Below are positions 1-64,000 of a DNA stretch of 64,000 nucleotides, piece by piece. This stretch comes from a virus. The notes under the pieces are model-generated. The model saw only the letters and a list, made by a program, of their open reading frames with translations. It ran no database searches and was not told the DNA's origin. Position numbers and translations under genes: made by a program. The first letter of the stretch is position 1, and the number at the start of each line of letters is the position of its first letter. The stretch is taken from the IMG/VR virus record IMGVR_UViG_3300035145_004174, positions 37,072-101,071 of that record. The stretch is one strand, 5' to 3'.

Positions 1-1751
1 CTGGAATACATCCTTCTGGAATTGCAATATCTTTTAGTAAAATATCTGAAATATGTCCTCTTCAAAAAAGTAACGATGGCTCTCTGGTTACTGGATATGA
101 CATGAACTGGGTCTCAGAACTCATGGTTAAATTTGATATACTCGGATTGCGAACATTGTCAGCCATTTATTCTTGCTGTAATAATTTAAAAATCGATCCT
201 ACTGATATAAATCTCGATTCTGATGATATTTATTCTAACCTTGATGATTTGAGAACTCCTCATGGTCTTTTTCAAATTGAGGCTAGTGCAAATTTTATGG
301 TTTGTAAAAAAATAAGACCTTCTAGTCTTGAGCAATTGAGTGCTGTTATTGCTATAGCTAGACCAGGAGCTATGGATTTTGCAGATTTATATAAAGACTA
401 TAGAGATACTGGCAGACACCAAAGTGTTGATTCTTTTTTTGACGATGTATTGTCTTATACTGGCGGCATACCATTATACCAAGAGCAGCTCATGAAGATG
501 GCTGTAAAGGTTGGATTCAGCCTAGAAGAATCAGAAGAATTGAGGCGTATCGTTGGGAAGAAAAAGGTAAAAGAGATGCCTAAATGGAAAAAGAAAATAG
601 AAGAAAAAATAAAATCCAACAATTTGTCCAGCAACATTTCTGATGTTCTTTGGAAGGTTGCTGAAGATAGTGCTAATTATTCTTTCAATAAAAGTCACTC
701 TATTTCTTATGCCATATTGGCGGCTTGGACTATATATTTAAAATTCAAACACCCTCAAGACTTTTTCCTTAGCTTATTAAAAATGACTAAGTACGAGCCT
801 TCTCCACAAGATGAGATAAACAAAATATCTCAAGAGTTAGCTCATTTTGGAATTTCTTTACTTTCTCCAGATTTAGCTCTTTCTGAGATGGATTTTACTA
901 TAGAAGGTTCTGATATACGCTTTGGCCTCAATAGCATAAAAGGAATAAGCGAAAAGTCTTTAGAAAAATTAAAAGATTTCAGAAACTCTAGCAAGCCAAA
1001 CAAGTATGATACTTTTCTATCAGCGAAAGAGTCGGGTCTTAACATTGGAGTTTTATCTGCTTTAATTCAAGCTGGAGCATTATCTTCCTTCAAAACAAAC
1101 AGACCTCGCTTGGTTTTAGAGGCCCAAGTTTTTAACTTATTAACAGACAGGGAGAAAAGAAATTTTATAAAAATTGGTCCAAAATATAATTTTGATATTT
1201 TAAATTCCATACATGATTGCGTTCAAAACCAAATAATTGGAGACGACAACAAGCCTATCATGAAAGACTCTAGGTTTGCTACATTAAAATCCAAATACAA
1301 ATCTTATAAATCTATTTATGAAAAAAATAAAAAATATGAAGATTTTGCTAATTGGTTTTTTGAAAAGACCTTATTAGGGTTTAGTTATAGCAAAAATCTC
1401 TCTGAATGTTTCGGTGCTAATAAAAATTTCAAAACATCCTTGCATTTCAACTCTTGCGAAAAAGGAGATCGAGCTAAATACATTGGTGTGGTTGAAGATA
1501 TTATTTCTAGAAAAAGCAAGAAAAATAATAATTATATTAAAATGACAATAGGTGACGAATACGGTCGATATGATGCTTTAATTTTAGATGCTAAAGAAAA
1601 AAATCTTACTAAATTTTTATCATCAAATACTATGCCTGAAAAAAATAGCATAATTGTTTTGCTTGGTAGCAAAGGTGAAGATATATTATTTGTTAATCAA
1701 GCATCTGTTATAGATGAAAAAATATATATGAAACTTTCTGAAATTAGATAA
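1..1751 (+). CDS. dnaE: DNA polymerase III alpha subunit (DnaE-type), C-terminal part
   Basis: The reading frame is open from base 3, so the gene starts upstream and only about 580 C-terminal residues are visible. The first visible residues read GIHPSGIAI, a conserved DnaE segment. MVKFDILGLRTL carries the third catalytic aspartate of the C-family palm (KFDFLGLRTL in bacterial DnaE). The fingers region follows (GLFQIEASANFMV, ARPGAMDFADLY, PLYQEQLMKMA, FNKSHSISYAILAAWTIYLK), then a helix-hairpin-helix stretch (FGLNSIKGI) and a C-terminal OB-fold (KYIGVVEDIISRKS). This is the chromosomal-type replicase used by some large phages in place of a family A or B polymerase. The stop TAA shares its last base with the ATG of the next gene. 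The PHP domain and the first two palm aspartates are outside the window. Confidence 0.94.
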   Translation, partial: GIHPSGIAISFSKISEICPLQKSNDGSLVTGYDMNWVSELMVKFDILGLRTLSAIYSCCNNLKIDPTDINLDSDDIYSNLDDLRTPHGLFQIEASANFMVCKKIRPSSLEQLSAVIAIARPGAMDFADLYKDYRDTGRHQSVDSFFDDVLSYTGGIPLYQEQLMKMAVKVGFSLEESEELRRIVGKKKVKEMPKWKKKIEEKIKSNNLSSNISDVLWKVAEDSANYSFNKSHSISYAILAAWTIYLKFKHPQDFFLSLLKMTKYEPSPQDEINKISQELAHFGISLLSPDLALSEMDFTIEGSDIRFGLNSIKGISEKSLEKLKDFRNSSKPNKYDTFLSAKESGLNIGVLSALIQAGALSSFKTNRPRLVLEAQVFNLLTDREKRNFIKIGPKYNFDILNSIHDCVQNQIIGDDNKPIMKDSRFATLKSKYKSYKSIYEKNKKYEDFANWFFEKTLLGFSYSKNLSECFGANKNFKTSLHFNSCEKGDRAKYIGVVEDIISRKSKKNNNYIKMTIGDEYGRYDALILDAKEKNLTKFLSSNTMPEKNSIIVLLGSKGEDILFVNQASVIDEKIYMKLSEIR

Positions 1752-4132
1752 TGGAAAAATACAACCTAACACCTAGGGTTCAAAAAGTAATATCTTTAGC
1801 TAGAGAAACTGCTGATAATTTAAAATGTGATATAGTAGATTTAGATCATTTATTATTTGCGGTTCTAGATAGCGGCCAGTCTACAATTGTTAGTTTCTTT
1901 GAAGACTTGAACATATCTTTAGATGATTTTAAAACATTTGTATTTAACAATATACAAGGTGATTTTTTTAGCAGTTCTGATTCCTCAAAAATTTCTTTTT
2001 CTAAAGATTTTAAGGATGCGTTTTCGGAGTCTAAGGTTTTGTGTGAAAAATTAAATCACAATTATATAGGGGTTGAGCATTTATTTTATTCTTTGATATG
2101 TCATGAAAAATCTCCTTTAATTGATTTTTTCAAAACTTTTAAAGTTAGCGTTAAAAAATCAAAAGAAAAACTTGAGAAGTTTTTTAAGACTGGCGAATGG
2201 GACGAAACAAAAAAAAGAAAAAAAGTAAGCCCTCCTCCTATCCCCCAACAGGACAACTCAAACCAATCTTCAAATTTAGAATCTTATTGCAAAAATTATA
2301 ACTTAATGGCTCTTCGTGGTCATTTTGATAAAGTCATATTTAAAGAAGAAGAATTGTCTAAAATATCTGAAATATTATGTAGGAGAAATAAAAACAATCC
2401 TGTATTGGTTGGGCTTCCTGGCACAGGAAAAACTACTTTGGTCGAGGGTCTAGCTCAATCTATAGTCAATGGAACTTGCACCAGTTTTCTTTCTAATAAA
2501 ATTATCTATGAGTTGGATCTTGCTGCCATGATAGCTGGAACTAAGTATAGAGGTCAGTTTGAAGAAAGACTAAAAGGTTTGCTAAAAGAAGTTTCGAATT
2601 CTAATAATATAATTCTATTTATTGATGAGATTCACACTATAATAGGGGCGGGTTCTGCGGAGGGCAGTTTAGATGCCGCAAATATATTAAAACCTTCTTT
2701 AGCTAGAAATAAAATTAAATGTATAGGAGCTACCACCCCCAAAGAATTTAAAAGATTTTTCACGAAAGATCCTGCTTTAGAAAGGAGATTTGAGGAAGTC
2801 CAAGTGGTGCAACCTTCTCCTAAAGAAGCTTACGAGATATTGAAAGGCATCAGTTCTCAATATGAAAAATTTCACCATGTAGTATACAGAAAAAATTCTT
2901 TAAAGCTAGCTGTAGACTTATCTGTTAGATATATAAATGATCGACAGTTGCCAGATAAAGCTATAGACATCATAGATCAAGCTGGAGCCAAAGTTAAAAT
3001 GAGAAATTTTAAAAAGCCAGAAAAAGCTCTACTTCTTGAGAAAAAGATAGATGATTCTATGCATAAAGATTATGATGGTTTTGACGAAGAGCAGGAGGAT
3101 TTATTGTCTCAATATAAGTCTGTATTAGAATCTTGGACAAATTCTTATCAAAATAAAAAATTCTTTGTAACTAAAGATGATATTTACGATGTGATATCAT
3201 CAAGGACAGGCATACCAGTCGGAAACTTAACCGAGAAAGAATCTAATATTTTATTAAATTTAAATAATTCTTTAAATAAAATTGTTTTTGGTCAAAGTAA
3301 AGCTTGTTCTGCCGTTTCTCAATGTATACTTAGGTCAAAAAGCGGACTTACAGAAGGGAGCAAACCCGTGGGATCTTTTCTCTTCTTAGGTCAGACTGGT
3401 GTTGGCAAAACTTTCATGGCTAAAGCTTTAGCCAAGCATGTATTTGGTAGCGAAGATAATTTAATACATATAGATATGTCAGAATATTCTGAGAAGATAA
3501 ACATATCAAGACTTATAGGCTCTTCTCCAGGTTACGTTGGTTATGAAGATGGAGGTCAATTAACTGACAAAATCAAAGCTAAGCCTTATTCTGTCGTACT
3601 TTTTGACGAGATTGAAAAAGCTCATCCAGATGTTTTAAATGTTCTCCTTCAGCTTTTAGATGAAGGTAGGCTTACTGATAATTTTGGAAGAGTTTCCGAC
3701 TTCACTAATACCATTGTTATATTAACTAGTAATATAGGAGCGAGATCTTTGACTAAAAATACTTCAGTAGGGTTTGTTTCTTCAAAAAAAGAATCAATGA
3801 GTGACGCTCGCAAGGAAGCTGAAAAAAAATTAACTCCAGAATTAATTAATAGACTTGATGAAATTATAGTTTTTAATTCTTTCTCTTTAAAAGATATAAA
3901 ATCATTTTTTATCAATGAGCTTAAGCAACTAAAATCTAAAGTAAAAAAGAACAATAAAATTATTTTAGAAATAGAGCCAGAAATGGTTGATTTTTTATCA
4001 GAAGAAGCTTATAATAAAAACTTAGGTGCTAGACCAGTAAAAAGAATGATTCAAAAATATATTGAAAATGATGTATCCAAATGGATAATAAATCAACAAA
4101 CTGGAAAACTGACAATTAAAAAACCAATTTAA
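1751..4132 (+). CDS. ClpA/ClpC-like AAA+ unfoldase with two ATPase modules
   Basis: 793 residues. A Clp_N repeat domain (about 1-150) is followed by two AAA+ modules. Module 1 has Walker A GLPGTGKTT (221-229), Walker B FIDEIH (D292, E293) and the pore-loop segment KYRGQFEERLKG. Module 2 has Walker A GQTGVGKT (547-554), Walker B LFDEIEKAHPD (D619, E620) and the pore loop GYVGYEDGG. The region between the modules is too short for a ClpB coiled coil, so the protein is of the ClpA/ClpC type. A loop of module 2 contains VGF (673-675), where ClpA has IGL, the tripeptide that docks on ClpP. No ClpP gene is visible, so it may work with host ClpP or alone. It is translationally coupled to the polymerase gene. 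Confidence 0.94.
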   Translation: MEKYNLTPRVQKVISLARETADNLKCDIVDLDHLLFAVLDSGQSTIVSFFEDLNISLDDFKTFVFNNIQGDFFSSSDSSKISFSKDFKDAFSESKVLCEKLNHNYIGVEHLFYSLICHEKSPLIDFFKTFKVSVKKSKEKLEKFFKTGEWDETKKRKKVSPPPIPQQDNSNQSSNLESYCKNYNLMALRGHFDKVIFKEEELSKISEILCRRNKNNPVLVGLPGTGKTTLVEGLAQSIVNGTCTSFLSNKIIYELDLAAMIAGTKYRGQFEERLKGLLKEVSNSNNIILFIDEIHTIIGAGSAEGSLDAANILKPSLARNKIKCIGATTPKEFKRFFTKDPALERRFEEVQVVQPSPKEAYEILKGISSQYEKFHHVVYRKNSLKLAVDLSVRYINDRQLPDKAIDIIDQAGAKVKMRNFKKPEKALLLEKKIDDSMHKDYDGFDEEQEDLLSQYKSVLESWTNSYQNKKFFVTKDDIYDVISSRTGIPVGNLTEKESNILLNLNNSLNKIVFGQSKACSAVSQCILRSKSGLTEGSKPVGSFLFLGQTGVGKTFMAKALAKHVFGSEDNLIHIDMSEYSEKINISRLIGSSPGYVGYEDGGQLTDKIKAKPYSVVLFDEIEKAHPDVLNVLLQLLDEGRLTDNFGRVSDFTNTIVILTSNIGARSLTKNTSVGFVSSKKESMSDARKEAEKKLTPELINRLDEIIVFNSFSLKDIKSFFINELKQLKSKVKKNNKIILEIEPEMVDFLSEEAYNKNLGARPVKRMIQKYIENDVSKWIINQQTGKLTIKKPI

Positions 4133-4133
4133 A

Positions 4134-4676
4134 ATGACTGAAGACAAAAAAAAATATAAATATCAAGTATCTATAGCTGACAAAAGGGTAATGGAGTACA
4201 ACCAAGTTGGCCCTGAATATCATTCAAGAAACTGGTTCAAGTTTGAAACCATTCTTGATTTTTTAAAATTTTTGAAATCAAAAGATGGTAAGAAATTTGA
4301 ACTTTCTGACGGCATGAATATCTCAATGATAACGCAAAAAGACACTGACAGAATTTTAAGCATAAATCTTGTAGCGTCAATTGATTGTGATGTAGAGGGA
4401 GCTATTGAAGAGCATGTTTTTGACTCCAAAGAAGAGGCTAATGATTTCATTAAAAAAGAAAACCTTAAGCCTTCATCCAACCTTCTTGACGAAGAATCTA
4501 AAGATCAACTTAGTAAATTCTTTTCGGGCAAAAAGTGCTTTTTTCCAGAAGCTTCTAAACTTCAGTCTGATTATTTCGATGCGAAGGAAAAATTGGAAGC
4601 CTCAGATGTAAAAGGAGAAATTATTCTAGGGATGGAGTACGAACAAAAGGTCGTAGATATTTTAATCAATTATTAA
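4134..4676 (+). CDS. hypothetical protein, 180 aa
   Basis: It begins one base after the stop of the Clp-like gene and is clearly part of that operon. The protein is charged and soluble with no signal peptide or membrane segment. The N-terminal half looks beta-rich (YQVSIADKRVMEY, NWFKFETILDFLKFL) and the C-terminal half helical and lysine/glutamate rich. I do not recognise the family. Lying between an AAA+ unfoldase and an SSB-like gene, it may be an adaptor or replication accessory, but nothing in the sequence proves this. Confidence 0.8.
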   Translation: MTEDKKKYKYQVSIADKRVMEYNQVGPEYHSRNWFKFETILDFLKFLKSKDGKKFELSDGMNISMITQKDTDRILSINLVASIDCDVEGAIEEHVFDSKEEANDFIKKENLKPSSNLLDEESKDQLSKFFSGKKCFFPEASKLQSDYFDAKEKLEASDVKGEIILGMEYEQKVVDILINY

Positions 4677-4694
4677 ACAAAAACCAAAACAATT

Positions 4695-5291
4695 ATGTCT
4701 ATTCAAATATATAAACCAAACAGCAAAAACACAGGATCAGCTTTCACATTTTCCAAAAGTTTAGATAAAAAAACTGGATCTCCCGTTTTTTATATCAGTG
4801 CTATATCTCAGTTCTCTTGGAATGATGATACTAAAACTGGTTCTTTTTCTGGAAATTCAAAAAACCCAGAAAAAACTATAAATGTCAAGATCAGTGAATC
4901 TGAAGCTGGTTCGTTAATAAGCTCGTTTAATTCTAGGTACGAGTATACCGCTTTTCATAGTTACGAAGGCAACAATACAACAATTAAATCTACACCTTGG
5001 GATAAGAAGCAGAAGGTTTCTAAATACGATACAGCCTCAAAGGGTTTCGTCGATTCCGAGATTCAAGTTCCAGCTTTTGGTATGACTTTGTCTAAAGGCA
5101 AAGGCAACTCTATAAAGATAGCTCTTGAGCCTGGAGAGGTTGAGCTTGTTAAAAGCTTGCTTTCAATATTCATTGAAGATTTCTTAAGATTTAAAATTTC
5201 TCTATCAGAGTCTTACTCGCAAAAATCTACTCAAAAATCAGAACCTCAATCAACCGAAGAGCAAGATGAGTTTGAAGATGCTCCATTCTAA
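4695..5291 (+). CDS. putative single-stranded DNA-binding protein, 198 aa
   Basis: A beta-rich N-terminal domain of about 155 residues (SIQIYKPNSKNTGSAF, FYISAISQFSW, KIALEPGEVELVKSLLS) is followed by a low-complexity tail rich in Ser, Gln, Thr and Glu that ends in an acidic tip, DEFEDAPF. This layout matches bacterial and phage SSBs, whose acidic C-terminus ending in Phe recruits partner proteins. The DNA-binding fold is not a clear canonical OB-fold and could be a PC4/Whirly-like beta-sheet. Its place just downstream of the replicase supports a replication role. The function is inferred from tail and context, not from a recognised family. Confidence 0.72.
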   Translation: MSIQIYKPNSKNTGSAFTFSKSLDKKTGSPVFYISAISQFSWNDDTKTGSFSGNSKNPEKTINVKISESEAGSLISSFNSRYEYTAFHSYEGNNTTIKSTPWDKKQKVSKYDTASKGFVDSEIQVPAFGMTLSKGKGNSIKIALEPGEVELVKSLLSIFIEDFLRFKISLSESYSQKSTQKSEPQSTEEQDEFEDAPF

Positions 5292-5296
5292 TCCAA

Positions 5297-7210
5297 GTGG
5301 ATAAAAAATTAAAAATATTATATCACAGTAATTATTCCAAAATACTTACTGGGTTCGGCAAAAATGCAAAAAATGTATTAAAATATTTAGCGAAAACAGG
5401 TAAGTATGAAATTGTTGAATTAAGTAACGGTGTAAGCAAAAGCAGTGAAGACTTAAAGAAACTTCCATGGAAAGCTGTGGGTGGCATACCAGATGATCAG
5501 TCTGTGATAGATAAGATAAACAAAGATCCTAATTTATCTAGACAAGCCCAATATGGAATGATTGGGATAGACGATATTATCAAATCTGAAAAACCAGATG
5601 TTTACATAGGTGTAGAAGATATATGGGGTCTCTCCTCGTTTACCAAAAAAAGCTGGTGGAACAAAATCAATTGTATGATATGGACCACCTTAGATAGCCT
5701 TCCTCTTTTACCCGATGCTGTCAAAAGAGCCCCATCTATAAAAAATTATTTTGTCTGGGCTTCTTTTGCCGAAAAAGCCATGAAAAAACTTGGTCATGAC
5801 CATGTTAAAACATTGCATGGGGCTGTAGACTGCTCTAACTTTTTCAATGTTGGCCCTGAAAACAAGAAAAAATTAAGAAATTTTTTTAATATTGACGAAG
5901 ATGCTTTTGTTATAGGTTTCGTTTTTAGAAATCAGCTCAGGAAAAGTGTCCCAAATTTATTAGAAGGATTCAAGATCTTTAAACAAAAAAACCCAAAATC
6001 TAAAGCTAAATTATTATTACATACTAACTTTGCTGAAGGTTGGGGGATTCCCGCATTAGTTGAGGAGAAAGGTTTAGATAAAGATGACATTTTATGTACT
6101 TACTATTGTCCTAATTGTAAAAGATATGAAGTAAAACCTTTTCAAGGACACAAGCTTGATTGCAAGTTCTGTGGGTCAAAAGAAAGCTGTAACACAACCT
6201 CTATAGTTGCTGGGGTTGACGAAAATCAACTTAATGAAATTTACAATTTAATGGATGTTTATTGCCATCCTTTTACATCTGGGGGGCAAGAAATACCGAT
6301 TCAAGAAGCTAAACTTACTGAGCTTATAACTCTAGTCACTAATTACTCTTGCGGTGAAGACATGTGTACTGATGAATCTGGAGGTTTCCCTCTTGATTGG
6401 TCTGAATACAGGGAGCCTGGAACTCAATTCATAAAAGCTAGTACATCCCCAAACAGTATCTCTAATAAATTAACTAAGGTTTATAAGATGGATGATTTAA
6501 AGAGATCTTCTCTTGGTAAAAAATCTAGACAATACATCATTGACAATTATTCCGTTGATGTTATTGGTAAAAAATTAGAAAATATAATTGATTCTATGGG
6601 GGCTACTACTTACGACTTTTCTTTTGAGGCGGAAAAGAGAAACCCAAAATACATTCCACCAAATATAGATAACGATTCTGATTGGCTTATAGATTTATAT
6701 AAAAATATTTTAAAAGTTGATTTGGACCATAATGACGATGGGCACAAGCATTGGATGAATGCTTTAAAAAACGGAGCCACTAGAATTTCTATTTTAGATT
6801 ATTTTAGATCAGTAGCTGAGCAAGAAAATAAAAACATGTCTCAGAAACCTATAGACTTGAATAATATAATTCAAAACTCTGGTAATAAGAAAGCTTTATT
6901 TTCCGTAAGTACGTCAAGGGAAGATGTTTTTTTGGTTCTAACTTTATTAGAATCCTTCAAGAAGAAAAATGAAAATTGCGATATCTTTTTTGCTACTCGT
7001 CCTGAATTTTTTTCCATGGTTGATTGTAATCCTTTTGTTTACAAATGCATACCTTATCAAGATGGGCTTGACAGTGAAAAATCTATGCTAGGAGCAAACT
7101 TAAAAGAAGGTGAAAAATATTTTGATTATTGTTATAATTTTAATTTTTTACTTAGAGGTGGTCCAGACATGATTTCGGCTCAAAATAATTTATTTGAAAT
7201 TTATGAATAA
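5297..7210 (+). CDS. GT-B glycosyltransferase with inserted zinc ribbon and extra C-terminal domain
   Basis: 637 residues from a GTG start, the only start giving the full N-terminal Rossmann domain (ILYHSNYSKILTGFGKNAKN). The first 430 or so residues look like a GT4-type glycosyltransferase: LHGAVDCSNFF, IGFVFRNQLRKSVPNLLEGF (shortened family motif) and the donor-site region MDVYCHPFTSGGQEIPIQEAK. Inside the second Rossmann domain sits a four-cysteine insert, C271-P-N-C274 and C289-K-F-C292, which should bind zinc. After residue 520 a second fold begins (KKALFSVSTSREDVFLVLTL) that resembles the N-terminal half of a GT9/heptosyltransferase-type domain and runs to the stop. The next gene overlaps and looks like the matching other half. 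The sugar and acceptor are unknown. Confidence 0.88.
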   Translation: MDKKLKILYHSNYSKILTGFGKNAKNVLKYLAKTGKYEIVELSNGVSKSSEDLKKLPWKAVGGIPDDQSVIDKINKDPNLSRQAQYGMIGIDDIIKSEKPDVYIGVEDIWGLSSFTKKSWWNKINCMIWTTLDSLPLLPDAVKRAPSIKNYFVWASFAEKAMKKLGHDHVKTLHGAVDCSNFFNVGPENKKKLRNFFNIDEDAFVIGFVFRNQLRKSVPNLLEGFKIFKQKNPKSKAKLLLHTNFAEGWGIPALVEEKGLDKDDILCTYYCPNCKRYEVKPFQGHKLDCKFCGSKESCNTTSIVAGVDENQLNEIYNLMDVYCHPFTSGGQEIPIQEAKLTELITLVTNYSCGEDMCTDESGGFPLDWSEYREPGTQFIKASTSPNSISNKLTKVYKMDDLKRSSLGKKSRQYIIDNYSVDVIGKKLENIIDSMGATTYDFSFEAEKRNPKYIPPNIDNDSDWLIDLYKNILKVDLDHNDDGHKHWMNALKNGATRISILDYFRSVAEQENKNMSQKPIDLNNIIQNSGNKKALFSVSTSREDVFLVLTLLESFKKKNENCDIFFATRPEFFSMVDCNPFVYKCIPYQDGLDSEKSMLGANLKEGEKYFDYCYNFNFLLRGGPDMISAQNNLFEIYE

Positions 7211-8369
7211 AATAGAAAAGATTAGCTTGAGTTATGCTTTGAAGTCCTCAAAGCCTTTTATTAATTTTTGCTTTTACCCTCTCCCTTTTGATAGGTATGT
7301 CACGATGGATTTCTCTAAAGATCCTCAGTCTCTTTGCTATAATCATTGGCAAGATGTTATTGATATCATCAAACCTTATTTAGATGAAAATAACATTCGT
7401 ATTCTTAGGCTAGGAGATGCAGATAGTTACCAAGTTGACGGCATTCAAGATTATACCTCTAAGACTTTCAATCAAAATGCTTATATTCTAAAAAATTCCA
7501 TGTTGCACTTTGGTTCGAATGGGTTATTGACTTTTCTTTCTAGCAATCTGGACATCCCTTTAGTTTCTCTTTTTTCAGGCACACCTTCTTCCCTTTTTCC
7601 TTTTCCTGAGACCTCTAAACGTATATTCATAGACTCTCCTAAAGATGGCAAAAATCCAAGTTTTTCCGACTATGAATCACCAAAAACTATTGATAAAATA
7701 GATCCCTGTGAGATTTCTAGATCTATATTAAATTTGTTGAACATCTCTCACCAATTAGAATCTTCTAAGCTTATATTTCAAGGGGATATGTCTAACATTA
7801 AAACTATAGAAATAATTCCAGATTTCTTTCCCTCCAAAAGTCTTCTTCCAGGATCACTTATAAATGTAAGGGCTGACCTTTTTCTTGATGAACAAAATAT
7901 TTTTGGACTATCTCAATCCAATAGACGTCTTGGGATTATAACAAAAGATAGGCTTTCAGCAGGTCTTCTTAGTTCTATTTCTAAAAGTGTTCAAAGGATA
8001 ACTATTAATGCTGATGAGGGAATAGATGAAAAATTTCTTTTTGATTTAAAGATGTTAAATATTCCATATGAATTTTTTGTAACAAAAAAAGACAGGCTTA
8101 AAGAATTAAGATTAGATTATATAGATGAAACGATTGAGCTTTTTGAGAAACCAAAAAAACCCCTTGCTTTTAAAGTTGAAAATTCACATAATGCTTATGT
8201 GAAGTCATCTAAAATATTATTATCTAAGTTGGGTAGTTTTCCTACAAAAGCCCACTGGATCTGTGATAAAAAAAGTGAAGGAGTTTTTCAGGAATATATA
8301 GATTCCTCTGATTTTTGGGAAGACTCTGATTTTATAAATATATATCAATCTAAAAATGAAATCGTCTGA
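7203..8369 (+). CDS. glycosyltransferase C-terminal half, GT9-like
   Basis: 388 residues from ATG 7203 (MNKIEKISLSYAL). A TTG nine bases earlier is a poorer choice. The ATG lies inside the last codons of the preceding gene (ATGAATAA). Residues 85-130 (LKNSMLHFGSNGLLTFLSS, PLVSLFSG) resemble the nucleotide-sugar binding half of GT9 enzymes, where a conserved segment places the molecule as an object of lookup followed by a glycine loop. Together with the end of the previous gene it would make one complete GT-B module. The C-terminal 200 residues are a second alpha/beta domain I cannot name. It may function as a partner subunit of the upstream protein. Confidence 0.75.
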   Translation: MNKIEKISLSYALKSSKPFINFCFYPLPFDRYVTMDFSKDPQSLCYNHWQDVIDIIKPYLDENNIRILRLGDADSYQVDGIQDYTSKTFNQNAYILKNSMLHFGSNGLLTFLSSNLDIPLVSLFSGTPSSLFPFPETSKRIFIDSPKDGKNPSFSDYESPKTIDKIDPCEISRSILNLLNISHQLESSKLIFQGDMSNIKTIEIIPDFFPSKSLLPGSLINVRADLFLDEQNIFGLSQSNRRLGIITKDRLSAGLLSSISKSVQRITINADEGIDEKFLFDLKMLNIPYEFFVTKKDRLKELRLDYIDETIELFEKPKKPLAFKVENSHNAYVKSSKILLSKLGSFPTKAHWICDKKSEGVFQEYIDSSDFWEDSDFINIYQSKNEIV

Positions 8370-9114
8370 AAAAAATACTCCTCCAAGCTCGTATAAGAGA
8401 AACGAATATGGATTAATTTCTAATGTAGATTATGTGTTCAATGAAGATGGATCTGTTGACTGGAGATCCATGATTAAAGAAGAGCATCTTTTCCCCAATA
8501 AAGGCTGGTTTGATGCCAGAAAAAAAACCATGCCCAAGAGTATTTCTGGATTAAAAGATCACCAACTTTTAATTAAACTTGGGGGTATCAAAGAGCTCGC
8601 AAAACTAAGGGGGTTCACATCTGTTCAATATAAAACTGTGAAGTGTGACCAAGACCATGTTGCGGTTTCTTGTTCTATAACTTTTTTACCTAATTATGAA
8701 ACAGGAGACAACCCTGTCGTCTTTGAAGACATGGCGAATGCTACCTTAAACAATACCAGTAGTTTTGCTACAAAATTCCTTGAAACTATAGCTTGTAATA
8801 GGGCTTTCGTTAGGTGTGTTAGAAATTTTTTAAATGTACATATTGTTGGCGATGATGAGATAGATAAATCTGATGGTTCCAACTCTATACCTACTATTTC
8901 TAAGTCAAGTTCTTTATCTCCACAGGGCATATTAAAGAATACATGTATTGACCATGGACATTCATCTTTTAATGAATTTATGGAAGTGCTAAGGACTTGG
9001 CACACTACAGGCATTTATATTGTACCAGATAATGTTGACCCCAAAACATGGTCTGATTTTGAAGACATCCCCGCAAAACAAGCTAGGGAGTTTTTAAAAT
9101 TAATTAAAAATTAA
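8356..9114 (+). CDS. hypothetical protein, possible Rad52/ERF-like recombination function
   Basis: 252 residues; the start overlaps the end of the previous gene by 14 bases. The segment CNRAFVRCVRNFLNVHIVGDDEI (around residues 145-170, quoted in parts: NRAFVRCVRNFLN and GDDEI) resembles the helix of ssDNA-annealing proteins of the Rad52/ERF/Sak type, where a repeated Arg-Ala pattern precedes an Asp/Glu pair. The middle (ELAKLRGFTSVQYKTVKC, VAVSCSITFLPN) is a beta-sheet region consistent with those folds. A C-terminal domain with WSDFEDIPAKQAREFLKLI follows. The replication neighbours fit a recombination role, but the match is a pattern impression. Confidence 0.7.
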   Translation: MKSSEKNTPPSSYKRNEYGLISNVDYVFNEDGSVDWRSMIKEEHLFPNKGWFDARKKTMPKSISGLKDHQLLIKLGGIKELAKLRGFTSVQYKTVKCDQDHVAVSCSITFLPNYETGDNPVVFEDMANATLNNTSSFATKFLETIACNRAFVRCVRNFLNVHIVGDDEIDKSDGSNSIPTISKSSSLSPQGILKNTCIDHGHSSFNEFMEVLRTWHTTGIYIVPDNVDPKTWSDFEDIPAKQAREFLKLIKN

Positions 9115-9149
9115 TATTCGTAAAAGTGATAGGGATTTTAAATACATTT

Positions 9150-9569
9150 TTAATCCTTATAAATTAAATCTATGCACTTTTTAACCCATTCATCAACAGT
9201 TCCTTCTTCTAAAATTAAATCAGGATTTTTTGGAGGATCAAATATTTTATTAGTGTCTTCAAATCTTCCTTCCTTAATTCTATCAATATATATTATTATA
9301 TCTGCATTAAAAGCCTCCCTAGTTTCGTCTGTGGGGCAAACGAAGTCTGCTATAACATAGCCCCCTCCAAAAGACGCCCAATCGCACATCTTACTGAGTC
9401 TTTTGGCTTGTTCTAACCTATCTTCCATTGACCATTTCAAATCTTTATTTATGTGTTCTCTTACTAAGTCAGCATTAAACCATCCAGATTTAATTTTTTT
9501 GGACAAAACAGAAGCTAATGTAGTTTTACCGCTACCAGGAAGCCCCATAATTAAAATTTTTTTATTCAT
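9150..9569 (-). CDS. APS-kinase-like (CysC-like) P-loop kinase, 139 aa
   Basis: The Walker A motif is GLPGSGKTT near the N-terminus, followed by NADLVREHINKDLKW and EDRLEQAKRLSKM. These match the CysC pattern DGDNVR, DLGFS and DR.EN.RR, and GYVIADFVCP matches the following strand. CysC phosphorylates adenylylsulfate to PAPS, the sulfate donor for sulfotransferases, four of which are encoded in this window. At 139 residues it is shorter than typical CysC (170-200). It stands alone on the minus strand between plus-strand genes. I chose the ATG at 9569 because the P-loop strand starts directly after it; an ATG four codons upstream is also possible. A general nucleotide or RNA kinase is the alternative. 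Confidence 0.82.
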   Translation of the reverse strand: MNKKILIMGLPGSGKTTLASVLSKKIKSGWFNADLVREHINKDLKWSMEDRLEQAKRLSKMCDWASFGGGYVIADFVCPTDETREAFNADIIIYIDRIKEGRFEDTNKIFDPPKNPDLILEEGTVDEWVKKCIDLIYKD

Positions 9570-9609
9570 TGATAATATCATATAATGATAATTAATACTT
9601 TCAAATGTT

Positions 9610-10152
9610 ATGAAAAAAAACTTATTATTTAAAACTAAAACATACTTAGTAGGCCATATGCAATATTTAAATGGCAGAAACTGGAGGCAAGAAGTTTGCT
9701 CTCAGTTAGAGCCTAAAGGTATAACATGTTTTGATCCTTATAAAAAACCTTTTGTTAAAGATATAGAAGAGGACGAAAAATCTTTACAGGAGATGCAAGA
9801 GCACATTGAGCTTGAAAATTATGAATTAGTTTCTGAAAAGATGAGGGTAATAAGATGCTATGACCTTAATCTTGTTGACAGAAGTGACTTTGTGATCGCT
9901 CATATTAATCCTAAAATTGCTAGTTGGGGTAGTGCTGAAGAAATAGTAACTGCTGTTCGAATGAAAAAGCCTATTTTTATTAGCGTGGAAGGTGGGAAGA
10001 AAAAAACTCCTTTATGGATTTTAGGAATGCTGCCTCATAAATATATCTATGATTCGGTTGATGATATAATAAAAACTATTTTTGATATAGATTCTGGAGC
10101 GATAGAGATAGATTCTGATAGATGGAGGTTATTGAGAGAAAATTTCAGATAA
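9610..10152 (+). CDS. nucleoside 2-deoxyribosyltransferase-like protein
   Basis: 180 residues with the fold pattern of nucleoside 2-deoxyribosyltransferases and related nucleotide hydrolases: an N-terminal strand KTYLVGHMQYLNG with NWRQEV, a middle helix ending CYDLNLVDRSDFVIAHINP (a D..D..D pattern), and SWGSAEEIVTAVRMKKPIF, where the glutamate in SAEE fits the catalytic nucleophile. These enzymes exchange or remove bases on deoxynucleosides. In phages they are found with nucleotide salvage or modified DNA. It is divergent from the APS-kinase-like gene across about 30 bases and precedes the virion genes. Confidence 0.82.
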   Translation: MKKNLLFKTKTYLVGHMQYLNGRNWRQEVCSQLEPKGITCFDPYKKPFVKDIEEDEKSLQEMQEHIELENYELVSEKMRVIRCYDLNLVDRSDFVIAHINPKIASWGSAEEIVTAVRMKKPIFISVEGGKKKTPLWILGMLPHKYIYDSVDDIIKTIFDIDSGAIEIDSDRWRLLRENFR

Positions 10153-10228
10153 CTTTTTTATTTCTGGTGTATATATAGTTGTGACGGTAAAACTTCAAAC
10201 AACTAATTTATTAAACTATTAAAATATT

Positions 10229-10699
10229 ATGGCAGGACAAGGATTAGCAAGAGCAGCGGTAGCAGCTGGTAGAGCAATAGGGCCAGCAGTCTCGAAACTT
10301 GGAAAACGGGCAGCTCAAGAGAGCGGAAAATACAGTAAAGCAGGAAAAGAGGCTGGGTCGAATGTAGTATCAAATACTGGTGCTTATGTAGACGACCCTA
10401 GTAGACCTTTTCAAACAGGAAACAAAATTATAGATAATATAGGTAACTTCATTTTTGGAGATAACAGTCCGACAGATGATGATTTTAAACCAGGTGGTAA
10501 ATACAATCCTTTTCCACCAGATCATCCTGCTCCAGGGTCTGGAGATGAAGGAAATCCACCAGGCGGAGAAGGTAAAGATGGAAAAGGCAGCAAAGCCAGT
10601 ATCGCTGCAGCAAAAGAATTACAAAATCAACAAAATTTACCTAAAGGCAGGCAGGACTTCCCAGACATTCCTGCTAGTAGCTGGCCTATGTTTGGATAA
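10229..10699 (+). CDS. glycine-rich hypothetical protein, probably virion-associated
   Basis: 156 residues. The N-terminus is an alanine-rich helix with positive charge (GLARAAVAAGRAIGPAVSK), and the rest is low complexity, rich in Gly, Pro, Asp and Lys. The ending ASSWPMFG is distinctive. No signal peptide or clear membrane helix. It opens the virion gene block and shares its composition with the 392-residue protein two genes downstream, which suggests a related structural role. No family recognised. Confidence 0.75.
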   Translation: MAGQGLARAAVAAGRAIGPAVSKLGKRAAQESGKYSKAGKEAGSNVVSNTGAYVDDPSRPFQTGNKIIDNIGNFIFGDNSPTDDDFKPGGKYNPFPPDHPAPGSGDEGNPPGGEGKDGKGSKASIAAAKELQNQQNLPKGRQDFPDIPASSWPMFG

Positions 10700-10718
10700 T
10701 TTTAAACTATTATAAAAA

Positions 10719-12620
10719 ATGAGTGAAAAAAGAGTATGGACACGTCAAGAGTTAGTTGACCCCTTGGTTGGAGATTTTGATACTTCTCCTTTTCCTATAA
10801 CCCTTGGTGTTGATGGTAATGAATTGCTTCAATCTGAATTTAAAGATTTAACGCCAGAACAAAGACTTGATTCTTTGTATACCACGATGGCGGTAAATCA
10901 TGCGAGAAAATCTTTAGGCTTAGATAGCTTGTATCAATTGCGCATAAATAAAAATCCCGAAGTTATTAACCTTACCGCTGAAGGTGGTAAATTTGTTTAT
11001 GATAATACACCTCAACCAAGAATACTTCTTGTTGTGGGTAAGTCATATACAATCAATACTCCCTCCCCTCATCCTATCGCTTTAGCAGAAGAGCTAGATG
11101 ATAACGGCCAAGGGTTCGTAGAGTATACGGCGGAAGGTATTACTAGAGTTACTCCTAATCAAATCAAGGTAACACCTACGGTTCGTACTCCCAATTTATA
11201 TTATTACTGCACTGCACACGCTAATATGGGAGGAGAAATAGGAGCTACAAATGCTTACACTTTTGAAACTGTTCAGGTTGAAGGATCAGACGGGCTTGTT
11301 GATGATTATTTTATTCGATGGGATCCTTCACAATTTAATAGGCTTTCAGTTGAAGAAGTGGCTATAGACTTAGCAGCTCTAACCTTAGATTCGGATAGTC
11401 AAGTAAGACAAACTTATCTTTCTTTTATTCCTCAAATAGACACTACAACAAACAATAGTTTTGATGCTAGTGTAAATGTTCAAAATTTTAAAGATTCCAT
11501 TGCTAATGACATGGTCTTTTTAGATCAGGAGGATTATTTAGATTTATCAGGAAATACTCTTCTTATGAAATGGACCAACACTGAAGAGCCTATAATTCAA
11601 AACGAATATAGTGATGCCCTTGCTATGAATTCTGGACCTGGGCACAAACCCTATACAGACAACTTAACCACAGAGCAAGCAGCTCAAATAGATACAGGGA
11701 TAAATAGGTATAAAGAAATTATTTCCGAAGGCAAATTACCAGCTAGTAGCTATTTCAATCCTCCAAGAAAACAAGCTAATGACAATCCATCTGCTTTTGA
11801 GGTTGTTGAAACTGCACCTATAGCCGCAAGATCGTACTTGCATCAATGTTATGAACTTTGCAACTGGAATGAGATTTACCAACCAGCAGACGGAATCTTC
11901 TTTGATAGTATATTTTTGTTTTTAAATATCAAAGACCCAGCCTATGGAATATCTGCGGATGGTAGTGGTTGCCAAGACTACATGGAACCCAGACAGAAAG
12001 TTAGAATTGCTAGGGTGTTAACCGAAAAAGGGATTTTCAGTAAACGTAGAAATGTAGAGTTTACAATGGAGGATCAGCCTCGTGGTTCTCTTTTTATGGG
12101 AGATTGTGTGGTTTCAGTTCCTACGGCATATGTTTCGCCTAGATATGATATATTTCCTAGGTTTGATATGTTTTGTTATGGCGAAAACAACCACAAGTTT
12201 GAAAATAATCCAAATTTAAAGTATAGAGTAAAGCACGATTTAGAACAAAAAGATGGTAACATATCCCTTACTGAAGAGCAGCTTCAAGAAATGAGTGATA
12301 ATGCGGTTTGGTCGGCAGTTCAAGATTTGCCCTCCGCTTTTTCCCAAGACCATTTTAAGCTTAGAGGTACAGATGGAATCACAAAAATTAGTGTGTTTAA
12401 AAGAGGCGTTAATATTAACACATCTAATGTTGGTTACAAATCTGCTACTTTTAGTGCTGGGACAGCGCAGCAAACATATTGGGTTCTTGATCCAGCATTA
12501 ACATTGAACTTAGATCTTTTTAATCATGGGGTAAAAAGAATGTTCATTTTAGACGAAACTGGTTATGATCTAAATTCATCCGCTCAATCTTTTGAAAACT
12601 TATATTCTTATAAAGTTTAA
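10719..12620 (+). CDS. virion structural protein, paralog A, 633 aa
   Basis: The N-terminal module (PLVGDFDTSPFPITLGVDG, LTPEQRLDSLYTTMAVNHAR) matches that of the 691-residue protein at 13866. Next comes a small beta domain (about 85-175) ending in LYYYCTAHANMGGEI, a motif seen in many environmental phage structural proteins, with a Cys-x2-His-x2-Met arrangement like that of cupredoxins. The C-terminal half also has a paralogous counterpart downstream: YGISADGSGCQDYM, QPRGSLFMGDCVVSVP and RFDMFCYGENN. The protein is acidic, beta-rich and without signal peptide. It probably forms part of the tail, neck or fibre; the exact place cannot be told. Confidence 0.85.
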   Translation: MSEKRVWTRQELVDPLVGDFDTSPFPITLGVDGNELLQSEFKDLTPEQRLDSLYTTMAVNHARKSLGLDSLYQLRINKNPEVINLTAEGGKFVYDNTPQPRILLVVGKSYTINTPSPHPIALAEELDDNGQGFVEYTAEGITRVTPNQIKVTPTVRTPNLYYYCTAHANMGGEIGATNAYTFETVQVEGSDGLVDDYFIRWDPSQFNRLSVEEVAIDLAALTLDSDSQVRQTYLSFIPQIDTTTNNSFDASVNVQNFKDSIANDMVFLDQEDYLDLSGNTLLMKWTNTEEPIIQNEYSDALAMNSGPGHKPYTDNLTTEQAAQIDTGINRYKEIISEGKLPASSYFNPPRKQANDNPSAFEVVETAPIAARSYLHQCYELCNWNEIYQPADGIFFDSIFLFLNIKDPAYGISADGSGCQDYMEPRQKVRIARVLTEKGIFSKRRNVEFTMEDQPRGSLFMGDCVVSVPTAYVSPRYDIFPRFDMFCYGENNHKFENNPNLKYRVKHDLEQKDGNISLTEEQLQEMSDNAVWSAVQDLPSAFSQDHFKLRGTDGITKISVFKRGVNINTSNVGYKSATFSAGTAQQTYWVLDPALTLNLDLFNHGVKRMFILDETGYDLNSSAQSFENLYSYKV

Positions 12621-12662
12621 TTTTAAAAATTAAAAATAAATCCAAAACGAAAAGGAAAAATC

Positions 12663-13841
12663 ATGAAAGCACAAAGCTCATTAGTATCAAGTAACATAAG
12701 TCAAGCAATGCTTGCTAGTTCTAAGAAAGAAGCTAGATTTGCAGGGGGAACTACATCCAGATCTATGAATGGTAGCGATACTGACCGACTTCCCAGGGGA
12801 GCAAAAGTTTATCATCAAGGCACTATACCAAATGACAGCGCTTATACTAAAGCCCTCCAAGATTCCGTTGAAAGTAGTGTCAATCGAATAATGCATCCTC
12901 AAGTCGGAGAAGGCGGAGGTCCTGGTGCGGTAAAAAGCTGGAGAAATCAAAAAGATGATGCTGGTTATCCAAAAAATGACAGTGATATTCCCGAAGATTG
13001 GGAAGAGCAATATCACAAGGACTTTCCTACACCTGGCGGACAAGACTGGCCTCAACAACCCAATCCTCCCGCTAGCAACACTGGAGCGAAAGGTCATTCA
13101 GGAAGTTCAAGTAGCCATGCAGCTGCTGCAGGGGGGCAAGGGGGCACGCTTCCTGATTTCGTTAGTGGGCCAAGTGTTTCTCCTGGGTTAGGCTCAGGGG
13201 CTGGGGGGCCTGTTTTTAAATCTCAGTCTAATACTGGCTCAGAAGAAGATGCTCCCGTCAATCAAATTGTGAACGCTCTTGATACAAGCAGTAAGCCAGC
13301 ATTACTCAACAGTATTGAAAATAGTCTTAAAAGTAAACTACGACCAACTGGAGAAATAATTGATTCTCCTCGGGGGCAAGTAATAGGAGTGGCTCTAGAT
13401 AAATTAGGCGGAAAAGATACTGTTATATTCCCTTCTAAACCTAGCAAGGGTGTTACTAAGACAGATAAATTAGTAAAGAAAGGTGTACTTTTACAAGCTC
13501 CCACTTCAGGTAAAACAGTTAAAACTTATGTGGCTTTATCTGACCCTAAAGGCTCGGATATGCCTAAAGTTTGTGGGTGCAAAGCGTTAGCGCCTCTTGC
13601 TTTGTCCAAAAAAAGACCCCAGAAAGGCCAAACTCATCAGGTTATTGATGGCGATAAATATAAAAATATGAGCAAGTTTTCCCTTCAAAAACCTTCAGGA
13701 ATACATAAGCCTTCTGGCCCTGTTTTTGATAGCGTAGTTAAAGGTTCTTCAAAAAGACCCAAGAATCACCAAGTTACCGTCGCGACTGTTTCGGTCAACG
13801 GTGGTAGAACTTACAATACTCTTGCTTACAAAGTCGATTAA
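12663..13841 (+). CDS. Gly/Ser-rich probable virion protein, 392 aa
   Basis: It lies between the two paralogous structural genes. Residues about 70-200 are a low-complexity Gly/Ser/Pro/Asn linker (for example GGGPGAVKSW, GSGAGGPVFKSQSN). Two folded segments flank it: an N-terminal one (SSLVSSNISQAMLASSKKE) and a C-terminal basic one (about 210-392) with KVCGCKALAPLAL and the end VATVSVNGGRTYNTLAYKVD. Base use is less AT-rich here because of Gly and Pro codons. The linker architecture suggests a flexible fibre, decoration or adaptor protein. No family recognised. Confidence 0.78.
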   Translation: MKAQSSLVSSNISQAMLASSKKEARFAGGTTSRSMNGSDTDRLPRGAKVYHQGTIPNDSAYTKALQDSVESSVNRIMHPQVGEGGGPGAVKSWRNQKDDAGYPKNDSDIPEDWEEQYHKDFPTPGGQDWPQQPNPPASNTGAKGHSGSSSSHAAAAGGQGGTLPDFVSGPSVSPGLGSGAGGPVFKSQSNTGSEEDAPVNQIVNALDTSSKPALLNSIENSLKSKLRPTGEIIDSPRGQVIGVALDKLGGKDTVIFPSKPSKGVTKTDKLVKKGVLLQAPTSGKTVKTYVALSDPKGSDMPKVCGCKALAPLALSKKRPQKGQTHQVIDGDKYKNMSKFSLQKPSGIHKPSGPVFDSVVKGSSKRPKNHQVTVATVSVNGGRTYNTLAYKVD

Positions 13842-13865
13842 TAATTTAAATAAATTTAAAATAAA

Positions 13866-15941
13866 ATGAGAACATTAGAATTCCCAGAAAGCGAAAAAAA
13901 TGTAGATAGAACTGAAAAATTGACAGTTCAAAAAAGACTGAGTGATGATATAGGCAAATTTGATTACTCTCCCTATCCTATAACAATAGGGTTGGATGGC
14001 GATGAAATTGATGAAGCAGCATTCGCCTTACTTACAGAAGAACAGAGAAAGCAAGCTATATATTTAACTATGGCAGTAAATTATGCTAGAAAAAAATTAA
14101 ATATAGATGACTTGGAAGATCAAAGAAAAAACGCTAATACCACAATATATGTACTTGGTGGAAATCCTTCAGACTCTAGCTTTACTTGGACCAAGTATGA
14201 AACCAACCACTATGGGGATAAATTAGGAGATGGACAAGTTATTACTGCCGATGCAACCAATCCATTGGAATTTACGGTTGGTAAAAGGTATGTTTTTGAG
14301 GTTTCAGCGACAGAAGAGCTAGGTTTTTATCTAGATCCTAATGACAAAGCTGGTTCAGAGTTCTGGGATTCAGAAGTCCTTACTGATAGTGATGGTCAAT
14401 TTGACGAGCCAGAAATGAGAGAAAATTTACCCGCAGGATGGGAGCAAATAGTTTTTGAGCCTAATGAACTTACTCCTAATTTATATATTTGGTCACAGGC
14501 TAATTCTAATAAAGATGTTGCTATAAATATATTTTTGCCTATAGACGAAGGTGATGATACTATCAAGCATACTCCTAGCGAATTTAACTTATTAAGTAAA
14601 GAGGCTGTTGGTTTCGAGCTAGATGAAACGGTTGATCTTGATGCACTTGATGACACTAATGATCCAACAGGGCTATTAAGATATTTTGCGACAATAAAGA
14701 ATGATCTTCCTTATTTCCCATTAGTTACCGATAATGGAGATGGTAGTTTTGACATGGATGTTGATATTACAAATTTCATAACTGCCGTTGAAAAAGGAGA
14801 AATTTTACTTGATTATGAAGACTGGATCGATCCAATAGGCAATAATTGTTTTGCTAAAGTTATGGAGCGTCCCGCTGGAGATACACTCGCTTATATTTTT
14901 GGTTCTAACCACTTGCCGTTTACCGATGGCATGAGTGCTGAAACTATTGCTGCGATCACTAAAGCTAGAGATGATTATTTTCTTGAATTAAAAAAAGGAC
15001 GTCTTCCAATGAGTGGATATTTTAATCCTGTAAGGAGGAAGATGAACCCTGATGACGCTGATAGTCTTCCCATTATTCCAGAACAATCTCTTGCCTCTAG
15101 AGCCCCCAGCCATTCATTTTTTGAATTATCTAATTGGGGAGAGGAATATGTTGGAGTTGAAGGTGTTTATTTTGATGACATTTTTAGCTTATTAAATATT
15201 AAAGATCTGGGCTATGGGATTTCTGACGATGGATCTGGCGGACAAAACTTAATGCTTGCTAATCAAAGATCTAGAAGTTGCAGGGTTGTTGGCGATAATG
15301 GAATGATGGTAGATGTGGCTGAATACTTTTTTCACCATGCTACTCAACCAAGAGGTGGTCTTTATTTTGGTGAGTTTGTTGTTGCTCCTCCTAGGAGTTA
15401 TATTCCTATTAGGTATAAAGCTGTACCAAGACTTGATCTTTTTTGTTTTGGCGATATTGCATCTAATTTAACTCTAGACTCTCAGTGGTCAAATGATTCA
15501 TCTTGGACTCAACTTGCAAAACTTGGAGAAATTGGATGTAATGTAAATTTAAGATACAGAATATATCATGATTTACTGCAAATTAATCCTGATTTTGAAC
15601 TTTCTGATTTAGATAGCGTCATAAATTTAATTGAAATTAATTCTGATACTTTTAGTACTTCTAAATCTTTTGATTCTGCAACCAGTTCTCATAATTTTGG
15701 ATTCAGAATGAAAGACGGAAAAACTGTTCGTCCTCTTTTCAAAAAAGGCGGCTCTAGTGTCTCAGTGCCTCAATACAAAGAGGCCATCTTAAATTACCAA
15801 GACGAGGTTAGAACATATTGGATTCTTGATGCTGTAATAGATAAACCCGTATTAAAAATTCCATATTTAAAAAAATATGTTATTTCTCCAAATGGAATAA
15901 GCTCAGACGAATCAGCTTCATCCATTACTTTTGTAGTATAA
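13866..15941 (+). CDS. virion structural protein, paralog B, 691 aa
   Basis: Paralog of the 633-residue protein at 10719. Shared landmarks are FDYSPYPITIGLDGDEI and LTMAVNYARKKLNIDDL at the N-terminus, LPMSGYFNPVRRK in the middle and YGISDDGSGGQ, QPRGGLYFGEFVVAPP and RLDLFCFG in the C-terminal half. The inserted small beta domain is longer than in paralog A and its end reads NLYIWSQANSNKD, so the Cys and His of the YYYC..H motif are lost. It is strongly acidic. Two paralogs in one cluster may form a heteromeric structure, or one may decorate the other's ring. Confidence 0.85.
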   Translation: MRTLEFPESEKNVDRTEKLTVQKRLSDDIGKFDYSPYPITIGLDGDEIDEAAFALLTEEQRKQAIYLTMAVNYARKKLNIDDLEDQRKNANTTIYVLGGNPSDSSFTWTKYETNHYGDKLGDGQVITADATNPLEFTVGKRYVFEVSATEELGFYLDPNDKAGSEFWDSEVLTDSDGQFDEPEMRENLPAGWEQIVFEPNELTPNLYIWSQANSNKDVAINIFLPIDEGDDTIKHTPSEFNLLSKEAVGFELDETVDLDALDDTNDPTGLLRYFATIKNDLPYFPLVTDNGDGSFDMDVDITNFITAVEKGEILLDYEDWIDPIGNNCFAKVMERPAGDTLAYIFGSNHLPFTDGMSAETIAAITKARDDYFLELKKGRLPMSGYFNPVRRKMNPDDADSLPIIPEQSLASRAPSHSFFELSNWGEEYVGVEGVYFDDIFSLLNIKDLGYGISDDGSGGQNLMLANQRSRSCRVVGDNGMMVDVAEYFFHHATQPRGGLYFGEFVVAPPRSYIPIRYKAVPRLDLFCFGDIASNLTLDSQWSNDSSWTQLAKLGEIGCNVNLRYRIYHDLLQINPDFELSDLDSVINLIEINSDTFSTSKSFDSATSSHNFGFRMKDGKTVRPLFKKGGSSVSVPQYKEAILNYQDEVRTYWILDAVIDKPVLKIPYLKKYVISPNGISSDESASSITFVV

Positions 15942-16084
15942 TATATTATTTAACTTGACAAAGCTAAAAGCTTTGCCTTGATCTTTCCTTTCTTTTAGTT
16001 AGGATTATTTCGTGAAACAAAATTTTTTTTTTGAAAGCTTTTGTAAAAAGTTCGAATACTGATAAGCCACCTTTAAATTAGAAC

Positions 16085-16981
16085 ATGGACACGATTGTAA
16101 CTATAGCAATATGCACGAGTAATAATTATAATACCTGCGCGCGTCTATTAAATAGTCTTTTTGTACAGGATTTCAATGGTTTTAATGTTATCATACAAGA
16201 TAACACTCCAGCGCATCAAAAAGATACAGGCTTCATTAAAAAACTTATAAAAGATAAACTAAATTATAAGTATATTTATAAAAATTATGGAAACTCTTGT
16301 AGTTCTAGAAATTTATGCATCAAAAAATGCAAAACTAAATACATACATTTTCTTGACGACGATGTCATTTGCCCAAAAAATTTCTGCAAAAATTTATCAT
16401 CTTTTCTGTATGAATTTTCGCCTTCCGCCGTGGGTAGCAAAGTAATCCCTGACTGGAATGGCCTTCAGAGGCCAGAATGGATGTCTATTTACTGTTTGTC
16501 TTTAATGTCAATGATTGACCATGGCTCAGAGGTAATAAAGGTCGACAACAAGACAAGAAGCCCTCTTATAATAGGAGCTAGTATTTGCTTTTTAACTTCT
16601 GCTCTCAAAAAGTTTGGCGGTTTTACCGAATCGCTAGGCAGAAATAGTTGGAACGAATCTTTAATAAGTAATGATGAAACTCAAGTTATCTCAAAAATGC
16701 TTGATTCAAACTTAGATGTTTATTATGCCCCTAATTTTCCAGTCTACCATTTGGTTCACGAGGATAGGCTAAAAAAAAGTTGGATAATAAAAAGGTCTGC
16801 TTGGCAAGCGGTTTCAGATATCATTTCTAATGACACATCTTTTTACGAAAGTTTTAAAAAAAAATCTTTTATAGAGTCTTGTTATATATCTATTTTTACT
16901 GGCAGGCTTTCAAATATAGAAGAGCTTTCTAGAAAAGTTAGAATTTTGACATACTTCCTTCTATCTGGTATTATAAAATAA
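16085..16981 (+). CDS. GT2-family glycosyltransferase
   Basis: 298 residues with a GT-A fold: the first strand VTIAICTSNNYNTCARLLNSL and the metal-binding motif HFLDDDVICP. The acceptor loop region holds FGGFTESLGRNSWNESLISNDE (read as FGGFTESLGR and SNDETQV), where the E/D pair is typical of GT2 enzymes, and YYAPNFPVYHLVHEDRL closes the domain. The acceptor and sugar are unknown. The gene is separated from the virion block by about 140 bases and runs three bases before the next gene. Confidence 0.88.
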   Translation: MDTIVTIAICTSNNYNTCARLLNSLFVQDFNGFNVIIQDNTPAHQKDTGFIKKLIKDKLNYKYIYKNYGNSCSSRNLCIKKCKTKYIHFLDDDVICPKNFCKNLSSFLYEFSPSAVGSKVIPDWNGLQRPEWMSIYCLSLMSMIDHGSEVIKVDNKTRSPLIIGASICFLTSALKKFGGFTESLGRNSWNESLISNDETQVISKMLDSNLDVYYAPNFPVYHLVHEDRLKKSWIIKRSAWQAVSDIISNDTSFYESFKKKSFIESCYISIFTGRLSNIEELSRKVRILTYFLLSGIIK

Positions 16982-16983
16982 CT

Positions 16984-17895
16984 ATGAAAAAAAATATAAT
17001 CTTATGCTTTCGTCACCAAGCGTTTTTTAATGGTAAAATTGACTCAACTTTTTACGGTATTGGAGATATAATGAAATCATTTTTATCAGCCTACTTGTTT
17101 TGCAAGCAAAATAATTTTAATTTTTTTGTTAATTTTGACGGACATTGCCTTAAATCTTTTTTAAATTTTAAAAAAAATGATTTTAGGTTACATTTTAAAA
17201 ACAAAAAAATTCCTAAAAATGTTCCCTTTATTAAAGGCTCTGATTTTTTTGGTTATATTGAAGATTATGCGGGCAACGATGTCTTTTTAACAACTGATGG
17301 TAATAATTTATTTAATTTTCACTACGAGGATGAAGTTTTGCATGATTTTGAGGAGACTTTCTTTTCTAGCCCTAAAATAAAAAGCATTTATGAATCTAAT
17401 TTTTCAGGTTGCAAAAAAGTTTTTCATGCTAGATTGGGCGATGGGAATATGGTTTCAGATAATTTTTTGAATGATTTTTATTTAAGAGATTTTAAACATC
17501 AATATTCTTCTGCCGATTGGTATAATTCTATAAGCTTTGACGATCTATACCCTTTTATTTTAAAGAACTTCAAAGTAGAAATAAGTTCTTGCGACTATAT
17601 CTCATCTGACCATCTTTCCTTCAAGAAGTTAGTTTCTTCTAATTTTGATATTAAATTCACAGATTCTGAACCAGTTCATCTCGGCATAAAAACTCCATCT
17701 AAAAATTTGATAAGTACATTATGCGATTTATATTCAATCTTCTATTCCGATGGGGGTGTTTCAATATCACAATATCCTTTCTCAGAAAGACCTTCGGGGT
17801 TTGTTTATTGGATAGATAAAGTATTTTTAAAAGATTATAAATATTATGCTGTAGATTGGCTTTACAAAGGTATAAAACCAATTAATTCCTTTTAG
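16984..17895 (+). CDS. putative GT-B glycosyltransferase, fucosyltransferase-like, 303 aa
   Basis: The N-terminus (MKKNIILCFRHQAFFNGKI, FYGIGDIMKSFLSAYLFC) resembles the opening of fucosyltransferase-like proteins that start with a glycine-loop strand. VFHARLGDG (around residue 150) fits the HxRxGD motif of the GT11/GT23/GT65 group, and TLCDLYSIFYSDGGVSIS fits the late donor-site segment. The gene pairs with the GT2 gene just upstream. Its end overlaps the end of the convergent sigma-like gene by 14 bases. The assignment rests on short motifs only. Confidence 0.72.
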   Translation: MKKNIILCFRHQAFFNGKIDSTFYGIGDIMKSFLSAYLFCKQNNFNFFVNFDGHCLKSFLNFKKNDFRLHFKNKKIPKNVPFIKGSDFFGYIEDYAGNDVFLTTDGNNLFNFHYEDEVLHDFEETFFSSPKIKSIYESNFSGCKKVFHARLGDGNMVSDNFLNDFYLRDFKHQYSSADWYNSISFDDLYPFILKNFKVEISSCDYISSDHLSFKKLVSSNFDIKFTDSEPVHLGIKTPSKNLISTLCDLYSIFYSDGGVSISQYPFSERPSGFVYWIDKVFLKDYKYYAVDWLYKGIKPINSF

Positions 17896-18859
17896 TTTTT
17901 TTTCTTGTTAGATGTCCCTTTATAGACCTTACTGATTTAAGCGGGACCTTTGTTGTTTTAGCTACATCTATACAAGAAGCTCCTTTTTTTAACATTCTGG
18001 TAGCTTTTTTTACATCTCTAGGTTTTTTGATTAACCAAGATAATTTATTTTTTATTATACAGCTTGCCACCTGCTTGGTCTCAAATTTATTAGAAAACAA
18101 CCTTCGATTTATTTCTTTCGGTGAAAATGTATTTGGGTTTAAATATAATGTTTTTTTTATTAATTCTTTATCTTCTTTTTTTATGAATATGTGAGATTTT
18201 TCAAAAAAATTTTTAATTGCAATTTTTCCTTGGCTTACTTTGTCGTAGGATTCGTCTTTTAATGTAGCTCCGTTGAAATAAGACCTCACATTAGCTTTAA
18301 TATCTGAAAAGTATTGCGATATTCTTTGATGCGTCAACCCCATCTGTTTAGCTACTTCTTCTCTGGTTAAGCCTTTTTCTAACAACTCAAATACTTTTTT
18401 CTCTTTTGAGTTAAGTATTGATGAATATTCTTTTATTATTTTTAGTAGAGATTCATGTTTATCTTTTTTATCAAATTCAAAATCGTCATCAATCCCCGTT
18501 GTGTTAATTATGTTTTCGTAAACACTAATCATTTCTCCATCCTCATTGTAAACAGAACCATCAACTCTTCTTTTTACATATGATTTATTTGATTTTATTT
18601 GATGAGACCATTTTATCAAATTTCTTGCATGCACAAATGCAGATATTTTAAAATTATTTTGATTAAATTCTCTTTCTCTTTTATTATATTCTATAATTGA
18701 ATCTCTTTTTTTTATTAAATCCATATTTATTTCGCTCACTAACTCTTCGTGAGTCATTATATGGTTCTTGTATCTATATTTTCCGATTATTTTAGCTAGG
18801 TCTTCTTGGAATAGTTCGAGCCAAGAATTATAATTTTCAATATCTTTTTTTGTAACCAT
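17882..18859 (-). CDS. sigma70-like transcription factor, copy 2, with extra C-terminal HTH
   Basis: 325 residues. The N-terminal part (EELVSEINMDLIKKRDSI, FKISAFVHARNLIKWSH) looks like sigma region 2. LNSKEKKVFELLEKGLTR followed by EEVAKQMGLTHQRISQYFSD is a region-4 HTH. A further 100 residues end in another HTH-like segment (KGASCIDVAKTTKVPLKSVR) and a basic tail. The 221-residue protein at 19879 is its paralog and lacks this extension. It is the last gene of the minus-strand operon. Its ATG shares a base with the stop of the frameshifted extension of the upstream gene (TAATG), so the two are probably translationally coupled. It may direct phage late transcription. Confidence 0.82.
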   Translation of the reverse strand: MVTKKDIENYNSWLELFQEDLAKIIGKYRYKNHIMTHEELVSEINMDLIKKRDSIIEYNKREREFNQNNFKISAFVHARNLIKWSHQIKSNKSYVKRRVDGSVYNEDGEMISVYENIINTTGIDDDFEFDKKDKHESLLKIIKEYSSILNSKEKKVFELLEKGLTREEVAKQMGLTHQRISQYFSDIKANVRSYFNGATLKDESYDKVSQGKIAIKNFFEKSHIFIKKEDKELIKKTLYLNPNTFSPKEINRRLFSNKFETKQVASCIIKNKLSWLIKKPRDVKKATRMLKKGASCIDVAKTTKVPLKSVRSIKGHLTRKKTKRN

Positions 18860-18860
18860 T

Positions 18861-19094
18861 ATTTATTAAATGGAGTTTTAAATGGGCTAGGGTACTCCTT
18901 CTCCCAATTAATTTCTTGTTTGCTTTGTTGCATATATTTTTTTAATAAAGATTTTTTTATTTTTAAATAATCTGCCGCTTTAGATCTAACATTATTACAG
19001 TTATTTAAAGCATGTTTTATTATAGGTATCCAATGTTTTAATTTTTCTTCTCTTTTTCTTGTTTTAGCTTTTTTTAAATTTTTATTTTTTTTTT
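18861..19094 (-). CDS. -1 frame extension of the upstream regulator, second HTH
   Basis: The gene at 19074-19916 stops shortly after an A10 tract (T10 at 19085-19094 on the plus strand). The -1 frame stays open from the tract for about 76 codons. It encodes a second Fis-like HTH, HWIPIIKHALNNCNNVRSKA then ADYLKIKKSLLKKYMQQ, and ends in PSPFKTPFNK with TAA at 18861-18859, overlapping the ATG of the sigma-like gene as TAATG. The new HTH resembles the one already encoded in frame 0, so the frame is genuine coding sequence. The full product would be about 352 residues. Programmed frameshifting, transcriptional slippage, a recent indel or an assembly error in the homopolymer are all possible. Confidence 0.75.
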
Positions 19095-19916
19095 CTCTTG
19101 TTCTTCTGTCAAACAGAAAGGTTTTATTCCTTGCTCTGCCCTCTTTTTCATAACTTTTTTTTGAATTTCAGACCTTTGCTCTTTAGAGATTTTAGGTAAA
19201 ACTCTTTCGTAAGGAAAGTTTTCATTCCACCAGCTCAAGGGGTGGATTCTTTTCATTACCTTGTATAACTGAGTTCTTCCCATGTTTAAAGATAATGAAG
19301 CAGCCTTTCTGTTGTTTTTAGAAATTTCTAAAGCTTCTATTATTCTTTTTTCGGTTCGGAGCATTTCTTCTTTGTCCCAATCTATCCATTTTGCCCCATT
19401 CCATTTTTTTCCAATTCTTTTTTCTATAGCTAAATGCTTTCCTTTTCTGTGTATAGTTGAATAGTTGTTTGGCCCACTCTTAAACCCTATTGTTTCCAAG
19501 TGTTCGTAGTTTGTTTTGTTGAACCTGTTAGAGTAACCTTTTGGTCTTTGGGTTTCGTATTTAAATAAAAAATCATTTTCATTTGGGTATGCACATTTCT
19601 TAATTTGATCCCAATCCTCTAAGTCTAACCTTCTTGATATCCCTTCTCCTATTAATCTTTTATAATCTTTATGAAGCATAAAACCTTGCAAGGATTTAAT
19701 CTTCACACCACCTTCAAGCAATTTACTCTTAAGGATATTTTTGGCTAAATCATAAGATTTAGATTTTATAAATGTTTTATAATCTTTTTCTGATTTATCT
19801 CGGTATATTTCTGTATAAGATATTATCCAATATTGATCAAAATTAAAAACAGTATTCCTAAATTGTTTTTGACAATATTTACCTTTTTTCATTTGAAAAT
19901 AACTCTTCCATTGCAT
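19074..19916 (-). CDS. W..PN-motif regulator, copy 2, with Fis-type HTH, 280 aa
   Basis: The N-terminal domain (about 1-120) is shared with the 131-residue protein at 20544 and the one at 31262: FDQYWIISYTEIY, a Lys/Ser-rich segment with ALK-type helices, and the signature EDWDQIKKCAYPNENDFLFKY. The C-terminal part holds a Fis-type HTH (EKRIIEALEISKNNRKAASL, NMGRTQLYKVMKRI). It overlaps the upstream sigma-like copy 1 by 38 bases. The frame-0 stop lies just after an A10 run, and a -1 shift would add a second HTH. No known family recognised for the N-terminal domain. As a DNA-binding protein encoded with sigma factors it may act as activator or anti-sigma. Confidence 0.82.
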   Translation of the reverse strand: MQWKSYFQMKKGKYCQKQFRNTVFNFDQYWIISYTEIYRDKSEKDYKTFIKSKSYDLAKNILKSKLLEGGVKIKSLQGFMLHKDYKRLIGEGISRRLDLEDWDQIKKCAYPNENDFLFKYETQRPKGYSNRFNKTNYEHLETIGFKSGPNNYSTIHRKGKHLAIEKRIGKKWNGAKWIDWDKEEMLRTEKRIIEALEISKNNRKAASLSLNMGRTQLYKVMKRIHPLSWWNENFPYERVLPKISKEQRSEIQKKVMKKRAEQGIKPFCLTEEQEKKKIKI

Positions 19917-20544
19917 TATTTCCTATAGATATATTCTCCCAAGATTCGTCTTGAAGATAATCATCTTTTACTCTGCATCTTAATTTGTCTTCTAATCTAA
20001 TTATGTTAAAGCTTACAGCTTGATGGGTAACTCCTAAAATTTCAGATATTTCCACCTGTTTATACCCCTCTAAAATTAGGTCTATTAATTGAATTTCATT
20101 TTTAGTTAAGAATTCTGAGTAATTTTTAATTAATTTTAAAAAATATTCATGTTTAGAGTTTTTATCAAAATCGAAATCTGATTCTATACCTTTTGTATGT
20201 TCTAAAGATTCGAATGTACTTACTTGCCCTCTATAGGTTTTTATTGAATAATCATCTCTGTTTGTGTAAAACTTTTCTTGTTTTTTTCTGCATTGATACC
20301 ATCCAATTGCATTTTTTATGTAACAACAAACTTGAAATCTAAAAGATTCGAAATTGAACTCATCAAAAAAATCATTCCTGAAGTTTATTATTGCATCTTT
20401 CTTTTTTATTAGGGCTAAATTTAAATCGCTAGCAATCTCTTCTACCGACATTAAGTGATTGTGCCTTCTTTTAGAAGCTATCAAACTTAAAATATCATTT
20501 TGAAATTCTGATAAGTACTTGTAAAATTTATCTTCTTGGGTCAT
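19879..20544 (-). CDS. sigma70-like transcription factor, copy 1, 221 aa
   Basis: Paralog of the protein at 17882. The region-2-like part is EEIASDLNLALIKKKDAI with FRFQVCCYIKNAIGWYQ, and the region-4-like part is LTKNEIQLIDLILEGYKQ plus VEISEILGVTHQAVSFNIIR. It lacks the C-terminal extension of copy 2. The start overlaps the stop of the W..PN protein upstream by one base (TAATG), the same arrangement as in the second cassette. Two-domain sigma-like proteins of this size are compatible with phage middle or late transcription, but no target promoter could be assigned. Confidence 0.82.
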   Translation of the reverse strand: MTQEDKFYKYLSEFQNDILSLIASKRRHNHLMSVEEIASDLNLALIKKKDAIINFRNDFFDEFNFESFRFQVCCYIKNAIGWYQCRKKQEKFYTNRDDYSIKTYRGQVSTFESLEHTKGIESDFDFDKNSKHEYFLKLIKNYSEFLTKNEIQLIDLILEGYKQVEISEILGVTHQAVSFNIIRLEDKLRCRVKDDYLQDESWENISIGNNAMEELFSNEKR

Positions 20545-20939
20545 TATGCTTTAATTTTTTCCTCCATATTGTTTTCTTGTTCTTGCTTTACTGTTCCTAT
20601 GCAATATTTGAATAAATAATCATTTTGATTAGGAAATGAACATTCCCTAATGTGCTGCCAATCTTTTATTGATAGTGGCAATTTGTGTCTGTTCAAATAG
20701 TTTTTATAGAACATATGAAAATTTTTGAATTTAAAATCTTTAAATGAGTTTTGCTCTTTTAATTTTTCTTTCAACACGAAGGTTGCAAACTCAAGCGATC
20801 TAGCTTTTATTACTGAAATAAACTCAAAAACTTCTCCACTTAGAGATGTTAGTGTGTAATTTATTTTCCAATATTGGTCGTAACCAAATTTCTTTTTTCT
20901 ATACTTTTCTTGAATATTTTTTTTAGTCTTCATCTTCAA
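20544..20939 (-). CDS. W..PN-motif protein, copy 1, 131 aa
   Basis: A stand-alone version of the N-terminal domain of the 280-residue regulator: FGYDQYWKINYTLTSLSG, VIKARSLEFATFVLKEKLKE and the signature KDWQHIRECSFPNQNDYLFKY (read as KDWQHIRECSFPNQND). It has no HTH. The stop is coupled to the sigma-like copy 1 as TAATG. Because both copies of the domain lie directly before a sigma-like gene, a physical link between the two products is likely. No named family recognised. Confidence 0.82.
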   Translation of the reverse strand: MKMKTKKNIQEKYRKKKFGYDQYWKINYTLTSLSGEVFEFISVIKARSLEFATFVLKEKLKEQNSFKDFKFKNFHMFYKNYLNRHKLPLSIKDWQHIRECSFPNQNDYLFKYCIGTVKQEQENNMEEKIKA

Positions 20940-21168
20940 CCTTTCTATCTACTTTTTCTTTAAAGCATGGATTATTCTCGTATTCACCTACAGATCTTCC
21001 GATATTGAAGGAAAATCTGTCAATAAATATTATTACTCCAAATAATATATATAATGCATAATTTGTCAAATCTAAATTTAACAACAATAACCCTATTACT
21101 ATTACATATGGTAAATACTTATTTAATAAGTAGTCTATTACCGCCCAATTACTTTCTTTAATCTTCAT
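20923..21168 (-). CDS. small membrane protein with two helices, 81 aa
   Basis: Two hydrophobic segments, about residues 18-33 (LPYVIVIGLLLLNLDL) and 36-51 (YALYILFGVIIFID), separated by a short loop, with a charged C-terminal tail (ENNPCFKEKVDRKVEDED). The gene overlaps the ECF sigma gene upstream by 11 bases and the W..PN gene downstream by 17. In cells, ECF factors are often paired with membrane anti-sigma factors, and this protein sits in that position. It lacks any recognisable anti-sigma domain, so this is only a context idea. Confidence 0.75.
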   Translation of the reverse strand: MKIKESNWAVIDYLLNKYLPYVIVIGLLLLNLDLTNYALYILFGVIIFIDRFSFNIGRSVGEYENNPCFKEKVDRKVEDED

Positions 21169-21730
21169 AATTTCCGTATACTTCGTATTTATTCATTTTT
21201 CTTTTTGCGCACTTTGTTAAGTTACTTCTGATCCTAAACATTGTGCCTGAGACAGCTCCAATGCTTCTTCCTGTTATTTTTGAAATTTCTTTCATGCTTT
21301 TTTCTTGCTTGAACCATAAATTAGCTATCAAGCTCATATGATCTGGCAAGTCTCTATAGCATGAATTTAAAATTTTACTTTCTAGTTTTATGTCATTTTC
21401 ATTTATTTCCTGTGCTTCATCCATTATAGTTTCTACCATTTCACTGTTAAATGATAACCTATTTCTTTTTGATTTTGTTAAAAATCCCATTATTTGAAAC
21501 CTAGCTATAGCGAAAACCCAATTCTTGAACTCGCCTTTTGAGGGGTCGTAGCAATCTTGTCTTTTGAATGAGATCATATTTGTTTCTTGGAGTACATCCA
21601 TAGCATCCGCTTTATTCGGTATTATTGATAATATAAAACCAAGTAGCCTTGGTTGTAGTATTTTTAACTCGCTCTCAAAACAAAATTGTTTTGAATTCTG
21701 CTTTGTAATTTTCTTTTTTGCTTTAAACAT
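21158..21730 (-). CDS. ECF-type sigma factor, Rhodopirellula/Verrucomicrobium-like
   Basis: 190 residues. Region 2 reads LQPRLLGFILSIIPNKADAM then DVLQETNMISFKR, FKNWVFAIARFQIMGFL and RNRLSFNSEMVETIMDEA. The ADA.DVLQETN string and the R.RL.F...MVE string are the pattern I know from the Rhodopirellula/Verrucomicrobium sigma family. Region 4 is LPDHMSLIANLWFKQEKSM with KEISKITGRSIGAVSGTMFR. Such a gene in a phage suggests capture from a planctomycete or verrucomicrobial host and a role in redirecting host RNA polymerase. It is overlapped on both sides in the minus-strand operon. Confidence 0.88.
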   Translation of the reverse strand: MFKAKKKITKQNSKQFCFESELKILQPRLLGFILSIIPNKADAMDVLQETNMISFKRQDCYDPSKGEFKNWVFAIARFQIMGFLTKSKRNRLSFNSEMVETIMDEAQEINENDIKLESKILNSCYRDLPDHMSLIANLWFKQEKSMKEISKITGRSIGAVSGTMFRIRSNLTKCAKRKMNKYEVYGNYED

Positions 21731-21953
21731 CCTGCATCTCCCATTTCTCAGAATACGGATTATACTTTTCTACCGAAATGGTTTGTACCGTGATCTTGTT
21801 TGAATCTAACATTGCATCATGAAACTTTATAGCTTCTTCAGCGTTATGGGCCATATAATAATGATAATTGTTCATCGCAATATGTTCGGACGATGCATTG
21901 TATTTAACTCTGAATTCAAATAATTTATCAAATTTATATTTTTTCTTCTTCAT
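21723..21953 (-). CDS. hypothetical protein, 76 aa
   Basis: Starts at ATG 21953 (MKKKKYKFDKLFEF), inside the end of the upstream gene. Eleven more residues are possible from an upstream ATG but would lengthen the overlap. The segment YMAHNAEEAIKFHDAML with ITVQTISVEKY has the strand-helix-strand look of small domains with an A.S..EA motif seen elsewhere in this window. No family is assigned. It is coupled to the ECF sigma gene by an eight-base overlap. Confidence 0.72.
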   Translation of the reverse strand: MKKKKYKFDKLFEFRVKYNASSEHIAMNNYHYYMAHNAEEAIKFHDAMLDSNKITVQTISVEKYNPYSEKWEMQDV

Positions 21954-22122
21954 GACCTCGCCAATAAATACCATCAAGTAAAACAAAATTTATTTCATTT
22001 TCGATTTCGATATCGACACCTACTGGGTCTCCCTCTAGCACTGGAAGGTCTGATTCTACATAGAAGAATTCTTCTTCTTGTTCTGCGTGTACTAATTGGC
22101 ATGATTTCATTTTAATATTCAT
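21934..22122 (-). CDS. small acidic hypothetical protein, 62 aa
   Basis: An acidic, beta-rich protein (MKSCQLVHAEQEEEFFYVES, DLPVLEGDPVGVDIEIENE) ending LLDGIYWRGHEEEKI. Its ATG overlaps the stop of the upstream gene by four bases and its end overlaps the downstream gene. No family recognised. The unbroken chain of overlaps is the main support that it is a real gene. Confidence 0.7.
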   Translation of the reverse strand: MNIKMKSCQLVHAEQEEEFFYVESDLPVLEGDPVGVDIEIENEINFVLLDGIYWRGHEEEKI

Positions 22123-22379
22123 ATTTTAATTTCTAGTTGTTTTTGATTATGTTCTGATTCTAAAGCATTTTTCTGGTTAATGTCAACACTTTTTTTATTT
22201 TTTTTGAAATTCTTTTGGGCTATCCTTACCATGAACCTCATCAAGGAGAAAGAATAAGCTTTACTGAAGCTTATGGTTTGCACCTCTTCTGTTTCTTTAT
22301 TTTTGATAGTTACTCGAAATTGCTTTAGCTCAGAATCGTACTCAAATTCTCCAAATTTAAGTTCTTTTATTATTTTCAT
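22119..22379 (-). CDS. hypothetical protein, 86 aa
   Basis: Beta-strands in the first half (ELKFGEFEYDSELKQFRVTI), then a hydrophobic helix (SKAYSFSLMRFMVRIAQKNF) and a polar tail. It begins one base after the stop of the methyltransferase gene and overlaps the next gene by four bases. Family unknown. It could be a small DNA-binding or accessory protein of the methyltransferase operon. Confidence 0.7.
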   Translation of the reverse strand: MKIIKELKFGEFEYDSELKQFRVTIKNKETEEVQTISFSKAYSFSLMRFMVRIAQKNFKKNKKSVDINQKNALESEHNQKQLEIKI

Positions 22380-22380
22380 G

Positions 22381-23424
22381 TCAATCGATTGGAATTGTTT
22401 TAATTATTTCTCTCGCCATTGTTGGGGGAAAACATTCACCAAGAACTTTTCTAATAAAATTCTCTGATTTGTTACCTTTAAATTTGTCTAAAAATCTTTC
22501 TGGAAGTCCACAAATAATACCTAATTCTTCAACCGACAAGACTCTTGCGTCGGAATATGTTCCATCTGTTAGTTTATTTCCTGGGTGAACATTGTTTTGG
22601 CTTGAAACCGCTCCATTGCACATGGTAACTGTTGGGGCTGGCTTGTCCCAATCTATTCTTTTGTAAGTCGTAGAGAACCCTTTTATTCTTCTTCCATCTT
22701 TTTTTGGATAATGAATTTTATTTTCAAATGCGGTTTTCCCTGTTGGTGTGTTTTTCATCCAAACTATGTGATTAGGATTATGTTTTTTTGCGTAATGCCA
22801 AGGTAATGAGCTTTTTTCTCCAGATTCTAAGGAATCTAGATGGGATATCGCATCTTTTGTTGTTATTATTTTTTTTCTAGATTCTGGATGCTTCCATTTT
22901 CCGCCTCTAGAGATCAGCCCAATAAACCTTTTCCTTGATTGAGGTGTATTATAATTTTTTGCATTTAAAATTTTCCACCTTAGAGACCAAGGTTGGGGAA
23001 GTTTTGACTCAATATAATTTATGATGTTTACTATGTTTCCGTCATCATTTATAAACGTCTCTGACATGCCAGATACATTTTCTATCAACATATATTCTGG
23101 TAAAATTTCATTAAACACTTCCATGGCATGAATTATTAATGAGTTCCTGTGGTCATTTGGAGACCTTTTTGCATTAGCAACACTCATTCCTTGACAAGGT
23201 GGGGTTGCTATAATTAAATCTATTGTGTCGCAATTCTCATAAATTTGCTCTTTTATTGTTGCATTTGTTATGTCTCCGCAAATAACATTCACATCAGGAT
23301 GTATCTCTCTGTACATCTTGCATCTATCTTCTTGTAGCTCGTTAGCTACAACAACATCCACTCCGAATTCCTTGAAATAAACCTCGCCAAAACCTACATT
23401 AGAAAAAAGAGATAAAGCCTTCAT
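22381..23424 (-). CDS. DNA (cytosine-5) methyltransferase
   Basis: 347 residues with the C5-methyltransferase motifs in order: motif I FSNVGFGEVYF, motif IV ATPPCQGMS with the catalytic cysteine, motif VI IENVSGM, motif VIII NTPQSRKRFIGL, motif IX around DKPAPTVTMCNGA and motif X GECFPPTMAREII. It methylates C5 of cytosine in a short DNA site that cannot be read from the sequence. No restriction enzyme is adjacent, so it is an orphan phage enzyme that may protect phage DNA or alter transcription. It is the first gene of the ten-gene minus-strand operon that ends with the sigma factors. Confidence 0.94.
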   Translation of the reverse strand: MKALSLFSNVGFGEVYFKEFGVDVVVANELQEDRCKMYREIHPDVNVICGDITNATIKEQIYENCDTIDLIIATPPCQGMSVANAKRSPNDHRNSLIIHAMEVFNEILPEYMLIENVSGMSETFINDDGNIVNIINYIESKLPQPWSLRWKILNAKNYNTPQSRKRFIGLISRGGKWKHPESRKKIITTKDAISHLDSLESGEKSSLPWHYAKKHNPNHIVWMKNTPTGKTAFENKIHYPKKDGRRIKGFSTTYKRIDWDKPAPTVTMCNGAVSSQNNVHPGNKLTDGTYSDARVLSVEELGIICGLPERFLDKFKGNKSENFIRKVLGECFPPTMAREIIKTIPID

Positions 23425-23510
23425 TCTGTATTATAATAATATTATTAACAAGAATATCAACTCAAAAAGTGTATTTATAATTTAGTTGAATTTTTAATAT
23501 ATTATAAGCG

Positions 23511-24161
23511 ATGAAAAACTCTAAAGTAATAACATGTATAGGGAATTGCCAAGCCCTTAGTTTGACTTGGTATTTGTCTCAATTGGGTCCAGAATTTGAT
23601 GTTTCCTATGTGAGTCCTTCTATGAAGCTCCAGAATTTGATTATTGGAGATTCTGTCGAGGAGGCTCCATCGGCTCCTAATTATGCATTAGACGATTCCA
23701 AACACGACGAAATAAAACCATGGGCAGGGAAGCTCATTAAAAGGGCAAAAAACCCATCTATGGGGGTCGATATGGTCAAAAAATCAGATCTAGTTTTTTA
23801 TCAGACAATTAGATTGGAAACATCTAAACTTTTCAACCTTGCAAAATTGCGAAGCTATGTTGATGTTTCTAAATTAAAACAAATTGGAGTGTTTCATTAT
23901 AATCCCAATGACCCTTTTATTGAATCTGGTTTTGTGGGAATGATGGAAAGAGAAAAAAGACATAAGATAGAATTTTCGATTTGTGAATTGATTTACAAGC
24001 ACCGAGATAAAATTTACTGCCAACCAGGAAACCGCAGGCATCCAAATTCTTTTTATTTTTTAGAATTAGTGAGGTCTATTTGTGAAAAAATGGAATGGGA
24101 TTTTTATGATGAATCTACTTATATGGAAATTCTTGAACAAAAATGGCCATTTAAATGTTAG
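23511..24161 (+). CDS. WcbI-like polysaccharide acetyltransferase/hydrolase-fold protein, copy 1
   Basis: 216 residues beginning VITCIGNCQALSLTWYLSQL, the GNCQ motif that opens WcbI-type capsule proteins. Further landmarks are SDLVFYQTIRLETSKLFN, IGVFHYNPNDPF and the late PGNRRHPNSFYFLELVRSIC, where the His-Pro-N segment fits the second active-site block. WcbI proteins are SGNH-hydrolase-like and linked to capsule acetylation. The protein at 27198 is a paralog, so two copies bracket the sulfotransferase cluster. It diverges from the methyltransferase operon and its end overlaps the convergent sulfotransferase gene by four bases. Confidence 0.82.
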   Translation: MKNSKVITCIGNCQALSLTWYLSQLGPEFDVSYVSPSMKLQNLIIGDSVEEAPSAPNYALDDSKHDEIKPWAGKLIKRAKNPSMGVDMVKKSDLVFYQTIRLETSKLFNLAKLRSYVDVSKLKQIGVFHYNPNDPFIESGFVGMMEREKRHKIEFSICELIYKHRDKIYCQPGNRRHPNSFYFLELVRSICEKMEWDFYDESTYMEILEQKWPFKC

Positions 24162-24865
24162 AACTTATAATTAAAATACTCTATATCTTTTATATAAATT
24201 TCTTTAACTAAATTAAAGGATTTATCATCGTAGTATTCTCTGTAGTCTCTTGGCTTGATATTTTTTTTAATTTGCTTTCGTTTTCGCATTTCATTTATCT
24301 TTTTTTCTAAATCTATTATTTTTTCTGTATCTTTAGTCGAAGTTTTTTCCTTCTCTAAAAGTTTTATCAATCTTTTTTCTTTTTTTTCGTTATCTCTTTT
24401 GTTTAAATGGTAGAGCTTTTCCATCTGGCCCAAGCCTATAATATTGCAAATATTTTTAAAATCTTCTTCTAGGTTTTCGTATTTTCCAATAAAGTCTAAA
24501 TTTCCGTAGTTTTTTTCGCAAAATTGATGAAATGTTGGTTGCATTTTAAAATGCATTGAAGATATGTACTCAGAGAATTCCATTTCTCTGTATTTTTCGT
24601 TATAAATTAGGTGGTATTTTAAAGAGACAGCTCTATCCCAAGGGTTCCTAACAAATGCAAACTTGAAATAATTGCTGCATTCTGGGTACTTTATTAATGC
24701 ACCTTTTAATCCGCTATGTCTAATTTTACCTTCTTTTTTTTTGTGGTTTTCGAATCTGACCCAATTAATTTCTGGATGATGTCTTCTTAAAGCAGTGGAT
24801 ATCGAAAGAGTTCCTGTTTTTGGGTATTCTAAAAATATAAATTTATGTTCGTGTGATATTATCAT
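24158..24865 (-). CDS. sulfotransferase A (Sulfotransfer_2-like), 235 aa
   Basis: The PAPS 5'-phosphosulfate loop is FIFLEYPKTGTLSISTAL and the 3'-phosphate-binding segment is FKFAFVRNPWDRAVS. DFIGKYENLEEDFKNI is the usual middle block, and the C-terminus keeps the family's YREYYDD and DIEYFNYKF pattern. An insert of about 60 very lysine- and glutamate-rich residues (RLIKLLEKEKTSTKDTEK) precedes the end and is absent in its neighbours. It should transfer sulfate to a hydroxyl of a glycan or lipid. It overlaps the downstream convergent WcbI gene by four bases and is coupled by one base to sulfotransferase B. Confidence 0.88.
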   Translation of the reverse strand: MIISHEHKFIFLEYPKTGTLSISTALRRHHPEINWVRFENHKKKEGKIRHSGLKGALIKYPECSNYFKFAFVRNPWDRAVSLKYHLIYNEKYREMEFSEYISSMHFKMQPTFHQFCEKNYGNLDFIGKYENLEEDFKNICNIIGLGQMEKLYHLNKRDNEKKEKRLIKLLEKEKTSTKDTEKIIDLEKKINEMRKRKQIKKNIKPRDYREYYDDKSFNLVKEIYIKDIEYFNYKF

Positions 24866-25515
24866 TACTTATCTTCAAATTCATAACCAAAAAACTCAAT
24901 GTCTTTTGCGTATTTTTTTGCAACAATTTCTCTAGTCTCATCGTCGTAGTATTCGGTATAATGTTTGTGACTTGATTTGTTTTTGTGTGGAAGTTGTTGT
25001 GTTGGGATTCCGATTTTGTCACAAACTATATTGAAGTCTTTTTGGATATTTTCAAATCTGATTACATAATCAAGTTTATGGTCATTATATTTTTTTACAC
25101 AAAAATAATCAACACATGGTTTGGGTCTGTAGTTATTTCTGTTCCTTTGAATTAGGTTATTAATAAATATCTTTTTATTAAACGATTTATGCCCTTTCCA
25201 AAAATAATATGAAATAGCACGATCCCACGGATTCCGTGTTACGCCAAACTTGAAAAAGTCTTCAATGCTTTCGTATTTTTTTTGCCAAGCATTATAGTAT
25301 GCGTTTAATGTTGCATGCTTATGTATTTTTAATTTTTTATTAGATGACCTAATTTCAAATCTGTCTAAATGAGATTTACTCTTCGCATTATGAGTTGCTT
25401 GTTCCTCGGTTACCCAAATCTTATCCTCAGAATAGTTTTGAAGGTAATTTTGTATAGAATTACCCGCAGTTTTTGGAACATGAATAAAAATAAATTTATG
25501 TTTATGACTTATCAT
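24865..25515 (-). CDS. sulfotransferase B (Sulfotransfer_2-like), 216 aa
   Basis: 5'-PSB loop IFIHVPKTAGNSIQNYL, 3'-binding segment FKFGVTRNPWDRAISYYF and C-terminal HYTEYYDDETREIVAKKYA with DIEFFGYEF. It lacks the lysine-rich insert of sulfotransferase A and is closest to sulfotransferase C: the last 90 or so bases of genes B and C are alike at the nucleotide level, which points to a tandem duplication. The substrate is unknown. The stop of this gene overlaps the start of sulfotransferase A by one base. Confidence 0.88.
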   Translation of the reverse strand: MISHKHKFIFIHVPKTAGNSIQNYLQNYSEDKIWVTEEQATHNAKSKSHLDRFEIRSSNKKLKIHKHATLNAYYNAWQKKYESIEDFFKFGVTRNPWDRAISYYFWKGHKSFNKKIFINNLIQRNRNNYRPKPCVDYFCVKKYNDHKLDYVIRFENIQKDFNIVCDKIGIPTQQLPHKNKSSHKHYTEYYDDETREIVAKKYAKDIEFFGYEFEDK

Positions 25516-25607
25516 TATTGTTAATCATTATTAATCTAGCGTGTATAACTTATACACCATTGCATTTTTATGTAGACATCTTTCTTTCCAAAATTGTTTT
25601 TTTCATT

Positions 25608-26183
25608 TTACTCTCCAAATTTGTATCCAAAATACTCAATGTCTCGTGCATATCTTTCCGCAACAATTTCACGAGTTTCATCATCGTAGTATTGGGTGTA
25701 GTGTTTTTTGTCTGAACGTCGCCTTTTTTTTGTATTTTTATTTATGGTGATCCCTATTTTTTTGCAAATATATTCGAGGTCTTGAGTTCGGTTTTCAAAT
25801 CGACCTATGAAGTCCATTTTTTCGGGTTCAAAATAATCCAACAAGCTATCTCCGCTTTCATGAATAGCTGGCTTGTAATGCTCTAAAAAATATTTTAAAG
25901 TTTTACCAGAATGATGCCCAATTTTACCACCTCGCCCTTTAATTGGACTAGAATACCAACCTCTATCAAAATATTTTGATATTATAATGTCCCAAGGGTT
26001 TCTGACAAAAGTGAATTTAAAATAGTTCTCAAAGTTTTTTTGGTTCAAATGATTTTCCCAATCTCTTAAACTCCAATGTTTATTTCCCTCTTTTGCCTCG
26101 TTGTATTGAAACTGAGCTTCTATACTCGTGCCTCCAGTTCGAGGAACATGGATGAAAAGAAATTTATTTTTGTGGTTAATCAT
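25608..26183 (-). CDS. sulfotransferase C (Sulfotransfer_2-like), 191 aa
   Basis: 5'-PSB loop LFIHVPRTGGTSIEAQF, 3'-binding segment FKFTFVRNPWDIIISKYF, middle block MDFIGRFENRTQDLEYI and C-terminal HYTQYYDDETREIVAERYA with DIEYFGYKF. All key PAPS-contacting residues are present. It follows the fucosyltransferase-like gene by about 17 bases and precedes sulfotransferase B after a gap of some 90 bases. It is likely to act on the same or a related glycan. Confidence 0.88.
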   Translation of the reverse strand: MINHKNKFLFIHVPRTGGTSIEAQFQYNEAKEGNKHWSLRDWENHLNQKNFENYFKFTFVRNPWDIIISKYFDRGWYSSPIKGRGGKIGHHSGKTLKYFLEHYKPAIHESGDSLLDYFEPEKMDFIGRFENRTQDLEYICKKIGITINKNTKKRRRSDKKHYTQYYDDETREIVAERYARDIEYFGYKFGE

Positions 26184-26199
26184 TTAAATATTACATTGT

Positions 26200-26970
26200 T
26201 CATTCTAGCGATTTAAATTTTGTTTTTGTTGTGCATGTATTGCTAATATATCTATACACATTACTAGTTCTAGTTCCCACAAAACTCACAGATCTCTTTG
26301 CTATTTCGATTTCTGAAAAAAATTGTACAAAAAAATTTCTATCATATTCTTTTTTCTCTTCTATATCAATATCTGTAGAATGTCCGTCTTGTTTTTTTTC
26401 TGTTAAATAATACAGCTTTATTGGCAAATTTTCAAACAATATAAATTGCTTAGCTTCATCGATGACTTTGTAATCATCAGTCATTATAAAAATTGACCCA
26501 AATTTTTTTGAGATTTTCGCCAAATATTGGTCAAATTCATACCTTTTAGACTCTGGTCTGCCCCTCCGTTCTCCCCATTTGTATTTTTTCTCCAACACCT
26601 TGTCCCCTCTTCTTATATGAAAACAACAGAATTCTTCAGGTAAATTCAAAGATGATATTTTGTCTTCCACTTCTTCTAAGAATTTTTTTTTATATTTAAA
26701 AAAATTTGAACATTCGACTTTTGATAAATTCGTGTGTCGTGTTAAACGACAAGGGCCTTTTCTTGTAGAAGAAGCAGCTCGCCTTTTTAGGGATTGAGGA
26801 AAGTCAAATATTTCGTAAATATGTGTTTTTTTAAAATATTGAGAATTTCTTGAGTTAACAAAAAATTTAGATTCAGTATTTGCTATGTCTCTTTGAAAAA
26901 AACTAACCAAGCCATTTAGTTCCGAGCATAACCCTCTTTTACTCATTGTATAATAATAGTTCTTGCTCAT
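26200..26970 (-). CDS. fucosyltransferase-like glycosyltransferase (GT23/GT11 type)
   Basis: 256 residues. EEFCCFHIRRGDKVLEKKY carries the HxRRGDK motif of alpha-1,6-fucosyltransferases and NodZ, KFGSIFIMTDDYKVI is the motif with the paired aspartates, and SVSFVGTRTSNVYRYIS matches the last donor-site block (F.GT..S). The N-terminus (YYYTMSKRGLCSELNGLVSF) fits the family's first glycine-rich strand. It probably adds fucose or a similar deoxy sugar from a GDP-sugar. It belongs to the minus-strand glycan-modification cluster with three sulfotransferases. Confidence 0.8.
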   Translation of the reverse strand: MSKNYYYTMSKRGLCSELNGLVSFFQRDIANTESKFFVNSRNSQYFKKTHIYEIFDFPQSLKRRAASSTRKGPCRLTRHTNLSKVECSNFFKYKKKFLEEVEDKISSLNLPEEFCCFHIRRGDKVLEKKYKWGERRGRPESKRYEFDQYLAKISKKFGSIFIMTDDYKVIDEAKQFILFENLPIKLYYLTEKKQDGHSTDIDIEEKKEYDRNFFVQFFSEIEIAKRSVSFVGTRTSNVYRYISNTCTTKTKFKSLE

Positions 26971-26995
26971 TATGTATCAAAATACTTAATAGTAT

Positions 26996-27193
26996 TTAAT
27001 CCATTTCGTCTCCCTGTTTCCAGCTAGAACACCATCTGTAGCTTTGTACGTTCACCACCTTTTCCTTATCTTCTTCGGATAAATAATTGACCGCAGTTCT
27101 TAAGTTTACCTGTAGTGTATCTATCAATGCATATAGGTCGGCTATTTGCTTTTCTTTCTTATGTATTTCTAATTTTAGTTGTCTTTCGTTCAT
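26996..27193 (-). CDS. small coiled-coil hypothetical protein, 65 aa
   Basis: Starts at ATG 27193 (MNERQLKLEIHKKEKQI). Residues 1-40 form a probable coiled coil and the C-terminus has WCSSWKQGDEMD. The start overlaps the end of the WcbI-like copy 2 gene. No family recognised. Confidence 0.68.
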   Translation of the reverse strand: MNERQLKLEIHKKEKQIADLYALIDTLQVNLRTAVNYLSEEDKEKVVNVQSYRWCSSWKQGDEMD

Positions 27194-27197
27194 TGTT

Positions 27198-27860
27198 TTA
27201 ACCAAATGGAAATCTAATTTTTGAATATTTTTCTACTTCTTCATCCGAGAAGTACTCCCAATCATAAATTCTGCAAATTTCTTTAACCAAATCTAAAAAA
27301 TAAAAAACATTTGGATGGTTGGGTAAATTTGTTCCGTTTATTTTTTTGTTGTTTTTTATCAATTCAGTAGCTCTAAGTAAAACTTTTACCTCAGCCTCCC
27401 TCTTCGCCATCTCTAGAACAAATTTATTGTTTTTCTTATCGTGAAAAAAAGAGCTTATTGAAATCAATTTAGCATCATCTCTAGCTAGAATTTTAACATT
27501 TTGCCAATTTAGAAGTTTAGATGTAGAAGGTCTTATTTTTTGAAATATTACATAATCAGACGCTTGTAAACTCTTTCTTATTTGATCTGATTTAAATATA
27601 TTAAATCTAAAGTCTCCTTTATCTTCTGTAACTAGTCTATGTACATTTGCAGGGTTTGTGTGCAAAAATAAATGTTTTGCAAATTTTTCTTTATTTACTC
27701 TCTTCATGTGTTCTCTGAATTTTTCAGCAACAAGCCAATTACAGACAACTTTCCCATTTTTTGCACCTTCTCTCATTTGAGGTAACCTTCTTATATACCA
27801 AGCTAAAGCTTCACTTTGGCAGTTTCCGATTACAGATATTCTAGCTTTTATTTCCTTCAT
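27198..27860 (-). CDS. WcbI-like polysaccharide-modification protein, copy 2
   Basis: 220 residues opening with RISVIGNCQSEALAWYIRRL. The same block order as copy 1 follows: SDYVIFQKIRPSTSKLLN, LISISSFFHDKKNN and LPNHPNVFYFLDLVKEIC. The two proteins are clear paralogs but diverged, so the duplication is old or they were acquired separately. It is the first gene of the minus-strand glycan cluster. Confidence 0.8.
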   Translation of the reverse strand: MKEIKARISVIGNCQSEALAWYIRRLPQMREGAKNGKVVCNWLVAEKFREHMKRVNKEKFAKHLFLHTNPANVHRLVTEDKGDFRFNIFKSDQIRKSLQASDYVIFQKIRPSTSKLLNWQNVKILARDDAKLISISSFFHDKKNNKFVLEMAKREAEVKVLLRATELIKNNKKINGTNLPNHPNVFYFLDLVKEICRIYDWEYFSDEEVEKYSKIRFPFG

Positions 27861-27934
27861 TTAACTATATAATATTTTTATATTGATTTTTTTTTACAAA
27901 AACTTATGCTTAAGTAAACAAATACATAAAAATC

Positions 27935-28216
27935 ATGGATAATACACATAGCAACGAAAATGGAAGCACGTCCGAATGGAGAAAAAGAGAGCTTGGCGCT
28001 CTTTGGAAAAAAGAAGGAAAATCCCAACAATTCTATTCGGGAATGGTTAAGTTAAACAAAGGTACTGATCAAGAAAAAGAAATTAGACTAGTTATCTTTG
28101 TAAATAAGCATAAATCTAGCGATAGAGCTCCCGATTTAATTATTTACGAAGAAAAAAGCGAACCCGTCGCTAGTGAAAAGTCGCATGACGAAATCCCCGA
28201 CAGCTTCTTGGTTTAG
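27935..28216 (+). CDS. conserved small phage protein, 93 aa
   Basis: The segment RELGALWKKEGKSQQFYSGM with LVIFVNKHKSSDRAPDLIIY matches a widespread phage and plasmid protein pattern (GALWK...G..Y.G then F.NK.K....PD..I), related in outline to DUF736. The likely role is nucleic-acid binding, but this is unproven. An upstream ttgatt/tatgct pair may be a weak promoter. Confidence 0.78.
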   Translation: MDNTHSNENGSTSEWRKRELGALWKKEGKSQQFYSGMVKLNKGTDQEKEIRLVIFVNKHKSSDRAPDLIIYEEKSEPVASEKSHDEIPDSFLV

Positions 28217-28249
28217 ATTTTTTAAAATTTATTTTTTTTTAAAAAAACC

Positions 28250-28278
28250 TTGACATACCTTATTATCTCTGTCATATT
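28250..28278 (+). promoter_or_regulatory. sigma70-type promoter, leaderless (ATG 28285)
   Basis: TTGACA at 28250, 17-base spacer, CATATT at 28273. Six bases separate the -10 box from ATG 28285, so transcription should start at the ATG. Confidence 0.75.
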
Positions 28279-28284
28279 TATGGC

Positions 28285-28548
28285 ATGATTGATAACAAAG
28301 TAACATACAACAAAGACGGCACTCCTAGAAAAAAAGGTAGTGGTAGAAAAGCTGGATCGAACTCGTTTGTAAGAGTAACATTTTCAGAATTAAGCGAATA
28401 CATAGGCAAAAATACTCCGATGTTAGTTAGCCGAGTTTGGCTAGAAAACATAGGGATTAGTATTGAGTCTCCTAAAAAGTCAAAAATAAAATTGACAGAC
28501 GAAGGGGAGTCTGATACAGTTTTGTTTAAAGTTAAAAAATTCGATTAA
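28285..28548 (+). CDS. hypothetical protein, basic N-terminus, 87 aa
   Basis: The first 40 residues are basic and Gly/Ser rich (KDGTPRKKGSGRKAGSNSFV), a pattern like an AT-hook or nucleic-acid-binding tail. A small folded domain follows (VTFSELSEYIGKNTPMLVSR). I chose ATG 28285 over the ATG at 28280 because the latter is out of frame. Transcription probably begins at the ATG. Family unknown. It precedes the RuvB-like gene by 13 bases. Confidence 0.75.
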   Translation: MIDNKVTYNKDGTPRKKGSGRKAGSNSFVRVTFSELSEYIGKNTPMLVSRVWLENIGISIESPKKSKIKLTDEGESDTVLFKVKKFD

Positions 28549-28561
28549 GAAAGAAATTAAT

Positions 28562-29488
28562 ATGAAAGATATATTCTCACATCTAGTTGGACAAAAAAAT
28601 GTAAAGAAGAAGCTTAGCTTTTACTTGAAAGCTTTCAATAAGACAGGGATCAGTCCTTTTTTGGGCTTCTTTGGGGCTAAAGGTTTAGGTAAAACAGAAT
28701 TCGCTAATGCATATGCTAGGAATTTAGAAAATCAAGATGGTTCAAAAAGACCTTTGCTTGAGCTAAATTGTTCTACTATCAAAAATAATGATAGTTTTTT
28801 CGAACAAATCTTTATACCATTAATTTTAGATAATGAAATAACTGTCTTGTTTGACGAAGCTCACGAGTTACCCAATGACTTAACTATGGCTTTGCTTTCT
28901 ATCCTAGACACTAGAACATCTCATGTTAGAGAGTTTACATGGAAAGAGACTCGCTTCCCTTTTAATTTCAAGAAGCAAACTTTTTTGTTCGCAACAACTG
29001 AAAGCGATAAACTTTTTCCGCCACTTAAAGATAGGTTGACTTCTGTTGACTTCGATCCTTATTCCGAGGAAGAGTTGGGTAGAATTTTGTCTCTAGCTAT
29101 TGAATGCCCTGTTCATAAAAGTGTTCTTGCTCAACTAAGTTCTGTTGTGAGAGGAAATGCTAGAAATGCGATGATGAGATCAAAAGATATTAATCTCTAT
29201 ATAGCATCTGAAGAATTGACTCAATTTTCCTTGAGTGATTATCATAATTTTTGTGATATATTAGGCATTTTACCTTTTGGAATAACTTGCACAGAAAGAC
29301 AAATTCTAGAAGTCTTGCAAGATAAGGGTGCTTGTACCCTTGGCATGTTGGCGGCAAAAACAGGCTTAAGTTCTACTTCGTTAAGAGGTGATCATGAAAA
29401 ATATCTCCTAAAGAAAAATTTAATGGAGATAGATGTTAAGAGAAAAATTACTCCTCTTGGTAGGAAAGTTGTAAAATCTTTAAACTAA
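28562..29488 (+). CDS. RuvB-like AAA+ ATPase
   Basis: 308 residues. The N-terminus DIFSHLVGQKNVKKKLSFYL matches the RuvB start, Walker A is FGAKGLGKTEFA, Walker B is TVLFDEAHEL, sensor 1 is FATTESD and the sensor-2 arginine lies in VVRGNARNAM. The C-terminal winged helix GACTLGMLAAKTGLSSTSLR is the DNA-binding domain of RuvB. In bacteria RuvB drives branch migration of Holliday junctions with RuvA. No RuvA is visible. The next gene encodes a PD-(D/E)XK-like nuclease, so the pair could process recombination intermediates or act in DNA packaging. Confidence 0.88.
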   Translation: MKDIFSHLVGQKNVKKKLSFYLKAFNKTGISPFLGFFGAKGLGKTEFANAYARNLENQDGSKRPLLELNCSTIKNNDSFFEQIFIPLILDNEITVLFDEAHELPNDLTMALLSILDTRTSHVREFTWKETRFPFNFKKQTFLFATTESDKLFPPLKDRLTSVDFDPYSEEELGRILSLAIECPVHKSVLAQLSSVVRGNARNAMMRSKDINLYIASEELTQFSLSDYHNFCDILGILPFGITCTERQILEVLQDKGACTLGMLAAKTGLSSTSLRGDHEKYLLKKNLMEIDVKRKITPLGRKVVKSLN

Positions 29489-29489
29489 T

Positions 29490-29999
29490 ATGTTTGTACA
29501 TAAGTTTGATAAGAGAAACGCGGCATCTATTGGTAATAGAGCTGAAAGAATTTTTGTATCTCTTGCTGGAGCAAGGGGTTATAAAATAAAACCGTCATCT
29601 ACTACAGATAATAAAATTAAAAGAGTCGATTTTTATTTAGAAAAAAATTCCCAAATCAAAGGAGTTGATGTAAAATCAAGGAAGAAAATATGCTATTATG
29701 ATAAAGATTATAATGATGATTGGACTTGGGTCGAATTTAAAAACGGAGATGGCTTTAAAGGATGGCTATATGGAGAAGCAAATTATATAGCATTTGAGAA
29801 AAAAGATTATTTTATCGTAGTAGACAGAATCTCCTTGAAAAACTTAAGTGAATCTCTTATTGATAGAAATAAAGAATTTGTGAAAGATTGTTATAATGCC
29901 AAATATAGAATTTACCAAAGAAGAGATCAAGAAGAAATTTCGTTAATAAAAACTTCAGATATTAAAAAAATTAAAAGAAAAGCAATTTGGAAAAAATGA
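29490..29999 (+). CDS. putative PD-(D/E)XK nuclease, Holliday-junction resolvase-like
   Basis: 169 residues. AASIGNRAERIFVSLAGARG holds the first-helix glutamate. The catalytic core looks like TDNKIKRVDFYLEKN followed by KGVDVKSRKKICYYD, which gives a D...(15-20)...DVK pattern with the K. The final third is basic. The fold type is inferred from this spacing. The RuvB-like gene two bases upstream makes a junction-resolving role attractive. A general repair or restriction-type nuclease is the alternative. Confidence 0.7.
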   Translation: MFVHKFDKRNAASIGNRAERIFVSLAGARGYKIKPSSTTDNKIKRVDFYLEKNSQIKGVDVKSRKKICYYDKDYNDDWTWVEFKNGDGFKGWLYGEANYIAFEKKDYFIVVDRISLKNLSESLIDRNKEFVKDCYNAKYRIYQRRDQEEISLIKTSDIKKIKRKAIWKK

Positions 30000-30214
30000 A
30001 TTTTGACGAACAGACAGATGCCTTTAGATTCGACTTAGATGACCTTTGTGATAGGTATTTAGAAGAGTTTGATATTAATATATTTACTCAAGTAGGAGCT
30101 TTAGAAGAAAAAAAACTTGAACTTTCAAGAATAATTGATACTATAGAAGAAAAAAAGATAGAACTTTTAGGTGAAGATATTGAATTCGAAGTAGACGAAG
30201 ACTTTTTTAATTAA
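29996..30214 (+). CDS. acidic helical hypothetical protein, 72 aa
   Basis: ATG 29996 overlaps the stop of the nuclease gene (ATGA). The protein is acidic and helical with a coiled-coil stretch (LEEKKLELSRIIDTIEEKKI) and an acidic end (FEVDEDFFN). It may bind a basic partner or mimic DNA, but there is no recognised family. Confidence 0.72.
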   Translation: MNFDEQTDAFRFDLDDLCDRYLEEFDINIFTQVGALEEKKLELSRIIDTIEEKKIELLGEDIEFEVDEDFFN

Positions 30215-30241
30215 TTTTTTTTAGTAACAAACAAACTAATA

Positions 30242-30889
30242 ATGAAAACAAAAACATATATTACGGCACTTTTGTGCCTGATTTCTAACGTCGTCGTTGC
30301 TGGCACAGGCTCAGCAGGACTAGGATATTCTTCTGATTACTTCAGAAGAGGGGCTTTGCTTTCCGAGCAAGCTATTCAGTCCAACATTGGCTATTCTCAG
30401 TCATTGGCAGGTCTAGATTGGTCTGTTGGAGCATCGACAAATCAACCTGTTTCAGTAGGAGAAGACTCTTACATAATTGAAGGGGGAGCTTCTGCTCAAG
30501 TTGGCGAACTTCTGGGTCTTTATGTTGGTCTTCAGCACTTCGAACAGCGCTCTGGCGATGCTACCCTTGAAGTCAATGCGGTAATCTCTTTAGATACACT
30601 ACTTAGTCCTAGTGTTTCGGTCTTTAGAGATACTGACGATGAGCTATATACCTACGAACTAGGTGTGTCTCATTCGATTAATGTCGATTTTGCTGAATTG
30701 GGATTTTCTGCTCTTTACGGAATTACTGATGTAACAGAGAACAATGAAGAAGATTACTATTCTTTAGGAGTTGTTGCGAGCAAATCTCTTTCTGCTAATA
30801 CTGACCTTCAGTTGGGTTATGATTATGTTGATTCCGACTTGATTGATGATGAATCTATCTTGTCTGCATCAATTTCATTCTCCTTCTAA
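30242..30889 (+). CDS. secreted outer-membrane beta-barrel protein, Gcw_chp-like
   Basis: A clear signal peptide (MKTKTYITALLCLISNVVVA) is followed by a sequence of alternating strands ending in SFSF, with the C-terminal Phe needed for outer-membrane insertion. The start of the mature part (AGLGYSSDYFRRGALLSEQA) matches the TIGR02001/Gcw_chp pattern (SDY..RG....). GC content is higher than in the neighbours, which hints at transfer from a bacterium. A phage-made outer-membrane protein could mask the receptor or alter permeability. Its neighbours are the nuclease operon and a holin-like gene. Confidence 0.8.
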   Translation: MKTKTYITALLCLISNVVVAGTGSAGLGYSSDYFRRGALLSEQAIQSNIGYSQSLAGLDWSVGASTNQPVSVGEDSYIIEGGASAQVGELLGLYVGLQHFEQRSGDATLEVNAVISLDTLLSPSVSVFRDTDDELYTYELGVSHSINVDFAELGFSALYGITDVTENNEEDYYSLGVVASKSLSANTDLQLGYDYVDSDLIDDESILSASISFSF

Positions 30890-30917
30890 TTGAAACATTT
30901 CAAACCATAATAAAAAA

Positions 30918-31175
30918 ATGAGTGAAGTAGTAAATAAAATCAAATGTGCCGTTTGTGGCATCAGCGCCGTACTATTGTCCGTTATCGGGCTTTTAGTACT
31001 CTCCCAAGTTGTTTTCGGAGCAAATGCGGGTATCGACGTAATCGGTAACCTTCAAGCTATCGTAAATGGATTTGTAGGTCCAGGAGCAAGCCTTGCTGGA
31101 GTTATTACTCTTGTCTTAGTTGTTGCCGTTCTTGGTAAACAAACTGAAGGGAATTGCCCTAACAACAAAAAGTAA
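30918..31175 (+). CDS. small two-helix membrane protein, holin-like
   Basis: 85 residues with two hydrophobic helices, about 14-34 (CGISAVLLSVIGLLVLSQVV) and 56-73 (SLAGVITLVLVVAVLG), joined by a Gly-rich loop. A CAVC motif precedes the first helix. The C-terminus is polar (NCPNNKK). Size and topology fit a class II holin, but no endolysin is recognised nearby. The gene ends 26 bases before a strong terminator. Like the barrel gene just upstream it has better codon composition than its neighbours, consistent with high expression. Confidence 0.75.
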   Translation: MSEVVNKIKCAVCGISAVLLSVIGLLVLSQVVFGANAGIDVIGNLQAIVNGFVGPGASLAGVITLVLVVAVLGKQTEGNCPNNKK

Positions 31176-31201
31176 TTATACTTAATTAAGTTATAATTCA
31201 C

Positions 31202-31229
31202 CCCCCCTCGAAAGAGGGGGGTTTTTTTT
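31202..31229 (+). terminator. rho-independent terminator
   Basis: A perfect 8-bp GC-rich stem (CCCCCCTC/GAGGGGGG) with a GAAA tetraloop at 31210-31213, followed by T8. It ends the transcription unit holding the barrel and holin-like genes. Confidence 0.92.
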
Positions 31230-31249
31230 GTATTTTTTATTTTTTGTGT

Positions 31250-31255
31250 TATAAT
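31250..31255 (+). promoter_or_regulatory. possible -10 box for ATG 31262
   Basis: TATAAT lies six bases before ATG 31262, the same spacing as in the leaderless promoters, but the -35 position (31227-31232, TTTGTA) is poor and overlaps the terminator T-run. Confidence 0.4.
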
Positions 31256-31261
31256 CTTATT

Positions 31262-31753
31262 ATGCATTTTACGGATAAATTTTTATTTATAGTGTATTAT
31301 ACATTATACCTTGATAAGCCTAGATTCTATAAAAGTTTTATATGTTCGGTAAACAAATCTGAAGCAAAAAATATTTTCTTAGTAAAGATAAAAAGAGACT
31401 TAAAAAATATAGATGTCAGAAATATTAGATGTATTAAAATGAACAAGTCAAAGTACAAAGGTTCTTCAATATCAGATAAAGAATGGGAGTATTTAAAGAA
31501 AGCCTCGTACCCAAATAAATCTCATAAAATGCAAAGATTCCACAAAGACTCTTGGTTTAAGAAAAAAACTTACAAAAACAGAAACTCAAACGGAACATTC
31601 AAGACAGGCAATGTGCCTTGGAATAAAGATTTTAAAATTTTAATAACTAAAAAAAACTCCAAAGGAAGATTTGTTCAAGCTAGAGATTCTTTAGGTAGGT
31701 TCAAAAAGGGTAATCAACCTATTTTAATTGGATCAAAAAATGAAAAGTCTTAA
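31262..31753 (+). CDS. W..PN-motif protein, copy 3, with homing-endonuclease-type tail
   Basis: 163 residues from ATG 31262. The N-terminal domain resembles those of the proteins at 19074 and 20544: YYTLYLDKPRFYKSFI and the signature DKEWEYLKKASYPNKSH. The C-terminus lacks an HTH and instead has FKTGNVPWNKDFK and KGRFVQARDSLGRFKKGN, which look like the DNA-binding NUMOD3-type repeats of homing endonucleases. No catalytic domain is present. It may be a solitary DNA-binding regulator or a relic. The next gene starts inside its last codons. Confidence 0.75.
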   Translation: MHFTDKFLFIVYYTLYLDKPRFYKSFICSVNKSEAKNIFLVKIKRDLKNIDVRNIRCIKMNKSKYKGSSISDKEWEYLKKASYPNKSHKMQRFHKDSWFKKKTYKNRNSNGTFKTGNVPWNKDFKILITKKNSKGRFVQARDSLGRFKKGNQPILIGSKNEKS

Positions 31754-32108
31754 AAAATATTTAGATAGTAAAAATTATAAAACAATTTTCAATCAATTTC
31801 ACTCTGTTTTTTTAAAGGGTAATTATACCGATGATGAAATTCAATTAGTTGCTATCAAATTTAGCAATTTATTATCTTTGATAAAAGAGTACTCCACAAA
31901 AGAAGAAAAACTTTATGTCAAAAAAAATGAATATGGTTTAATTGAAGTATATGGATCTCTTGATTCAAATAAACCTTTAAAGATTGAATTGAAAATTCCT
32001 GAATATATAGAGAGAATATCTTCCTCAGAAATCGTAAACCAAAGCAATATAGATAATAATATTTTATATTTATATTTAATAAATGAACTTATCGAAAATT
32101 TTGAATGA
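31740..32108 (+). CDS. hypothetical protein, 122 aa
   Basis: ATG 31740 overlaps the stop of the previous gene by 14 bases. The protein is alpha/beta with no signal or membrane segment (KGNYTDDEIQLVAIKFSNLL, YGLIEVYGSLDSNKPLKIEL). No family recognised. Its stop overlaps the start of the glycosyltransferase-like gene by four bases (ATGA). Confidence 0.72.
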   Translation: MKSLKKYLDSKNYKTIFNQFHSVFLKGNYTDDEIQLVAIKFSNLLSLIKEYSTKEEKLYVKKNEYGLIEVYGSLDSNKPLKIELKIPEYIERISSSEIVNQSNIDNNILYLYLINELIENFE

Positions 32109-33259
32109 AAATAGTGCATAATATAAATTTGAACGACAAAAGTTCTATAATTAAAAGAACCGAGTGTTATTTAAACTTACTGTTAAATTTAAAAAATAAA
32201 GGTTGCGATTTAGTTTATAAAGAATTTGATTTAGTAGATAAATCGGAGCTTATAGAGAGCTGTGATGTATTAATTTATAACCCCTTGAATAGAAAGGTTA
32301 CAGTTCGTGATATAAAGCCCCCTCCTAAAGGTTGTCAAATTAAAAAAATAATTTTTCTTTCGGATAATGAGCTGTTCCCCACTGAACGTTTATTTTTTAA
32401 TTTAAATCGGCGTTTGCCTTTACTATATAAATGTAAAAATGTATTTGTTTTAACACAGGACAAACTGCCTAGCGAAAAAGAAGAATGGATAGGTTACATA
32501 AACCGATGCTGGCTCCAAGGTATGGATGTTGCTCTTTTTCCAAAAAAATCATATACTTTAACTCCTGAATCTAATCCTTATTTTCTCTTTAATACTACTT
32601 TTGGAACAACTACCGCAAATAAGTATCACTTTTATTCAAAGTTAAGCTCTAGCAAATTGCTTTCTCATAAAAAAGTCGCTCACTTATGCGGATCAATTTG
32701 GACTGGCAAAAACAAAAGAACTATACGTGACCTTCGGAAACTAAATTTGCAAACAAAAAATTTAAATATTTTTAATAAAAAAATTTTTATAGATAGAGAA
32801 GAAGTTAGCCGAGAGAATATGAATGATTATTTGGTAAAATCAGGAATCGATCCTGATACTGAACCAAATCAATTATATATGATGCTTAATAGCAGATTTA
32901 CATTAACTATTGAAAGCGAATCTGCGAACTATCGTAGGTATACAGAGAAATCTATGAAACCTATTGCCATACGTCAACCCTTTCTTATTCGTGGAAACTA
33001 TAAAGTTCTAGATTTGCTAAAAGAAGACGGATTCAAAACATTCCATCCTTTTATAGATGAATCTTATGATAACATAAGTAATTTTAACGAAAGAGATGAT
33101 TTTATTATTAAAGAAGTCGAACGTTTAATGAGTTTATCTTTAGATGAATGGCAAAATTTACTTGAAAAAATATCACCAATTTTAGATCATAATCATAAGC
33201 ACTTATCAAATATCAAACAATTGTATGAAAATAATTTATTAAAATATATAGAAATATAG
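32105..33259 (+). CDS. phage-type glycosyltransferase, exostosin-like C-terminal block
   Basis: 384 residues. RYTEKSMKPIAIRQPFLIRG followed by LLKEDGFKTFHPFIDESYD is the well-conserved EK..KP...PF....G......GF.TF..F.DE.YD block of many phage glycosyltransferase-like proteins related to exostosin/GT-B enzymes. The N-terminal half is an unremarkable alpha/beta region (CDVLIYNPLNRKVTVRDI). It probably transfers a sugar to DNA, a virion protein or a host glycan. Confidence 0.8.
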   Translation: MKIVHNINLNDKSSIIKRTECYLNLLLNLKNKGCDLVYKEFDLVDKSELIESCDVLIYNPLNRKVTVRDIKPPPKGCQIKKIIFLSDNELFPTERLFFNLNRRLPLLYKCKNVFVLTQDKLPSEKEEWIGYINRCWLQGMDVALFPKKSYTLTPESNPYFLFNTTFGTTTANKYHFYSKLSSSKLLSHKKVAHLCGSIWTGKNKRTIRDLRKLNLQTKNLNIFNKKIFIDREEVSRENMNDYLVKSGIDPDTEPNQLYMMLNSRFTLTIESESANYRRYTEKSMKPIAIRQPFLIRGNYKVLDLLKEDGFKTFHPFIDESYDNISNFNERDDFIIKEVERLMSLSLDEWQNLLEKISPILDHNHKHLSNIKQLYENNLLKYIEI

Positions 33260-33289
33260 TAAAATTGATAGATTATAATGAAAGTTTAA

Positions 33290-33853
33290 ATGAAAAAATA
33301 TCAAAAAAGAAAAGAAGATATAATAAGATTAAGAAAAGAGGGTAAAACTTACTCAGAAATACAAGAAGAAATAGGGTGTTCTAAATCTACAATATCATAC
33401 CATTGCTCAGAAGATGGGAATGAAAAGAAAAGAACTAAACAAAGAAATAAAACAATTAATCATAAATTAAGTAGAAAAATAACTGCATTTAAATCTAGAT
33501 GTACTAGAGAAAATTATCAAACTTTTAGATCAAAAGTTAAAACTTATAAAAGAAGCGGAACGTCAAATTATACCCATTCTGTAGTAAATAATTTAAAAAA
33601 GAATTTTACAACCAAAGATGTTATTAAAAAAATAGGAGAAAATCCAGTATGCTATTTAACTGGAGAAAAAATAGATTTAAATAAACCTCACACATTTCAA
33701 TTTGATCACATAATCCCCACTTCGAAAGGCGGAACAAATGATCTTGAAAACTTGAACATTTGCATTAAGGAAGCTAATTTTGCAAAGGGAGATATGTCTG
33801 TTGACGAGTTAAAATGTCTGTGTGAAAAAATATTAAAACATTTAAGCAAATAA
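33290..33853 (+). CDS. HNH endonuclease with N-terminal HTH
   Basis: 187 residues. An HTH (DIIRLRKEGKTYSEIQEEIG then CSKSTISYHCS) is followed by a basic linker and an HNH core: CYLTGEKIDL, FQFDHIIPTSKGGTNDLEN and LNICIKEANFAKGDMS. The DHIIP and N...N residues of the HNH motif are all there. These are typical free-standing phage homing endonucleases. It interrupts an otherwise overlapping gene row with gaps of about 30 bases on the left and 4 on the right. Confidence 0.88.
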   Translation: MKKYQKRKEDIIRLRKEGKTYSEIQEEIGCSKSTISYHCSEDGNEKKRTKQRNKTINHKLSRKITAFKSRCTRENYQTFRSKVKTYKRSGTSNYTHSVVNNLKKNFTTKDVIKKIGENPVCYLTGEKIDLNKPHTFQFDHIIPTSKGGTNDLENLNICIKEANFAKGDMSVDELKCLCEKILKHLSK

Positions 33854-33857
33854 AAAT

Positions 33858-34049
33858 GTGAAAAAACTTTGGTTGATTTGGGCGAGAACATTAGATCATC
33901 GAGTTGGAAAGACAGATGAAGATCAGCCCGACATACCTATCCTTTCACTAAAAGAGGCTAGATTTAGCTTGATCTTAAGAAGTTTTATAGTCGTTTTAAA
34001 TATGGTGACTTGCATTTTTATTATTTTAAACGTGATTAGACATTGGTAA
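33858..34049 (+). CDS. small membrane protein, 63 aa
   Basis: Starts with GTG 33858 (KKLWLIWARTLDHRVGKTDE). The only nearby ATG (33855) is closed at once by TGA. The C-terminal part is a transmembrane helix (FIVVLNMVTCIFIILNVI). The W-rich N-terminus resembles small proteins found in other marine phages. The stop overlaps the next ATG (TAATG). Confidence 0.72.
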   Translation: MKKLWLIWARTLDHRVGKTDEDQPDIPILSLKEARFSLILRSFIVVLNMVTCIFIILNVIRHW

Positions 34050-34444
34050 TGGATGAAAAAAAAGTACCCGACAATGTCGCGCCAAACCCTCACTCTCTTC
34101 CTTATGGTAGTAATTTGGGCGCTCCTGTTATTAAGCCCGACCATAGTTTGGTTGGCTGGAAAGTTGGAGCAGTTCATCGAGCAAATAAACATTATGAAGA
34201 AAGATTCAACAAGTTAAAAAAAGAGTTCGAGCAACTTTCTGAAGATGTTAAGTGGAATGAAATAATATTTAATGCGGAGATGAGAATGAAGCCTGTAATT
34301 GGGCAGGTTTACTATCTATACAAAAAAGATAACGAACAATATTTCATGAGCCTATTTGCTCCTAACGAATGTTCTTGGGGTGAAAAATTTGTAAATAGTT
34401 TTATTTTGAATTATGATAATAGATGGGATATTATTAAAACATGA
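34049..34444 (+). CDS. DUF2452-like phage protein, 131 aa
   Basis: The pattern YGSNLGAPVIKPDHSLVGWK, then a helix with NKHYEERFNKLKKEFEQL and a final RMKPVIGQVYYLYKKDNEQY with FMSLFAPNECSWG, matches DUF2452 (GSN.GAP....., P.IG..Y.LY......LS...P..W). Function unknown; it is common in T4-like and marine phages. Coupled on both sides by overlapping start and stop codons. Confidence 0.82.
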   Translation: MDEKKVPDNVAPNPHSLPYGSNLGAPVIKPDHSLVGWKVGAVHRANKHYEERFNKLKKEFEQLSEDVKWNEIIFNAEMRMKPVIGQVYYLYKKDNEQYFMSLFAPNECSWGEKFVNSFILNYDNRWDIIKT

Positions 34445-34581
34445 AAGAGAAATCAACAAAACAAAATAAACAAATAAAATCTAAACCAAAACATCAAAAT
34501 GGAAAAGGCTCTGCCCCAAGAAATATATCTGAAAATTTTAAAAAAAATTATGAGCAAATAAATTGGAGCAAAAACAAATAA
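34441..34581 (+). CDS. small basic phage protein, 46 aa
   Basis: ATG 34441 overlaps the preceding stop. It is lysine-rich and ends with a conserved pattern, KGSAPRNISENFKKNYEQI then NWSK, seen in many T4-like phage small proteins (KGS.PRN....F..NY..I.W). Function unknown. Confidence 0.72.
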   Translation: MKEKSTKQNKQIKSKPKHQNGKGSAPRNISENFKKNYEQINWSKNK

Positions 34582-34595
34582 TTTATTGAACTTTT

Positions 34596-35333
34596 ATGAA
34601 TGTAGCATCGTTTTGTCTTTATGGAAATACTGAAAAGTATTTTGGTGGAGCGCTCAGAAATGCTGAGATGAAAAATGACTATTTTCCAGATTGGGAAATG
34701 AGACTATATCATGATAATTCTCTTTCTTTGGAAAACAAAAGAAAGTTAGAAAAACATGATGTAAATCTAATTAACATTGAGAATCAAAATGATGGATTAT
34801 TTTATCCACGATCCAGTGATTCCTCCACATATGGAATGTTTTGGAGATTTCTTCCATCTTCTGATTCTAATATTGATTACTTTACTTCTAGAGATTGTGA
34901 TTCTAGATTTACCGAAAGAGAAGTTTGTGCAGTAAATGAATGGATAGAATCGGAAAAACCCTTTCACATTATTAGAGATCATCCACGAGGACATGGTTGG
35001 TTAATTAATGGTGGTATGTGGGGATCTGTTGGTGGATTTATTGAAAATATAAGTGATTCTATTAATCAATTTCTTAAATCAAGCTCAAAAGCACACATAC
35101 GAGGTTCTGACCAATGGTTTCTAAAGGAGTGTATTTACCCTGTTGTTAAATCTCATGCCTTTGTTCATGATGAATATTTTAATTATGAACGAACATCAGT
35201 TCCAATTAAAAGGGATCGAAAATTAGATAACTTTGCTTTTATTGGAGAACCATTTGATAGCAACGATAATTATAATCAGATTCACCGTGATATGATCATT
35301 GCGAGGTCTTCTAAAAAAAAAGAATTCGTCTGA
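34596..35333 (+). CDS. phage GT-A glycosyltransferase
   Basis: 245 residues. The motif TSRDCDSRFTEREVCAVNEW has the DxD metal site of a GT-A enzyme, and FHIIRDHPRGHGWLINGGMW is the family's second hallmark (RDHP, GGMWG). The N-terminus is a strand (NVASFCLYGNTEKYFGGALR) typical for this group. The acceptor is unknown. It is preceded by the small KGS.PRN protein. Confidence 0.84.
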   Translation: MNVASFCLYGNTEKYFGGALRNAEMKNDYFPDWEMRLYHDNSLSLENKRKLEKHDVNLINIENQNDGLFYPRSSDSSTYGMFWRFLPSSDSNIDYFTSRDCDSRFTEREVCAVNEWIESEKPFHIIRDHPRGHGWLINGGMWGSVGGFIENISDSINQFLKSSSKAHIRGSDQWFLKECIYPVVKSHAFVHDEYFNYERTSVPIKRDRKLDNFAFIGEPFDSNDNYNQIHRDMIIARSSKKKEFV

Positions 35334-35354
35334 AATAATTATTTAAAAAAACAC

Positions 35355-35383
35355 TTGATAAATTAAAGAATGTCCCTCATAAT
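35355..35383 (+). promoter_or_regulatory. sigma70-type promoter for ATG 35415
   Basis: TTGATA at 35355, 17-base spacer, CATAAT at 35378. The predicted 5' leader is about 25 bases. Confidence 0.6.
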
Positions 35384-35414
35384 AGAGAAAATATAACTTT
35401 AAATTTTTGGTAAA

Positions 35415-35801
35415 ATGAAATTATCACTTACATTACATAATAAAACTTATAGTGTTGAATCTGACGAAGGTTACGATGGGTCAAATGTTTATGAGCTTGC
35501 CGAACAATTCAAGGGATTGCTCGTCAATGCGGGATTTCATCCGTCTAATGTTGATAGTATTTTTGATTTAGACTATCAATGGTTTACTGATGAAGAAAAT
35601 GAAGGTAATATGCAAGGTCACTTGACTCATTCAAATAAATTTGTCAGTAAATGGCATGATGATTGCCTTAAAGAAAACTCAAGAGCATACGAATATCACG
35701 AACAACTAGAAAAAGAAAAAAGAATAGAAGAGTTTCAAGATAATTTATATAAGTCCGATCACATTGATATGGAAAACAACAAAATAGAAGATTCTGAATA
35801 A
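35415..35801 (+). CDS. conserved phage protein, 128 aa
   Basis: NVYELAEQFKGLLVNAGFHP followed by SNVDSIF is the recognisable conserved part of a phage protein family of unknown role. The C-terminus is a charged helix (HEQLEKEKRIEEFQDNLYK). The stop overlaps the next ATG (TAATG). Confidence 0.74.
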   Translation: MKLSLTLHNKTYSVESDEGYDGSNVYELAEQFKGLLVNAGFHPSNVDSIFDLDYQWFTDEENEGNMQGHLTHSNKFVSKWHDDCLKENSRAYEYHEQLEKEKRIEEFQDNLYKSDHIDMENNKIEDSE

Positions 35802-35989
35802 TGATACAAATAGAAGATGCTAATAATGAAAAATATTTCATTAATCCTAAGAACGTCGTTTATGTAAAAGAAAGAGTTGACCCCGTAAAAAAAGACAAGT
35901 GGTGGAAAATTACTTTTGTAAATGGGGAGCAGTTGCATACAAAAAATGAGCAAGGTGTTTGCTCTATAATTGATGCTATCAGAAGGTAA
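35801..35989 (+). CDS. small hypothetical protein, 62 aa
   Basis: A small beta protein (KYFINPKNVVYVKERVDPVK, WWKITFVNGEQLHTK) with the Y(I)NP..V..V+....W.I...NGE pattern of an unnamed phage family. It is the last gene before the tRNA-Arg. Confidence 0.72.
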   Translation: MIQIEDANNEKYFINPKNVVYVKERVDPVKKDKWWKITFVNGEQLHTKNEQGVCSIIDAIRR

Positions 35990-35993
35990 TTTT

Positions 35994-36070
35994 ACAGGAG
36001 TAGCTCAGTTGGATAGAGCATCTGCCTTCTAAGCAGAATGTCGTGAGTTCAAGTCTCACCTCCTGTGCCA
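35994..36070 (+). tRNA. tRNA-Arg (anticodon TCT)
   Basis: 77 bases including an encoded CCA. The acceptor stem is ACAGGAG/CTCCTGT with discriminator G, and the anticodon loop is CTTCTAA in a 5-bp stem. The T-loop is TTCAAGT. It reads AGA codons, frequent in this AT-rich phage. Confidence 0.95.
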
Positions 36071-36072
36071 TT

Positions 36073-36651
36073 TTATAATATAATAAATTTAATATATTCT
36101 TGGTTTGGGTAATTTTGCAACTCTATATATTCACCTGTTTGCGGTTCAAATATATACCAAGCTCTAGTTGTGAAAACTAAATTGAGCATATGTAATCCAC
36201 CCGATGGAATACCCCCAAATGGATTTTCTTGCATTACGATTACTGATGCTACCGCAAATTCTTGAGAATTATTAGAAGCATATGCCCCGACACTAAATAA
36301 AGACTTATATAACATTGCAAAGTTATCACAATCAATTATTTCGTTTTGATTTATGGGCATAATCCCATTTTGAAAAACTATTTTCTTAAACCATTTATTA
36401 AATTTTTTAAAATAAAAGTAATCAACAGATTGGTACTTGCTATCAAGTATTAACATTCCAACATCTTTAGGAACTTTTATGTTAATTGAATTATGACCCT
36501 TTTGATGATTAAAATGATAACCCAACCTCTTTCTGTCAAATATTGTGTAGGATTGTTCGTTTCCTATTTTGGGTATATCGTTAATTTCATTAAAATCTCT
36601 ATTCAAGCAGGATGGTGTTAAGAATAGCAGTAATATTAATAATATTTTCAT
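36073..36651 (-). CDS. lipoprotein with transglutaminase-like cysteine protease fold
   Basis: 192 residues. The lipoprotein signal is MKILLILLLFLTPSCLNRD with the lipobox cysteine at 15. Later IDCDNFAMLYKSLF, GGLHMLNLVFTT and WYIFEPQTGEYIEL give Cys, His and Glu/Asp in the order of transglutaminase-like proteases. It should be anchored to a host membrane and could act at the envelope during entry exclusion or lysis. The preceding minus-strand gene encodes a membrane-anchored coiled coil, so a spanin-type role is an alternative. Confidence 0.78.
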   Translation of the reverse strand: MKILLILLLFLTPSCLNRDFNEINDIPKIGNEQSYTIFDRKRLGYHFNHQKGHNSINIKVPKDVGMLILDSKYQSVDYFYFKKFNKWFKKIVFQNGIMPINQNEIIDCDNFAMLYKSLFSVGAYASNNSQEFAVASVIVMQENPFGGIPSGGLHMLNLVFTTRAWYIFEPQTGEYIELQNYPNQEYIKFIIL

Positions 36652-36902
36652 TTGTTTATTTTTTCATGTATAGATTCAATTTTCTCAAATATCTTTACTA
36701 TATCGAGTCTTCTGTCTTCTAGTAATTTTTGAGTTTCTCTCCATCTTTCTGAATCTTTTGCAGAATTTTTTGCTAATTCTATTTCCATGTGTCTGATTTT
36801 TGTTGATAATTTATCAATTTTAACACTTTCTTTTTTTAAGAAAAATGCTACAACTGAAACCATTATGCCCAAGCAGACAAAAAGTATTTCTTGTATTTCC
36901 AT
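36648..36902 (-). CDS. membrane-anchored coiled-coil protein, 84 aa
   Basis: Starts at ATG 36902 (MEIQEILFVCLGIMVSVVAF). One N-terminal transmembrane helix is followed by a long charged coiled coil (DKLSTKIRHMEIELAKNSAK, KLLEDRRLDIVKIFEKIE). Its stop overlaps the lipoprotein's ATG. The inner-membrane anchor plus coiled coil and the lipoprotein partner are the topology of a two-component spanin, but they could equally be unrelated accessory proteins. Confidence 0.74.
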   Translation of the reverse strand: MEIQEILFVCLGIMVSVVAFFLKKESVKIDKLSTKIRHMEIELAKNSAKDSERWRETQKLLEDRRLDIVKIFEKIESIHEKINK

Positions 36903-36940
36903 TTGTTTCCTCCCTTTTATTATATTACACCAAAAAAAAC

Positions 36941-36969
36941 TTGACAATGAAGATTCTATACCCTATAGT
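36941..36969 (+). promoter_or_regulatory. sigma70-type promoter, leaderless (ATG 36977)
   Basis: TTGACA at 36941, 17-base spacer, TATAGT at 36964. Seven bases separate the -10 from ATG 36977. The in-frame ATG at 36947 lies between the boxes and cannot be used on this transcript. Confidence 0.85.
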
Positions 36970-36976
36970 ACGAAAT

Positions 36977-37984
36977 ATGACTACATTAGGATTAACTTGT
37001 ATTAGTGAGCAATTAAAAGATAAAGACAAGAAAGTTTACTCGTTTCGCACAATGACACGCAAACGTTTCAACGACTTGTGTAATAAGGAAGGTAGACATG
37101 AAGCAATTAAGGAATTATCTGATAGAATTTTGCATAATGTTGTTGTTACTCAACATATTATCCATCATTGCGCTAAGTCAAACATTGGGCATTATCGTGT
37201 TAGTTCTGCTCTTTTCCCTCTCGTTACCGATGAAACTTTGGAAATTGATCTTGAAGAATTGCCCGATATTGAAGAAATTGACCAAACATTACGACAAGTA
37301 GGCATAATTGCCAAGACTCTTGGTATCAGTATGGGTTCTCATCCCGATCAATTCAATGTTCTTGCTTCCCCTAATAGAGAAGCCGTAAACAGAACTATTC
37401 GTGAACTAAATATGCAAGCTAGTGTGCTTGACAAAATGGGTTTACCTCAAGATCATACTGCACCCATGAATATCCACGTCAATTATACTCCCAAGATGGA
37501 TGAAACTTTAGAGATTGTTGCTACTAGATTTTTTCGCAATCTCGCAATGTGCAATAGTGGTGTTTACAATCGTCTTACTATCGAGAACGAAGACAAAGGT
37601 TTCTTTAATGTAGATAATTGCATTAAATTCAGCGAGTATTTATTTGCGGTTCATGGTGTTAATCTTCCTGTTTGCTACGATAATCTTCATGATTTTTGCA
37701 ACCCATCAGAAGATCGTAGTGTTGCATTTCAAGCAGAACGTTGTGCGCATACATGGATAGCTCAAGGTAATAGTGAAGGTAATTTTATTGCTCCTGTCTT
37801 CCATTGGTCAGAAGGCACTCCCCAAAAACCTCGCGCTCATGCAGACTACTTTGCTCTAGGAAATTTTCCACCTCATATCGCCATTGAACCCGACAAACCT
37901 GCCAAGTGGGAATGTGAAGTAAAGGCTAAAGACAAAGCTATCGCATTGTTAATTCAGAATCAGCTTAAAACAACTTATGCTTGA
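36977..37984 (+). CDS. uvsE: UV damage endonuclease (UvsE/UvdE)
   Basis: 335 residues. Typical blocks of the TIM-barrel enzyme are TLGLTCISEQL, FRTMTRKRFNDLC, HCAKSNIGHYRVSSALFPL, GISMGSHPDQFNVLASPN, MNIHVNYTP, RLTIENEDKGF, LPVCYDNLHDF and FHWSEGTPQ. The His and Glu metal ligands are present. The enzyme nicks DNA 5' of UV photoproducts and other lesions. I chose ATG 36977 because the promoter's -10 box ends just before it and family proteins start with LGL. Confidence 0.93.
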   Translation: MTTLGLTCISEQLKDKDKKVYSFRTMTRKRFNDLCNKEGRHEAIKELSDRILHNVVVTQHIIHHCAKSNIGHYRVSSALFPLVTDETLEIDLEELPDIEEIDQTLRQVGIIAKTLGISMGSHPDQFNVLASPNREAVNRTIRELNMQASVLDKMGLPQDHTAPMNIHVNYTPKMDETLEIVATRFFRNLAMCNSGVYNRLTIENEDKGFFNVDNCIKFSEYLFAVHGVNLPVCYDNLHDFCNPSEDRSVAFQAERCAHTWIAQGNSEGNFIAPVFHWSEGTPQKPRAHADYFALGNFPPHIAIEPDKPAKWECEVKAKDKAIALLIQNQLKTTYA

Positions 37985-37987
37985 GTT

Positions 37988-38737
37988 ATGAACCCAAGAG
38001 TTCATTGCATTTCTTATTTTAATGATAGGTTTGAAAAATCTAGTGCAAGACTTCGTTCTGAAGCTAGTGAATTTAAAGAATTTTTAAATTTCAAGTTATT
38101 ACAAAGTAAAAATTTACCCGAAAGTTTCCGAAAAGAATTTAAAAAAATTTTAAACAAAAAAAAGGGAGCGGGATTTTGGATATGGAAACCTTTCATAATA
38201 AAACATCAGCTAGATTTAATAAAAAATGGTGAATACTTATTATATTTAGATGCAGGTTGTACTATAAACAAAAAAGGCAAAGGCAGATATTTTGAATATT
38301 TAAATATGTTAAATAGTTCAGATATTGGTTGTATATCTTTTAAGTTCAATAACTCTTGGCGTCCCGAAAAACATTGGACTACAAATGAAATATTTAAATA
38401 TTTTGGAGTCAAAGATGCTTCTATAAAAAATACAGGTCAGTTTATAAGTACAATCCACATTCTTCAAAAAAAAGAGCATAGTGTTTTTTTAGTTGACAAA
38501 TGGATTCAGACCCTCTATGATGATAGAGAATTATTTACAGATCATTATGCAAACAACCAAAAACTATTTTTTAAAAAAAATAGGCACGACCAAAGTGTTT
38601 TCTCCGTTTTACGAAAAATACATGGCTCTTTGGTTTTATCTGATGAATCTAAATTTTTAAACAATACTGAATCTATGTTAGATGATGGTAAAAAATACAA
38701 ATACCCATTTTGGGCTACTAAAATAAAAGATTATTAA
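37988..38737 (+). CDS. glycosyltransferase-like protein, 249 aa
   Basis: The block KKGAGFWIWKPFIIKHQLD with GEYLLYLDAGCTIN matches a family of phage and bacterial glycosyltransferases (GAG.W.WKP..I...L.......YLDAG). The N-terminus (NPRVHCISYFNDRFEKSSAR) is the first strand. The late NRHDQSVFSVLRKIHG fits the family's HDQS block. Acceptor unknown. It directly follows the UV endonuclease gene by three bases. Confidence 0.82.
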   Translation: MNPRVHCISYFNDRFEKSSARLRSEASEFKEFLNFKLLQSKNLPESFRKEFKKILNKKKGAGFWIWKPFIIKHQLDLIKNGEYLLYLDAGCTINKKGKGRYFEYLNMLNSSDIGCISFKFNNSWRPEKHWTTNEIFKYFGVKDASIKNTGQFISTIHILQKKEHSVFLVDKWIQTLYDDRELFTDHYANNQKLFFKKNRHDQSVFSVLRKIHGSLVLSDESKFLNNTESMLDDGKKYKYPFWATKIKDY

Positions 38738-38738
38738 A

Positions 38739-39239
38739 ATGGATACTATAACAAAAAATATTGAAATAATTGATGGCAACTTGTTAAAGATGCACTTTCA
38801 TGGATTTGATTACATTGCTCATTCTTGCAATACCCAAAATGTAATGGGTGCAGGTATCGCGCGAGACATTAAACATACTTATCCCGAAGCATATAGTGCT
38901 GATTGCCATGCAATGATGGAAGGGGACAATCAATTAGGTTGGTATAGTTTCGCATGGACTGATGCCACTCAAACTAAGGGCATATATAATATGTATACGC
39001 AAAGTTATATTGGGAAAGGTAGACAAGTTGATTATGAAGCATTCTACAAGGCTCTACACAATGTTGCTGACGACATTGAATGGAAAGATAAGCATGATGA
39101 TAAAACTTCTACTTTCGCCTTGCCTTATGGTATCTCTTGCGGTCTTGCGGGTGGAAGCAAAAGAATAATTAATTCAATAATCCACGAAATTTTAGTTGAC
39201 AGAAAGTTTAAAACTTGTATAGTTAGGTATCATGAATAA
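38739..39239 (+). CDS. macro domain protein, ADP-ribose-1''-phosphatase type
   Basis: 166 residues: EIIDGNLLKMHFHGFDYIAH, SCNTQNVMGAGIARDIKHTY, GIYNMYTQSYIGKG and FALPYGISCGLAGG. These are the ADP-ribose binding loops of macro domains. Such phage proteins may remove ADP-ribose signals from host or phage molecules or process ADP-ribose-1''-phosphate. It lies directly after a glycosyltransferase gene and overlaps the next gene by eight bases. Confidence 0.9.
   Translation: MDTITKNIEIIDGNLLKMHFHGFDYIAHSCNTQNVMGAGIARDIKHTYPEAYSADCHAMMEGDNQLGWYSFAWTDATQTKGIYNMYTQSYIGKGRQVDYEAFYKALHNVADDIEWKDKHDDKTSTFALPYGISCGLAGGSKRIINSIIHEILVDRKFKTCIVRYHE
39196..39223 (+). promoter_or_regulatory. sigma70-type promoter (ATG 39232)
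   Basis: TTGACA at 39196, 16-base spacer, TATAGT at 39218, inside the end of the macro domain gene. ATG 39232 lies 36 bases after the first base of the -35, so a leaderless start is predicted. Confidence 0.6.
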
Positions 39240-39513
39240 ATTAGAAGAAGCAATAAGTCATTTAAACAACATTCAAGACAATCTTGATGCAATCATTAAA
39301 GCGATTGCAGACTCTCCTCGAAAACCCACAGAAGACGAGCTTTTAAATATGTTGATTGGGGCTAAGGATTTGCACCAAGTTTGGTATGATAATAGTTGGA
39401 TCGAGTATGAAAATTTCAAACGAGAGCATAGAGCTTTTGATAAAGATGATATTTTCGATCAAAATTATCTCAGAGAATATAATGACAAAAAAAAGAAAAA
39501 GGATAAAAAATGA
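39232..39513 (+). CDS. hypothetical protein, 93 aa
   Basis: A helical, charged protein with a coiled-coil start (EEAISHLNNIQDNLDAIIKA) and basic tail (NDKKKKKDKK). The conserved-looking segment is MLIGAKDLHQVWYDNSWIEY. No family recognised. The tail overlaps the next small gene (ATGA). Confidence 0.72.
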   Translation: MNKLEEAISHLNNIQDNLDAIIKAIADSPRKPTEDELLNMLIGAKDLHQVWYDNSWIEYENFKREHRAFDKDDIFDQNYLREYNDKKKKKDKK

Positions 39514-39635
39514 AGAAGTTATGGTATTGGATTAATGACCGATTTCTTGATACTATTACTTATAATAAGTATTTGTTGGTTGAGTATTTTATTCTTTTGG
39601 TGTTGACAGGATTTATTATTTATTCTATATTTTAA
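39510..39635 (+). CDS. single-helix membrane microprotein, 41 aa
   Basis: MKKLWYWINDRFLDTITYNK then one transmembrane helix (VEYFILLVLTGFIIYSIF). The ATG overlaps the previous stop. The promoter of the following gene lies inside its last codons. Confidence 0.65.
   Translation: MKKLWYWINDRFLDTITYNKYLLVEYFILLVLTGFIIYSIF
39603..39631 (+). promoter_or_regulatory. sigma70-type promoter, leaderless (ATG 39638)
   Basis: TTGACA at 39603, 17-base spacer, TATATT at 39626, six bases to ATG 39638. Confidence 0.82.
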
Positions 39636-39637
39636 TT

Positions 39638-39916
39638 ATGAAAACACAAATAGATAGTTGGCTTACAATTAGACAAGAAGATGATGAAGATGTCATGTCT
39701 GCACCAATCATGTGGTTGGATGATGAATCAGAATATGATTTGTTTCCATCTGAAGACCTAAATATAGATTGGGTAGAGGAAATGGACAAAGAGGGAGCGC
39801 CGATCATTGATGGCGATTTTCTTGGCAGAGACATCTGCATTGAAGTTTCCTCTCAATCTAAAGGTTGGAACAAGAGGCGAGCAGTAGGTTATAATATAGA
39901 TTTTAATTGGAACTAG
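39638..39916 (+). CDS. acidic hypothetical protein, 92 aa
   Basis: An acidic protein with short strands (WLTIRQEDDEDVMSAPIMWL, GRDICIEVSSQSKGWNKRRA). It ends with YNIDFNWN. No family recognised. It is the first gene behind a strong predicted leaderless promoter. Confidence 0.72.
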   Translation: MKTQIDSWLTIRQEDDEDVMSAPIMWLDDESEYDLFPSEDLNIDWVEEMDKEGAPIIDGDFLGRDICIEVSSQSKGWNKRRAVGYNIDFNWN

Positions 39917-39933
39917 ATAGAAAGATTATAGAT

Positions 39934-40383
39934 ATGGGTTACGATTTATCAAACAGAAAAAGAGGCTTCAGATGGAATATTTGGGGTTGGGGTAGTGTTA
40001 TTAATTTAGGTTTAGCTTATGGTTGGCAACCAAAAGGCACAGAGCTAGATAAAGATGCTTATGAGCATTACGAAGACTATGAAGAACACTCGAAACATTT
40101 CGAGCATAGTTACTTTGGAAACGATGGTCAATTAGTTCTTGCTGAAGATGCAAAAGCATTTAGCAATGCGTTAGAGTCTGCATTAGATGATATTCCCGAT
40201 GAAGATTTAAATAATTACCCCGAAGGGGGTGTTCCTGTAAATAAAGAATTCTTTGAAAAGAGGGCTAAAATTTGGAATCAAGAAAAAGCTACTTTGGTCA
40301 CTTTATTTTCGGGCGAAGACAATAAAGAATATTTAAAAGATTTTATTTCTTTTTTGCGAGAAGGAACTTTCGCAATATATTAA
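39934..40383 (+). CDS. hypothetical protein, 149 aa
   Basis: Starts at ATG 39934 (MGYDLSNRKRGFRWNIWGWG). The conserved-looking part is LAYGWQPKGTELDKDAY, DDIPDEDLNNYPEGGVPVN and LVTLFSGEDNKEYLKDFISF. Proteins of this type, with G.W.P.GT and a C-terminal FI.FLR.G.F, occur in many bacteria and phages without a known function. Confidence 0.76.
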   Translation: MGYDLSNRKRGFRWNIWGWGSVINLGLAYGWQPKGTELDKDAYEHYEDYEEHSKHFEHSYFGNDGQLVLAEDAKAFSNALESALDDIPDEDLNNYPEGGVPVNKEFFEKRAKIWNQEKATLVTLFSGEDNKEYLKDFISFLREGTFAIY

Positions 40384-40401
40384 CATAACAAATACATAAA
40401 C

Positions 40402-40650
40402 ATGAAAGAAGAAGAAGCTACAAAAAGACTAAAAACATTATTACTTAAAAGACATATACTTCAAAAATTTGACCCTATGTCTTGCGAAGATATAGCAAAA
40501 GAGTCTGGAGTTCCGCTAGAAGTTGTAGAAGATAGCTTATCAGCAGGACTATCTGCTTTAGCTAAAAAAGGCGTTACAGAAGATCATCTAAGAGAATTTT
40601 ATAAAAGTTCTAAAATGCAAGACTGCATCAATAAAATGATAAAAGAGTGA
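40402..40650 (+). CDS. HTH-like hypothetical protein, 82 aa
   Basis: An all-helical protein with CEDIAKESGVPLEVVEDSLS, which looks like a sigma-type or MarR-type HTH. The helix before it (EEATKRLKTLLLKRHILQKF) is basic. It may be a small transcription regulator. Confidence 0.68.
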   Translation: MKEEEATKRLKTLLLKRHILQKFDPMSCEDIAKESGVPLEVVEDSLSAGLSALAKKGVTEDHLREFYKSSKMQDCINKMIKE

Positions 40651-40651
40651 T

Positions 40652-40819
40652 ATGAGATTAATTCTCAGCAAAATACTTTTTTATATTGGTGATACAATTA
40701 GTAATTTATTATATTTTGAATGGATGGGAATAGTTTTATATCCTGTTTATAAGAAATTAATGGTTTGGAGTTCTGATCTTGACAAAGATGGCGTAATATG
40801 GAAGAATGTTGAAAAATGA
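40652..40819 (+). CDS. small conserved phage membrane protein, 55 aa
   Basis: MRLILSKILFYIGDTISNLL is a hydrophobic helix and LYPVYKKLMVWSSDLDKDG with WKNVEK is a conserved ending seen in other phages (LY..Y..LM.WS.DLD..G.IWK). The stop overlaps the next ATG. Confidence 0.7.
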   Translation: MRLILSKILFYIGDTISNLLYFEWMGIVLYPVYKKLMVWSSDLDKDGVIWKNVEK

Positions 40820-41457
40820 AATATTATGCACACAAACATGGTATAGACAAATATATACATCAAAACTTGATCACTAAATCTTTTACCGATGGAACTTTTT
40901 TGGAATTGGGTGCTATTGATGGTGTTAAATTTTCAAATACAAAGTTTTTTGAAGATAATATGGGTTTCAATCAAGGAGTGTTAATTGAACCCGACCCACA
41001 ATCTTTTGAGAGGTTAAAGGTCAATCGACCTAATTGTGAATGTTTTCATTATGCTATACATTCATCCCTTAAAGAAGTTGAGTTTTTGCAATCTCAACAA
41101 AATGCAGTTGGTTGCATTGATTCTATTGCTTCCGATACTTTTAAAAGTCGTTTTCATAAGAGTTCTCAAAAAATTAAAGTACCATCTACCACACTTTCTA
41201 ATATATTAAATCAATCAAAACTCAAATATATAGATTTTTGGAGTTTAGATGTAGAAGGTTCTGAAGTAGAGTGTTTAAATTCTATGGATTGGAATATCCC
41301 GATTGGGCTTTTGTGTATTGAATTACATCAAAATATCAATGAGATAATAAAAATATTAAAGGCTAAAGAATTTACTTTACTTCATTCATTTTACGATGGG
41401 AATAAATTATTTTTTAATTATAAATATTTTAGAAAAGAGTTTTTTAATATAAAATAA
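40816..41457 (+). CDS. FkbM-family methyltransferase
   Basis: 213 residues. GTFLELGAIDGVKFSNTKFF is the SAM-binding motif, GVLIEPDPQSFERLKVNRP motif II, and IDFWSLDVEGSEVECLNSMD the DVEG(A/S)E block of FkbM enzymes. They O-methylate sugars or other small molecules. Here it may modify a glycan made by the phage glycosyltransferases. Confidence 0.9.
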   Translation: MKYYAHKHGIDKYIHQNLITKSFTDGTFLELGAIDGVKFSNTKFFEDNMGFNQGVLIEPDPQSFERLKVNRPNCECFHYAIHSSLKEVEFLQSQQNAVGCIDSIASDTFKSRFHKSSQKIKVPSTTLSNILNQSKLKYIDFWSLDVEGSEVECLNSMDWNIPIGLLCIELHQNINEIIKILKAKEFTLLHSFYDGNKLFFNYKYFRKEFFNIK

Positions 41458-41481
41458 GACTAAGTGAGAAAACAATAAAAA

Positions 41482-41598
41482 ATGATTGACTTACTAACAC
41501 AATATAATATAAAATGGGATGGAGTAGTTGCAGGTATTGTAATAATAGTCTGTTTCTCTATTTCAATTTTCAATCTTTGGTATAATAATAGAAAATAA
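41482..41598 (+). CDS. single-helix membrane microprotein, 38 aa
   Basis: MIDLLTQYNIKWDGVVAGIV begins a helix that continues IIVCFSISIFNLW. The stop TAA overlaps the next ATG (TAATG). Confidence 0.62.
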   Translation: MIDLLTQYNIKWDGVVAGIVIIVCFSISIFNLWYNNRK

Positions 41599-42299
41599 TG
41601 AACGAAGAAGGCAAATCAAAAGAAGAGTTAAACCTTCAAATAAGAACTAATTTTTTAATTAAACTTAAATCATTATTGCCTAATAATCCTATGTGTGTTG
41701 AAGTTGGGGTCGCAGGTGGACATTTTTCAAAAGTCATTAAAAATAGATTAAATCCTAGCAGACTTCACCTAATAGACCCTTGGGAGATAGGCTCTGACAA
41801 AAATGGAAAACAAAGTCATTATGGGGGCGAGTTATCTCACATGGCAACGGCTCATTCTAGCGAATCTCAATATCTAAGATTGCAAAAAGTTTTTTCAGAA
41901 GAAATTTCTTCCAAAAGAGTGGTTTTGCATAGAGGTTATTCCTATGATTTTGCATCATCTTTTAATGATGAGTATTTTGACTTCATATATATAGATGCTT
42001 GCCATCTTTATGATTGCGTCAAGGCAGACTTAGAGATGTTTTTGCCTAAGTTAAAGAAACAAGGCTTGATGTGCGGGCATGATTATTTTGAAGATAGAAG
42101 AGGTAGCAACTTTGGGGTAATAAAAGCGGTAGATGAATTTTGCGAAAAATATGATTTTGAAATGATTATTCTTAGTGATCGCAAAGATTGGTGTTTGAGA
42201 AAAAAACAAAGCGATGAATATAAAAGAGGTTACATTGATGGATTAATCAATGCAAGAAAAATGCTTAATAAAGAAATAAAAGTGTTTGAAGATGTATGA
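41598..42299 (+). CDS. class I SAM methyltransferase (Methyltransf_24/CmcI-like)
   Basis: 233 residues. MCVEVGVAGGHFSKVIKNRL is the SAM motif, LHLIDPWEI motif II, FDFIYIDACHLYDCVKADLE the catalytic-site block and GLMCGHDYF the following strand. These enzymes methylate sugar hydroxyls or small molecules using a metal held by Asp/His residues. It is a second glycan-type methyltransferase next to the FkbM gene. Confidence 0.88.
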   Translation: MNEEGKSKEELNLQIRTNFLIKLKSLLPNNPMCVEVGVAGGHFSKVIKNRLNPSRLHLIDPWEIGSDKNGKQSHYGGELSHMATAHSSESQYLRLQKVFSEEISSKRVVLHRGYSYDFASSFNDEYFDFIYIDACHLYDCVKADLEMFLPKLKKQGLMCGHDYFEDRRGSNFGVIKAVDEFCEKYDFEMIILSDRKDWCLRKKQSDEYKRGYIDGLINARKMLNKEIKVFEDV

Positions 42300-42541
42300 A
42301 AGATAAGTTGATTCACTATGTAGTATTGTTTGCTGATTTTATTTTAGAGGAAAATTATTCTGATGATATAATTAAAGAGATGCAGGATAGATATTTATTT
42401 TTAATGGAAGAAATTTACTTTTGGGAATCAATAGGAGAGCCTTTTCGAGACAAAAGGCAAGATTATGCCTTAAAGTCTTTTTTATCTTGGATGTATGGTC
42501 ATGTTGCTCCAAGATTTGGCGAAAATGGTAGTATCAGATAA
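42296..42541 (+). CDS. hypothetical protein, 81 aa
   Basis: A helical protein (LIHYVVLFADFILEENYSDD, KEMQDRYLFLMEEIYFWESI) ending GHVAPRFGENGSIR. Overlaps by four bases with the methyltransferase and by 17 with the sulfotransferase gene. No family recognised. Confidence 0.7.
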   Translation: MKDKLIHYVVLFADFILEENYSDDIIKEMQDRYLFLMEEIYFWESIGEPFRDKRQDYALKSFLSWMYGHVAPRFGENGSIR

Positions 42542-43055
42542 ATATAAATTCGTTTTTATAGAAATACCTAAAACTGCATCGACATCAATATCTCATGGTC
42601 TTTGCAGGTCTTTTGGTAGAGATAATTTAACATTTTATAAAGATTCAAGAAACAGACATTGCACATTAGAATATGCTCTTCAAGTTTTTCCAAAAATAGA
42701 TGGGTACAAGAAATTTTGTTTCGTAAGAAACCATTGGGACGTCGCAGTTTCTTTTTATTTATTTGAAAAAAAAATGGGCATACATGAATTAACATTTGAC
42801 AAATGGGTTAAAGAATGGTACATTCATCAAATGAGATGGATAAAACCTAAAATGGATTTTATAGGAAGGTTTGAAAATTTACAAAAGGATTTTAACTTAA
42901 TATGTAACTCTTTGGGGGGTAAATTAGTTGAGCTTAAAAAATTAAACGATTCTTTGGGAAGAAAACATTATTCTTATTATTACAATAAGTCAACTAAACT
43001 ATCATTACAATCAAATTGTGCATTAGATATAGCTCAATTAAAATATTTTTTTTAA
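42525..43055 (+). CDS. sulfotransferase D (Sulfotransfer_2-like), 176 aa
   Basis: Starts at ATG 42525 (MVVSDKYKFVFIEIPKTAST). The 5'-PSB loop is IEIPKTASTSISHGL and the 3'-binding segment is CFVRNHWDVAVSFYL, with His in place of the usual Pro of RNPWD. MDFIGRFENLQKDFNLI is the middle block and HYSYYYNKS the degenerate C-terminal motif. It is more diverged than sulfotransferases A-C and is not in their cluster. Confidence 0.85.
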   Translation: MVVSDKYKFVFIEIPKTASTSISHGLCRSFGRDNLTFYKDSRNRHCTLEYALQVFPKIDGYKKFCFVRNHWDVAVSFYLFEKKMGIHELTFDKWVKEWYIHQMRWIKPKMDFIGRFENLQKDFNLICNSLGGKLVELKKLNDSLGRKHYSYYYNKSTKLSLQSNCALDIAQLKYFF

Positions 43056-43068
43056 TTTTAAAAAAGAC

Positions 43069-43097
43069 TTGACATACAAATTTTATTCTGCTAACTT
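43069..43097 (+). promoter_or_regulatory. sigma70-type promoter, leaderless (ATG 43104)
   Basis: TTGACA at 43069, 17-base spacer ending in TGC, TAACTT at 43092, six bases to ATG 43104. Confidence 0.85.
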
Positions 43098-43103
43098 GGT
43101 TCT

Positions 43104-43322
43104 ATGACAAAAAAAATCAAAAGATACGAAATTGAAATAGCAAGTACAACCTACCGCACTTACCTTATTGATGCAGAATCGCAAGACGAAGCAGAAACAA
43201 GAGTATTTGAAGAGATAGATGCTGATTGGGAAATAAGCAAGGCATGGCGTCAAAATGCAGAAATAACCCACATAGAAGAGAAGGAAAAAGAATCAGAAGA
43301 AGATTCAATGGAATTAAAATGA
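43104..43322 (+). CDS. DpnD/PcfM-like small protein, 72 aa
   Basis: KRYEIEIASTTYRTYLIDAE followed by SQDEAETRVFEE fits the strand-strand-helix core (V.A.S..EA...V) shared with the proteins at 45023, 45547 and 47598. The acidic tail is HIEEKEKESEEDSMELK. Role unknown. First gene of a leaderless operon. Confidence 0.74.
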   Translation: MTKKIKRYEIEIASTTYRTYLIDAESQDEAETRVFEEIDADWEISKAWRQNAEITHIEEKEKESEEDSMELK

Positions 43323-43624
43323 AACAAGAAGAAAGAGAAAAATTGTTAGATCAAATAGATAAAGATAACCCTATCGAGCTTGAGGATGAGGAAAGATCAA
43401 TAGTGCTTGCTCCTAGAGAAATATTTGATTCAGCGATTATTGGTTATGAGAATAAAAGAGTTGTATATAGCGAAGAGGCTATCATACAAATATACATTGA
43501 AGAAGATGGAATGACAGAAGAAGAAGCAATAGATTTTTATCAATTTAATACCAAGTGTGCTTACATGGGCAAGTATAATCCAATATATAAAAGCGAAAAC
43601 CATGAGGAAGAATTATGGAATTAA
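43319..43624 (+). CDS. acidic hypothetical protein, 101 aa
   Basis: ATG 43319 overlaps the preceding stop (ATGA). The part EEDGMTEEEAIDFYQFNTKC with YMGKYNPIY is a recognisable helix found in several phage small proteins. It contains LEDEERSIVLAPREIFDSAI. Function unknown. Confidence 0.75.
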   Translation: MKQEEREKLLDQIDKDNPIELEDEERSIVLAPREIFDSAIIGYENKRVVYSEEAIIQIYIEEDGMTEEEAIDFYQFNTKCAYMGKYNPIYKSENHEEELWN

Positions 43625-43986
43625 ATCAAATAAGTAAAGAAATAAAGTTAAAGATTGCTGACCTAGCGTTAACTCACATCAAAAAAGTTATTGCTGATCC
43701 CGAAGTCAAAACCGATGGAGATAATTTTGACTATTGGAATAGTTACAAATTGGAAGATGGAAGTTTTATAGATTACAATATTTATTGTGGCGATGATGTT
43801 GGGGAATTTAACCTTGATGGTAAATTTGAGTATGGCGATTCAAGTGAGTGGTCATTTGGTCTTTCTCTTTATGGGGTTAATCCACCAACAGATGATAATA
43901 AATACCATGAAATAGACATGGATGATTCAGAGTATATATTTACATATCAAAATGGGGAAGTAAGTTGGGAAGAGGTAGTAGCATGA
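43615..43986 (+). CDS. hypothetical protein, 123 aa
   Basis: An N-terminal helix (QISKEIKLKIADLALTHIKK) is followed by an acidic beta domain (FDYWNSYKLEDGSFIDYNIY). No family recognised. Overlaps both neighbours. Confidence 0.74.
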   Translation: MELNQISKEIKLKIADLALTHIKKVIADPEVKTDGDNFDYWNSYKLEDGSFIDYNIYCGDDVGEFNLDGKFEYGDSSEWSFGLSLYGVNPPTDDNKYHEIDMDDSEYIFTYQNGEVSWEEVVA

Positions 43987-44099
43987 GTGAAATAAAAGAA
44001 TTATGGGATTTGTCATGGTCAGATGGTTTCACCTTGACATTTATTTTAATGGGGCTTTATACTTATAAAGTATGGATAGATAATAAATTTAAAAAATAA
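43983..44099 (+). CDS. single-helix membrane microprotein, 38 aa
   Basis: MSEIKELWDLSWSDGFTLTF continues as a membrane helix (ILMGLYTYKVWI). ATG overlaps the previous stop. A promoter-like TTGACA lies inside it. Confidence 0.62.
   Translation: MSEIKELWDLSWSDGFTLTFILMGLYTYKVWIDNKFKK
44034..44063 (+). promoter_or_regulatory. possible promoter inside microprotein gene
   Basis: TTGACA at 44034 and TATACT at 44058 with an 18-base spacer, ahead of ATG 44103. The longer spacer makes it less certain. Confidence 0.4.
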
Positions 44100-44102
44100 A
44101 TT

Positions 44103-44360
44103 ATGATAAAACTAGGAGTTAGAGGTAGCACCGATTCGGTTAATCATATTCTAATTAAAATAGATGATTTGACTTTGATGACCACAGAAAATTTGTTTCT
44201 CGCAGGAGAACAATATAGAATTAAAACAGGAGAAAATTTAGTTGAATTATTGAATTCTCTATCAAAAGATCACGAAATATCTGTCAAGAGCAATGTAGCA
44301 GATGAAATCGAAGATGTTTTAAACCTCAAAAGCAATCAAATAAAAAAATATTCAGAATGA
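44103..44360 (+). CDS. hypothetical protein, 85 aa
   Basis: MIKLGVRGSTDSVNHILIKI with LTLMTTENLFLAGEQYRIK looks like a small beta-alpha fold. Its end overlaps the next start. No family recognised. Confidence 0.7.
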   Translation: MIKLGVRGSTDSVNHILIKIDDLTLMTTENLFLAGEQYRIKTGENLVELLNSLSKDHEISVKSNVADEIEDVLNLKSNQIKKYSE

Positions 44361-44662
44361 AAACAATTCACACTCCTAAAAATTGCAAATATAGGCAATA
44401 CTTGATCAAAAAGAAAAAGCAAGGCAAGATTAGCGGGCGTTTCTATAAGTTTCTTTGCAGAAACTTTCCTTATAGATTAACTCAAAGGGAAGTTCAATGT
44501 TGGGTAAACGAAGTAGTTACTAAAAAAATTAAAGAATCTAGTGCTATCAATATAATTAACACAAAGCATAAAGATTTAATTAAACGTCAAGCTGAGATGT
44601 ATCAATCTAATGTCGAATGTATGAAAAAAACCAATAATGAAAAAAATAAAACAGATTTATGA
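44357..44662 (+). CDS. basic hypothetical protein, 101 aa
   Basis: A strongly basic protein (HTPKNCKYRQYLIKKKKQGK, GRFYKFLCRNFPYRLTQREV) that probably binds nucleic acid. A helix RLTQREVQCWVNEVVTKKI has an HTH look. No named family. Confidence 0.7.
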   Translation: MKTIHTPKNCKYRQYLIKKKKQGKISGRFYKFLCRNFPYRLTQREVQCWVNEVVTKKIKESSAINIINTKHKDLIKRQAEMYQSNVECMKKTNNEKNKTDL

Positions 44663-44738
44663 TTTTTTTGCTTGCATTGTGGTTTTTATCGTGATAATGT
44701 GGCTTCAATTAGTTTATATTTTAACAGGTCGTGAATAA
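44637..44738 (+). CDS. single-helix membrane microprotein, 33 aa
   Basis: A basic start (MKKIKQIYDFF) and one strong helix (ACIVVFIVIMWLQLVYIL). It overlaps the basic protein's end by 26 bases. Confidence 0.6.
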   Translation: MKKIKQIYDFFACIVVFIVIMWLQLVYILTGRE

Positions 44739-44742
44739 TATT

Positions 44743-45036
44743 ATGCAAGTTGTATCAAAACAAATAAGCGGAACAATAGAATGGTCTAAAGGTAGGACTA
44801 AAAAAGAATTATCTAAACAAACTTTTTGGTCTAGCTCAAAAGATTTTAGCGGATTAAGTGGTCTTGAAATAAATGGTTTTACTTTTAATAATCATGTCAA
44901 ATGCACCGCAATTACAAGCCAAGGATTAAGTCAACATAAATATTTTACGATTCCTGTTGTCAAAGTTGAAGAGTTTTGCAATAATTTAATGGAAGCTAAA
45001 AAATTTGTAGAAAGTAAAAATAATGAAGAAATTTAG
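44743..45036 (+). CDS. hypothetical protein, 97 aa
   Basis: Starts at ATG 44743 (MQVVSKQISGTIEWSKGRTK); a GTG at 44731 in the same frame is possible. Beta-rich (LEINGFTFNNHVKCTAITSQ). The end overlaps the next gene by 14 bases. No family recognised. Confidence 0.7.
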   Translation: MQVVSKQISGTIEWSKGRTKKELSKQTFWSSSKDFSGLSGLEINGFTFNNHVKCTAITSQGLSQHKYFTIPVVKVEEFCNNLMEAKKFVESKNNEEI

Positions 45037-45247
45037 ATTATCAATAACAGAAGAAATCGGTGGATATATCGAAGTTAATGCACAAGACGCGACTCATGCA
45101 GAAACTCTTGTGGAAGATTTACTAGATGAATATGGAGCAGATAGATTATTTTACCCAATCCCCGAAGACAAGCAAGTTTTAAGTAAATATCACACTCGTC
45201 ACACTCATGGCGACAGGGGAGTGTTTGGTTGTAAGGAGATAAAATGA
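45023..45247 (+). CDS. DpnD/PcfM-like small protein, 74 aa
   Basis: MKKFRLSITEEIGGYIEVNA then QDATHAETLVEDLLDEYGAD has the two strands plus helix core (V.A.....AE..V) shared with three other small proteins here. The C-terminal part has HTRHTHGDRGVFGC. Confidence 0.7.
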   Translation: MKKFRLSITEEIGGYIEVNAQDATHAETLVEDLLDEYGADRLFYPIPEDKQVLSKYHTRHTHGDRGVFGCKEIK

Positions 45248-45248
45248 T

Positions 45249-45542
45249 ATGAATAAATCCGAAGAAATAATGAAGTTAAAAAGTATGCACGATTCTGAAA
45301 GTGGGTTAGACACTCGCCTTTACGAACTTGCAGGTTATCCTCTCATTGAAGACCTCGTAGATGAGATGTTTGAATTAAAAGAGAAGATGAATCAAAGATT
45401 AAATAAAAGAATTAAAGAGCTTAAATTAATCGGAGAGTTTGGAGTCAAACCCATTAACACTTCTCATTTAGATGATGATGACTTTGGTGCATTTATTAGA
45501 GGTGAGATGACAAGAGAAGAAGCAGAATCAAAAAGGGTATAA
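45249..45542 (+). CDS. hypothetical helical protein, 97 aa
   Basis: It has a good Shine-Dalgarno sequence (AAGGAG, about ten bases before ATG 45249), one of the few in this region. All-helical and charged (LVDEMFELKEKMNQRLNKRI). The end DDDDFGAFIRGEMTREEAES is acidic. No family recognised. Confidence 0.72.
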   Translation: MNKSEEIMKLKSMHDSESGLDTRLYELAGYPLIEDLVDEMFELKEKMNQRLNKRIKELKLIGEFGVKPINTSHLDDDDFGAFIRGEMTREEAESKRV

Positions 45543-45546
45543 AATT

Positions 45547-45759
45547 ATGAAAAAGACATATAGAGTTCCATGTTCATGGCAAGTTTATGCAACGGCAGAA
45601 GTTGAAGCAGAATCTTGGGAAGAAGCAATTACTAAAGTCGAAAGTAATAGTGTTCCACTACCAACAGACCCCAATTATGTAGATGCTTCTCTTGAAGTTG
45701 ATATGGAAATAATTGAAGAGGAAATGCAACATCCAAATACTTTTGGATTAGTAGATTAA
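45547..45759 (+). CDS. DpnD/PcfM-like small protein, 70 aa
   Basis: MKKTYRVPCSWQVYATAEVE then AESWEEAITKVESNSVPLPT is the clearest member of the V.AES.EEA..KV family in this window. Acidic C-terminus with EVDMEIIEEE. Confidence 0.74.
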   Translation: MKKTYRVPCSWQVYATAEVEAESWEEAITKVESNSVPLPTDPNYVDASLEVDMEIIEEEMQHPNTFGLVD

Positions 45760-45763
45760 TTCC

Positions 45764-45792
45764 TTGACAGAATAAAAAATATTTGCTAAAGT
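45764..45792 (+). promoter_or_regulatory. sigma70-type promoter, leaderless (ATG 45800)
   Basis: TTGACA at 45764, 17-base spacer ending in TTTGC, TAAAGT at 45787, seven bases to ATG 45800. Confidence 0.85.
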
Positions 45793-45799
45793 CATTGGC

Positions 45800-46357
45800 A
45801 TGAGCGGAGAAGGTAAATCAGTAAGTTTTAGAAGAACTGCAAATACTATTAAAACAAATCAAGAATTGCTTGAAGAGTTTAAGGATTTAATTTATTCTAA
45901 TAAAAAGATAATGTCTCACATGAAATGGTATGGTTATGCCCATAGCGTTTATATGGAAGAGCATGGTGATAAAGAATTGGAAACATGGCAAAAAGAATAT
46001 GTTGCAATAAAAGATACTTTTAATTTTTGCATTAGTGTTTATGATTCTTGGCATCAAGATGCAGACCTTTACGAGTCGCATGATAGAGAAGATAGCTTTG
46101 TTTCTCTTGCTAGAAAGTTTGCAAACGACAATGCTCTCATGTACTTTCCTTGTGGTTTTACTCCCGAATGGTATGAGAAAAACGAAGAAGGAAAATATCA
46201 ACACTTTAAGGTTGAACATGATCATAAAAATATTGACAAAATATGTGATATGTGGCATCGTTATGGAATAATGAAACTACAAGCATTTGACGAAGAACTT
46301 GAATCTCAACTTTTGGGAGAGGCTCAAGAAAAAATTAAACAATTAATGATCGCATAA
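45800..46357 (+). CDS. hypothetical protein, 185 aa
   Basis: A helical, acidic protein (NQELLEEFKDLIYSNKKIMS, YVAIKDTFNFCISVYDSWHQ). YFPCGFTPEWYEKNEEGKYQ and CDMWHRYGIMKLQAFDEELE are distinctive. No family recognised. It begins a leaderless unit. Confidence 0.76.
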   Translation: MSGEGKSVSFRRTANTIKTNQELLEEFKDLIYSNKKIMSHMKWYGYAHSVYMEEHGDKELETWQKEYVAIKDTFNFCISVYDSWHQDADLYESHDREDSFVSLARKFANDNALMYFPCGFTPEWYEKNEEGKYQHFKVEHDHKNIDKICDMWHRYGIMKLQAFDEELESQLLGEAQEKIKQLMIA

Positions 46358-46358
46358 T

Positions 46359-46730
46359 ATGTGGAATTATAGAATAATCACAGACAAAGAAAGCTATGGA
46401 GTTTTTGAAGTTATTTACAACGATGATGGCAAAATATGTGCCCATACAGAAGAACCCGAAGTGGTTGGAGATAGCGTTGAAGATTTAATAAAAAATATAG
46501 AATCTCATTTAAACAAAGCCAAAGAGGGCAATTTAGTTTCTAATAAAACTTCAGAAGAGGAAGAGGATTTAGTTTTAACATTTGAACTAATGCTTTCTGA
46601 TGTAAAGAAATATAAGAATAAAATTCTTGAACATGATAATATAGATTTTGCTCCTTGTGCAGAAGATTTTGACGAAGGAGAAGGTGTTGTGTTTGAAGAT
46701 TTTGACATTAGCGACATATTTAAAAAATGA
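46359..46730 (+). CDS. hypothetical protein, 123 aa
   Basis: The first 55 residues (MWNYRIITDKESYGVFEVIY with EPEVVGDSVEDLIKNIESHL) match a widespread small-protein pattern (YR(I/V)...D..Y...EVYYD...I......P...E...L....). The C-terminal half is acidic. Function unknown. Overlaps the AbrB-like gene by four bases. Confidence 0.75.
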   Translation: MWNYRIITDKESYGVFEVIYNDDGKICAHTEEPEVVGDSVEDLIKNIESHLNKAKEGNLVSNKTSEEEEDLVLTFELMLSDVKKYKNKILEHDNIDFAPCAEDFDEGEGVVFEDFDISDIFKK

Positions 46731-47017
46731 ATACAAATGAATTAAAATTACAAGAAACGGATGATGGTGAATTATTTTTCATTATTCCCGATGATATACT
46801 CGAAAGATTAGCTTGGGAAGAGGGTGATGAGATAGAGTTCATTGAACGAAACGATGGTTTTTTAATAAAAAAAGTAAAATATGAGTCGATTGAGCTTGAC
46901 TTCGATGAGAAAGATTTGTTAAAGTACATGATGTTCGCACATGAACAAGATATAACATTTAATGAATTATGTCAAAATGCAATCAAAGAAAAACTAAAAG
47001 AATTAGACGATGAATGA
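46727..47017 (+). CDS. AbrB/MazE-like protein, 96 aa
   Basis: ELFFIIPDDILERLAWEEGD with EIEFIERNDGFLIKKV is an AbrB/SpoVT swapped-hairpin pattern (..IP..I...L.W..GD.I......). The C-terminal helix (FNELCQNAIKEKLKELDD) may be a dimer or antitoxin tail. No toxin gene is seen next to it, so a small transcription regulator is likeliest. Confidence 0.75.
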   Translation: MNTNELKLQETDDGELFFIIPDDILERLAWEEGDEIEFIERNDGFLIKKVKYESIELDFDEKDLLKYMMFAHEQDITFNELCQNAIKEKLKELDDE

Positions 47018-47468
47018 AATTATAGGAGACGATTACCCAACTTACGAAGATTCAGTAAATGCTACTCTTACAGAAAAGCAACAAGAGGGTGCTTATACTT
47101 ATTTAAAAGAAGTTGAAGACAAAATTCACAAGGACAACTTAGAGAGGTTGATGAAAGAAAACTTTGAGCTTCGACATAGGCTTGCTTGTATTGCTGATGA
47201 CATAGAGATTATTGAGAGACACATTGCATCTTATAAAAAGTCTCGCAAGTGGTTCAAGCAACCAAGCACTAATGCTGATGGAAGTGTCTATGCAGATCAA
47301 GCATGGCATAATGTTACCAATATACAAATTGCTTGTGACTTAACTGATGGTGCGCCACTTGAGTGGGCTAGTGAAGACCCCATTCTTGAAGCTCAAATAA
47401 AACACATGGATTTAGTAGCTGAATATTCTAGCAAATACAAAGCAAAAAATGAAAATGCTAAGAGTTAA
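47010..47468 (+). CDS. hypothetical helical protein, 152 aa
   Basis: Helical with LERLMKENFELRHRLACIAD, a likely coiled coil. YKKSRKWFKQPSTNADGSVY and DQAWHNVTNIQIACDLTDGA follow. No family recognised. Overlaps both neighbours. Confidence 0.74.
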   Translation: MNEIIGDDYPTYEDSVNATLTEKQQEGAYTYLKEVEDKIHKDNLERLMKENFELRHRLACIADDIEIIERHIASYKKSRKWFKQPSTNADGSVYADQAWHNVTNIQIACDLTDGAPLEWASEDPILEAQIKHMDLVAEYSSKYKAKNENAKS

Positions 47469-47601
47469 AGTTCCTGTTTCGCAATGTATAGATGAAGTCT
47501 TGGAATACATTTCCGAGATGGAGAAAGGTAAAGATTCTTGGAAATCAGTTTACGAATCATTAAAGAAATTAAAAAGCAAAGTGTTAAAGGAAGAAGAATG
47601 A
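47449..47601 (+). CDS. small hypothetical protein, 50 aa
   Basis: MKMLRVKVPVSQCIDEVLEY then ISEMEKGKDSWKSVYESLKK; helical and basic. Alternative ATG at 47455. Overlaps both neighbours, the downstream one as ATGA. Confidence 0.62.
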   Translation: MKMLRVKVPVSQCIDEVLEYISEMEKGKDSWKSVYESLKKLKSKVLKEEE

Positions 47602-47831
47602 AAAAAGAATACGCGGTAGGAGTAAAAATAATTAATTGTTTTTATGTAGAGGCAGAAAGTCGAGATGAAGCAGAACAAATAGTGCGTGAGTATGATCCAT
47701 ACAAAACTCTTGATGATTGTGATTTTAATATTGAATATGTTGATCCCACAAATGGAGAGATCGCATGGAAAATAAAAGCAGACGAAGTAGATTGGAGTAA
47801 ACTCCACAATAAACATGATGAATGGAAATAA
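47598..47831 (+). CDS. DpnD/PcfM-like small protein, 77 aa
   Basis: MKKEYAVGVKIINCFYVEAE then SRDEAEQIVREYDPYKTLDD is a fourth copy of the V.AES.DEAE..V small domain. ATG overlaps the preceding stop. Confidence 0.74.
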   Translation: MKKEYAVGVKIINCFYVEAESRDEAEQIVREYDPYKTLDDCDFNIEYVDPTNGEIAWKIKADEVDWSKLHNKHDEWK

Positions 47832-48043
47832 ATAATATGAATAAAGAAACTATGCAATCGCTAAAAAAAGAAGAAGATAATAGAGGTTTAATTGATGATC
47901 TTAAAACTTCAATTAGACATTTAGAAATTGAGTTGGATTATGAAGAGTCTCAACCTAGAATTAATTACAAGTACATCAAAAAGATAGAAAAAGAAATAAA
48001 CGAAAAATACGAAAAATTAGATTTGTTATATGAAACTTACTAA
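47822..48043 (+). CDS. charged helical protein, 73 aa
   Basis: A predicted coiled coil (LIDDLKTSIRHLEIELDYEE, YIKKIEKEINEKYEKLDLLY). Start at 47822 or the ATG at 47837. No family recognised. Confidence 0.68.
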   Translation: MEINNMNKETMQSLKKEEDNRGLIDDLKTSIRHLEIELDYEESQPRINYKYIKKIEKEINEKYEKLDLLYETY

Positions 48044-48059
48044 TTGTTAGCATTTTAAC

Positions 48060-48088
48060 TTGACAGGAGATGAAGATGATGTTAAGTT
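48060..48088 (+). promoter_or_regulatory. sigma70-type promoter for ATG 48125
   Basis: TTGACA at 48060, 17-base spacer, TAAGTT at 48083. The leader of about 30 bases has a purine-rich stretch before ATG 48125. Confidence 0.72.
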
Positions 48089-48124
48089 ATTGGTAGTAGC
48101 AAAAAAGAGAAAGGGACTTAAATT

Positions 48125-48322
48125 ATGAGAACGACCGAAAGACAAACTAGGGATCACGAACCATCAGTAGATGAGATGAGGCGTGATATTGCCGAGAGAG
48201 AGCTTCAATTTTATTTAGATAATCCTTCTGAGTTGGTGGAATTATTACTAGATGGTTGCATTGGTTTAAATGAAACATCTGATCTTGAAATTAAAGACGA
48301 ACATAAAGAAAATTTTCAATAA
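48125..48322 (+). CDS. hypothetical protein, 65 aa
   Basis: A charged helical protein (EPSVDEMRRDIAERELQFYL) with the pattern DNPSELVELLLDGCIGLNE. Family unknown. Confidence 0.7.
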   Translation: MRTTERQTRDHEPSVDEMRRDIAERELQFYLDNPSELVELLLDGCIGLNETSDLEIKDEHKENFQ

Positions 48323-48335
48323 AATTAAAAAAAGT

Positions 48336-48364
48336 TTGACAAATTGTGATCCTTGTGTTTTAGT
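48336..48364 (+). promoter_or_regulatory. sigma70-type promoter, leaderless (ATG 48371)
   Basis: TTGACA at 48336, 17-base spacer, TTTAGT at 48359, six bases to ATG 48371. Confidence 0.78.
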
Positions 48365-48370
48365 AGGGTT

Positions 48371-48535
48371 ATGACATTAGAAGAAGCATTAGAATTAGTC
48401 GTCAATGAAGCAGAGGTTTCTGCTCTTGGTGAAAGTACAGATCAAAATAAATTAGTATTAAGTGCTTGCAAAATGTTGCGAGATCATTTAAAGTTAATCA
48501 ATAAAATAGAAAGCGAAAATTATGAAATTCTTTGA
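48371..48535 (+). CDS. small hypothetical protein, 54 aa
   Basis: MTLEEALELVVNEAEVSALG then LVLSACKMLRDHLKLINK; helical. A longer frame from TTG at 48353 is excluded because the -10 box lies inside it. Overlaps the next gene by 14 bases. Confidence 0.72.
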   Translation: MTLEEALELVVNEAEVSALGESTDQNKLVLSACKMLRDHLKLINKIESENYEIL

Positions 48536-49148
48536 GAGAAGTAGAGTTAAATGGAATCGTTGGCAACCAACGGACATTATGTTTAAAAGAAATAGTTTAG
48601 TAAAGAAACTTGTGCCAAGTACAAATTATTTAAGTTATTCTACTAAGGTTGGTCGTGACCATGATATGGCGAGACTCACAGGCGGTACTCAACGACAAAG
48701 AAAAAATTGGGAGGGTGAAGTCTATAATTATTACGACAATGACAAATATCGTGCAGTTCATGTTAAATTAAAAGATTTAAAAACTCCATTTCCAACTGCC
48801 GATATTGATTTTATAGATTATGTAGCTCAAAATGATAGTGTAGGCAATAGATTTTCACCAATAGATGCTCTTGTTTATTTAGGTAGTTTTCATCAAAGAA
48901 CACAATGGAGTCAAGCCAATAATGGTCAATGGCATAGTGTCAAGACAGGCAATATTGCTCCTGTTCGTGAGGGTTACAGAATTGCTTATGGTGGACAAGG
49001 AGACTCAAATTATATGTCCCCTCAAAACTTAGAAGAAATAGCTCAAATAACAGATGCAGTTCTAAACTTTATTGTTGAAGTTGTTATTCCATTTAATAAT
49101 GGAGAATCTGTCGAACATCATCTTGAGCATGATTTAATGGTAGCATGA
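48522..49148 (+). CDS. hypothetical protein, 208 aa
   Basis: A soluble protein with YYDNDKYRAVHVKLKDLKTP, VYLGSFHQRTQWSQANNGQW and EVVIPFNNGESVEHHLEHDL. The Trp/Gln-rich middle is unusual. No family recognised. Overlaps both neighbours. Confidence 0.76.
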   Translation: MKFFERSRVKWNRWQPTDIMFKRNSLVKKLVPSTNYLSYSTKVGRDHDMARLTGGTQRQRKNWEGEVYNYYDNDKYRAVHVKLKDLKTPFPTADIDFIDYVAQNDSVGNRFSPIDALVYLGSFHQRTQWSQANNGQWHSVKTGNIAPVREGYRIAYGGQGDSNYMSPQNLEEIAQITDAVLNFIVEVVIPFNNGESVEHHLEHDLMVA

Positions 49149-49348
49149 TAGAATATATAGATAAAAATGTTTATTTATTATTCGATAAATATGGTAGTAA
49201 AAAATTAATTACATTAGACGATGTTTTATGCTTGAGTCCGATTATGAGATTAATGACTAAAGATTCTGCGCAAAGAGTTAATAAAATTAAATTATCAAAT
49301 AAATTAATTAATTTAAAAGTCGAAGAGTTAATGGAGTATTGCAAATGA
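49145..49348 (+). CDS. hypothetical protein, 67 aa
   Basis: MIEYIDKNVYLLFDKYGSKK with LSPIMRLMTKDSAQRVNKIK; possible small HTH. Four-base overlaps with both neighbours. Confidence 0.66.
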   Translation: MIEYIDKNVYLLFDKYGSKKLITLDDVLCLSPIMRLMTKDSAQRVNKIKLSNKLINLKVEELMEYCK

Positions 49349-49545
49349 TTAATAAATTTAACCCAAGTGAGAAAGAACACTTGTTATACCAAATAATTAG
49401 TTCGGCAGAATTAATTCTTGATGAATTAAATAATGGTTCTGAGATTAGCGAGCGTAATTATGACCAAATTAAATTAGCAGATCAGATTTTGCTTGACATA
49501 GAACAGGAATTGACATCAAAAAATAAACCATCCCATTTAAAATGA
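49345..49545 (+). CDS. hypothetical helical protein, 66 aa
   Basis: ATG 49345 overlaps the preceding stop. Helical (EKEHLLYQIISSAELILDEL), acidic. No family. Confidence 0.66.
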   Translation: MINKFNPSEKEHLLYQIISSAELILDELNNGSEISERNYDQIKLADQILLDIEQELTSKNKPSHLK

Positions 49546-49637
49546 ATATAATAGATTTAATTGAGCTTTTCTGCTTTTTGCTTGGTAGTCTAGCATTTGT
49601 TTTGTTTTTAGCATTTGTCGTTTTTGGCGGAGAATGA
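49542..49637 (+). CDS. single-helix membrane microprotein, 31 aa
   Basis: MNIIDLIELFCFLLGSLAFV then LFLAFVVFGGE, hydrophobic over almost its whole length. ATG overlaps the preceding stop and its stop overlaps the HNH gene's ATG. Confidence 0.6.
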   Translation: MNIIDLIELFCFLLGSLAFVLFLAFVVFGGE

Positions 49638-50053
49638 CTAAAAAAGGCTACATTATTCCGAAATATTCTGATTGTTATAATTGCGGAAAAAAACTGATTG
49701 GTAGGCAAAGGATTTATTGCTCAAAGAAATGTAAAGACAGGCAGGAAAGAAAAAATAATCCATCTTATAGAAGACAACGGAACAGGGGGATAAAAAGAAA
49801 ATTAAAACTAATTGAAACAAAAGGTGGAAGTTGCGAATTATGCGGTTACGACAAAAATATAAGTTCATTAACATTTCATCACATTGACCCTCAACAAAAA
49901 TCTTTCAATGTTGAACTGAGAAATATTGCTAATTATGATTGGTCTAAAGTTTTAAATGAATCTAGTAAATGTATGTTGCTTTGCCATAATTGCCATCACG
50001 AATTACATCATCCCGAATTTAATAAAGAAAGTTTGAAAAAAAGTTTGACATAG
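49634..50053 (+). CDS. HNH endonuclease with zinc fingers
   Basis: 139 residues. An N-terminal zinc finger (DCYNCGKKLIGRQRIYCSKK) is followed by the HNH core: GGSCELCGYDKNISSLTFHH, IDPQQKSFNVELR and CMLLCHNCHHELHHPEF. The CxxC pairs and FHHID signature are complete. Probably a homing endonuclease, or a small nuclease used in phage competition. Confidence 0.88.
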   Translation: MTKKGYIIPKYSDCYNCGKKLIGRQRIYCSKKCKDRQERKNNPSYRRQRNRGIKRKLKLIETKGGSCELCGYDKNISSLTFHHIDPQQKSFNVELRNIANYDWSKVLNESSKCMLLCHNCHHELHHPEFNKESLKKSLT

Positions 50054-50073
50054 CAAACCATGTACTCTATCTT
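50045..50073 (+). promoter_or_regulatory. sigma70-type promoter, leaderless (ATG 50080)
   Basis: TTGACA at 50045, 17-base spacer, TATCTT at 50068, six bases to ATG 50080. It overlaps the HNH gene's stop. Confidence 0.82.
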
Positions 50074-50079
50074 GATGGA

Positions 50080-50586
50080 ATGAATAAAAGAAAAGCAGAA
50101 GGACTAACTAACTATTTAATGTACAAACATAATCTTCCTTATGATTGGAAGTTTCGTTGGCAAAATAAAAAAAATGCTTTAGGTACTTGTAGTTATCGTA
50201 GAAAACTTATTCTTTTATCTAAATGGTACGTTGAATTAAATGATATAGAAGAAGTTAAAGATACTATATTGCACGAAATCGCTCATGCTTTAGCTTATAT
50301 TCGTTATGGCAAATTGGGCATGGGTCATGGAGATTTATGGAAAAGAGTTTGTGTAGAAATTGGAGCAATTCCTAAGAGTTGTTCTAAAGATAATTTAAAT
50401 AAACCAAAAGATCATTACAAATACAATCACACTTGTAAATGCGGAATACATTATGGTATGCACAGATTAAGAAAACATTACAAATATCGTTGTCCAAAAT
50501 GCAATGATCCTCTTTTTGTCTCCAAGAAAGAGAGAATAGCACATGATAGTGCAAAAAAAGTTTTAGAAGAGATTCTTTCTTCTTGA
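50080..50586 (+). CDS. SprT-like zinc metalloprotease
   Basis: 168 residues. ILHEIAHALAYIRYGKLGMG has the HExxH zinc site, and HGDLWKRVCVEIGA the third ligand block of SprT/Spartan. The C-terminal zinc ribbon (CKCGIHYGMHRLRKHYKYRC then PKCN) is standard for the family. SprT-like proteases cleave DNA-protein crosslinks or remodel DNA-bound proteins. With a UV endonuclease in the same window it may be part of DNA upkeep. Confidence 0.9.
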   Translation: MNKRKAEGLTNYLMYKHNLPYDWKFRWQNKKNALGTCSYRRKLILLSKWYVELNDIEEVKDTILHEIAHALAYIRYGKLGMGHGDLWKRVCVEIGAIPKSCSKDNLNKPKDHYKYNHTCKCGIHYGMHRLRKHYKYRCPKCNDPLFVSKKERIAHDSAKKVLEEILSS

Positions 50587-50611
50587 CATGGTTTGAAACA
50601 GAATATATTGT
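50583..50611 (+). promoter_or_regulatory. sigma70-type promoter, leaderless (ATG 50618)
   Basis: TTGACA at 50583, 17-base spacer, TATTGT at 50606, six bases to ATG 50618. It overlaps the SprT gene's stop. Confidence 0.82.
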
Positions 50612-50617
50612 AAGAGA

Positions 50618-50809
50618 ATGAAAAGCGAAGATATAGAATTCATTATTAAACAAACTTTAATTGAAGCATCTTTACATCACGATGAAGATAGTAGACAAAG
50701 ATATTACAATGGAATACTTGAATTAGTAAATCATTACAAGTATCTTGAGAACAAAATGAGAGAGATTATGGATGCTAGGTATAATGACGGAGCAGGGAGA
50801 GAAAATTAA
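50618..50809 (+). CDS. hypothetical helical protein, 63 aa
   Basis: MKSEDIEFIIKQTLIEASLH then DSRQRYYNGILELVNHYKYL; helical. No family recognised. It sits alone between two promoters. Confidence 0.68.
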   Translation: MKSEDIEFIIKQTLIEASLHHDEDSRQRYYNGILELVNHYKYLENKMREIMDARYNDGAGREN

Positions 50810-50833
50810 TTTTTAAAAAATTTAAAAAAAAGT

Positions 50834-50862
50834 TTGACATACCATTTTATATATGCAATACT
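50834..50862 (+). promoter_or_regulatory. sigma70-type promoter of the rIIA-like gene
   Basis: TTGACA at 50834, 17-base spacer ending in TATGC, AATACT at 50857. An A-tract lies upstream. The leader is about 41 bases. Confidence 0.8.
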
Positions 50863-50880
50863 AAGTTCATAGTTTAAATT

Positions 50881-50929
50881 TTATCACACAAAAAAGAAAG
50901 TAAAGCGAAATGATTATCACACAAAAAAG
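50881..50929 (+). repeat. 16-base direct repeat around the rIIA start
   Basis: TTATCACACAAAAAAG occurs at 50881-50896 in the leader and again at 50914-50929 just inside the coding sequence, so the two copies flank ATG 50910. Confidence 0.85.
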
Positions 50930-53222
50930 TAAAGAACAAGTCGTTCAATCACATGACTTTGAACAAGTCAACTGCACCATTGATGCCGAAGATATGCGCT
51001 ATGTAGCATCTCTTCTTCGTAACAACTACTCTAATACTCGTCTTGCAGTAGTTCGTGAGATTAGTGCCAATGCTATTGATGCAAACAAAGAGGCAGGAGT
51101 TACTCGTCCTATCGAGATCAAGTTGCCATCAACTATGACTCCAACATTTGCAGTTCGTGACTTTGGGGGTGGACTTAGCCAAGAAGATGTGTTTGGTCTT
51201 TATTCCAAGTATGGTAAGTCAACCAAGCGCACATCAAACAATTATATTGGTGCATTCGGTATTGGCAAGTTTGCTCCATTATCTTATGGTGACAACTTCA
51301 CTTGTGTATCTTATCATGGTGGATTAAAAACATCTTACAATGTATTCGTTAATGATGATGACGATACAAAGATTGTTAAGTTGCATGAAGAACCAAGCAA
51401 CGAACCAACAGGTTTATCTATCGAAGTTGCAGTTGCAGAAGGTGATATATCAGAATTTACTGATGTTGTCAAGAAATTTTTCAGATTCTTTCCCGAAGAT
51501 GAAATGCCAAAATTTATTGGTCAAGAAGATGACTTTATTCCCGAAATTAAAACTTCATTAAAAAGCGAGAAAGATAATTGGTTTATCTTAGAAAATGATG
51601 ATAATGGATATTATGGTTATAATCATTCTTGTCATGTTATCATGGGTAAAGTTACTTATCGTCTCGACAGAAGTGCGGTAAATGTAAGTAACTTTATTAA
51701 AGACGATAAAGCTAAACAAATCGTAGGTGAATTATTAGAAGAAAGAAACTTCTATCTTCGTATGCCAATAGGTTCTGTAAAATTGCATCATAGTCGTGAA
51801 GCATTAGAATATAACAAGACAACACAAAAAGAATTATGCAAAGCATTATATAATGCAAGTCAAGAAATTCTTGAAATCGCTAAGTTGAAACTTGCAGATA
51901 GTGCAGATTTGTGGGAAGCAAAAAGAAATCATGCAGTTATAGTCAATAGTTTATCTCATTCAATGCGCAGGATTTTTGATAATGCTTTTGAATGGAACGG
52001 CGTAAAGATTGAAAATGCTCATTTCTCTGTTCCTTATGATGAATCAGAGAACATTACCATTACTAGATCAATCAGAACTAAAGACAATGACGCTCGCAAT
52101 GGTTACAAAGTTACTTCTAGTAAGCAAAACAAAGCATTTTGTCAAGACAATTATTTGTTCGTATATCAAGATTTAGACTCTTCTCATGGCAACAATCTTC
52201 GTGCTAGAACATTGTTCAATGAAGATGAAAATTTAGAAGAAATCTTTTTCATTAATCCTACCAATCAAGATGGTATTGATTATATGAAGAACGAATGGAG
52301 TTTTAATTTAATTGACTCAAAGCATATTCGTTATGCATCGAAAATTGAGAAAGAAAAACCTGTTTACAATCGTGTAAGTGGAGAGAGCAGAGCATCTATA
52401 CCATTATTCAAAATGGTCAAGAAAAAAGGTTATGCTCATAAAAATGTAGATTATTGGTCAAATGTTAATGATCCAATCAATTCTGTTGAAGCAGGAGATA
52501 TGGAAGGTTCTATTGATGGAAAATTAATCTATGTTCCAATCACTCGTTATCAAATTGATTGCCCTAAAAATGAATTATGGGACTTGGATAAAGTATATAG
52601 TTTGTCTAGTCAAGTTCGTGCAGTTGGCAAGTCAGCAGATAATGAAGAGTTGGCAAATTTAGTTGTCTTCGGTGTTCGCAAAGCAGATGTTAAGAAATTA
52701 GATAAATCTAATTGGGTTAGTTTTGCTGATTTTATGCTTGACCATTACAAGGAATATGTTAGAGAGAACAAAAGAAATTGTTCTATTACATTCAGAAGGG
52801 TATTAACCTCAGAATCACAATCAGATTATCAAAAGATTATGGACTCTCTTAGTCCTATTGAAAATGTGTTTGTTAATCCAAATATGAATTTAAATTTTCT
52901 CTCAGAGGATCATCTCTTGCATCAAGTGAATGACATCTGTTCAGTAATGAATACCGCAGATCATAAGCAAAAAGCATCTTCTTCAGTTATGTATATTGCT
53001 CTACATGATCGCCAATGGTTAAAGGATACTTTAGATGTTGACGTTGATTCAGAATCAATGCTCAAAACTATTGAGAAAGTAACAAGCAAGTATTCTCTTT
53101 TAAGTTTTATTGCCGATTCCATTTCTTACTATGGCGCAGTCAAAGATCATTACAGACATGGCAATATTCAAACCAAGTTTGAAGGCTACATAAATTTGTG
53201 TGATAAAGGAGATGGGGAGTAA
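50910..53222 (+). CDS. rIIA: rIIA-like GHKL-fold protein
   Basis: 770 residues. The N-terminal GHKL-type ATPase region has AVVREISANAIDANKEAG (the N-box), AVRDFGGGLSQEDVFGLYSK (the D.G.G motif) and NYIGAFGIGKFAPLSYGDNF (G2 box), as in T4 RIIA. The remainder is the large rII-specific C-terminal part. In T4, RIIA and RIIB act at the membrane and are needed for growth on lambda lysogens, counteracting RexAB exclusion. The ATG is flanked by a direct repeat. The rIIB-like gene follows with its own promoter. Confidence 0.92.
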   Translation: MIITQKSKEQVVQSHDFEQVNCTIDAEDMRYVASLLRNNYSNTRLAVVREISANAIDANKEAGVTRPIEIKLPSTMTPTFAVRDFGGGLSQEDVFGLYSKYGKSTKRTSNNYIGAFGIGKFAPLSYGDNFTCVSYHGGLKTSYNVFVNDDDDTKIVKLHEEPSNEPTGLSIEVAVAEGDISEFTDVVKKFFRFFPEDEMPKFIGQEDDFIPEIKTSLKSEKDNWFILENDDNGYYGYNHSCHVIMGKVTYRLDRSAVNVSNFIKDDKAKQIVGELLEERNFYLRMPIGSVKLHHSREALEYNKTTQKELCKALYNASQEILEIAKLKLADSADLWEAKRNHAVIVNSLSHSMRRIFDNAFEWNGVKIENAHFSVPYDESENITITRSIRTKDNDARNGYKVTSSKQNKAFCQDNYLFVYQDLDSSHGNNLRARTLFNEDENLEEIFFINPTNQDGIDYMKNEWSFNLIDSKHIRYASKIEKEKPVYNRVSGESRASIPLFKMVKKKGYAHKNVDYWSNVNDPINSVEAGDMEGSIDGKLIYVPITRYQIDCPKNELWDLDKVYSLSSQVRAVGKSADNEELANLVVFGVRKADVKKLDKSNWVSFADFMLDHYKEYVRENKRNCSITFRRVLTSESQSDYQKIMDSLSPIENVFVNPNMNLNFLSEDHLLHQVNDICSVMNTADHKQKASSSVMYIALHDRQWLKDTLDVDVDSESMLKTIEKVTSKYSLLSFIADSISYYGAVKDHYRHGNIQTKFEGYINLCDKGDGE

Positions 53223-53243
53223 AATCCCCTCTCCAAACTTTTT
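53208..53243 (+). terminator. possible terminator after rIIA
   Basis: Stem GGAGA-T-GGGGA (53208-53218) with TCCCCTCTCC (53225-53234) and a bulged T. Only five T residues follow at 53239-53243. It overlaps the rIIA stop codon. Confidence 0.45.
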
Positions 53244-53253
53244 AAAAAAAATC

Positions 53254-53282
53254 TTGACTTATTAAAAAAATCAATCTATACT
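53254..53282 (+). promoter_or_regulatory. sigma70-type promoter of the rIIB-like gene
   Basis: TTGACT at 53254, 17-base spacer, TATACT at 53277. The predicted leader is about 28 bases. Confidence 0.78.
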
Positions 53283-53316
53283 CTTAACATAACATTAAAT
53301 TAGAAAGCTAAAAATT

Positions 53317-54501
53317 ATGAATAAAGTTCCATACATACAAAGCGAAAATTCACTCACAATCTTTTGGGAAGGTAAACCATATACTCTCCGCAAAGATCAT
53401 CCTAATTTCCACAATGCCAAGAAAGCTATTCTTGATGGTGAATATGATCGTTTAGGTGATTTAGTTGACATTGCTAAGTCAGTTGAAGATTTTGTAGAAG
53501 GTGACATCGAAGTTAAAGACGAAGTTGTTTATTACAAGGGGCATCGTCTTCATGGTGTTGTTGTAGATAAATTAATTGAAATGCTTCGTGCAGGTGCAAA
53601 AGATTCTGCTCCAATCGTTAATTTCATTACTAGATTGCAAGCTAATCCAAGTGCTAATAGTGTTGCAGAATTGTATACATTCCTTGGTTACAAATCTTTA
53701 CCAACAACCCCCGAAGGTCTTTGTCTTGGTTACAAGGGTGTTCAAGGTGATTATTGGAGTAGCACAGGCAATGCAGATACCATTGTTGTGCAAGGTCAAA
53801 CCAACGAGCGTCATCAAATTCTCAATGAAGTTGGCACAACTATCGAAGTTGCACGTCGTTGTGTAGATGACAACAAAGATAACCATTGCAGTTTCGGTCT
53901 TCATGTCGGTTCATACGATTACGCCAACGATTGGGCAGGAGAAAGTGGTAGATTGCTTGTTGTAGAGTTTGATCCTGCTGATGCAGTCTCCGTTCCAACT
54001 GATTGTGACTTTCAAAAGCTACGTGTCTCAAAGTACAGAGTTGTGTCTGACATTACAGATACTCGCAAAGAGTTAAATAGACCTGTATACGAGGCTAATA
54101 AACCTATTTATGGATCGGATGATGACATCAACTTCGATGAAGACGAAGAAGATGAAAACGATTGGGTAGATCAAGGCGAATGGGATGATGATGATTCTGA
54201 TTGGACTGAAGATGAACATCGTGACTTTGTAGCTAAAGAATTTGAAGATGATGATGAACCCGATGGTTACAATGGTGAAGAAGATAATCGTATTTCTTTA
54301 GTTGACTCATATAATGTCTATATTGGAAATCGCTTGCACAATGGTCAAAAAGTAACATTAAAAAATCTTGCAGATATTAAAGTTTCAAGAGATGAAAACT
54401 TGACTTGTTCTGAAATTATGAATATTGTCAATAAAGAAACTAATTATTTCGTCAGATGCGATGACGATAGACCTCTTTATTTATATGAAGTAGAAGTGTA
54501 A
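53317..54501 (+). CDS. rIIB: rIIB-like protein
   Basis: 394 residues. Matches to T4-type RIIB are FLGYKSLPTTPEGLCLGYKG, the VDDN..CSFGLHVGSYDYAN block, RLLVVEFDPADAVSVPTDCD and QKLRVSKYRVVSDI. After about residue 250 there is a very acidic stretch (DDDDSDWTEDEHRDF and neighbours), then a small folded end resembling an HTH or SH3-like domain (VTLKNLADIKVSRDENLTCS). Together with rIIA it probably defends against prophage-encoded exclusion systems. Confidence 0.9.
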   Translation: MNKVPYIQSENSLTIFWEGKPYTLRKDHPNFHNAKKAILDGEYDRLGDLVDIAKSVEDFVEGDIEVKDEVVYYKGHRLHGVVVDKLIEMLRAGAKDSAPIVNFITRLQANPSANSVAELYTFLGYKSLPTTPEGLCLGYKGVQGDYWSSTGNADTIVVQGQTNERHQILNEVGTTIEVARRCVDDNKDNHCSFGLHVGSYDYANDWAGESGRLLVVEFDPADAVSVPTDCDFQKLRVSKYRVVSDITDTRKELNRPVYEANKPIYGSDDDINFDEDEEDENDWVDQGEWDDDDSDWTEDEHRDFVAKEFEDDDEPDGYNGEEDNRISLVDSYNVYIGNRLHNGQKVTLKNLADIKVSRDENLTCSEIMNIVNKETNYFVRCDDDRPLYLYEVEV

Positions 54502-54521
54502 AACTTATAATTTAAATAAAC

Positions 54522-54725
54522 ATGAAAGAATTGACGCATGATTTAGAAACCTTAGCTTCATTGGAATCTCAGTTCAGAGAAGAGTATGAGGATGAATATT
54601 TAATTAAACAAATTAATTTGCATAAAAAAAGTTTATTATTTTTTCTCAGAAAAAAAGATTTTAATAGGTCTAGGTACGAATGTAACTCACTAATGAACAA
54701 ATTAATTTATTACCTAATTGATTGA
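54522..54725 (+). CDS. hypothetical helical protein, 67 aa
   Basis: A charged helical protein (LETLASLESQFREEYEDEYL, KKSLLFFLRKKDFNRSRYEC). No family recognised. Confidence 0.68.
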   Translation: MKELTHDLETLASLESQFREEYEDEYLIKQINLHKKSLLFFLRKKDFNRSRYECNSLMNKLIYYLID

Positions 54726-54726
54726 T

Positions 54727-54786
54727 ATGGAACTAATTATAGTAATAATCGGAGTGTGTTTTGTCGCTTATTTTTTAGATAAATAA
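54727..54786 (+). CDS. possible membrane peptide, 19 aa
   Basis: MELIIVIIGVCFVAYFLDK is hydrophobic enough for one helix. Its first 15 bases equal those of the 18-residue frame at 61542. Too short for certainty. Confidence 0.4.
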   Translation: MELIIVIIGVCFVAYFLDK

Positions 54787-54806
54787 TAAAAAATTAAAAA
54801 AAACAT

Positions 54807-54835
54807 TTGACAATCGAAAAAAAATAAACTAAAGT
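54807..54835 (+). promoter_or_regulatory. sigma70-type promoter, leaderless (ATG 54842)
   Basis: TTGACA at 54807, 17-base spacer, TAAAGT at 54830, six bases to ATG 54842. The A-rich upstream box is identical over 22 bases to the one before 60273. Confidence 0.85.
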
Positions 54836-54841
54836 TGTATT

Positions 54842-55147
54842 ATGAAAAAAGATAAAGTGTTGCTAGTTAGAGAAATTACATATCATAAAATAGAATCTAT
54901 TGACGATTTAAAATTCTATACTGATTGTGATACCTCAAAAATTAAATCGGCTAAAGATTTGGGTTTCGTATCTATCAAAGATATAGATGAAAGATTAGAA
55001 GATTTTTACGAAACTAAAAAGGGTGATGGTTGTGGATTTTCACTTTCGGAAGATACTCAAGATCATTGGGGGGAAGATTATGCTATTTTTGATGCAGATG
55101 ATAAAGAAGGAATGTTTAATTGGGAAACAAACTATTTGTTTAAATAA
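54842..55147 (+). CDS. acidic hypothetical protein, 101 aa
   Basis: Strand-helix protein (KVLLVREITYHKIESIDDLK) with an acidic C-terminal half (DDKEGMFNWETNYLFK). No family recognised. Confidence 0.72.
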   Translation: MKKDKVLLVREITYHKIESIDDLKFYTDCDTSKIKSAKDLGFVSIKDIDERLEDFYETKKGDGCGFSLSEDTQDHWGEDYAIFDADDKEGMFNWETNYLFK

Positions 55148-55150
55148 AAA

Positions 55151-55552
55151 ATGGAAGAAAATGTATCATTTGAACTAGATGGATTTGAGTTTAGCGACAA
55201 TGGCATAGATTATTTTGCAAATATCGAGGGGGATGCGAATTGGTGCATTGATAACGATTCTTTTGATTATGCAGGAACTCATTGCACAAACGGAGCAAGT
55301 GGAACTCATACTTTGCCCGACTATGCCATACTTCAAGACTTCAAGATACATAAAATAACATTATATTTTGAATTAAAGGATGAATATACTAATCATTGGT
55401 TTGAAGCAGAAAAATCATTTGATTACTCTCACAAAGAACATCAAGATTTTATTAATTTCTTTGAAACACAACATGGAGAAAACTTATATGATGCAATTCA
55501 AAAACAAGAAGATGATGAATCTAATGTAATCGAATGGTTACAAGAAGTTTAA
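55151..55552 (+). CDS. acidic beta-rich protein, 133 aa
   Basis: Beta strands with many acidic residues (FELDGFEFSDNGIDYFANIE, FDYAGTHCTNGASGTHTLPD) and a helical acidic end. No family recognised. Confidence 0.72.
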   Translation: MEENVSFELDGFEFSDNGIDYFANIEGDANWCIDNDSFDYAGTHCTNGASGTHTLPDYAILQDFKIHKITLYFELKDEYTNHWFEAEKSFDYSHKEHQDFINFFETQHGENLYDAIQKQEDDESNVIEWLQEV

Positions 55553-55584
55553 ATTAAATTAATAAAAGTTTTTTAAAATTTTAT

Positions 55585-55613
55585 TTGACAAGTAGAAAGG
55601 AATATGCGAAAGT
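55585..55613 (+). promoter_or_regulatory. sigma70-type promoter, leaderless (ATG 55620)
   Basis: TTGACA at 55585, 17-base spacer ending in ATGC, GAAAGT at 55608, six bases to ATG 55620. The -10 is weak but has an extended TGC. Confidence 0.72.
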
Positions 55614-55619
55614 ATAGTT

Positions 55620-55853
55620 ATGAATACGACAGAAGCATTTTTAGCAAGTATAGATCAATCAATCGCACAAAGAAAAAAGATTGAAGCATCAATACCATAT
55701 AAAGGCATGAATACTTATCGAGATAAATCCACAATGGTGATGGAAAAGTTCTTTGACCCCAAGGCATTTGAGTATGCAAAACAAGCAACTGCACGTAAAG
55801 GTCAATCAAGTATTCTTAGGTTTCAAATGGATGGAATGGGTAGATTAAAATGA
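55620..55853 (+). CDS. hypothetical protein, 77 aa
   Basis: MNTTEAFLASIDQSIAQRKK with KFFDPKAFEYAKQATARKGQ. Basic, helical. The 175-base gap after it holds no convincing gene. Confidence 0.7.
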   Translation: MNTTEAFLASIDQSIAQRKKIEASIPYKGMNTYRDKSTMVMEKFFDPKAFEYAKQATARKGQSSILRFQMDGMGRLK

Positions 55854-55993
55854 ACTTAGAGCATCATGGATGATGAATAAATCAAATTGTTAATCAAAAG
55901 TTGCGAAAATGATTCACAAAGCATGATAAAAGATGCAAAATCTTTGTTTAACTATACAAACACAAATTTTTCATAAAAAAACCATCAAAATGC

Positions 55994-56022
55994 TTGACGT
56001 ATCATGCAAATTAGCCTACTTT
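55994..56022 (+). promoter_or_regulatory. sigma70-type promoter, leaderless (ATG 56029)
   Basis: TTGACG at 55994, 17-base spacer, TACTTT at 56017, six bases to ATG 56029. Confidence 0.76.
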
Positions 56023-56028
56023 AACGGC

Positions 56029-56160
56029 ATGAAGGAAACAGAAATTATAGTCAAATTACAAGATTACATTGATGATTGCGGAATAGTAGAATTAGTTAGT
56101 TTATATAATTTTGTATTTAATGAAGAAATCACTTGGGAAGATATAGAATGGAATAAATAA
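56029..56160 (+). CDS. small hypothetical protein, 43 aa
   Basis: MKETEIIVKLQDYIDDCGIV then VSLYNFVFNEEITWEDIEWN. A longer frame opens further upstream, but the promoter lies inside it, so ATG 56029 is the start. Confidence 0.68.
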   Translation: MKETEIIVKLQDYIDDCGIVELVSLYNFVFNEEITWEDIEWNK

Positions 56161-56176
56161 AATAAAATATATAAAT

Positions 56177-56359
56177 ATGATTATACACAAACAAGATGTA
56201 AACCTATTAGAAGATGTACTTCAAATCTTACGAGACTATTCTCTCATGGATGGTTTTGAGGAAAATTATAATGATTACGAGTTAGAATGGATTAAAGAAT
56301 CTATATCTAAATTAGATATGCTCAAAGAAAGGGCAAAGCAAGAATTTTTAAATACATGA
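56177..56359 (+). CDS. hypothetical protein, 60 aa
   Basis: A helical acidic protein (HKQDVNLLEDVLQILRDYSL). Overlaps the next gene by four bases. Family unknown. Confidence 0.66.
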   Translation: MIIHKQDVNLLEDVLQILRDYSLMDGFEENYNDYELEWIKESISKLDMLKERAKQEFLNT

Positions 56360-56619
56360 AAAGAATTGATATAAAGTCACACATGAGAGAATTATTTAGA
56401 GAACAAGGTCTTTTAGAAGATTTACCTACATACGAAGAGTATACAGAAGATATGCCACTAATAGATCAATTAACGATGTATTATGAGGTTGACATTGATA
56501 ACTTTATAGGTAATCCTTGGGACATCATCAAAGATATGACAGAAGATTATTCAAAATGGTTAAAAGAGTTTAATAAACAATTCAAAGAATATTTACAAGA
56601 AAGGGATTATATACGATGA
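56356..56619 (+). CDS. hypothetical protein, 87 aa
   Basis: Helical (DIKSHMRELFREQGLLEDLP, KWLKEFNKQFKEYLQERDYI). ATGA overlaps on both sides. Family unknown. Confidence 0.68.
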   Translation: MKRIDIKSHMRELFREQGLLEDLPTYEEYTEDMPLIDQLTMYYEVDIDNFIGNPWDIIKDMTEDYSKWLKEFNKQFKEYLQERDYIR

Positions 56620-56840
56620 ATGAAATAAATTATTATAGAGTGAACGAAATTCCTTATTTTCATATTGCAGAAATTGTTAAAGAAGGTCATTCTCTTTATG
56701 GTAAAAAAGTTAAAGTTGATGCTTTTACTATTGACGATACAACTAATAAGATTTATCATGTAGGTTGGGATAGAGCAATAAAATCTCATGTAGAAAAAAT
56801 TAATAACAAGAAAAGAAAAGAACAATTATATATGCCATGA
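56616..56840 (+). CDS. hypothetical protein, 74 aa
   Basis: A small beta protein (VNEIPYFHIAEIVKEGHSLY) with the C-terminus KKRKEQLYMP. Overlaps both neighbours by four bases. Confidence 0.68.
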   Translation: MNEINYYRVNEIPYFHIAEIVKEGHSLYGKKVKVDAFTIDDTTNKIYHVGWDRAIKSHVEKINNKKRKEQLYMP

Positions 56841-57067
56841 AAGAACTTAAAGAAAAATTAAATAAAGTTATCTTCAAGCAAGTTGAGATGGTAAATAAAT
56901 ATGGCTCAAATACTCTTTCTACTTGCGATCATTATAATTGGGATAAAGATATTTGGAATCATAGATATTCTATCATTGACAAGTTTATTGATTTAGGTTT
57001 TAATGTTGATAGTCAAATGAATCATGGAGTATTAGATATAACAATAACTGCAAACTTAGAATTATGA
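56837..57067 (+). CDS. hypothetical protein, 76 aa
   Basis: A helix then a beta region (KFIDLGFNVDSQMNHGVLDI). Overlaps both neighbours. Family unknown. Confidence 0.68.
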   Translation: MKELKEKLNKVIFKQVEMVNKYGSNTLSTCDHYNWDKDIWNHRYSIIDKFIDLGFNVDSQMNHGVLDITITANLEL

Positions 57068-57279
57068 AAGTAACAGAAGTTAAATATGTTAAAACGATTA
57101 ATGGTGGATGTTCTTATCGTTGCAAAACAAACATTAAAGGCATAGAAATATGCAATGATGGAAATGGTGGAGCAACTTATATAGATGGAGCATTTCAGAA
57201 TATTAAATTGCTCAAAGACTATACAGAATGGGAATTAGAAGATTTAATTGACGAATATGAGAGTGGAAACAATGATTGA
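57064..57279 (+). CDS. hypothetical protein, 71 aa
   Basis: KTINGGCSYRCKTNIKGIEI then CNDGNGGATYIDGAFQNIKL looks like a small beta domain. Acidic C-terminus. A possible 15-codon frame (57272) overlaps its end; I do not call it. Confidence 0.68.
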   Translation: MKVTEVKYVKTINGGCSYRCKTNIKGIEICNDGNGGATYIDGAFQNIKLLKDYTEWELEDLIDEYESGNND

Positions 57280-57301
57280 TGAAGAAAATGAAGATTTATG
57301 G

Positions 57302-57330
57302 TTGACAGGTATGAGTTAATACGTTTATAT
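57302..57330 (+). promoter_or_regulatory. sigma70-type promoter for ATG 57379
   Basis: TTGACA at 57302, 17-base spacer, TTATAT at 57325. The leader carries AAAGGAG, about 11 bases before the ATG. Confidence 0.7.
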
Positions 57331-57378
57331 TGATTACATATTATTAATCACACGTTTACAAAAGGAGAAAAAATCGAC

Positions 57379-57711
57379 ATGAACATTGAAACATTATCAG
57401 CAGATGAAGTTTGGAATAAAACAAATGGAACTCGTTATCAAGATACAATCGAAACAAGTTATTTTAATTTAATTAATTTATTTGGTTTGCCAACATTTGG
57501 TAAAGGAGATAAAACATTATGTGAGTGGGTGCTACAAAATCATTTGGGCGACATTGTAACTATTTACGATTGGAAATCCAACACAAACGATCCCGAACTC
57601 GTAACTCGTTGGAACTTAGGGGGTAATGGAGATACTTATTCAAATGTTTTTCTTGACCAAGTAATGGAAAAAATTAAAAAAGGTGTTGACGTGCAGAATC
57701 TTGTATGCTAA
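57379..57711 (+). CDS. hypothetical protein, 110 aa
   Basis: An unusual case here of a clear Shine-Dalgarno sequence (AAAGGAG, 57361-57367). DEVWNKTNGTRYQDTIETSY, LFGLPTFGKGDKTLCEWVLQ and IVTIYDWKSN. FG.P...D.DK....W form a pattern found in other phage proteins of unknown role. Confidence 0.76.
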   Translation: MNIETLSADEVWNKTNGTRYQDTIETSYFNLINLFGLPTFGKGDKTLCEWVLQNHLGDIVTIYDWKSNTNDPELVTRWNLGGNGDTYSNVFLDQVMEKIKKGVDVQNLVC

Positions 57712-57714
57712 TTT
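57686..57714 (+). promoter_or_regulatory. sigma70-type promoter, leaderless (ATG 57721)
   Basis: TTGACG at 57686, 17-base spacer ending in ATGC, TAATTT at 57709, six bases to ATG 57721. It lies within the end of the preceding gene. Confidence 0.78.
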
Positions 57715-57720
57715 GTTATT

Positions 57721-57951
57721 ATGAATTATCAAACAGACCCAATTACATTTCAAATCCCCTCAAATGGTGGATATAATTATAGATTTAGTGAATGTGTAGA
57801 ACAAATGGCACAATTAGCAGGTCGATATTTTGACATATATGTTGAAGATACAAGTCCAATTAGCAATATGCTTGACGAAATAGTTGTAAATGCAATGCGA
57901 GAACAAGAAAAACAAAACAAATTAGATAATATAAATGGGGGATCAAAATGA
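57721..57951 (+). CDS. hypothetical protein, 76 aa
   Basis: MNYQTDPITFQIPSNGGYNY with MAQLAGRYFDIYVEDTSPIS. Family unknown. Overlaps the next gene by four bases. Confidence 0.7.
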   Translation: MNYQTDPITFQIPSNGGYNYRFSECVEQMAQLAGRYFDIYVEDTSPISNMLDEIVVNAMREQEKQNKLDNINGGSK

Positions 57952-58154
57952 AAAAAGTTGTAGTTAAAGGTTATACATACGAAACGGATTTAAATGTTAA
58001 AGTTGGTGATGTCGTAGAATTGCCAAGTGCTTATTGGTTGAGGGATATATTAGGTGATACATGGGAAGGTGTTGTTAATTCACTAGAAAGTGATTATGTT
58101 GGTAGTTGTGCAAAAATAATTAGAATCGTCAAGCAAGCAGAGAGAAGCAAATGA
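57948..58154 (+). CDS. hypothetical protein, 68 aa
   Basis: VVVKGYTYETDLNVKVGDVV with ELPSAYWLRDILGDTWEGVV is an SH3-like beta pattern (K.GD.V.LP). Possibly RNA- or protein-binding. Overlaps both neighbours. Confidence 0.7.
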   Translation: MKKVVVKGYTYETDLNVKVGDVVELPSAYWLRDILGDTWEGVVNSLESDYVGSCAKIIRIVKQAERSK

Positions 58155-58402
58155 ATAAAGATATTTTACTTGTTTTAAAAATACATTATAGAAATTATTT
58201 TGAAGGAATAAAGATAAGATTGAGAAATCTTTTAGATATTGAAATTGAAGATGAGGTATTAACTTATGTTTTGTTCAAACTAGAGAAAGAATCTAATTTA
58301 ACTAAATTACAATTTGGAGCAAAGAAAGTTGATGATGTATATGATTTAGTTGTACAAAATTTACATTTGATAGAAGAATGTAGAAAAAACATAGAATATT
58401 AA
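58151..58402 (+). CDS. hypothetical protein, 83 aa
   Basis: A helical protein (LVLKIHYRNYFEGIKIRLRN, VLTYVLFKLEKESNLTKLQF). Family unknown. Confidence 0.68.
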   Translation: MNKDILLVLKIHYRNYFEGIKIRLRNLLDIEIEDEVLTYVLFKLEKESNLTKLQFGAKKVDDVYDLVVQNLHLIEECRKNIEY

Positions 58403-58419
58403 AATTTATAAATTTTTAT

Positions 58420-58448
58420 TTGACAGAGTATAAATCATTTGCTAGAGT
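58420..58448 (+). promoter_or_regulatory. sigma70-type promoter for ATG 58489
   Basis: TTGACA at 58420, 17-base spacer ending in TTGC, TAGAGT at 58443. The leader is about 34 bases. Confidence 0.78.
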
Positions 58449-58488
58449 ATTATTAAATCAAGATTATTAACCTTAAAAATTATTAGAA

Positions 58489-58668
58489 ATGAGTAAAGCA
58501 CTAAAATCACACATAGCAAACAATATACTTAATGGAACTTACATCATGCAAAGAAAATGGCGCGACTATGGTTCTGTTGTGGAAGACTCTATAAAAGCGC
58601 AACAAAAACAATTTGAAAGAAAGTTGGCAATGATCCAACAAGCAAAACAAGATAAATTAATCAAGTAA
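58489..58668 (+). CDS. small basic protein, 59 aa
   Basis: MSKALKSHIANNILNGTYIM then KWRDYGSVVEDSIKAQQKQF. Basic, helical. It has its own promoter and a plausible leader, which supports its being real. Confidence 0.68.
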   Translation: MSKALKSHIANNILNGTYIMQRKWRDYGSVVEDSIKAQQKQFERKLAMIQQAKQDKLIK

Positions 58669-58676
58669 TTTAAGTA

Positions 58677-58979
58677 ATGCAAGATAAAGTAAATAGTTTA
58701 GATGATCTTAAATGGTCTTCAAGCCACAAAGTTGGCGATATAACCATCTCTATCATTCAAGGTAAGGGTTGTGTTGGCAAAAGACTATCAAGAACCTTTG
58801 AGGTATGGATATGGGACTCTATTGGCGATATTCCATACAAAGGTCAATTCGATGCAGAAATGACTACTGATCCATTTGTTATTTATGATTGTGATTTATT
58901 AGATTTAATTAAACAAATTGAACTTGATCCACAAGGATGGGTAAAAAACCAAAGAGATGCTTTTAATGAACTCGGATGA
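58677..58979 (+). CDS. hypothetical protein, 100 aa
   Basis: Beta-rich (SHKVGDITISIIQGKGCVGK, TFEVWIWDSIGDIPYKGQFD). Family unknown. Overlaps the next gene. Confidence 0.72.
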   Translation: MQDKVNSLDDLKWSSSHKVGDITISIIQGKGCVGKRLSRTFEVWIWDSIGDIPYKGQFDAEMTTDPFVIYDCDLLDLIKQIELDPQGWVKNQRDAFNELG

Positions 58980-59160
58980 TATTATAAAAAGAATAATGAA
59001 AGTTGTTGAGAATAACTTCAGTTCAACAGATATGTTAATGTTCAATTTCGCGCTAAAATCATTGAATGAAGAACTAGATAATTGGCACAACTTAAACAAC
59101 GAAGAAAGAGAAGAAATTAAACAATCTGTTAGAAGCATTATAGCTTTAGGAATTATTTAA
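58957..59160 (+). CDS. hypothetical helical protein, 67 aa
   Basis: Start at ATG 58957 or 58966 (MNSDDIIKRIMKVVENNF). The rest (MLMFNFALKSLNEELDNWHN) is helical. Family unknown. Confidence 0.66.
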   Translation: MLLMNSDDIIKRIMKVVENNFSSTDMLMFNFALKSLNEELDNWHNLNNEEREEIKQSVRSIIALGII

Positions 59161-59168
59161 ATTTTCCC

Positions 59169-59197
59169 TTGACTTTTATGTAAATTACAATTAACTT
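59169..59197 (+). promoter_or_regulatory. sigma70-type promoter for ATG 59227
   Basis: TTGACT at 59169, 17-base spacer, TAACTT at 59192. The leader is about 23 bases. Confidence 0.7.
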
Positions 59198-59226
59198 ATA
59201 ACTAAATTACAATATTATTACAATTT

Positions 59227-59505
59227 ATGAGATATTCAGTATATGATTCAAGAGGTCAATGGCAAGCAAGCTATTCCCACAATATCCCTAACGTTCCCCT
59301 CAAAGAAGTCAAAAAATGGGCAATTCTTACAGGAAAACTCGTTGGGGGCAAGGTCTATGAATACATCGTTCCTAGTGATAGAAGATATAAACCTAAAGAA
59401 CATCTTCTATATGATTTTACTAATTATAAGTCTCAATTAAGAGATGATCAACCAAATCATTCTAATAAACATAACAATAAAGAGAATAAACAAGAGAAAG
59501 AATAA
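59227..59505 (+). CDS. hypothetical protein, 92 aa
   Basis: A beta-rich start (MRYSVYDSRGQWQASYSHNI), a helix (PLKEVKKWAILTGKLVGGKV) and an Asn/Lys-rich tail. Family unknown. Confidence 0.7.
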   Translation: MRYSVYDSRGQWQASYSHNIPNVPLKEVKKWAILTGKLVGGKVYEYIVPSDRRYKPKEHLLYDFTNYKSQLRDDQPNHSNKHNNKENKQEKE

Positions 59506-59615
59506 AGGAATTTATACAGAATTTATACTTAAATTAATTTAATGTATTATGGTTGATTGAGTAGTGCGAGATTTAAATATATAAATAATTCTATTATAAC
59601 ACACATTTATAATTT

Positions 59616-59963
59616 ATGTCAAGCAAAAAATTTGATTTAAAAGAATTGCGATTTGAGCAACAAGAATATTTAAAAGAATTAAAACAAATAAGAGATGGTA
59701 TAGATTCAGATTATTTTAATTTTACTTTATCAGAGAAAGCAGAATTATATAAACTATTTAATAAACAAATATACTTTATAGAAGGAGTAGTAAATACAAT
59801 AGCAAATTTAATAGAAGAGTTAAATACAAGTACAGAAGAAACAGAAACAAAACAATTAGAAGATAGAGCGATTAAACTATTTAATTTCTTAATAGAGGAA
59901 TTAGATGAAAAGCAAAAAGAAATAGATGAAATATTAAATAATTACTTTACAGAGGGTTCTTAG
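59616..59963 (+). CDS. coiled-coil hypothetical protein, 115 aa
   Basis: Helical throughout (EQQEYLKELKQIRDGIDSDY, LFNFLIEELDEKQKEIDEIL). The last ten bases overlap the 5' end of tRNA-Met, so the mRNA and tRNA compete or are processed from one transcript. Family unknown. Confidence 0.72.
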   Translation: MSSKKFDLKELRFEQQEYLKELKQIRDGIDSDYFNFTLSEKAELYKLFNKQIYFIEGVVNTIANLIEELNTSTEETETKQLEDRAIKLFNFLIEELDEKQKEIDEILNNYFTEGS

Positions 59964-60027
59964 CTCAGTTGGTTAGAGCATCCGACTCATAATCGGCAGG
60001 TCGAGAGTTCGAGCCTCTCAGAACCCA
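59954..60027 (+). tRNA. tRNA-Met (anticodon CAT)
   Basis: Acceptor stem GGGTTCT/AGAACCC with discriminator A; anticodon loop CTCATAA; T-loop TTCGAGC. CCA is not encoded (CTA follows the discriminator). The context GACTCATAATC fits an elongator tRNA-Met; tRNA-Ile with a modified CAT is the alternative. Confidence 0.93.
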
Positions 60028-60047
60028 CTATTTAAATTAAACAAATA

Positions 60048-60218
60048 ATGACGGAATTTATAGAACTGACAGAACTATGGCAAAATAAACAATATAATTT
60101 AATAGGAGAAATAATAAGAGAAGAAGAATGGGATCAAATAAGAGTAGCTGAATTTTGTGCTTACTTCGCCAAATATATAGGATTGCATGACCTTCAAATA
60201 TTATACAAATTCTTATAG
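60048..60218 (+). CDS. small acidic protein, 56 aa
   Basis: MTEFIELTELWQNKQYNLIG then REEEWDQIRVAEFCAYFAKY. Helical, acidic. It begins 20 bases after the tRNA. Similar short frames follow tRNAs in other phages; function unknown. Confidence 0.62.
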   Translation: MTEFIELTELWQNKQYNLIGEIIREEEWDQIRVAEFCAYFAKYIGLHDLQILYKFL

Positions 60219-60272
60219 AATTACGCGAAATTTAAATTAATTTAATTAAATAATAAAAAATTAAAAAAAGAT

Positions 60273-60301
60273 TTGACATATCTAACTTATTCTAGTATTG
60301 T
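60273..60301 (+). promoter_or_regulatory. sigma70-type promoter, leaderless (ATG 60308)
   Basis: TTGACA at 60273, 17-base spacer, TATTGT at 60296, six bases to ATG 60308. A-tract upstream as at 54807. Confidence 0.85.
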
Positions 60302-60307
60302 TGTTGT

Positions 60308-60469
60308 ATGAATGAAAATATAAAACTATTAGCGGAAATTAAATTAACCTTTGATAATAATGTTAAATGGGGAGAAGATAATAAACAAAGTGCATTAGAA
60401 GTTTTAGGTGATTTAATATATGATTTACAAAAATTAGAAGAGGCAAGTGTGCAATGCGAAGAATCTTAA
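60308..60469 (+). CDS. small hypothetical protein, 53 aa
   Basis: MNENIKLLAEIKLTFDNNVK then SALEVLGDLIYDLQKLEEAS. Helical. Its end overlaps the small lipoprotein gene by 16 bases. Confidence 0.7.
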   Translation: MNENIKLLAEIKLTFDNNVKWGEDNKQSALEVLGDLIYDLQKLEEASVQCEES

Positions 60470-60609
60470 TTATATTATTTATATTTATTAATGTCGGGTG
60501 TACTAAATCCCAACACCAATGGGGTGATGTATGCGAGGGGACGTCTTCATGCCCCGAATTGGGTCACGGCACTTGTCCATTTTGTTTTGATGAAAATTAC
60601 TTAGATTAA
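60454..60609 (+). CDS. small lipoprotein, 51 aa
   Basis: MRRILIILFIFINVGCTKSQ is a lipoprotein signal with the lipobox INVGC. The mature part is only about 36 residues with four further cysteines (VCEGTSSCPELGHGTCPFCF) that may form disulfides or bind metal. It is overlapped by and coupled to the preceding gene. Size and location fit short phage lipoproteins that block receptor or entry of related phages, but there is no direct evidence. Confidence 0.74.
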   Translation: MRRILIILFIFINVGCTKSQHQWGDVCEGTSSCPELGHGTCPFCFDENYLD

Positions 60610-60627
60610 ATAATTGAAAAAAAAACC

Positions 60628-60655
60628 TTGATTTTTCTAAATAAGAGTCTATAAT
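60628..60655 (+). promoter_or_regulatory. promoter of the structured RNA
   Basis: TTGATT at 60628, 16-base spacer, TATAAT at 60650 (perfect consensus -10). The predicted start is near 60662. Confidence 0.7.
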
Positions 60656-60661
60656 AAAACA

Positions 60662-61097
60662 AATAATTGAGAAACTAAACTCAATCAAATCAAATAAGTC
60701 GTTCTTTTACATTTTCATATAGGGGAGTTATGCAGAACCGCCTTTGGTTCTGTGGCAGAAGTAATAGATTTAGGGTTAATCATAATAATGTCTTGCTGAG
60801 GTGAGATGAATCTTCTGCCCCCTGCTATTTTGGAAGAGCTAGCTACTCTTCCTGTGGGTGACTGAATTAACCTGTCGTGAGCGGGTTAAGGTATGCGATT
60901 CTCTGTGGTGGAGTGCCAATGGACAAATGTCTGAGGTAGGACAAACACCAAGTCTAATCGTAGTTGGAAGTAGGTAATCATTGAACTGCTGTTCACGCCG
61001 AAAACTTGAGGGTATACAGGAATCCCTCCCCACACATTTTCCATCCCTACATACCCTCTCTCTGTTTTTTCCTTTCGGCAGGGAGAGGGTTTTTTTT
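60662..61097 (+). ncRNA. large structured non-coding RNA, unknown family
   Basis: About 435 bases with no credible frame, visibly richer in G and C than its flanks, between a consensus promoter and a strong terminator. Stems seen by eye: GGG/CCC (60723-60725, 60820-60822) closing a multibranch; CAGAACC/GGTTCTG (60733-60739, 60746-60752); GGCAGAAG/CTTCTGCC (60754-60761, 60812-60819); GGAAGAG/CTCTTCC (60832-60838, 60846-60852); TTAACC/GGTTAA (60867-60872, 60884-60889); GAGGG/CCCTC (61008-61012, 61024-61028). No match to tmRNA, RNase P RNA, 6S or group I intron cores was found by eye. It lies near a tRNA gene, like the phage-borne GOLLD and ROOL RNAs, but is shorter. Confidence 0.8.
61053..61097 (+). 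terminator. rho-independent terminator of the structured RNA
   Basis: A 12-bp stem (ACCCTCTCTCTG at 61053-61064 with CAGGGAGAGGGT at 61079-61090, one G-U pair), a 14-base loop and a T-run to 61097. Confidence 0.92.
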
Positions 61098-61107
61098 GCA
61101 TTTTTAT

Positions 61108-61136
61108 TTGACAGGGGTTCTCTTATATGGAATATT
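61108..61136 (+). promoter_or_regulatory. sigma70-type promoter, leaderless (ATG 61143)
   Basis: TTGACA at 61108, 17-base spacer, AATATT at 61131, six bases to ATG 61143, directly behind the terminator. Confidence 0.78.
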
Positions 61137-61142
61137 GTTGGT

Positions 61143-61532
61143 ATGAAGACAACAAAAGCTAACGACCCAAGGTACAAAATTAATATAAACAAACCAATTA
61201 AAGTTTATCGTAATCTACATAAACAATGTTGGAGTGTTCAACAGGATGGATTAGTCAAAGCACATACTAATTCAATTAAATTGTTTGATTGCGAATTTAT
61301 CGTAAATCAAGCAGGAAGAGAAAAAGTAATTAAAGAAAGGAGAAAAAATGTTCATGCTTTCATTAAAGGATACATAAGTGAGTTATTTAATACTATATTA
61401 GATGAGCACTTCGGGACAGAAGTTACATACAACCCATATAAAAACGAATTCTTTTACAAAAAGGAGAGCGGGGAGTCTATCCACTCAGCAGATGCAGTCC
61501 TTCTAGATGATAGAAAAGTTTTTTCATTTTAA
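61143..61532 (+). CDS. conserved phage protein, 129 aa
   Basis: Starts at ATG 61143. KVYRNLHKQCWSVQQDGLVK, INQAGREKVIKERRKNVHAF-type residues (seen here as NQAGREKVIKERRKNVHAF) and KGYISELFN are strongly conserved in other phage and bacterial proteins of unknown function. FGTEVTYNPYKNEFFYKKES follows and SIHSADAVLLDDRKVFSF ends it. The longer upstream frame runs back through the terminator and is not coding. Confidence 0.82.
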   Translation: MKTTKANDPRYKININKPIKVYRNLHKQCWSVQQDGLVKAHTNSIKLFDCEFIVNQAGREKVIKERRKNVHAFIKGYISELFNTILDEHFGTEVTYNPYKNEFFYKKESGESIHSADAVLLDDRKVFSF

Positions 61533-61534
61533 AT

Positions 61535-61563
61535 TTGACACATGGAACTAATTATACTAATTT
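61535..61563 (+). promoter_or_regulatory. sigma70-type promoter for ATG 61603
   Basis: TTGACA at 61535, 17-base spacer, TAATTT at 61558. The leader is about 33 bases. Confidence 0.65.
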
Positions 61564-61598
61564 TAACTATATTCTTATTATCAACCACATTAAAATAG
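61542..61598 (+). CDS. possible membrane peptide, 18 aa
   Basis: MELIILILTIFLLSTTLK, hydrophobic. The ATG lies between the -35 and -10 boxes of the promoter at 61535, so it would need an upstream transcript. Shares 15 start bases with the frame at 54727. Confidence 0.3.
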   Translation: MELIILILTIFLLSTTLK

Positions 61599-61602
61599 CA
61601 TT

Positions 61603-61884
61603 ATGAATAATATCACCGCAATTAAAGCAATGGCATCATGGATCAATATTAACGGCAGAACTCCTGCTCCCGAAAACTATATAGATTTATATTTAAATAA
61701 AGTAGGATTAGATAATATAGTTGATGATGATTCTAATTATGATGAAGCAGATCATGTTTTAGATTATACAGAAGAAGATATGTTTGATGAAATAGCAAGC
61801 ATGGATGCACGAAACGACTATTTCCACACAGAGGATATGGAGTTGGAAGATTGGGCAGAAAACATTTCACCATCTTTTAAATAA
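61603..61884 (+). CDS. acidic hypothetical protein, 93 aa
   Basis: NNITAIKAMASWININGRTP then a very acidic part (DDDSNYDEADHVLDYTEEDM). No family recognised. Confidence 0.72.
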   Translation: MNNITAIKAMASWININGRTPAPENYIDLYLNKVGLDNIVDDDSNYDEADHVLDYTEEDMFDEIASMDARNDYFHTEDMELEDWAENISPSFK

Positions 61885-61885
61885 T

Positions 61886-62131
61886 ATGGATTATAACGAA
61901 CAAAACTTTTCAGCATGGGGGGGTACACCATCTACCCCCCCACAAGAGGAGTATCCCGAACCTGTTGAATATAAAACCCGCCTAGGTCAAATAAATGATT
62001 TACTTGATGAAAGATTAAATCAAACCAAAGCAATAGAAGAGGCAAAAAAAATGAAAGGTGGAAATAAATTAGTTTCTTTGCTAAATAAAACTATTATAGA
62101 TATAGACGATAAATTAAATAGTTTAAAATAA
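61886..62131 (+). CDS. hypothetical protein, 81 aa
   Basis: Starts at ATG 61886 (MDYNEQNFSAWGGTPSTPPQ). A proline-rich start and a coiled-coil end (LLDERLNQTKAIEEAKKMKG). Family unknown. Confidence 0.7.
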   Translation: MDYNEQNFSAWGGTPSTPPQEEYPEPVEYKTRLGQINDLLDERLNQTKAIEEAKKMKGGNKLVSLLNKTIIDIDDKLNSLK

Positions 62132-62452
62132 GTGAAGTTGCCCGAAGAGTTTGATGATCCCCAAGAGTGGGCTAATTACTATATGGACTTGCATACAGAA
62201 CTGAAGAAGCAGGAACTGATTAATTTAGACTTGAGGGAATGTGTGGATTATATGCAGGATAATCTAAACTATTTAGTTGATAAGCTCGATGTGATAGAGG
62301 ATGACCAGGTAGCCACAGACCTGACTCAAGAGATGGGCATATACTTTGGAGCGATGATGAAAGCAATTATACATTTTAAAAAGACAACGTTGCTTTATCA
62401 AGAGCAGTCTTTCCTTAAATCAATTAAAGATCAGAAGCCCGATTTAAATTAA
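62132..62452 (+). CDS. hypothetical helical protein, 106 aa
   Basis: A GTG start right after the preceding stop (KLPEEFDDPQEWANYYMDLH). Helical and acidic (QEMGIYFGAMMKAIIHFKKT). Family unknown. Codon use is less AT-biased than nearby. Confidence 0.7.
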   Translation: MKLPEEFDDPQEWANYYMDLHTELKKQELINLDLRECVDYMQDNLNYLVDKLDVIEDDQVATDLTQEMGIYFGAMMKAIIHFKKTTLLYQEQSFLKSIKDQKPDLN

Positions 62453-62464
62453 TTAAAAAAAAAC

Positions 62465-62493
62465 TTGCAATTATAAATTATATAGATTAAGGT
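62465..62493 (+). promoter_or_regulatory. probable promoter of the DUF932 gene
   Basis: TTGCAA at 62465, 17-base spacer, TAAGGT at 62488, with an A-tract upstream. A Shine-Dalgarno sequence AAAGGA follows in the leader. Confidence 0.55.
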
Positions 62494-62536
62494 AGGGTAT
62501 AGTTAAATGATTAACCCAACAACAAAAGGAATGAAA

Positions 62537-63400
62537 ATGAAAAAAGTATCACATTGCGAAACAGTTAACGAAGTTCTCGAAACCATCGGTGCAGGTCAAG
62601 ATTATGTAGTTCGTGGAATCCCACAGTTCCCTACATATCGTGGAATCTTTGATGGTAACGACAATCCCGTTGCTATCGTAAACAAGTCTTATGCGAAGAA
62701 TAGCTTCATGCAACCTAGAGAAGTTTTTAATTATGTAGATGATTTGCGCGAAGGTTTGGGAATGACATTCGACAAGGCAGGATTCACTAAAGGTGGTCGC
62801 AGAATGTTCGTCTCTCTCCGCAAAACTAATGCTATCGTAGTTGATCCCAAGGTAGGAGATACTATGGATGAAGTTTTATATCTTTGGAGTAGCTTCGATG
62901 GTTCAGTTCAGCACGTTATCAACAAAATGATCGAAAGATTGGTTTGTTCCAATGGTATGGTAACTATGGATACTCAAGCATCCACTAAGATTAAACATTC
63001 AAGAATTGCGGGAGATAAGTTACAATCCTTTGTTAGCGACAACATCGACAACATCAAAGCTACTTACTCTGATACAAAAGATATAGTTTATTCCTTAGCT
63101 GAGACTCCTGTGAGCCACTCTGATGCGAAGGAAGTAATTAATCGCATCTTTAAAGGTGACTCTAAGAGAGGTGAGAATATCAGAGACGAAGTCTTTAATC
63201 GCTTCACCAAGGGTATGGGTAATAGAGGTGAGACTGCATGGGATTTGCTCAATGGTATTACTGAGTATCAAAACCATGGTAAGTCATTTCGTTCAACCGA
63301 TGGTTCTAGTTCTTCAGAGAACAGATTAACTTCTCTCACTCTCGGAACTGATGCTAATTTAATGAATAGAGTTTGGAATGAATTAGTTTCCTTAAACTAA
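62537..63400 (+). CDS. DUF932 phage/plasmid-like protein
   Basis: 287 residues from ATG 62537, which has AAAGGA six bases upstream; ATG 62507 or 62531 are possible. VVRGIPQFPTYRGIFDGNDN, PVAIVNKSYAKNSFMQPREV and RMFVSLRKTNAIVVDPKVGD, then VYLWSSFDGS-type YLWSSFDGSVQHVINKMIER and LVCSNGMVTMDTQASTKIKH match DUF932. Such proteins are widespread in phages and plasmids with unknown function. Codon use is less AT-rich than in the neighbours, suggesting high expression. A strong terminator follows. Confidence 0.9.
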   Translation: MKKVSHCETVNEVLETIGAGQDYVVRGIPQFPTYRGIFDGNDNPVAIVNKSYAKNSFMQPREVFNYVDDLREGLGMTFDKAGFTKGGRRMFVSLRKTNAIVVDPKVGDTMDEVLYLWSSFDGSVQHVINKMIERLVCSNGMVTMDTQASTKIKHSRIAGDKLQSFVSDNIDNIKATYSDTKDIVYSLAETPVSHSDAKEVINRIFKGDSKRGENIRDEVFNRFTKGMGNRGETAWDLLNGITEYQNHGKSFRSTDGSSSSENRLTSLTLGTDANLMNRVWNELVSLN

Positions 63401-63419
63401 TTAGATTAGAAAAGAAAAG

Positions 63420-63448
63420 CCTCCCTTAGAAATAAGGGAGGTTTTTTT
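63420..63448 (+). terminator. rho-independent terminator
   Basis: A perfect 9-bp stem CCTCCCTTA/TAAGGGAGG with a GAAA loop at 63429-63432 and T7 after it, 20 bases behind the DUF932 stop. Confidence 0.93.
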
Positions 63449-63639
63449 GTGTCCGAAATAAATAAACTAAATAATTATTTCACAAATTCCAAATAAACTG
63501 TATAAATAAATCAATGCCCAATGGTTAAATAGTCTAGTACATAACAGGATGGCATTGGGTGGGTAAGTGGGAATTATATTTTTTTTAAACTTTTTTCAAA
63601 AAAAACGGAAAAATAAGAATTTGCTCCCTTTGTATAGGT
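63449..63639 (+). other. non-coding gap with long-range inverted repeat
   Basis: No gene is seen. CCCAATG (63517-63523) can pair with CATTGGG (63553-63559); AATGCC (63513-63518) can pair with GGCATT (63551-63556). These two pairings exclude each other. A T8 run follows at 63579-63586. Confidence 0.5.
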
Positions 63640-63876
63640 ATGAAGATTGAAGAAATATCACCAAGGGAGAGATTGAAATATCTCATTAACAGGTATAACG
63701 AATTTAAATCATATGGAGTATTGGAGATGATAAATCCTTCTCCCGATCACGAAGGACAGATGCTAGTGATCGAAATTGAATTAAATAGATTAAGTTATGA
63801 AATGGCTTTAGCTAGTGGGAAGCTATCAAGAGAAGAATATTTAGAAAAAAAGAAAAAACTATTTGACATCAAATAA
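63640..63876 (+). CDS. hypothetical helical protein, 78 aa
   Basis: MKIEEISPRERLKYLINRYN then ELNRLSYEMALASGKLSREE. A charged helical protein of unknown family. Its promoter is not clear. Confidence 0.72.
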   Translation: MKIEEISPRERLKYLINRYNEFKSYGVLEMINPSPDHEGQMLVIEIELNRLSYEMALASGKLSREEYLEKKKKLFDIK

Positions 63877-64000
63877 ACTATATGGTTTATTGTTATTAGT
63901 TCTTTAATATATGCCAACGTGTTCTACCTTAACTGCAATTAAGGGGTGATAAGAGAGGTGCGCTTTGCAGAGCTAACTATCCTCTTGCAGGTTCGACTCC
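63877..64000 (+). other. T-arm-like sequence at the window edge
   Basis: The window ends with GCAGGTTCGACTCC, which is what a tRNA T-arm looks like. I could not fit an anticodon arm with U33 upstream, and the 3' acceptor half is outside. GAGAGG and CCTCTT flank it as a possible helix. Confidence 0.35.

What the first reader, a model, noticed from the sequence alone, without database searches (positions are those of the whole stretch)
28250..61143. Fifteen early promoters place the transcription start on the ATG: predicted leaderless mRNAs
Before the genes at 28285, 36977, 39232, 39638, 43104, 45800, 48371, 50080, 50618, 54842, 55620, 56029, 57721, 60308 and 61143 there is TTGACA or TTGACG with a 17-base spacer (16 for 39232) and a TAnnnT-like box. 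The distance from the first -35 base to the ATG is always 35 or 36. Sigma70 starts about 7 bases after the -10, so the A of ATG should be +1. These genes have no room for a ribosome binding site. The precise constant spacing over 15 unrelated genes cannot be chance and marks a regulon in which early phage messages bypass the Shine-Dalgarno step. It also fixes the start codons of several genes.
Basis: partly seen in the sequence, partly recalled or inferred. Interest (0 to 1): 0.86.

Follow-up and report, generated by a model that had tools for sequence, protein, structure and literature searches.

The report
Phage promoters starting mRNA at ATG
In a widespread group of uncultured, mostly aquatic phages, about half of the host-type promoters in the probable early region sit so that the messenger RNA should begin exactly on the start codon, with no ribosome-binding leader, and the arrangement recurs in 89 unrelated gene families.

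Summary
All 15 sites exist: TTGACA/G, 16-17 bases, a TAnnnT-like box, ATG 35 (12 sites) or 36 (3) bases after the first -35 base. About 1 is expected by chance. The same register is a sharp peak in 43 related viral contigs (329 open ATGs at 35/36 against 7-21 at distances 33-34 and 37-38) and covers 89 unrelated protein families. A promoter matrix that ignores the start codon gives a two-peaked leader distribution: 273 of 597 promoters have 0-1 nt, and most others 24-45 nt. Shine-Dalgarno motifs precede 3% of the first group and 66% of those with 20-29 nt leaders. Leadered promoters of the same phages carry a C/T-A-T start signal exactly where the leaderless ones carry C/T-ATG, so the A of ATG is very probably +1. 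Coding periodicity starts at codon 2; start codons are 273 ATG, 3 TTG, 0 GTG. It is not a pure regulon: rIIA, rIIB and a predicted sigma operon use similar promoters with a leader, and some genes switch class between phages. Transcripts, timing and host are unproven. Leaderless phage messages are known (lambda cI, phiYS40); the scale, conservation and early-type promoters look new. New variant of a known kind.

The parts
28250..28548 (+). leaderless-type promoter 28250-28284 and gene 28285-28548 (87 aa, unknown)
   Evidence: leaderless in 5 of 7 family members incl. the window
36941..37984 (+). leaderless-type promoter 36941-36976 (distance 36) and UvdE-like UV endonuclease 36977-37984
   Evidence: PF03851 1e-33 from residue 4; the longer ORF start 36845 would add 44 aa before the domain
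39196..39513 (+). leaderless-type promoter (spacer 16, distance 36), overlapping the end of the preceding gene, and gene 39232-39513
   Evidence: 2 of 6 orthologues leaderless
39603..39916 (+). leaderless-type promoter and gene 39638-39916
   Evidence: no orthologue found
43069..43322 (+). leaderless-type promoter and gene 43104-43322
   Evidence: 2 of 10 orthologues leaderless
45764..46357 (+). leaderless-type promoter (distance 36) and gene 45800-46357
   Evidence: 6 of 8 orthologues leaderless
48336..48535 (+). leaderless-type promoter and gene 48371-48535
   Evidence: 3 of 21 orthologues leaderless, 3 leadered
50045..50586 (+). leaderless-type promoter and SprT-like metalloprotease gene 50080-50586
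   Evidence: PF10263 2e-15; 14 of 14 orthologues leaderless
50583..50809 (+). leaderless-type promoter overlapping the end of the SprT gene, and gene 50618-50809
   Evidence: single orthologue without promoter
54807..55147 (+). leaderless-type promoter and gene 54842-55147
   Evidence: 1 of 1 orthologue leaderless
55585..55853 (+). leaderless-type promoter and gene 55620-55853
   Evidence: 24 of 30 orthologues leaderless, 6 leadered
55994..56160 (+). leaderless-type promoter and gene 56029-56160 (43 aa)
   Evidence: 3 of 3 orthologues leaderless; in-frame upstream ATGs at 55990 and 55933
57686..57951 (+). leaderless-type promoter and gene 57721-57951
   Evidence: 10 of 25 orthologues leaderless, 9 leadered
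60273..60469 (+). leaderless-type promoter and gene 60308-60469
   Evidence: 1 of 1 orthologue leaderless
61108..61532 (+). leaderless-type promoter and L5 gp82-like gene 61143-61532, directly after a manA RNA and its terminator
   Evidence: PF25735 2e-34; 8 of 30 orthologues leaderless
50834..53222 (+). contrast: same promoter type with about 41-nt leader, then rIIA 50910-53222
53254..54501 (+). contrast: similar promoter with about 28-nt leader, then rIIB 53317-54501
57302..57711 (+). contrast: leadered promoter (41-nt leader with AAGGAG), gene 57379-57711
61535..61884 (+). contrast: leadered promoter (33-nt leader), gene 61603-61884
48060..48322 (+). contrast: leadered promoter (30-nt leader), gene 48125-48322
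21158..22186 (-). contrast: minus-strand promoter at 22186 with 28-nt leader to ATG 22122, ahead of genes that include a sigma70 region 2 protein (21158-21730)

Best explanation
These are host-sigma70-type promoters of an uncultured large phage, used before phage-coded factors take over. In the clade they come in two arrangements. In one, the start codon itself is the transcription start (-1 pyrimidine, +1 A of ATG), so the messenger is leaderless and would be translated by recognition of its 5'-terminal AUG, probably by 70S ribosomes. In the other, the same promoter and the same C/T-A-T start signal are followed by a leader of about 24-45 nt, often with a Shine-Dalgarno motif. Shown by sequence: the register, its conservation, the shared start signal, the coding start and the depletion of intermediate leaders. 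Inferred: actual 5' ends, early timing, sigma70 use, 70S initiation and a host able to translate leaderless messages.
For: Peak at 35/36 only, on the gene strand only, in window and relatives. In 15 whole virus records: 184 matches with 6-7 bases between -10 and ATG, 14 with 13-14, 3 with the reversed pattern. Logo of 246 + 81 sites: AT-rich -44..-39, CTTGACA, TAnnnT exactly -12..-7 (shifted by one with the -35 in the 36 class), -1 C/T 89-91%, G 1-2%. Two-peaked leader length and SD contrast 3% vs 66%. Leadered promoters share the C/T-A-T start signal at the same place: CAT 51 of 165, A 64%. 89 families; codon periodicity from codon 2; spacer saturated while boxes stay; 244 of 324 have no upstream alternative start and only 11 a downstream start with SD. 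ATG 273, TTG 3, GTG 0. Promoters absent from the + strand of 0-28 kb of the window and near-absent from non-early 20-kb stretches. A phage-coded sigma-like protein exists. TANNNT about 12 bp before the start is the accepted sequence mark of bacterial leaderless genes (PMC3160421).
Against: No transcript data. Host unknown, so promoter preference and leaderless translation in that host are untested. Four of the 15 -10 boxes miss a base. Some genes (39232, 50618) overlap or abut an upstream gene and could also be read from longer messages. Genes outside the early region lack SD motifs as well, so SD absence alone proves little. The matrix was trained on leaderless sites, though only on -44..-30 and -12..-7. 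Some orthologues lack a recognisable promoter.
Confidence: 0.86

Rival explanations
1. The ATG at +1 is only part of the RNA polymerase start signal, and translation begins at a later in-frame start with a proper ribosome-binding site.
For: Polymerases do prefer certain initial bases; leadered promoters of the same phages also start C/T-A-T.
Against: G at the third position appears almost only where an ORF opens: 247 of 264 ATGs at 35 and 82 of 100 at 36 open at least 40 codons, while leadered promoters mostly start ATA/ATC/ATT. Coding periodicity begins at codon 2 and N-terminal alignments start 1:1; only 11 of 324 have a downstream in-frame start with SD within 25 codons.
Confidence: 0.05
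2. The boxes are used but the real start lies 3-8 bases off, giving a 2-8 nt leader: near-leaderless messages.
For: A few promoters have the ATG at +2..+8 (about 36 of 597); start-site slippage of a base or two is common.
Against: The ATG position is sharply fixed at 6-7 bases after the -10 with a pyrimidine before it; the leadered class shows the start signal at the same place.
Confidence: 0.07
3. Compact genomes simply pack promoters against start codons, and translation uses longer read-through messages from upstream genes; the register has no translational meaning.
For: Genes are packed, and two promoters overlap the preceding gene (39232, 50618).
Against: Packing would give a continuum of short leaders, but leaders of 3-23 nt are uncommon while 24-45 nt leaders return. 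Some leaderless promoters stand free behind a terminator (61108 after 61070-61089) or in AT-rich intergenic DNA.
Confidence: 0.04
4. The TTGACA/TAnnnT sites are read by a phage-coded sigma-like factor rather than the host sigma70, so these genes need not be early.
For: The phage codes for a sigma70 region 2 protein.
Against: The motif is the textbook housekeeping consensus with an AT-rich upstream element. The sites cluster with rIIA/rIIB, and the operon of the sigma-like protein itself starts with such a promoter, as expected if host polymerase makes the phage sigma.
Confidence: 0.15

Closest known systems
Thermus thermophilus phage phiYS40 leaderless transcripts
   Same: A large lytic phage in which most middle and late messages lack a leader (PMC3594737, citing Sevostyanova 2007; the original paper was not read here)
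   Different: There the leaderless class is middle/late, with -10-only promoters (own knowledge of the paper), in a host phylum rich in leaderless genes; here the promoters are the -35/-10 host type in the rIIA/rIIB region, in unrelated low-G+C phages
Phage lambda cI from pRM
   Same: Start codon is the 5' end of the messenger (PMC3160421, PMC9031893)
   Different: One lysogeny gene; here at least 15 genes per genome and 89 families in the clade
Bacterial leaderless genes with a TANNNT box about 12 bp before the start (Zheng 2011; Caulobacter 375, S. meliloti 171)
   Same: Same sequence mark and exclusive AUG
   Different: Cellular genes; here phage genes with strong, complete TTGACA -35 boxes and A+T-rich upstream elements
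T4-type early promoters
   Same: Many dispersed host-sigma70 promoters near rIIA/rIIB (general knowledge)
   Different: A 50-kb T4 stretch holding many early genes has no leaderless-register promoter by the same scan; no T4-type capsid gene was detected in these phages

Membership tests
Bacterial leaderless genes (TA-signal class) | TANNNT about 12 bp upstream of the start codon | tested here: met
   11 of 15 exact in the window; T92%/A82%/T69% at -7/-11/-12 in 246 sites
Bacterial leaderless genes (TA-signal class) | Start codon is AUG | tested here: met
   273 ATG, 3 TTG, 0 GTG at +1/+2
Bacterial leaderless genes (TA-signal class) | No Shine-Dalgarno sequence | tested here: met
   0 of 15; 3% of 283
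Bacterial leaderless genes (TA-signal class) | 5' end of the primary transcript is the A of AUG | not testable with these tools
   Needs 5'-end mapping; indirect support from the shared start signal
phiYS40-type leaderless programme | A whole class of phage promoters gives leaderless messages | tested here: met
   273 of 597 promoters in window and 43 relatives, by sequence prediction only
phiYS40-type leaderless programme | Class is middle/late with -10-only promoters | tested here: not met
   Promoters have a strong TTGACA and are near-absent from the non-early stretches; timing itself not measured
phiYS40-type leaderless programme | Host translation factors shift during infection (IF2 up, IF3 down) | not testable with these tools
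   Needs infection experiments; host unknown
T4-type phages | gp23-type major capsid protein | tested here: inconclusive
   PF07068 found in none of 10 related records, including near-200-kb ones; the control genomes did not ring either

The most novel reading that the evidence does not exclude
A phage clade maintains two parallel early messenger classes from one promoter type, leaderless and leadered, assigned gene by gene and held by selection. The leaderless class would let the phage draw on 70S ribosomes, or escape Shine-Dalgarno-dependent control, before any phage product exists.
Probability: 0.3. Interest if true: 0.75.

Novelty: new variant of a known kind. Interest (0 to 1): 0.6.

Why it matters
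If the 5' ends are where the sequence puts them, this is the most systematic use of leaderless messages I could find in any phage, and with host-type promoters at the probable start of infection. It implies a host that already translates leaderless messages well, gives hundreds of natural leaderless/leadered examples for studying how genes switch mode, and corrects start codons that gene finders relying on Shine-Dalgarno signals will miss.

Tried and rejected
Phage initiator tRNA as an aid to leaderless translation: the tRNA-Met(CAT) at 59954-60028 has a paired G1:C72 and no GGG/CCC anticodon stem, so it is not an initiator. Host: the one genome hit of rIIB is a contig binned in a Halobacteriovorax MAG; 16 genomes of that family show no excess of the pattern over the reversed control, so host and host leaderless use stay open. 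T4 membership: no Gp23, no Terminase_6C, and sampled structural-size ORFs matched essentially nothing in PHROGs (one weak hit to an unknown family). Cultured comparison stretches (DSS3P8, T4, syn9, HTVC008M) gave no leaderless-register promoters, but the matrix is tuned to this clade and not all their early regions were covered. Generic sigma70 scans were not clearly enriched. Translation-factor genes: no Pfam match among the proteins sampled.
Full report
What was checked. The window is bases 37072-101071 of a 101-kb virus record, 32% G+C. It carries rIIA and rIIB, a split DNA polymerase III alpha, ribonucleotide reductase, RecA and DnaB. No close cultured relative was found. All 15 listed sites are present: TTGACA or TTGACG, spacer 17 (16 once), ATG 35 or 36 bases after the first base of the -35. 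Eleven -10 boxes are exact TAnnnT and four miss one base. In the gene-dense half the register occurs 19 times against about 1 expected; with an exact -10, 11 against 0.06. Four of the 19 look like coincidental matches inside coding sequence. The other strand shows nothing.

Relatives. A search with rIIB gave 76 related viral loci. In the 43 nearest, TTGAC[AG]-to-ATG distances peak only at 35 and 36, where 247 of 264 and 82 of 100 non-redundant ATGs open at least 40 codons; distances 33-34 and 37-38 have 7-21. The more distant loci, most of them with 38-46% G+C, show the signal weakly or not at all. Over 15 whole records a fixed pattern gives 184 matches with 6-7 bases between -10 and ATG, 14 with 13-14, and 3 for the pattern read backwards.

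Anatomy. The logo of 246 sites at distance 35 shows an A/T tract at -44..-39, CTTGACA, a conserved A/T stretch around -20, TAnnnT exactly at -12..-7, and C or T at -1 (89%; G 1%). In the 81 sites at 36 the -10 moves together with the -35, so the ATG is 6 or 7 bases after the -10, both normal start positions.

Where transcription starts. A matrix made from -44..-30 and -12..-7 only was run over the near group without regard to start codons. Of 597 promoters on the gene strand, 273 have the first long ORF at 0 or +1. Leaders of 4-23 nt are rare, and a second group lies at 24-45 nt with a mode at 26-30. Shine-Dalgarno 4-mers precede 3% of the leaderless group, 66% of those with 20-29 nt leaders and 39-50% at 30-49. 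The 165 leadered promoters, which have no start codon there, still show C/T-A-T at the predicted start (A 64%; CAT 51 of 165; ATA the commonest triplet). The leaderless class has C/T-ATG at the same place. That is the strongest indirect evidence that the A of ATG is +1.

Where translation starts. The 324 testable sites fall into 89 unrelated protein families. In 366 diverged pairs, third-position changes dominate from codon 2 on, while upstream bases are saturated except for the A/T tract, -35 and -10. N-terminal alignments start mostly at residue 1 of both proteins. In 244 of 324 no upstream start exists, and only 11 have a downstream in-frame start with a Shine-Dalgarno motif. Start codons at +1/+2 are ATG 273 times, TTG 3, GTG 0. 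The known rule that leaderless initiation needs AUG fits (PMC3616915).

How consistent per gene. Several families are nearly always leaderless (15 of 15, 22 of 23, 20 of 22, 25 of 31); others move between leaderless, leadered and operon-internal. For the window's genes: SprT-like 50080 is leaderless in 14 of 14 orthologues, 55620 in 24 of 30, 57721 in 10 of 25 with 9 leadered. Arrangement is therefore a heritable but changeable trait of each gene, not a fixed regulon. rIIA (leader about 41 nt), rIIB (28), 57379 (41) and 61603 (33), and on the minus strand a gene run with a sigma70 region 2 protein (28 nt from the promoter at 22186 to ATG 22122), use leaders.

Timing. On the + strand the promoters are confined to 28-64 kb of the window; six 20-kb stretches of another record and the first 40 kb of this one hold only zero to one hit per strand. 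They surround rIIA/rIIB and match the host housekeeping consensus; a phage sigma-like protein is available for later genes. Early use is thus probable but not shown. Genes outside the early region have few Shine-Dalgarno 4-mers (5-6%) and few TAnnnT boxes at -12, so lack of Shine-Dalgarno is general in these phages; the promoter register is what marks the leaderless set.

Compared with known systems. Sequence criteria for bacterial leaderless genes (PMC3160421) are met. Lambda cI is the classic single case. phiYS40 of Thermus makes most middle and late messages leaderless (PMC3594737). Caulobacter and Sinorhizobium have 375 and 171 leaderless messages (PMC4117421, PMC3616915). Ten paper searches found no report of a conserved leaderless set under -35/-10 host-type promoters in a lytic phage group; papers outside the open library were not searchable. 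Stretches of DSS3P8, T4, syn9 and HTVC008M gave none by the same scan, with the caveat that the scan is tuned to this clade.

Verdict. Observation confirmed; leaderless reading very probable from sequence alone; 'regulon that bypasses Shine-Dalgarno' too strong. New variant of a known kind, interest 0.6.

Noticed in passing
window 60832-61038 (+): manA RNA (RF01745, 80 bits) followed by an intrinsic terminator (61070-61089) and directly by the leaderless promoter 61108; the 183-aa ORF called from TTG 60981 overlaps the RNA and is probably misassigned.
   Followed up: partly
window 21158-21730 (-), with 19879-20544 and 17882-18859 (-): Phage-coded sigma70 region 2 protein with nearby GerE/HTH (region-4-like) proteins: a possible split or multi-part phage sigma, preceded by a strong leadered promoter at 22186.
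   Followed up: partly
L002:13961-18822 and window 102-1751: DNA polymerase III alpha appears split: a PHP-side piece (L002:13961-14701) and the main piece (L002:16264-18822), with ORFs between them.
   Followed up: no
window 24158-26183 (-) and 42495-43055 (+): Four sulfotransferase-family ORFs; unusual cargo, perhaps surface sugar modification.
   Followed up: no
L079 (PBIO01000012.1): A relative with 58% rIIB identity sits in a Halobacteriovorax MAG; it has similar promoters but only 2 of 17 leaderless. Possible host hint, or a binning error.
   Followed up: partly
G007:C1:9-53 and 199942-199986: The same 45-base match lies at both ends of the 200-kb record, which suggests a terminal repeat (complete or circularly permuted genome).
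   Followed up: no
window 59593-59622 (-): Perfect 12 of 12 sigma70 consensus with TG before the -10 on the minus strand, with no ATG within about 60 nt: possible antisense or small RNA start.
   Followed up: no
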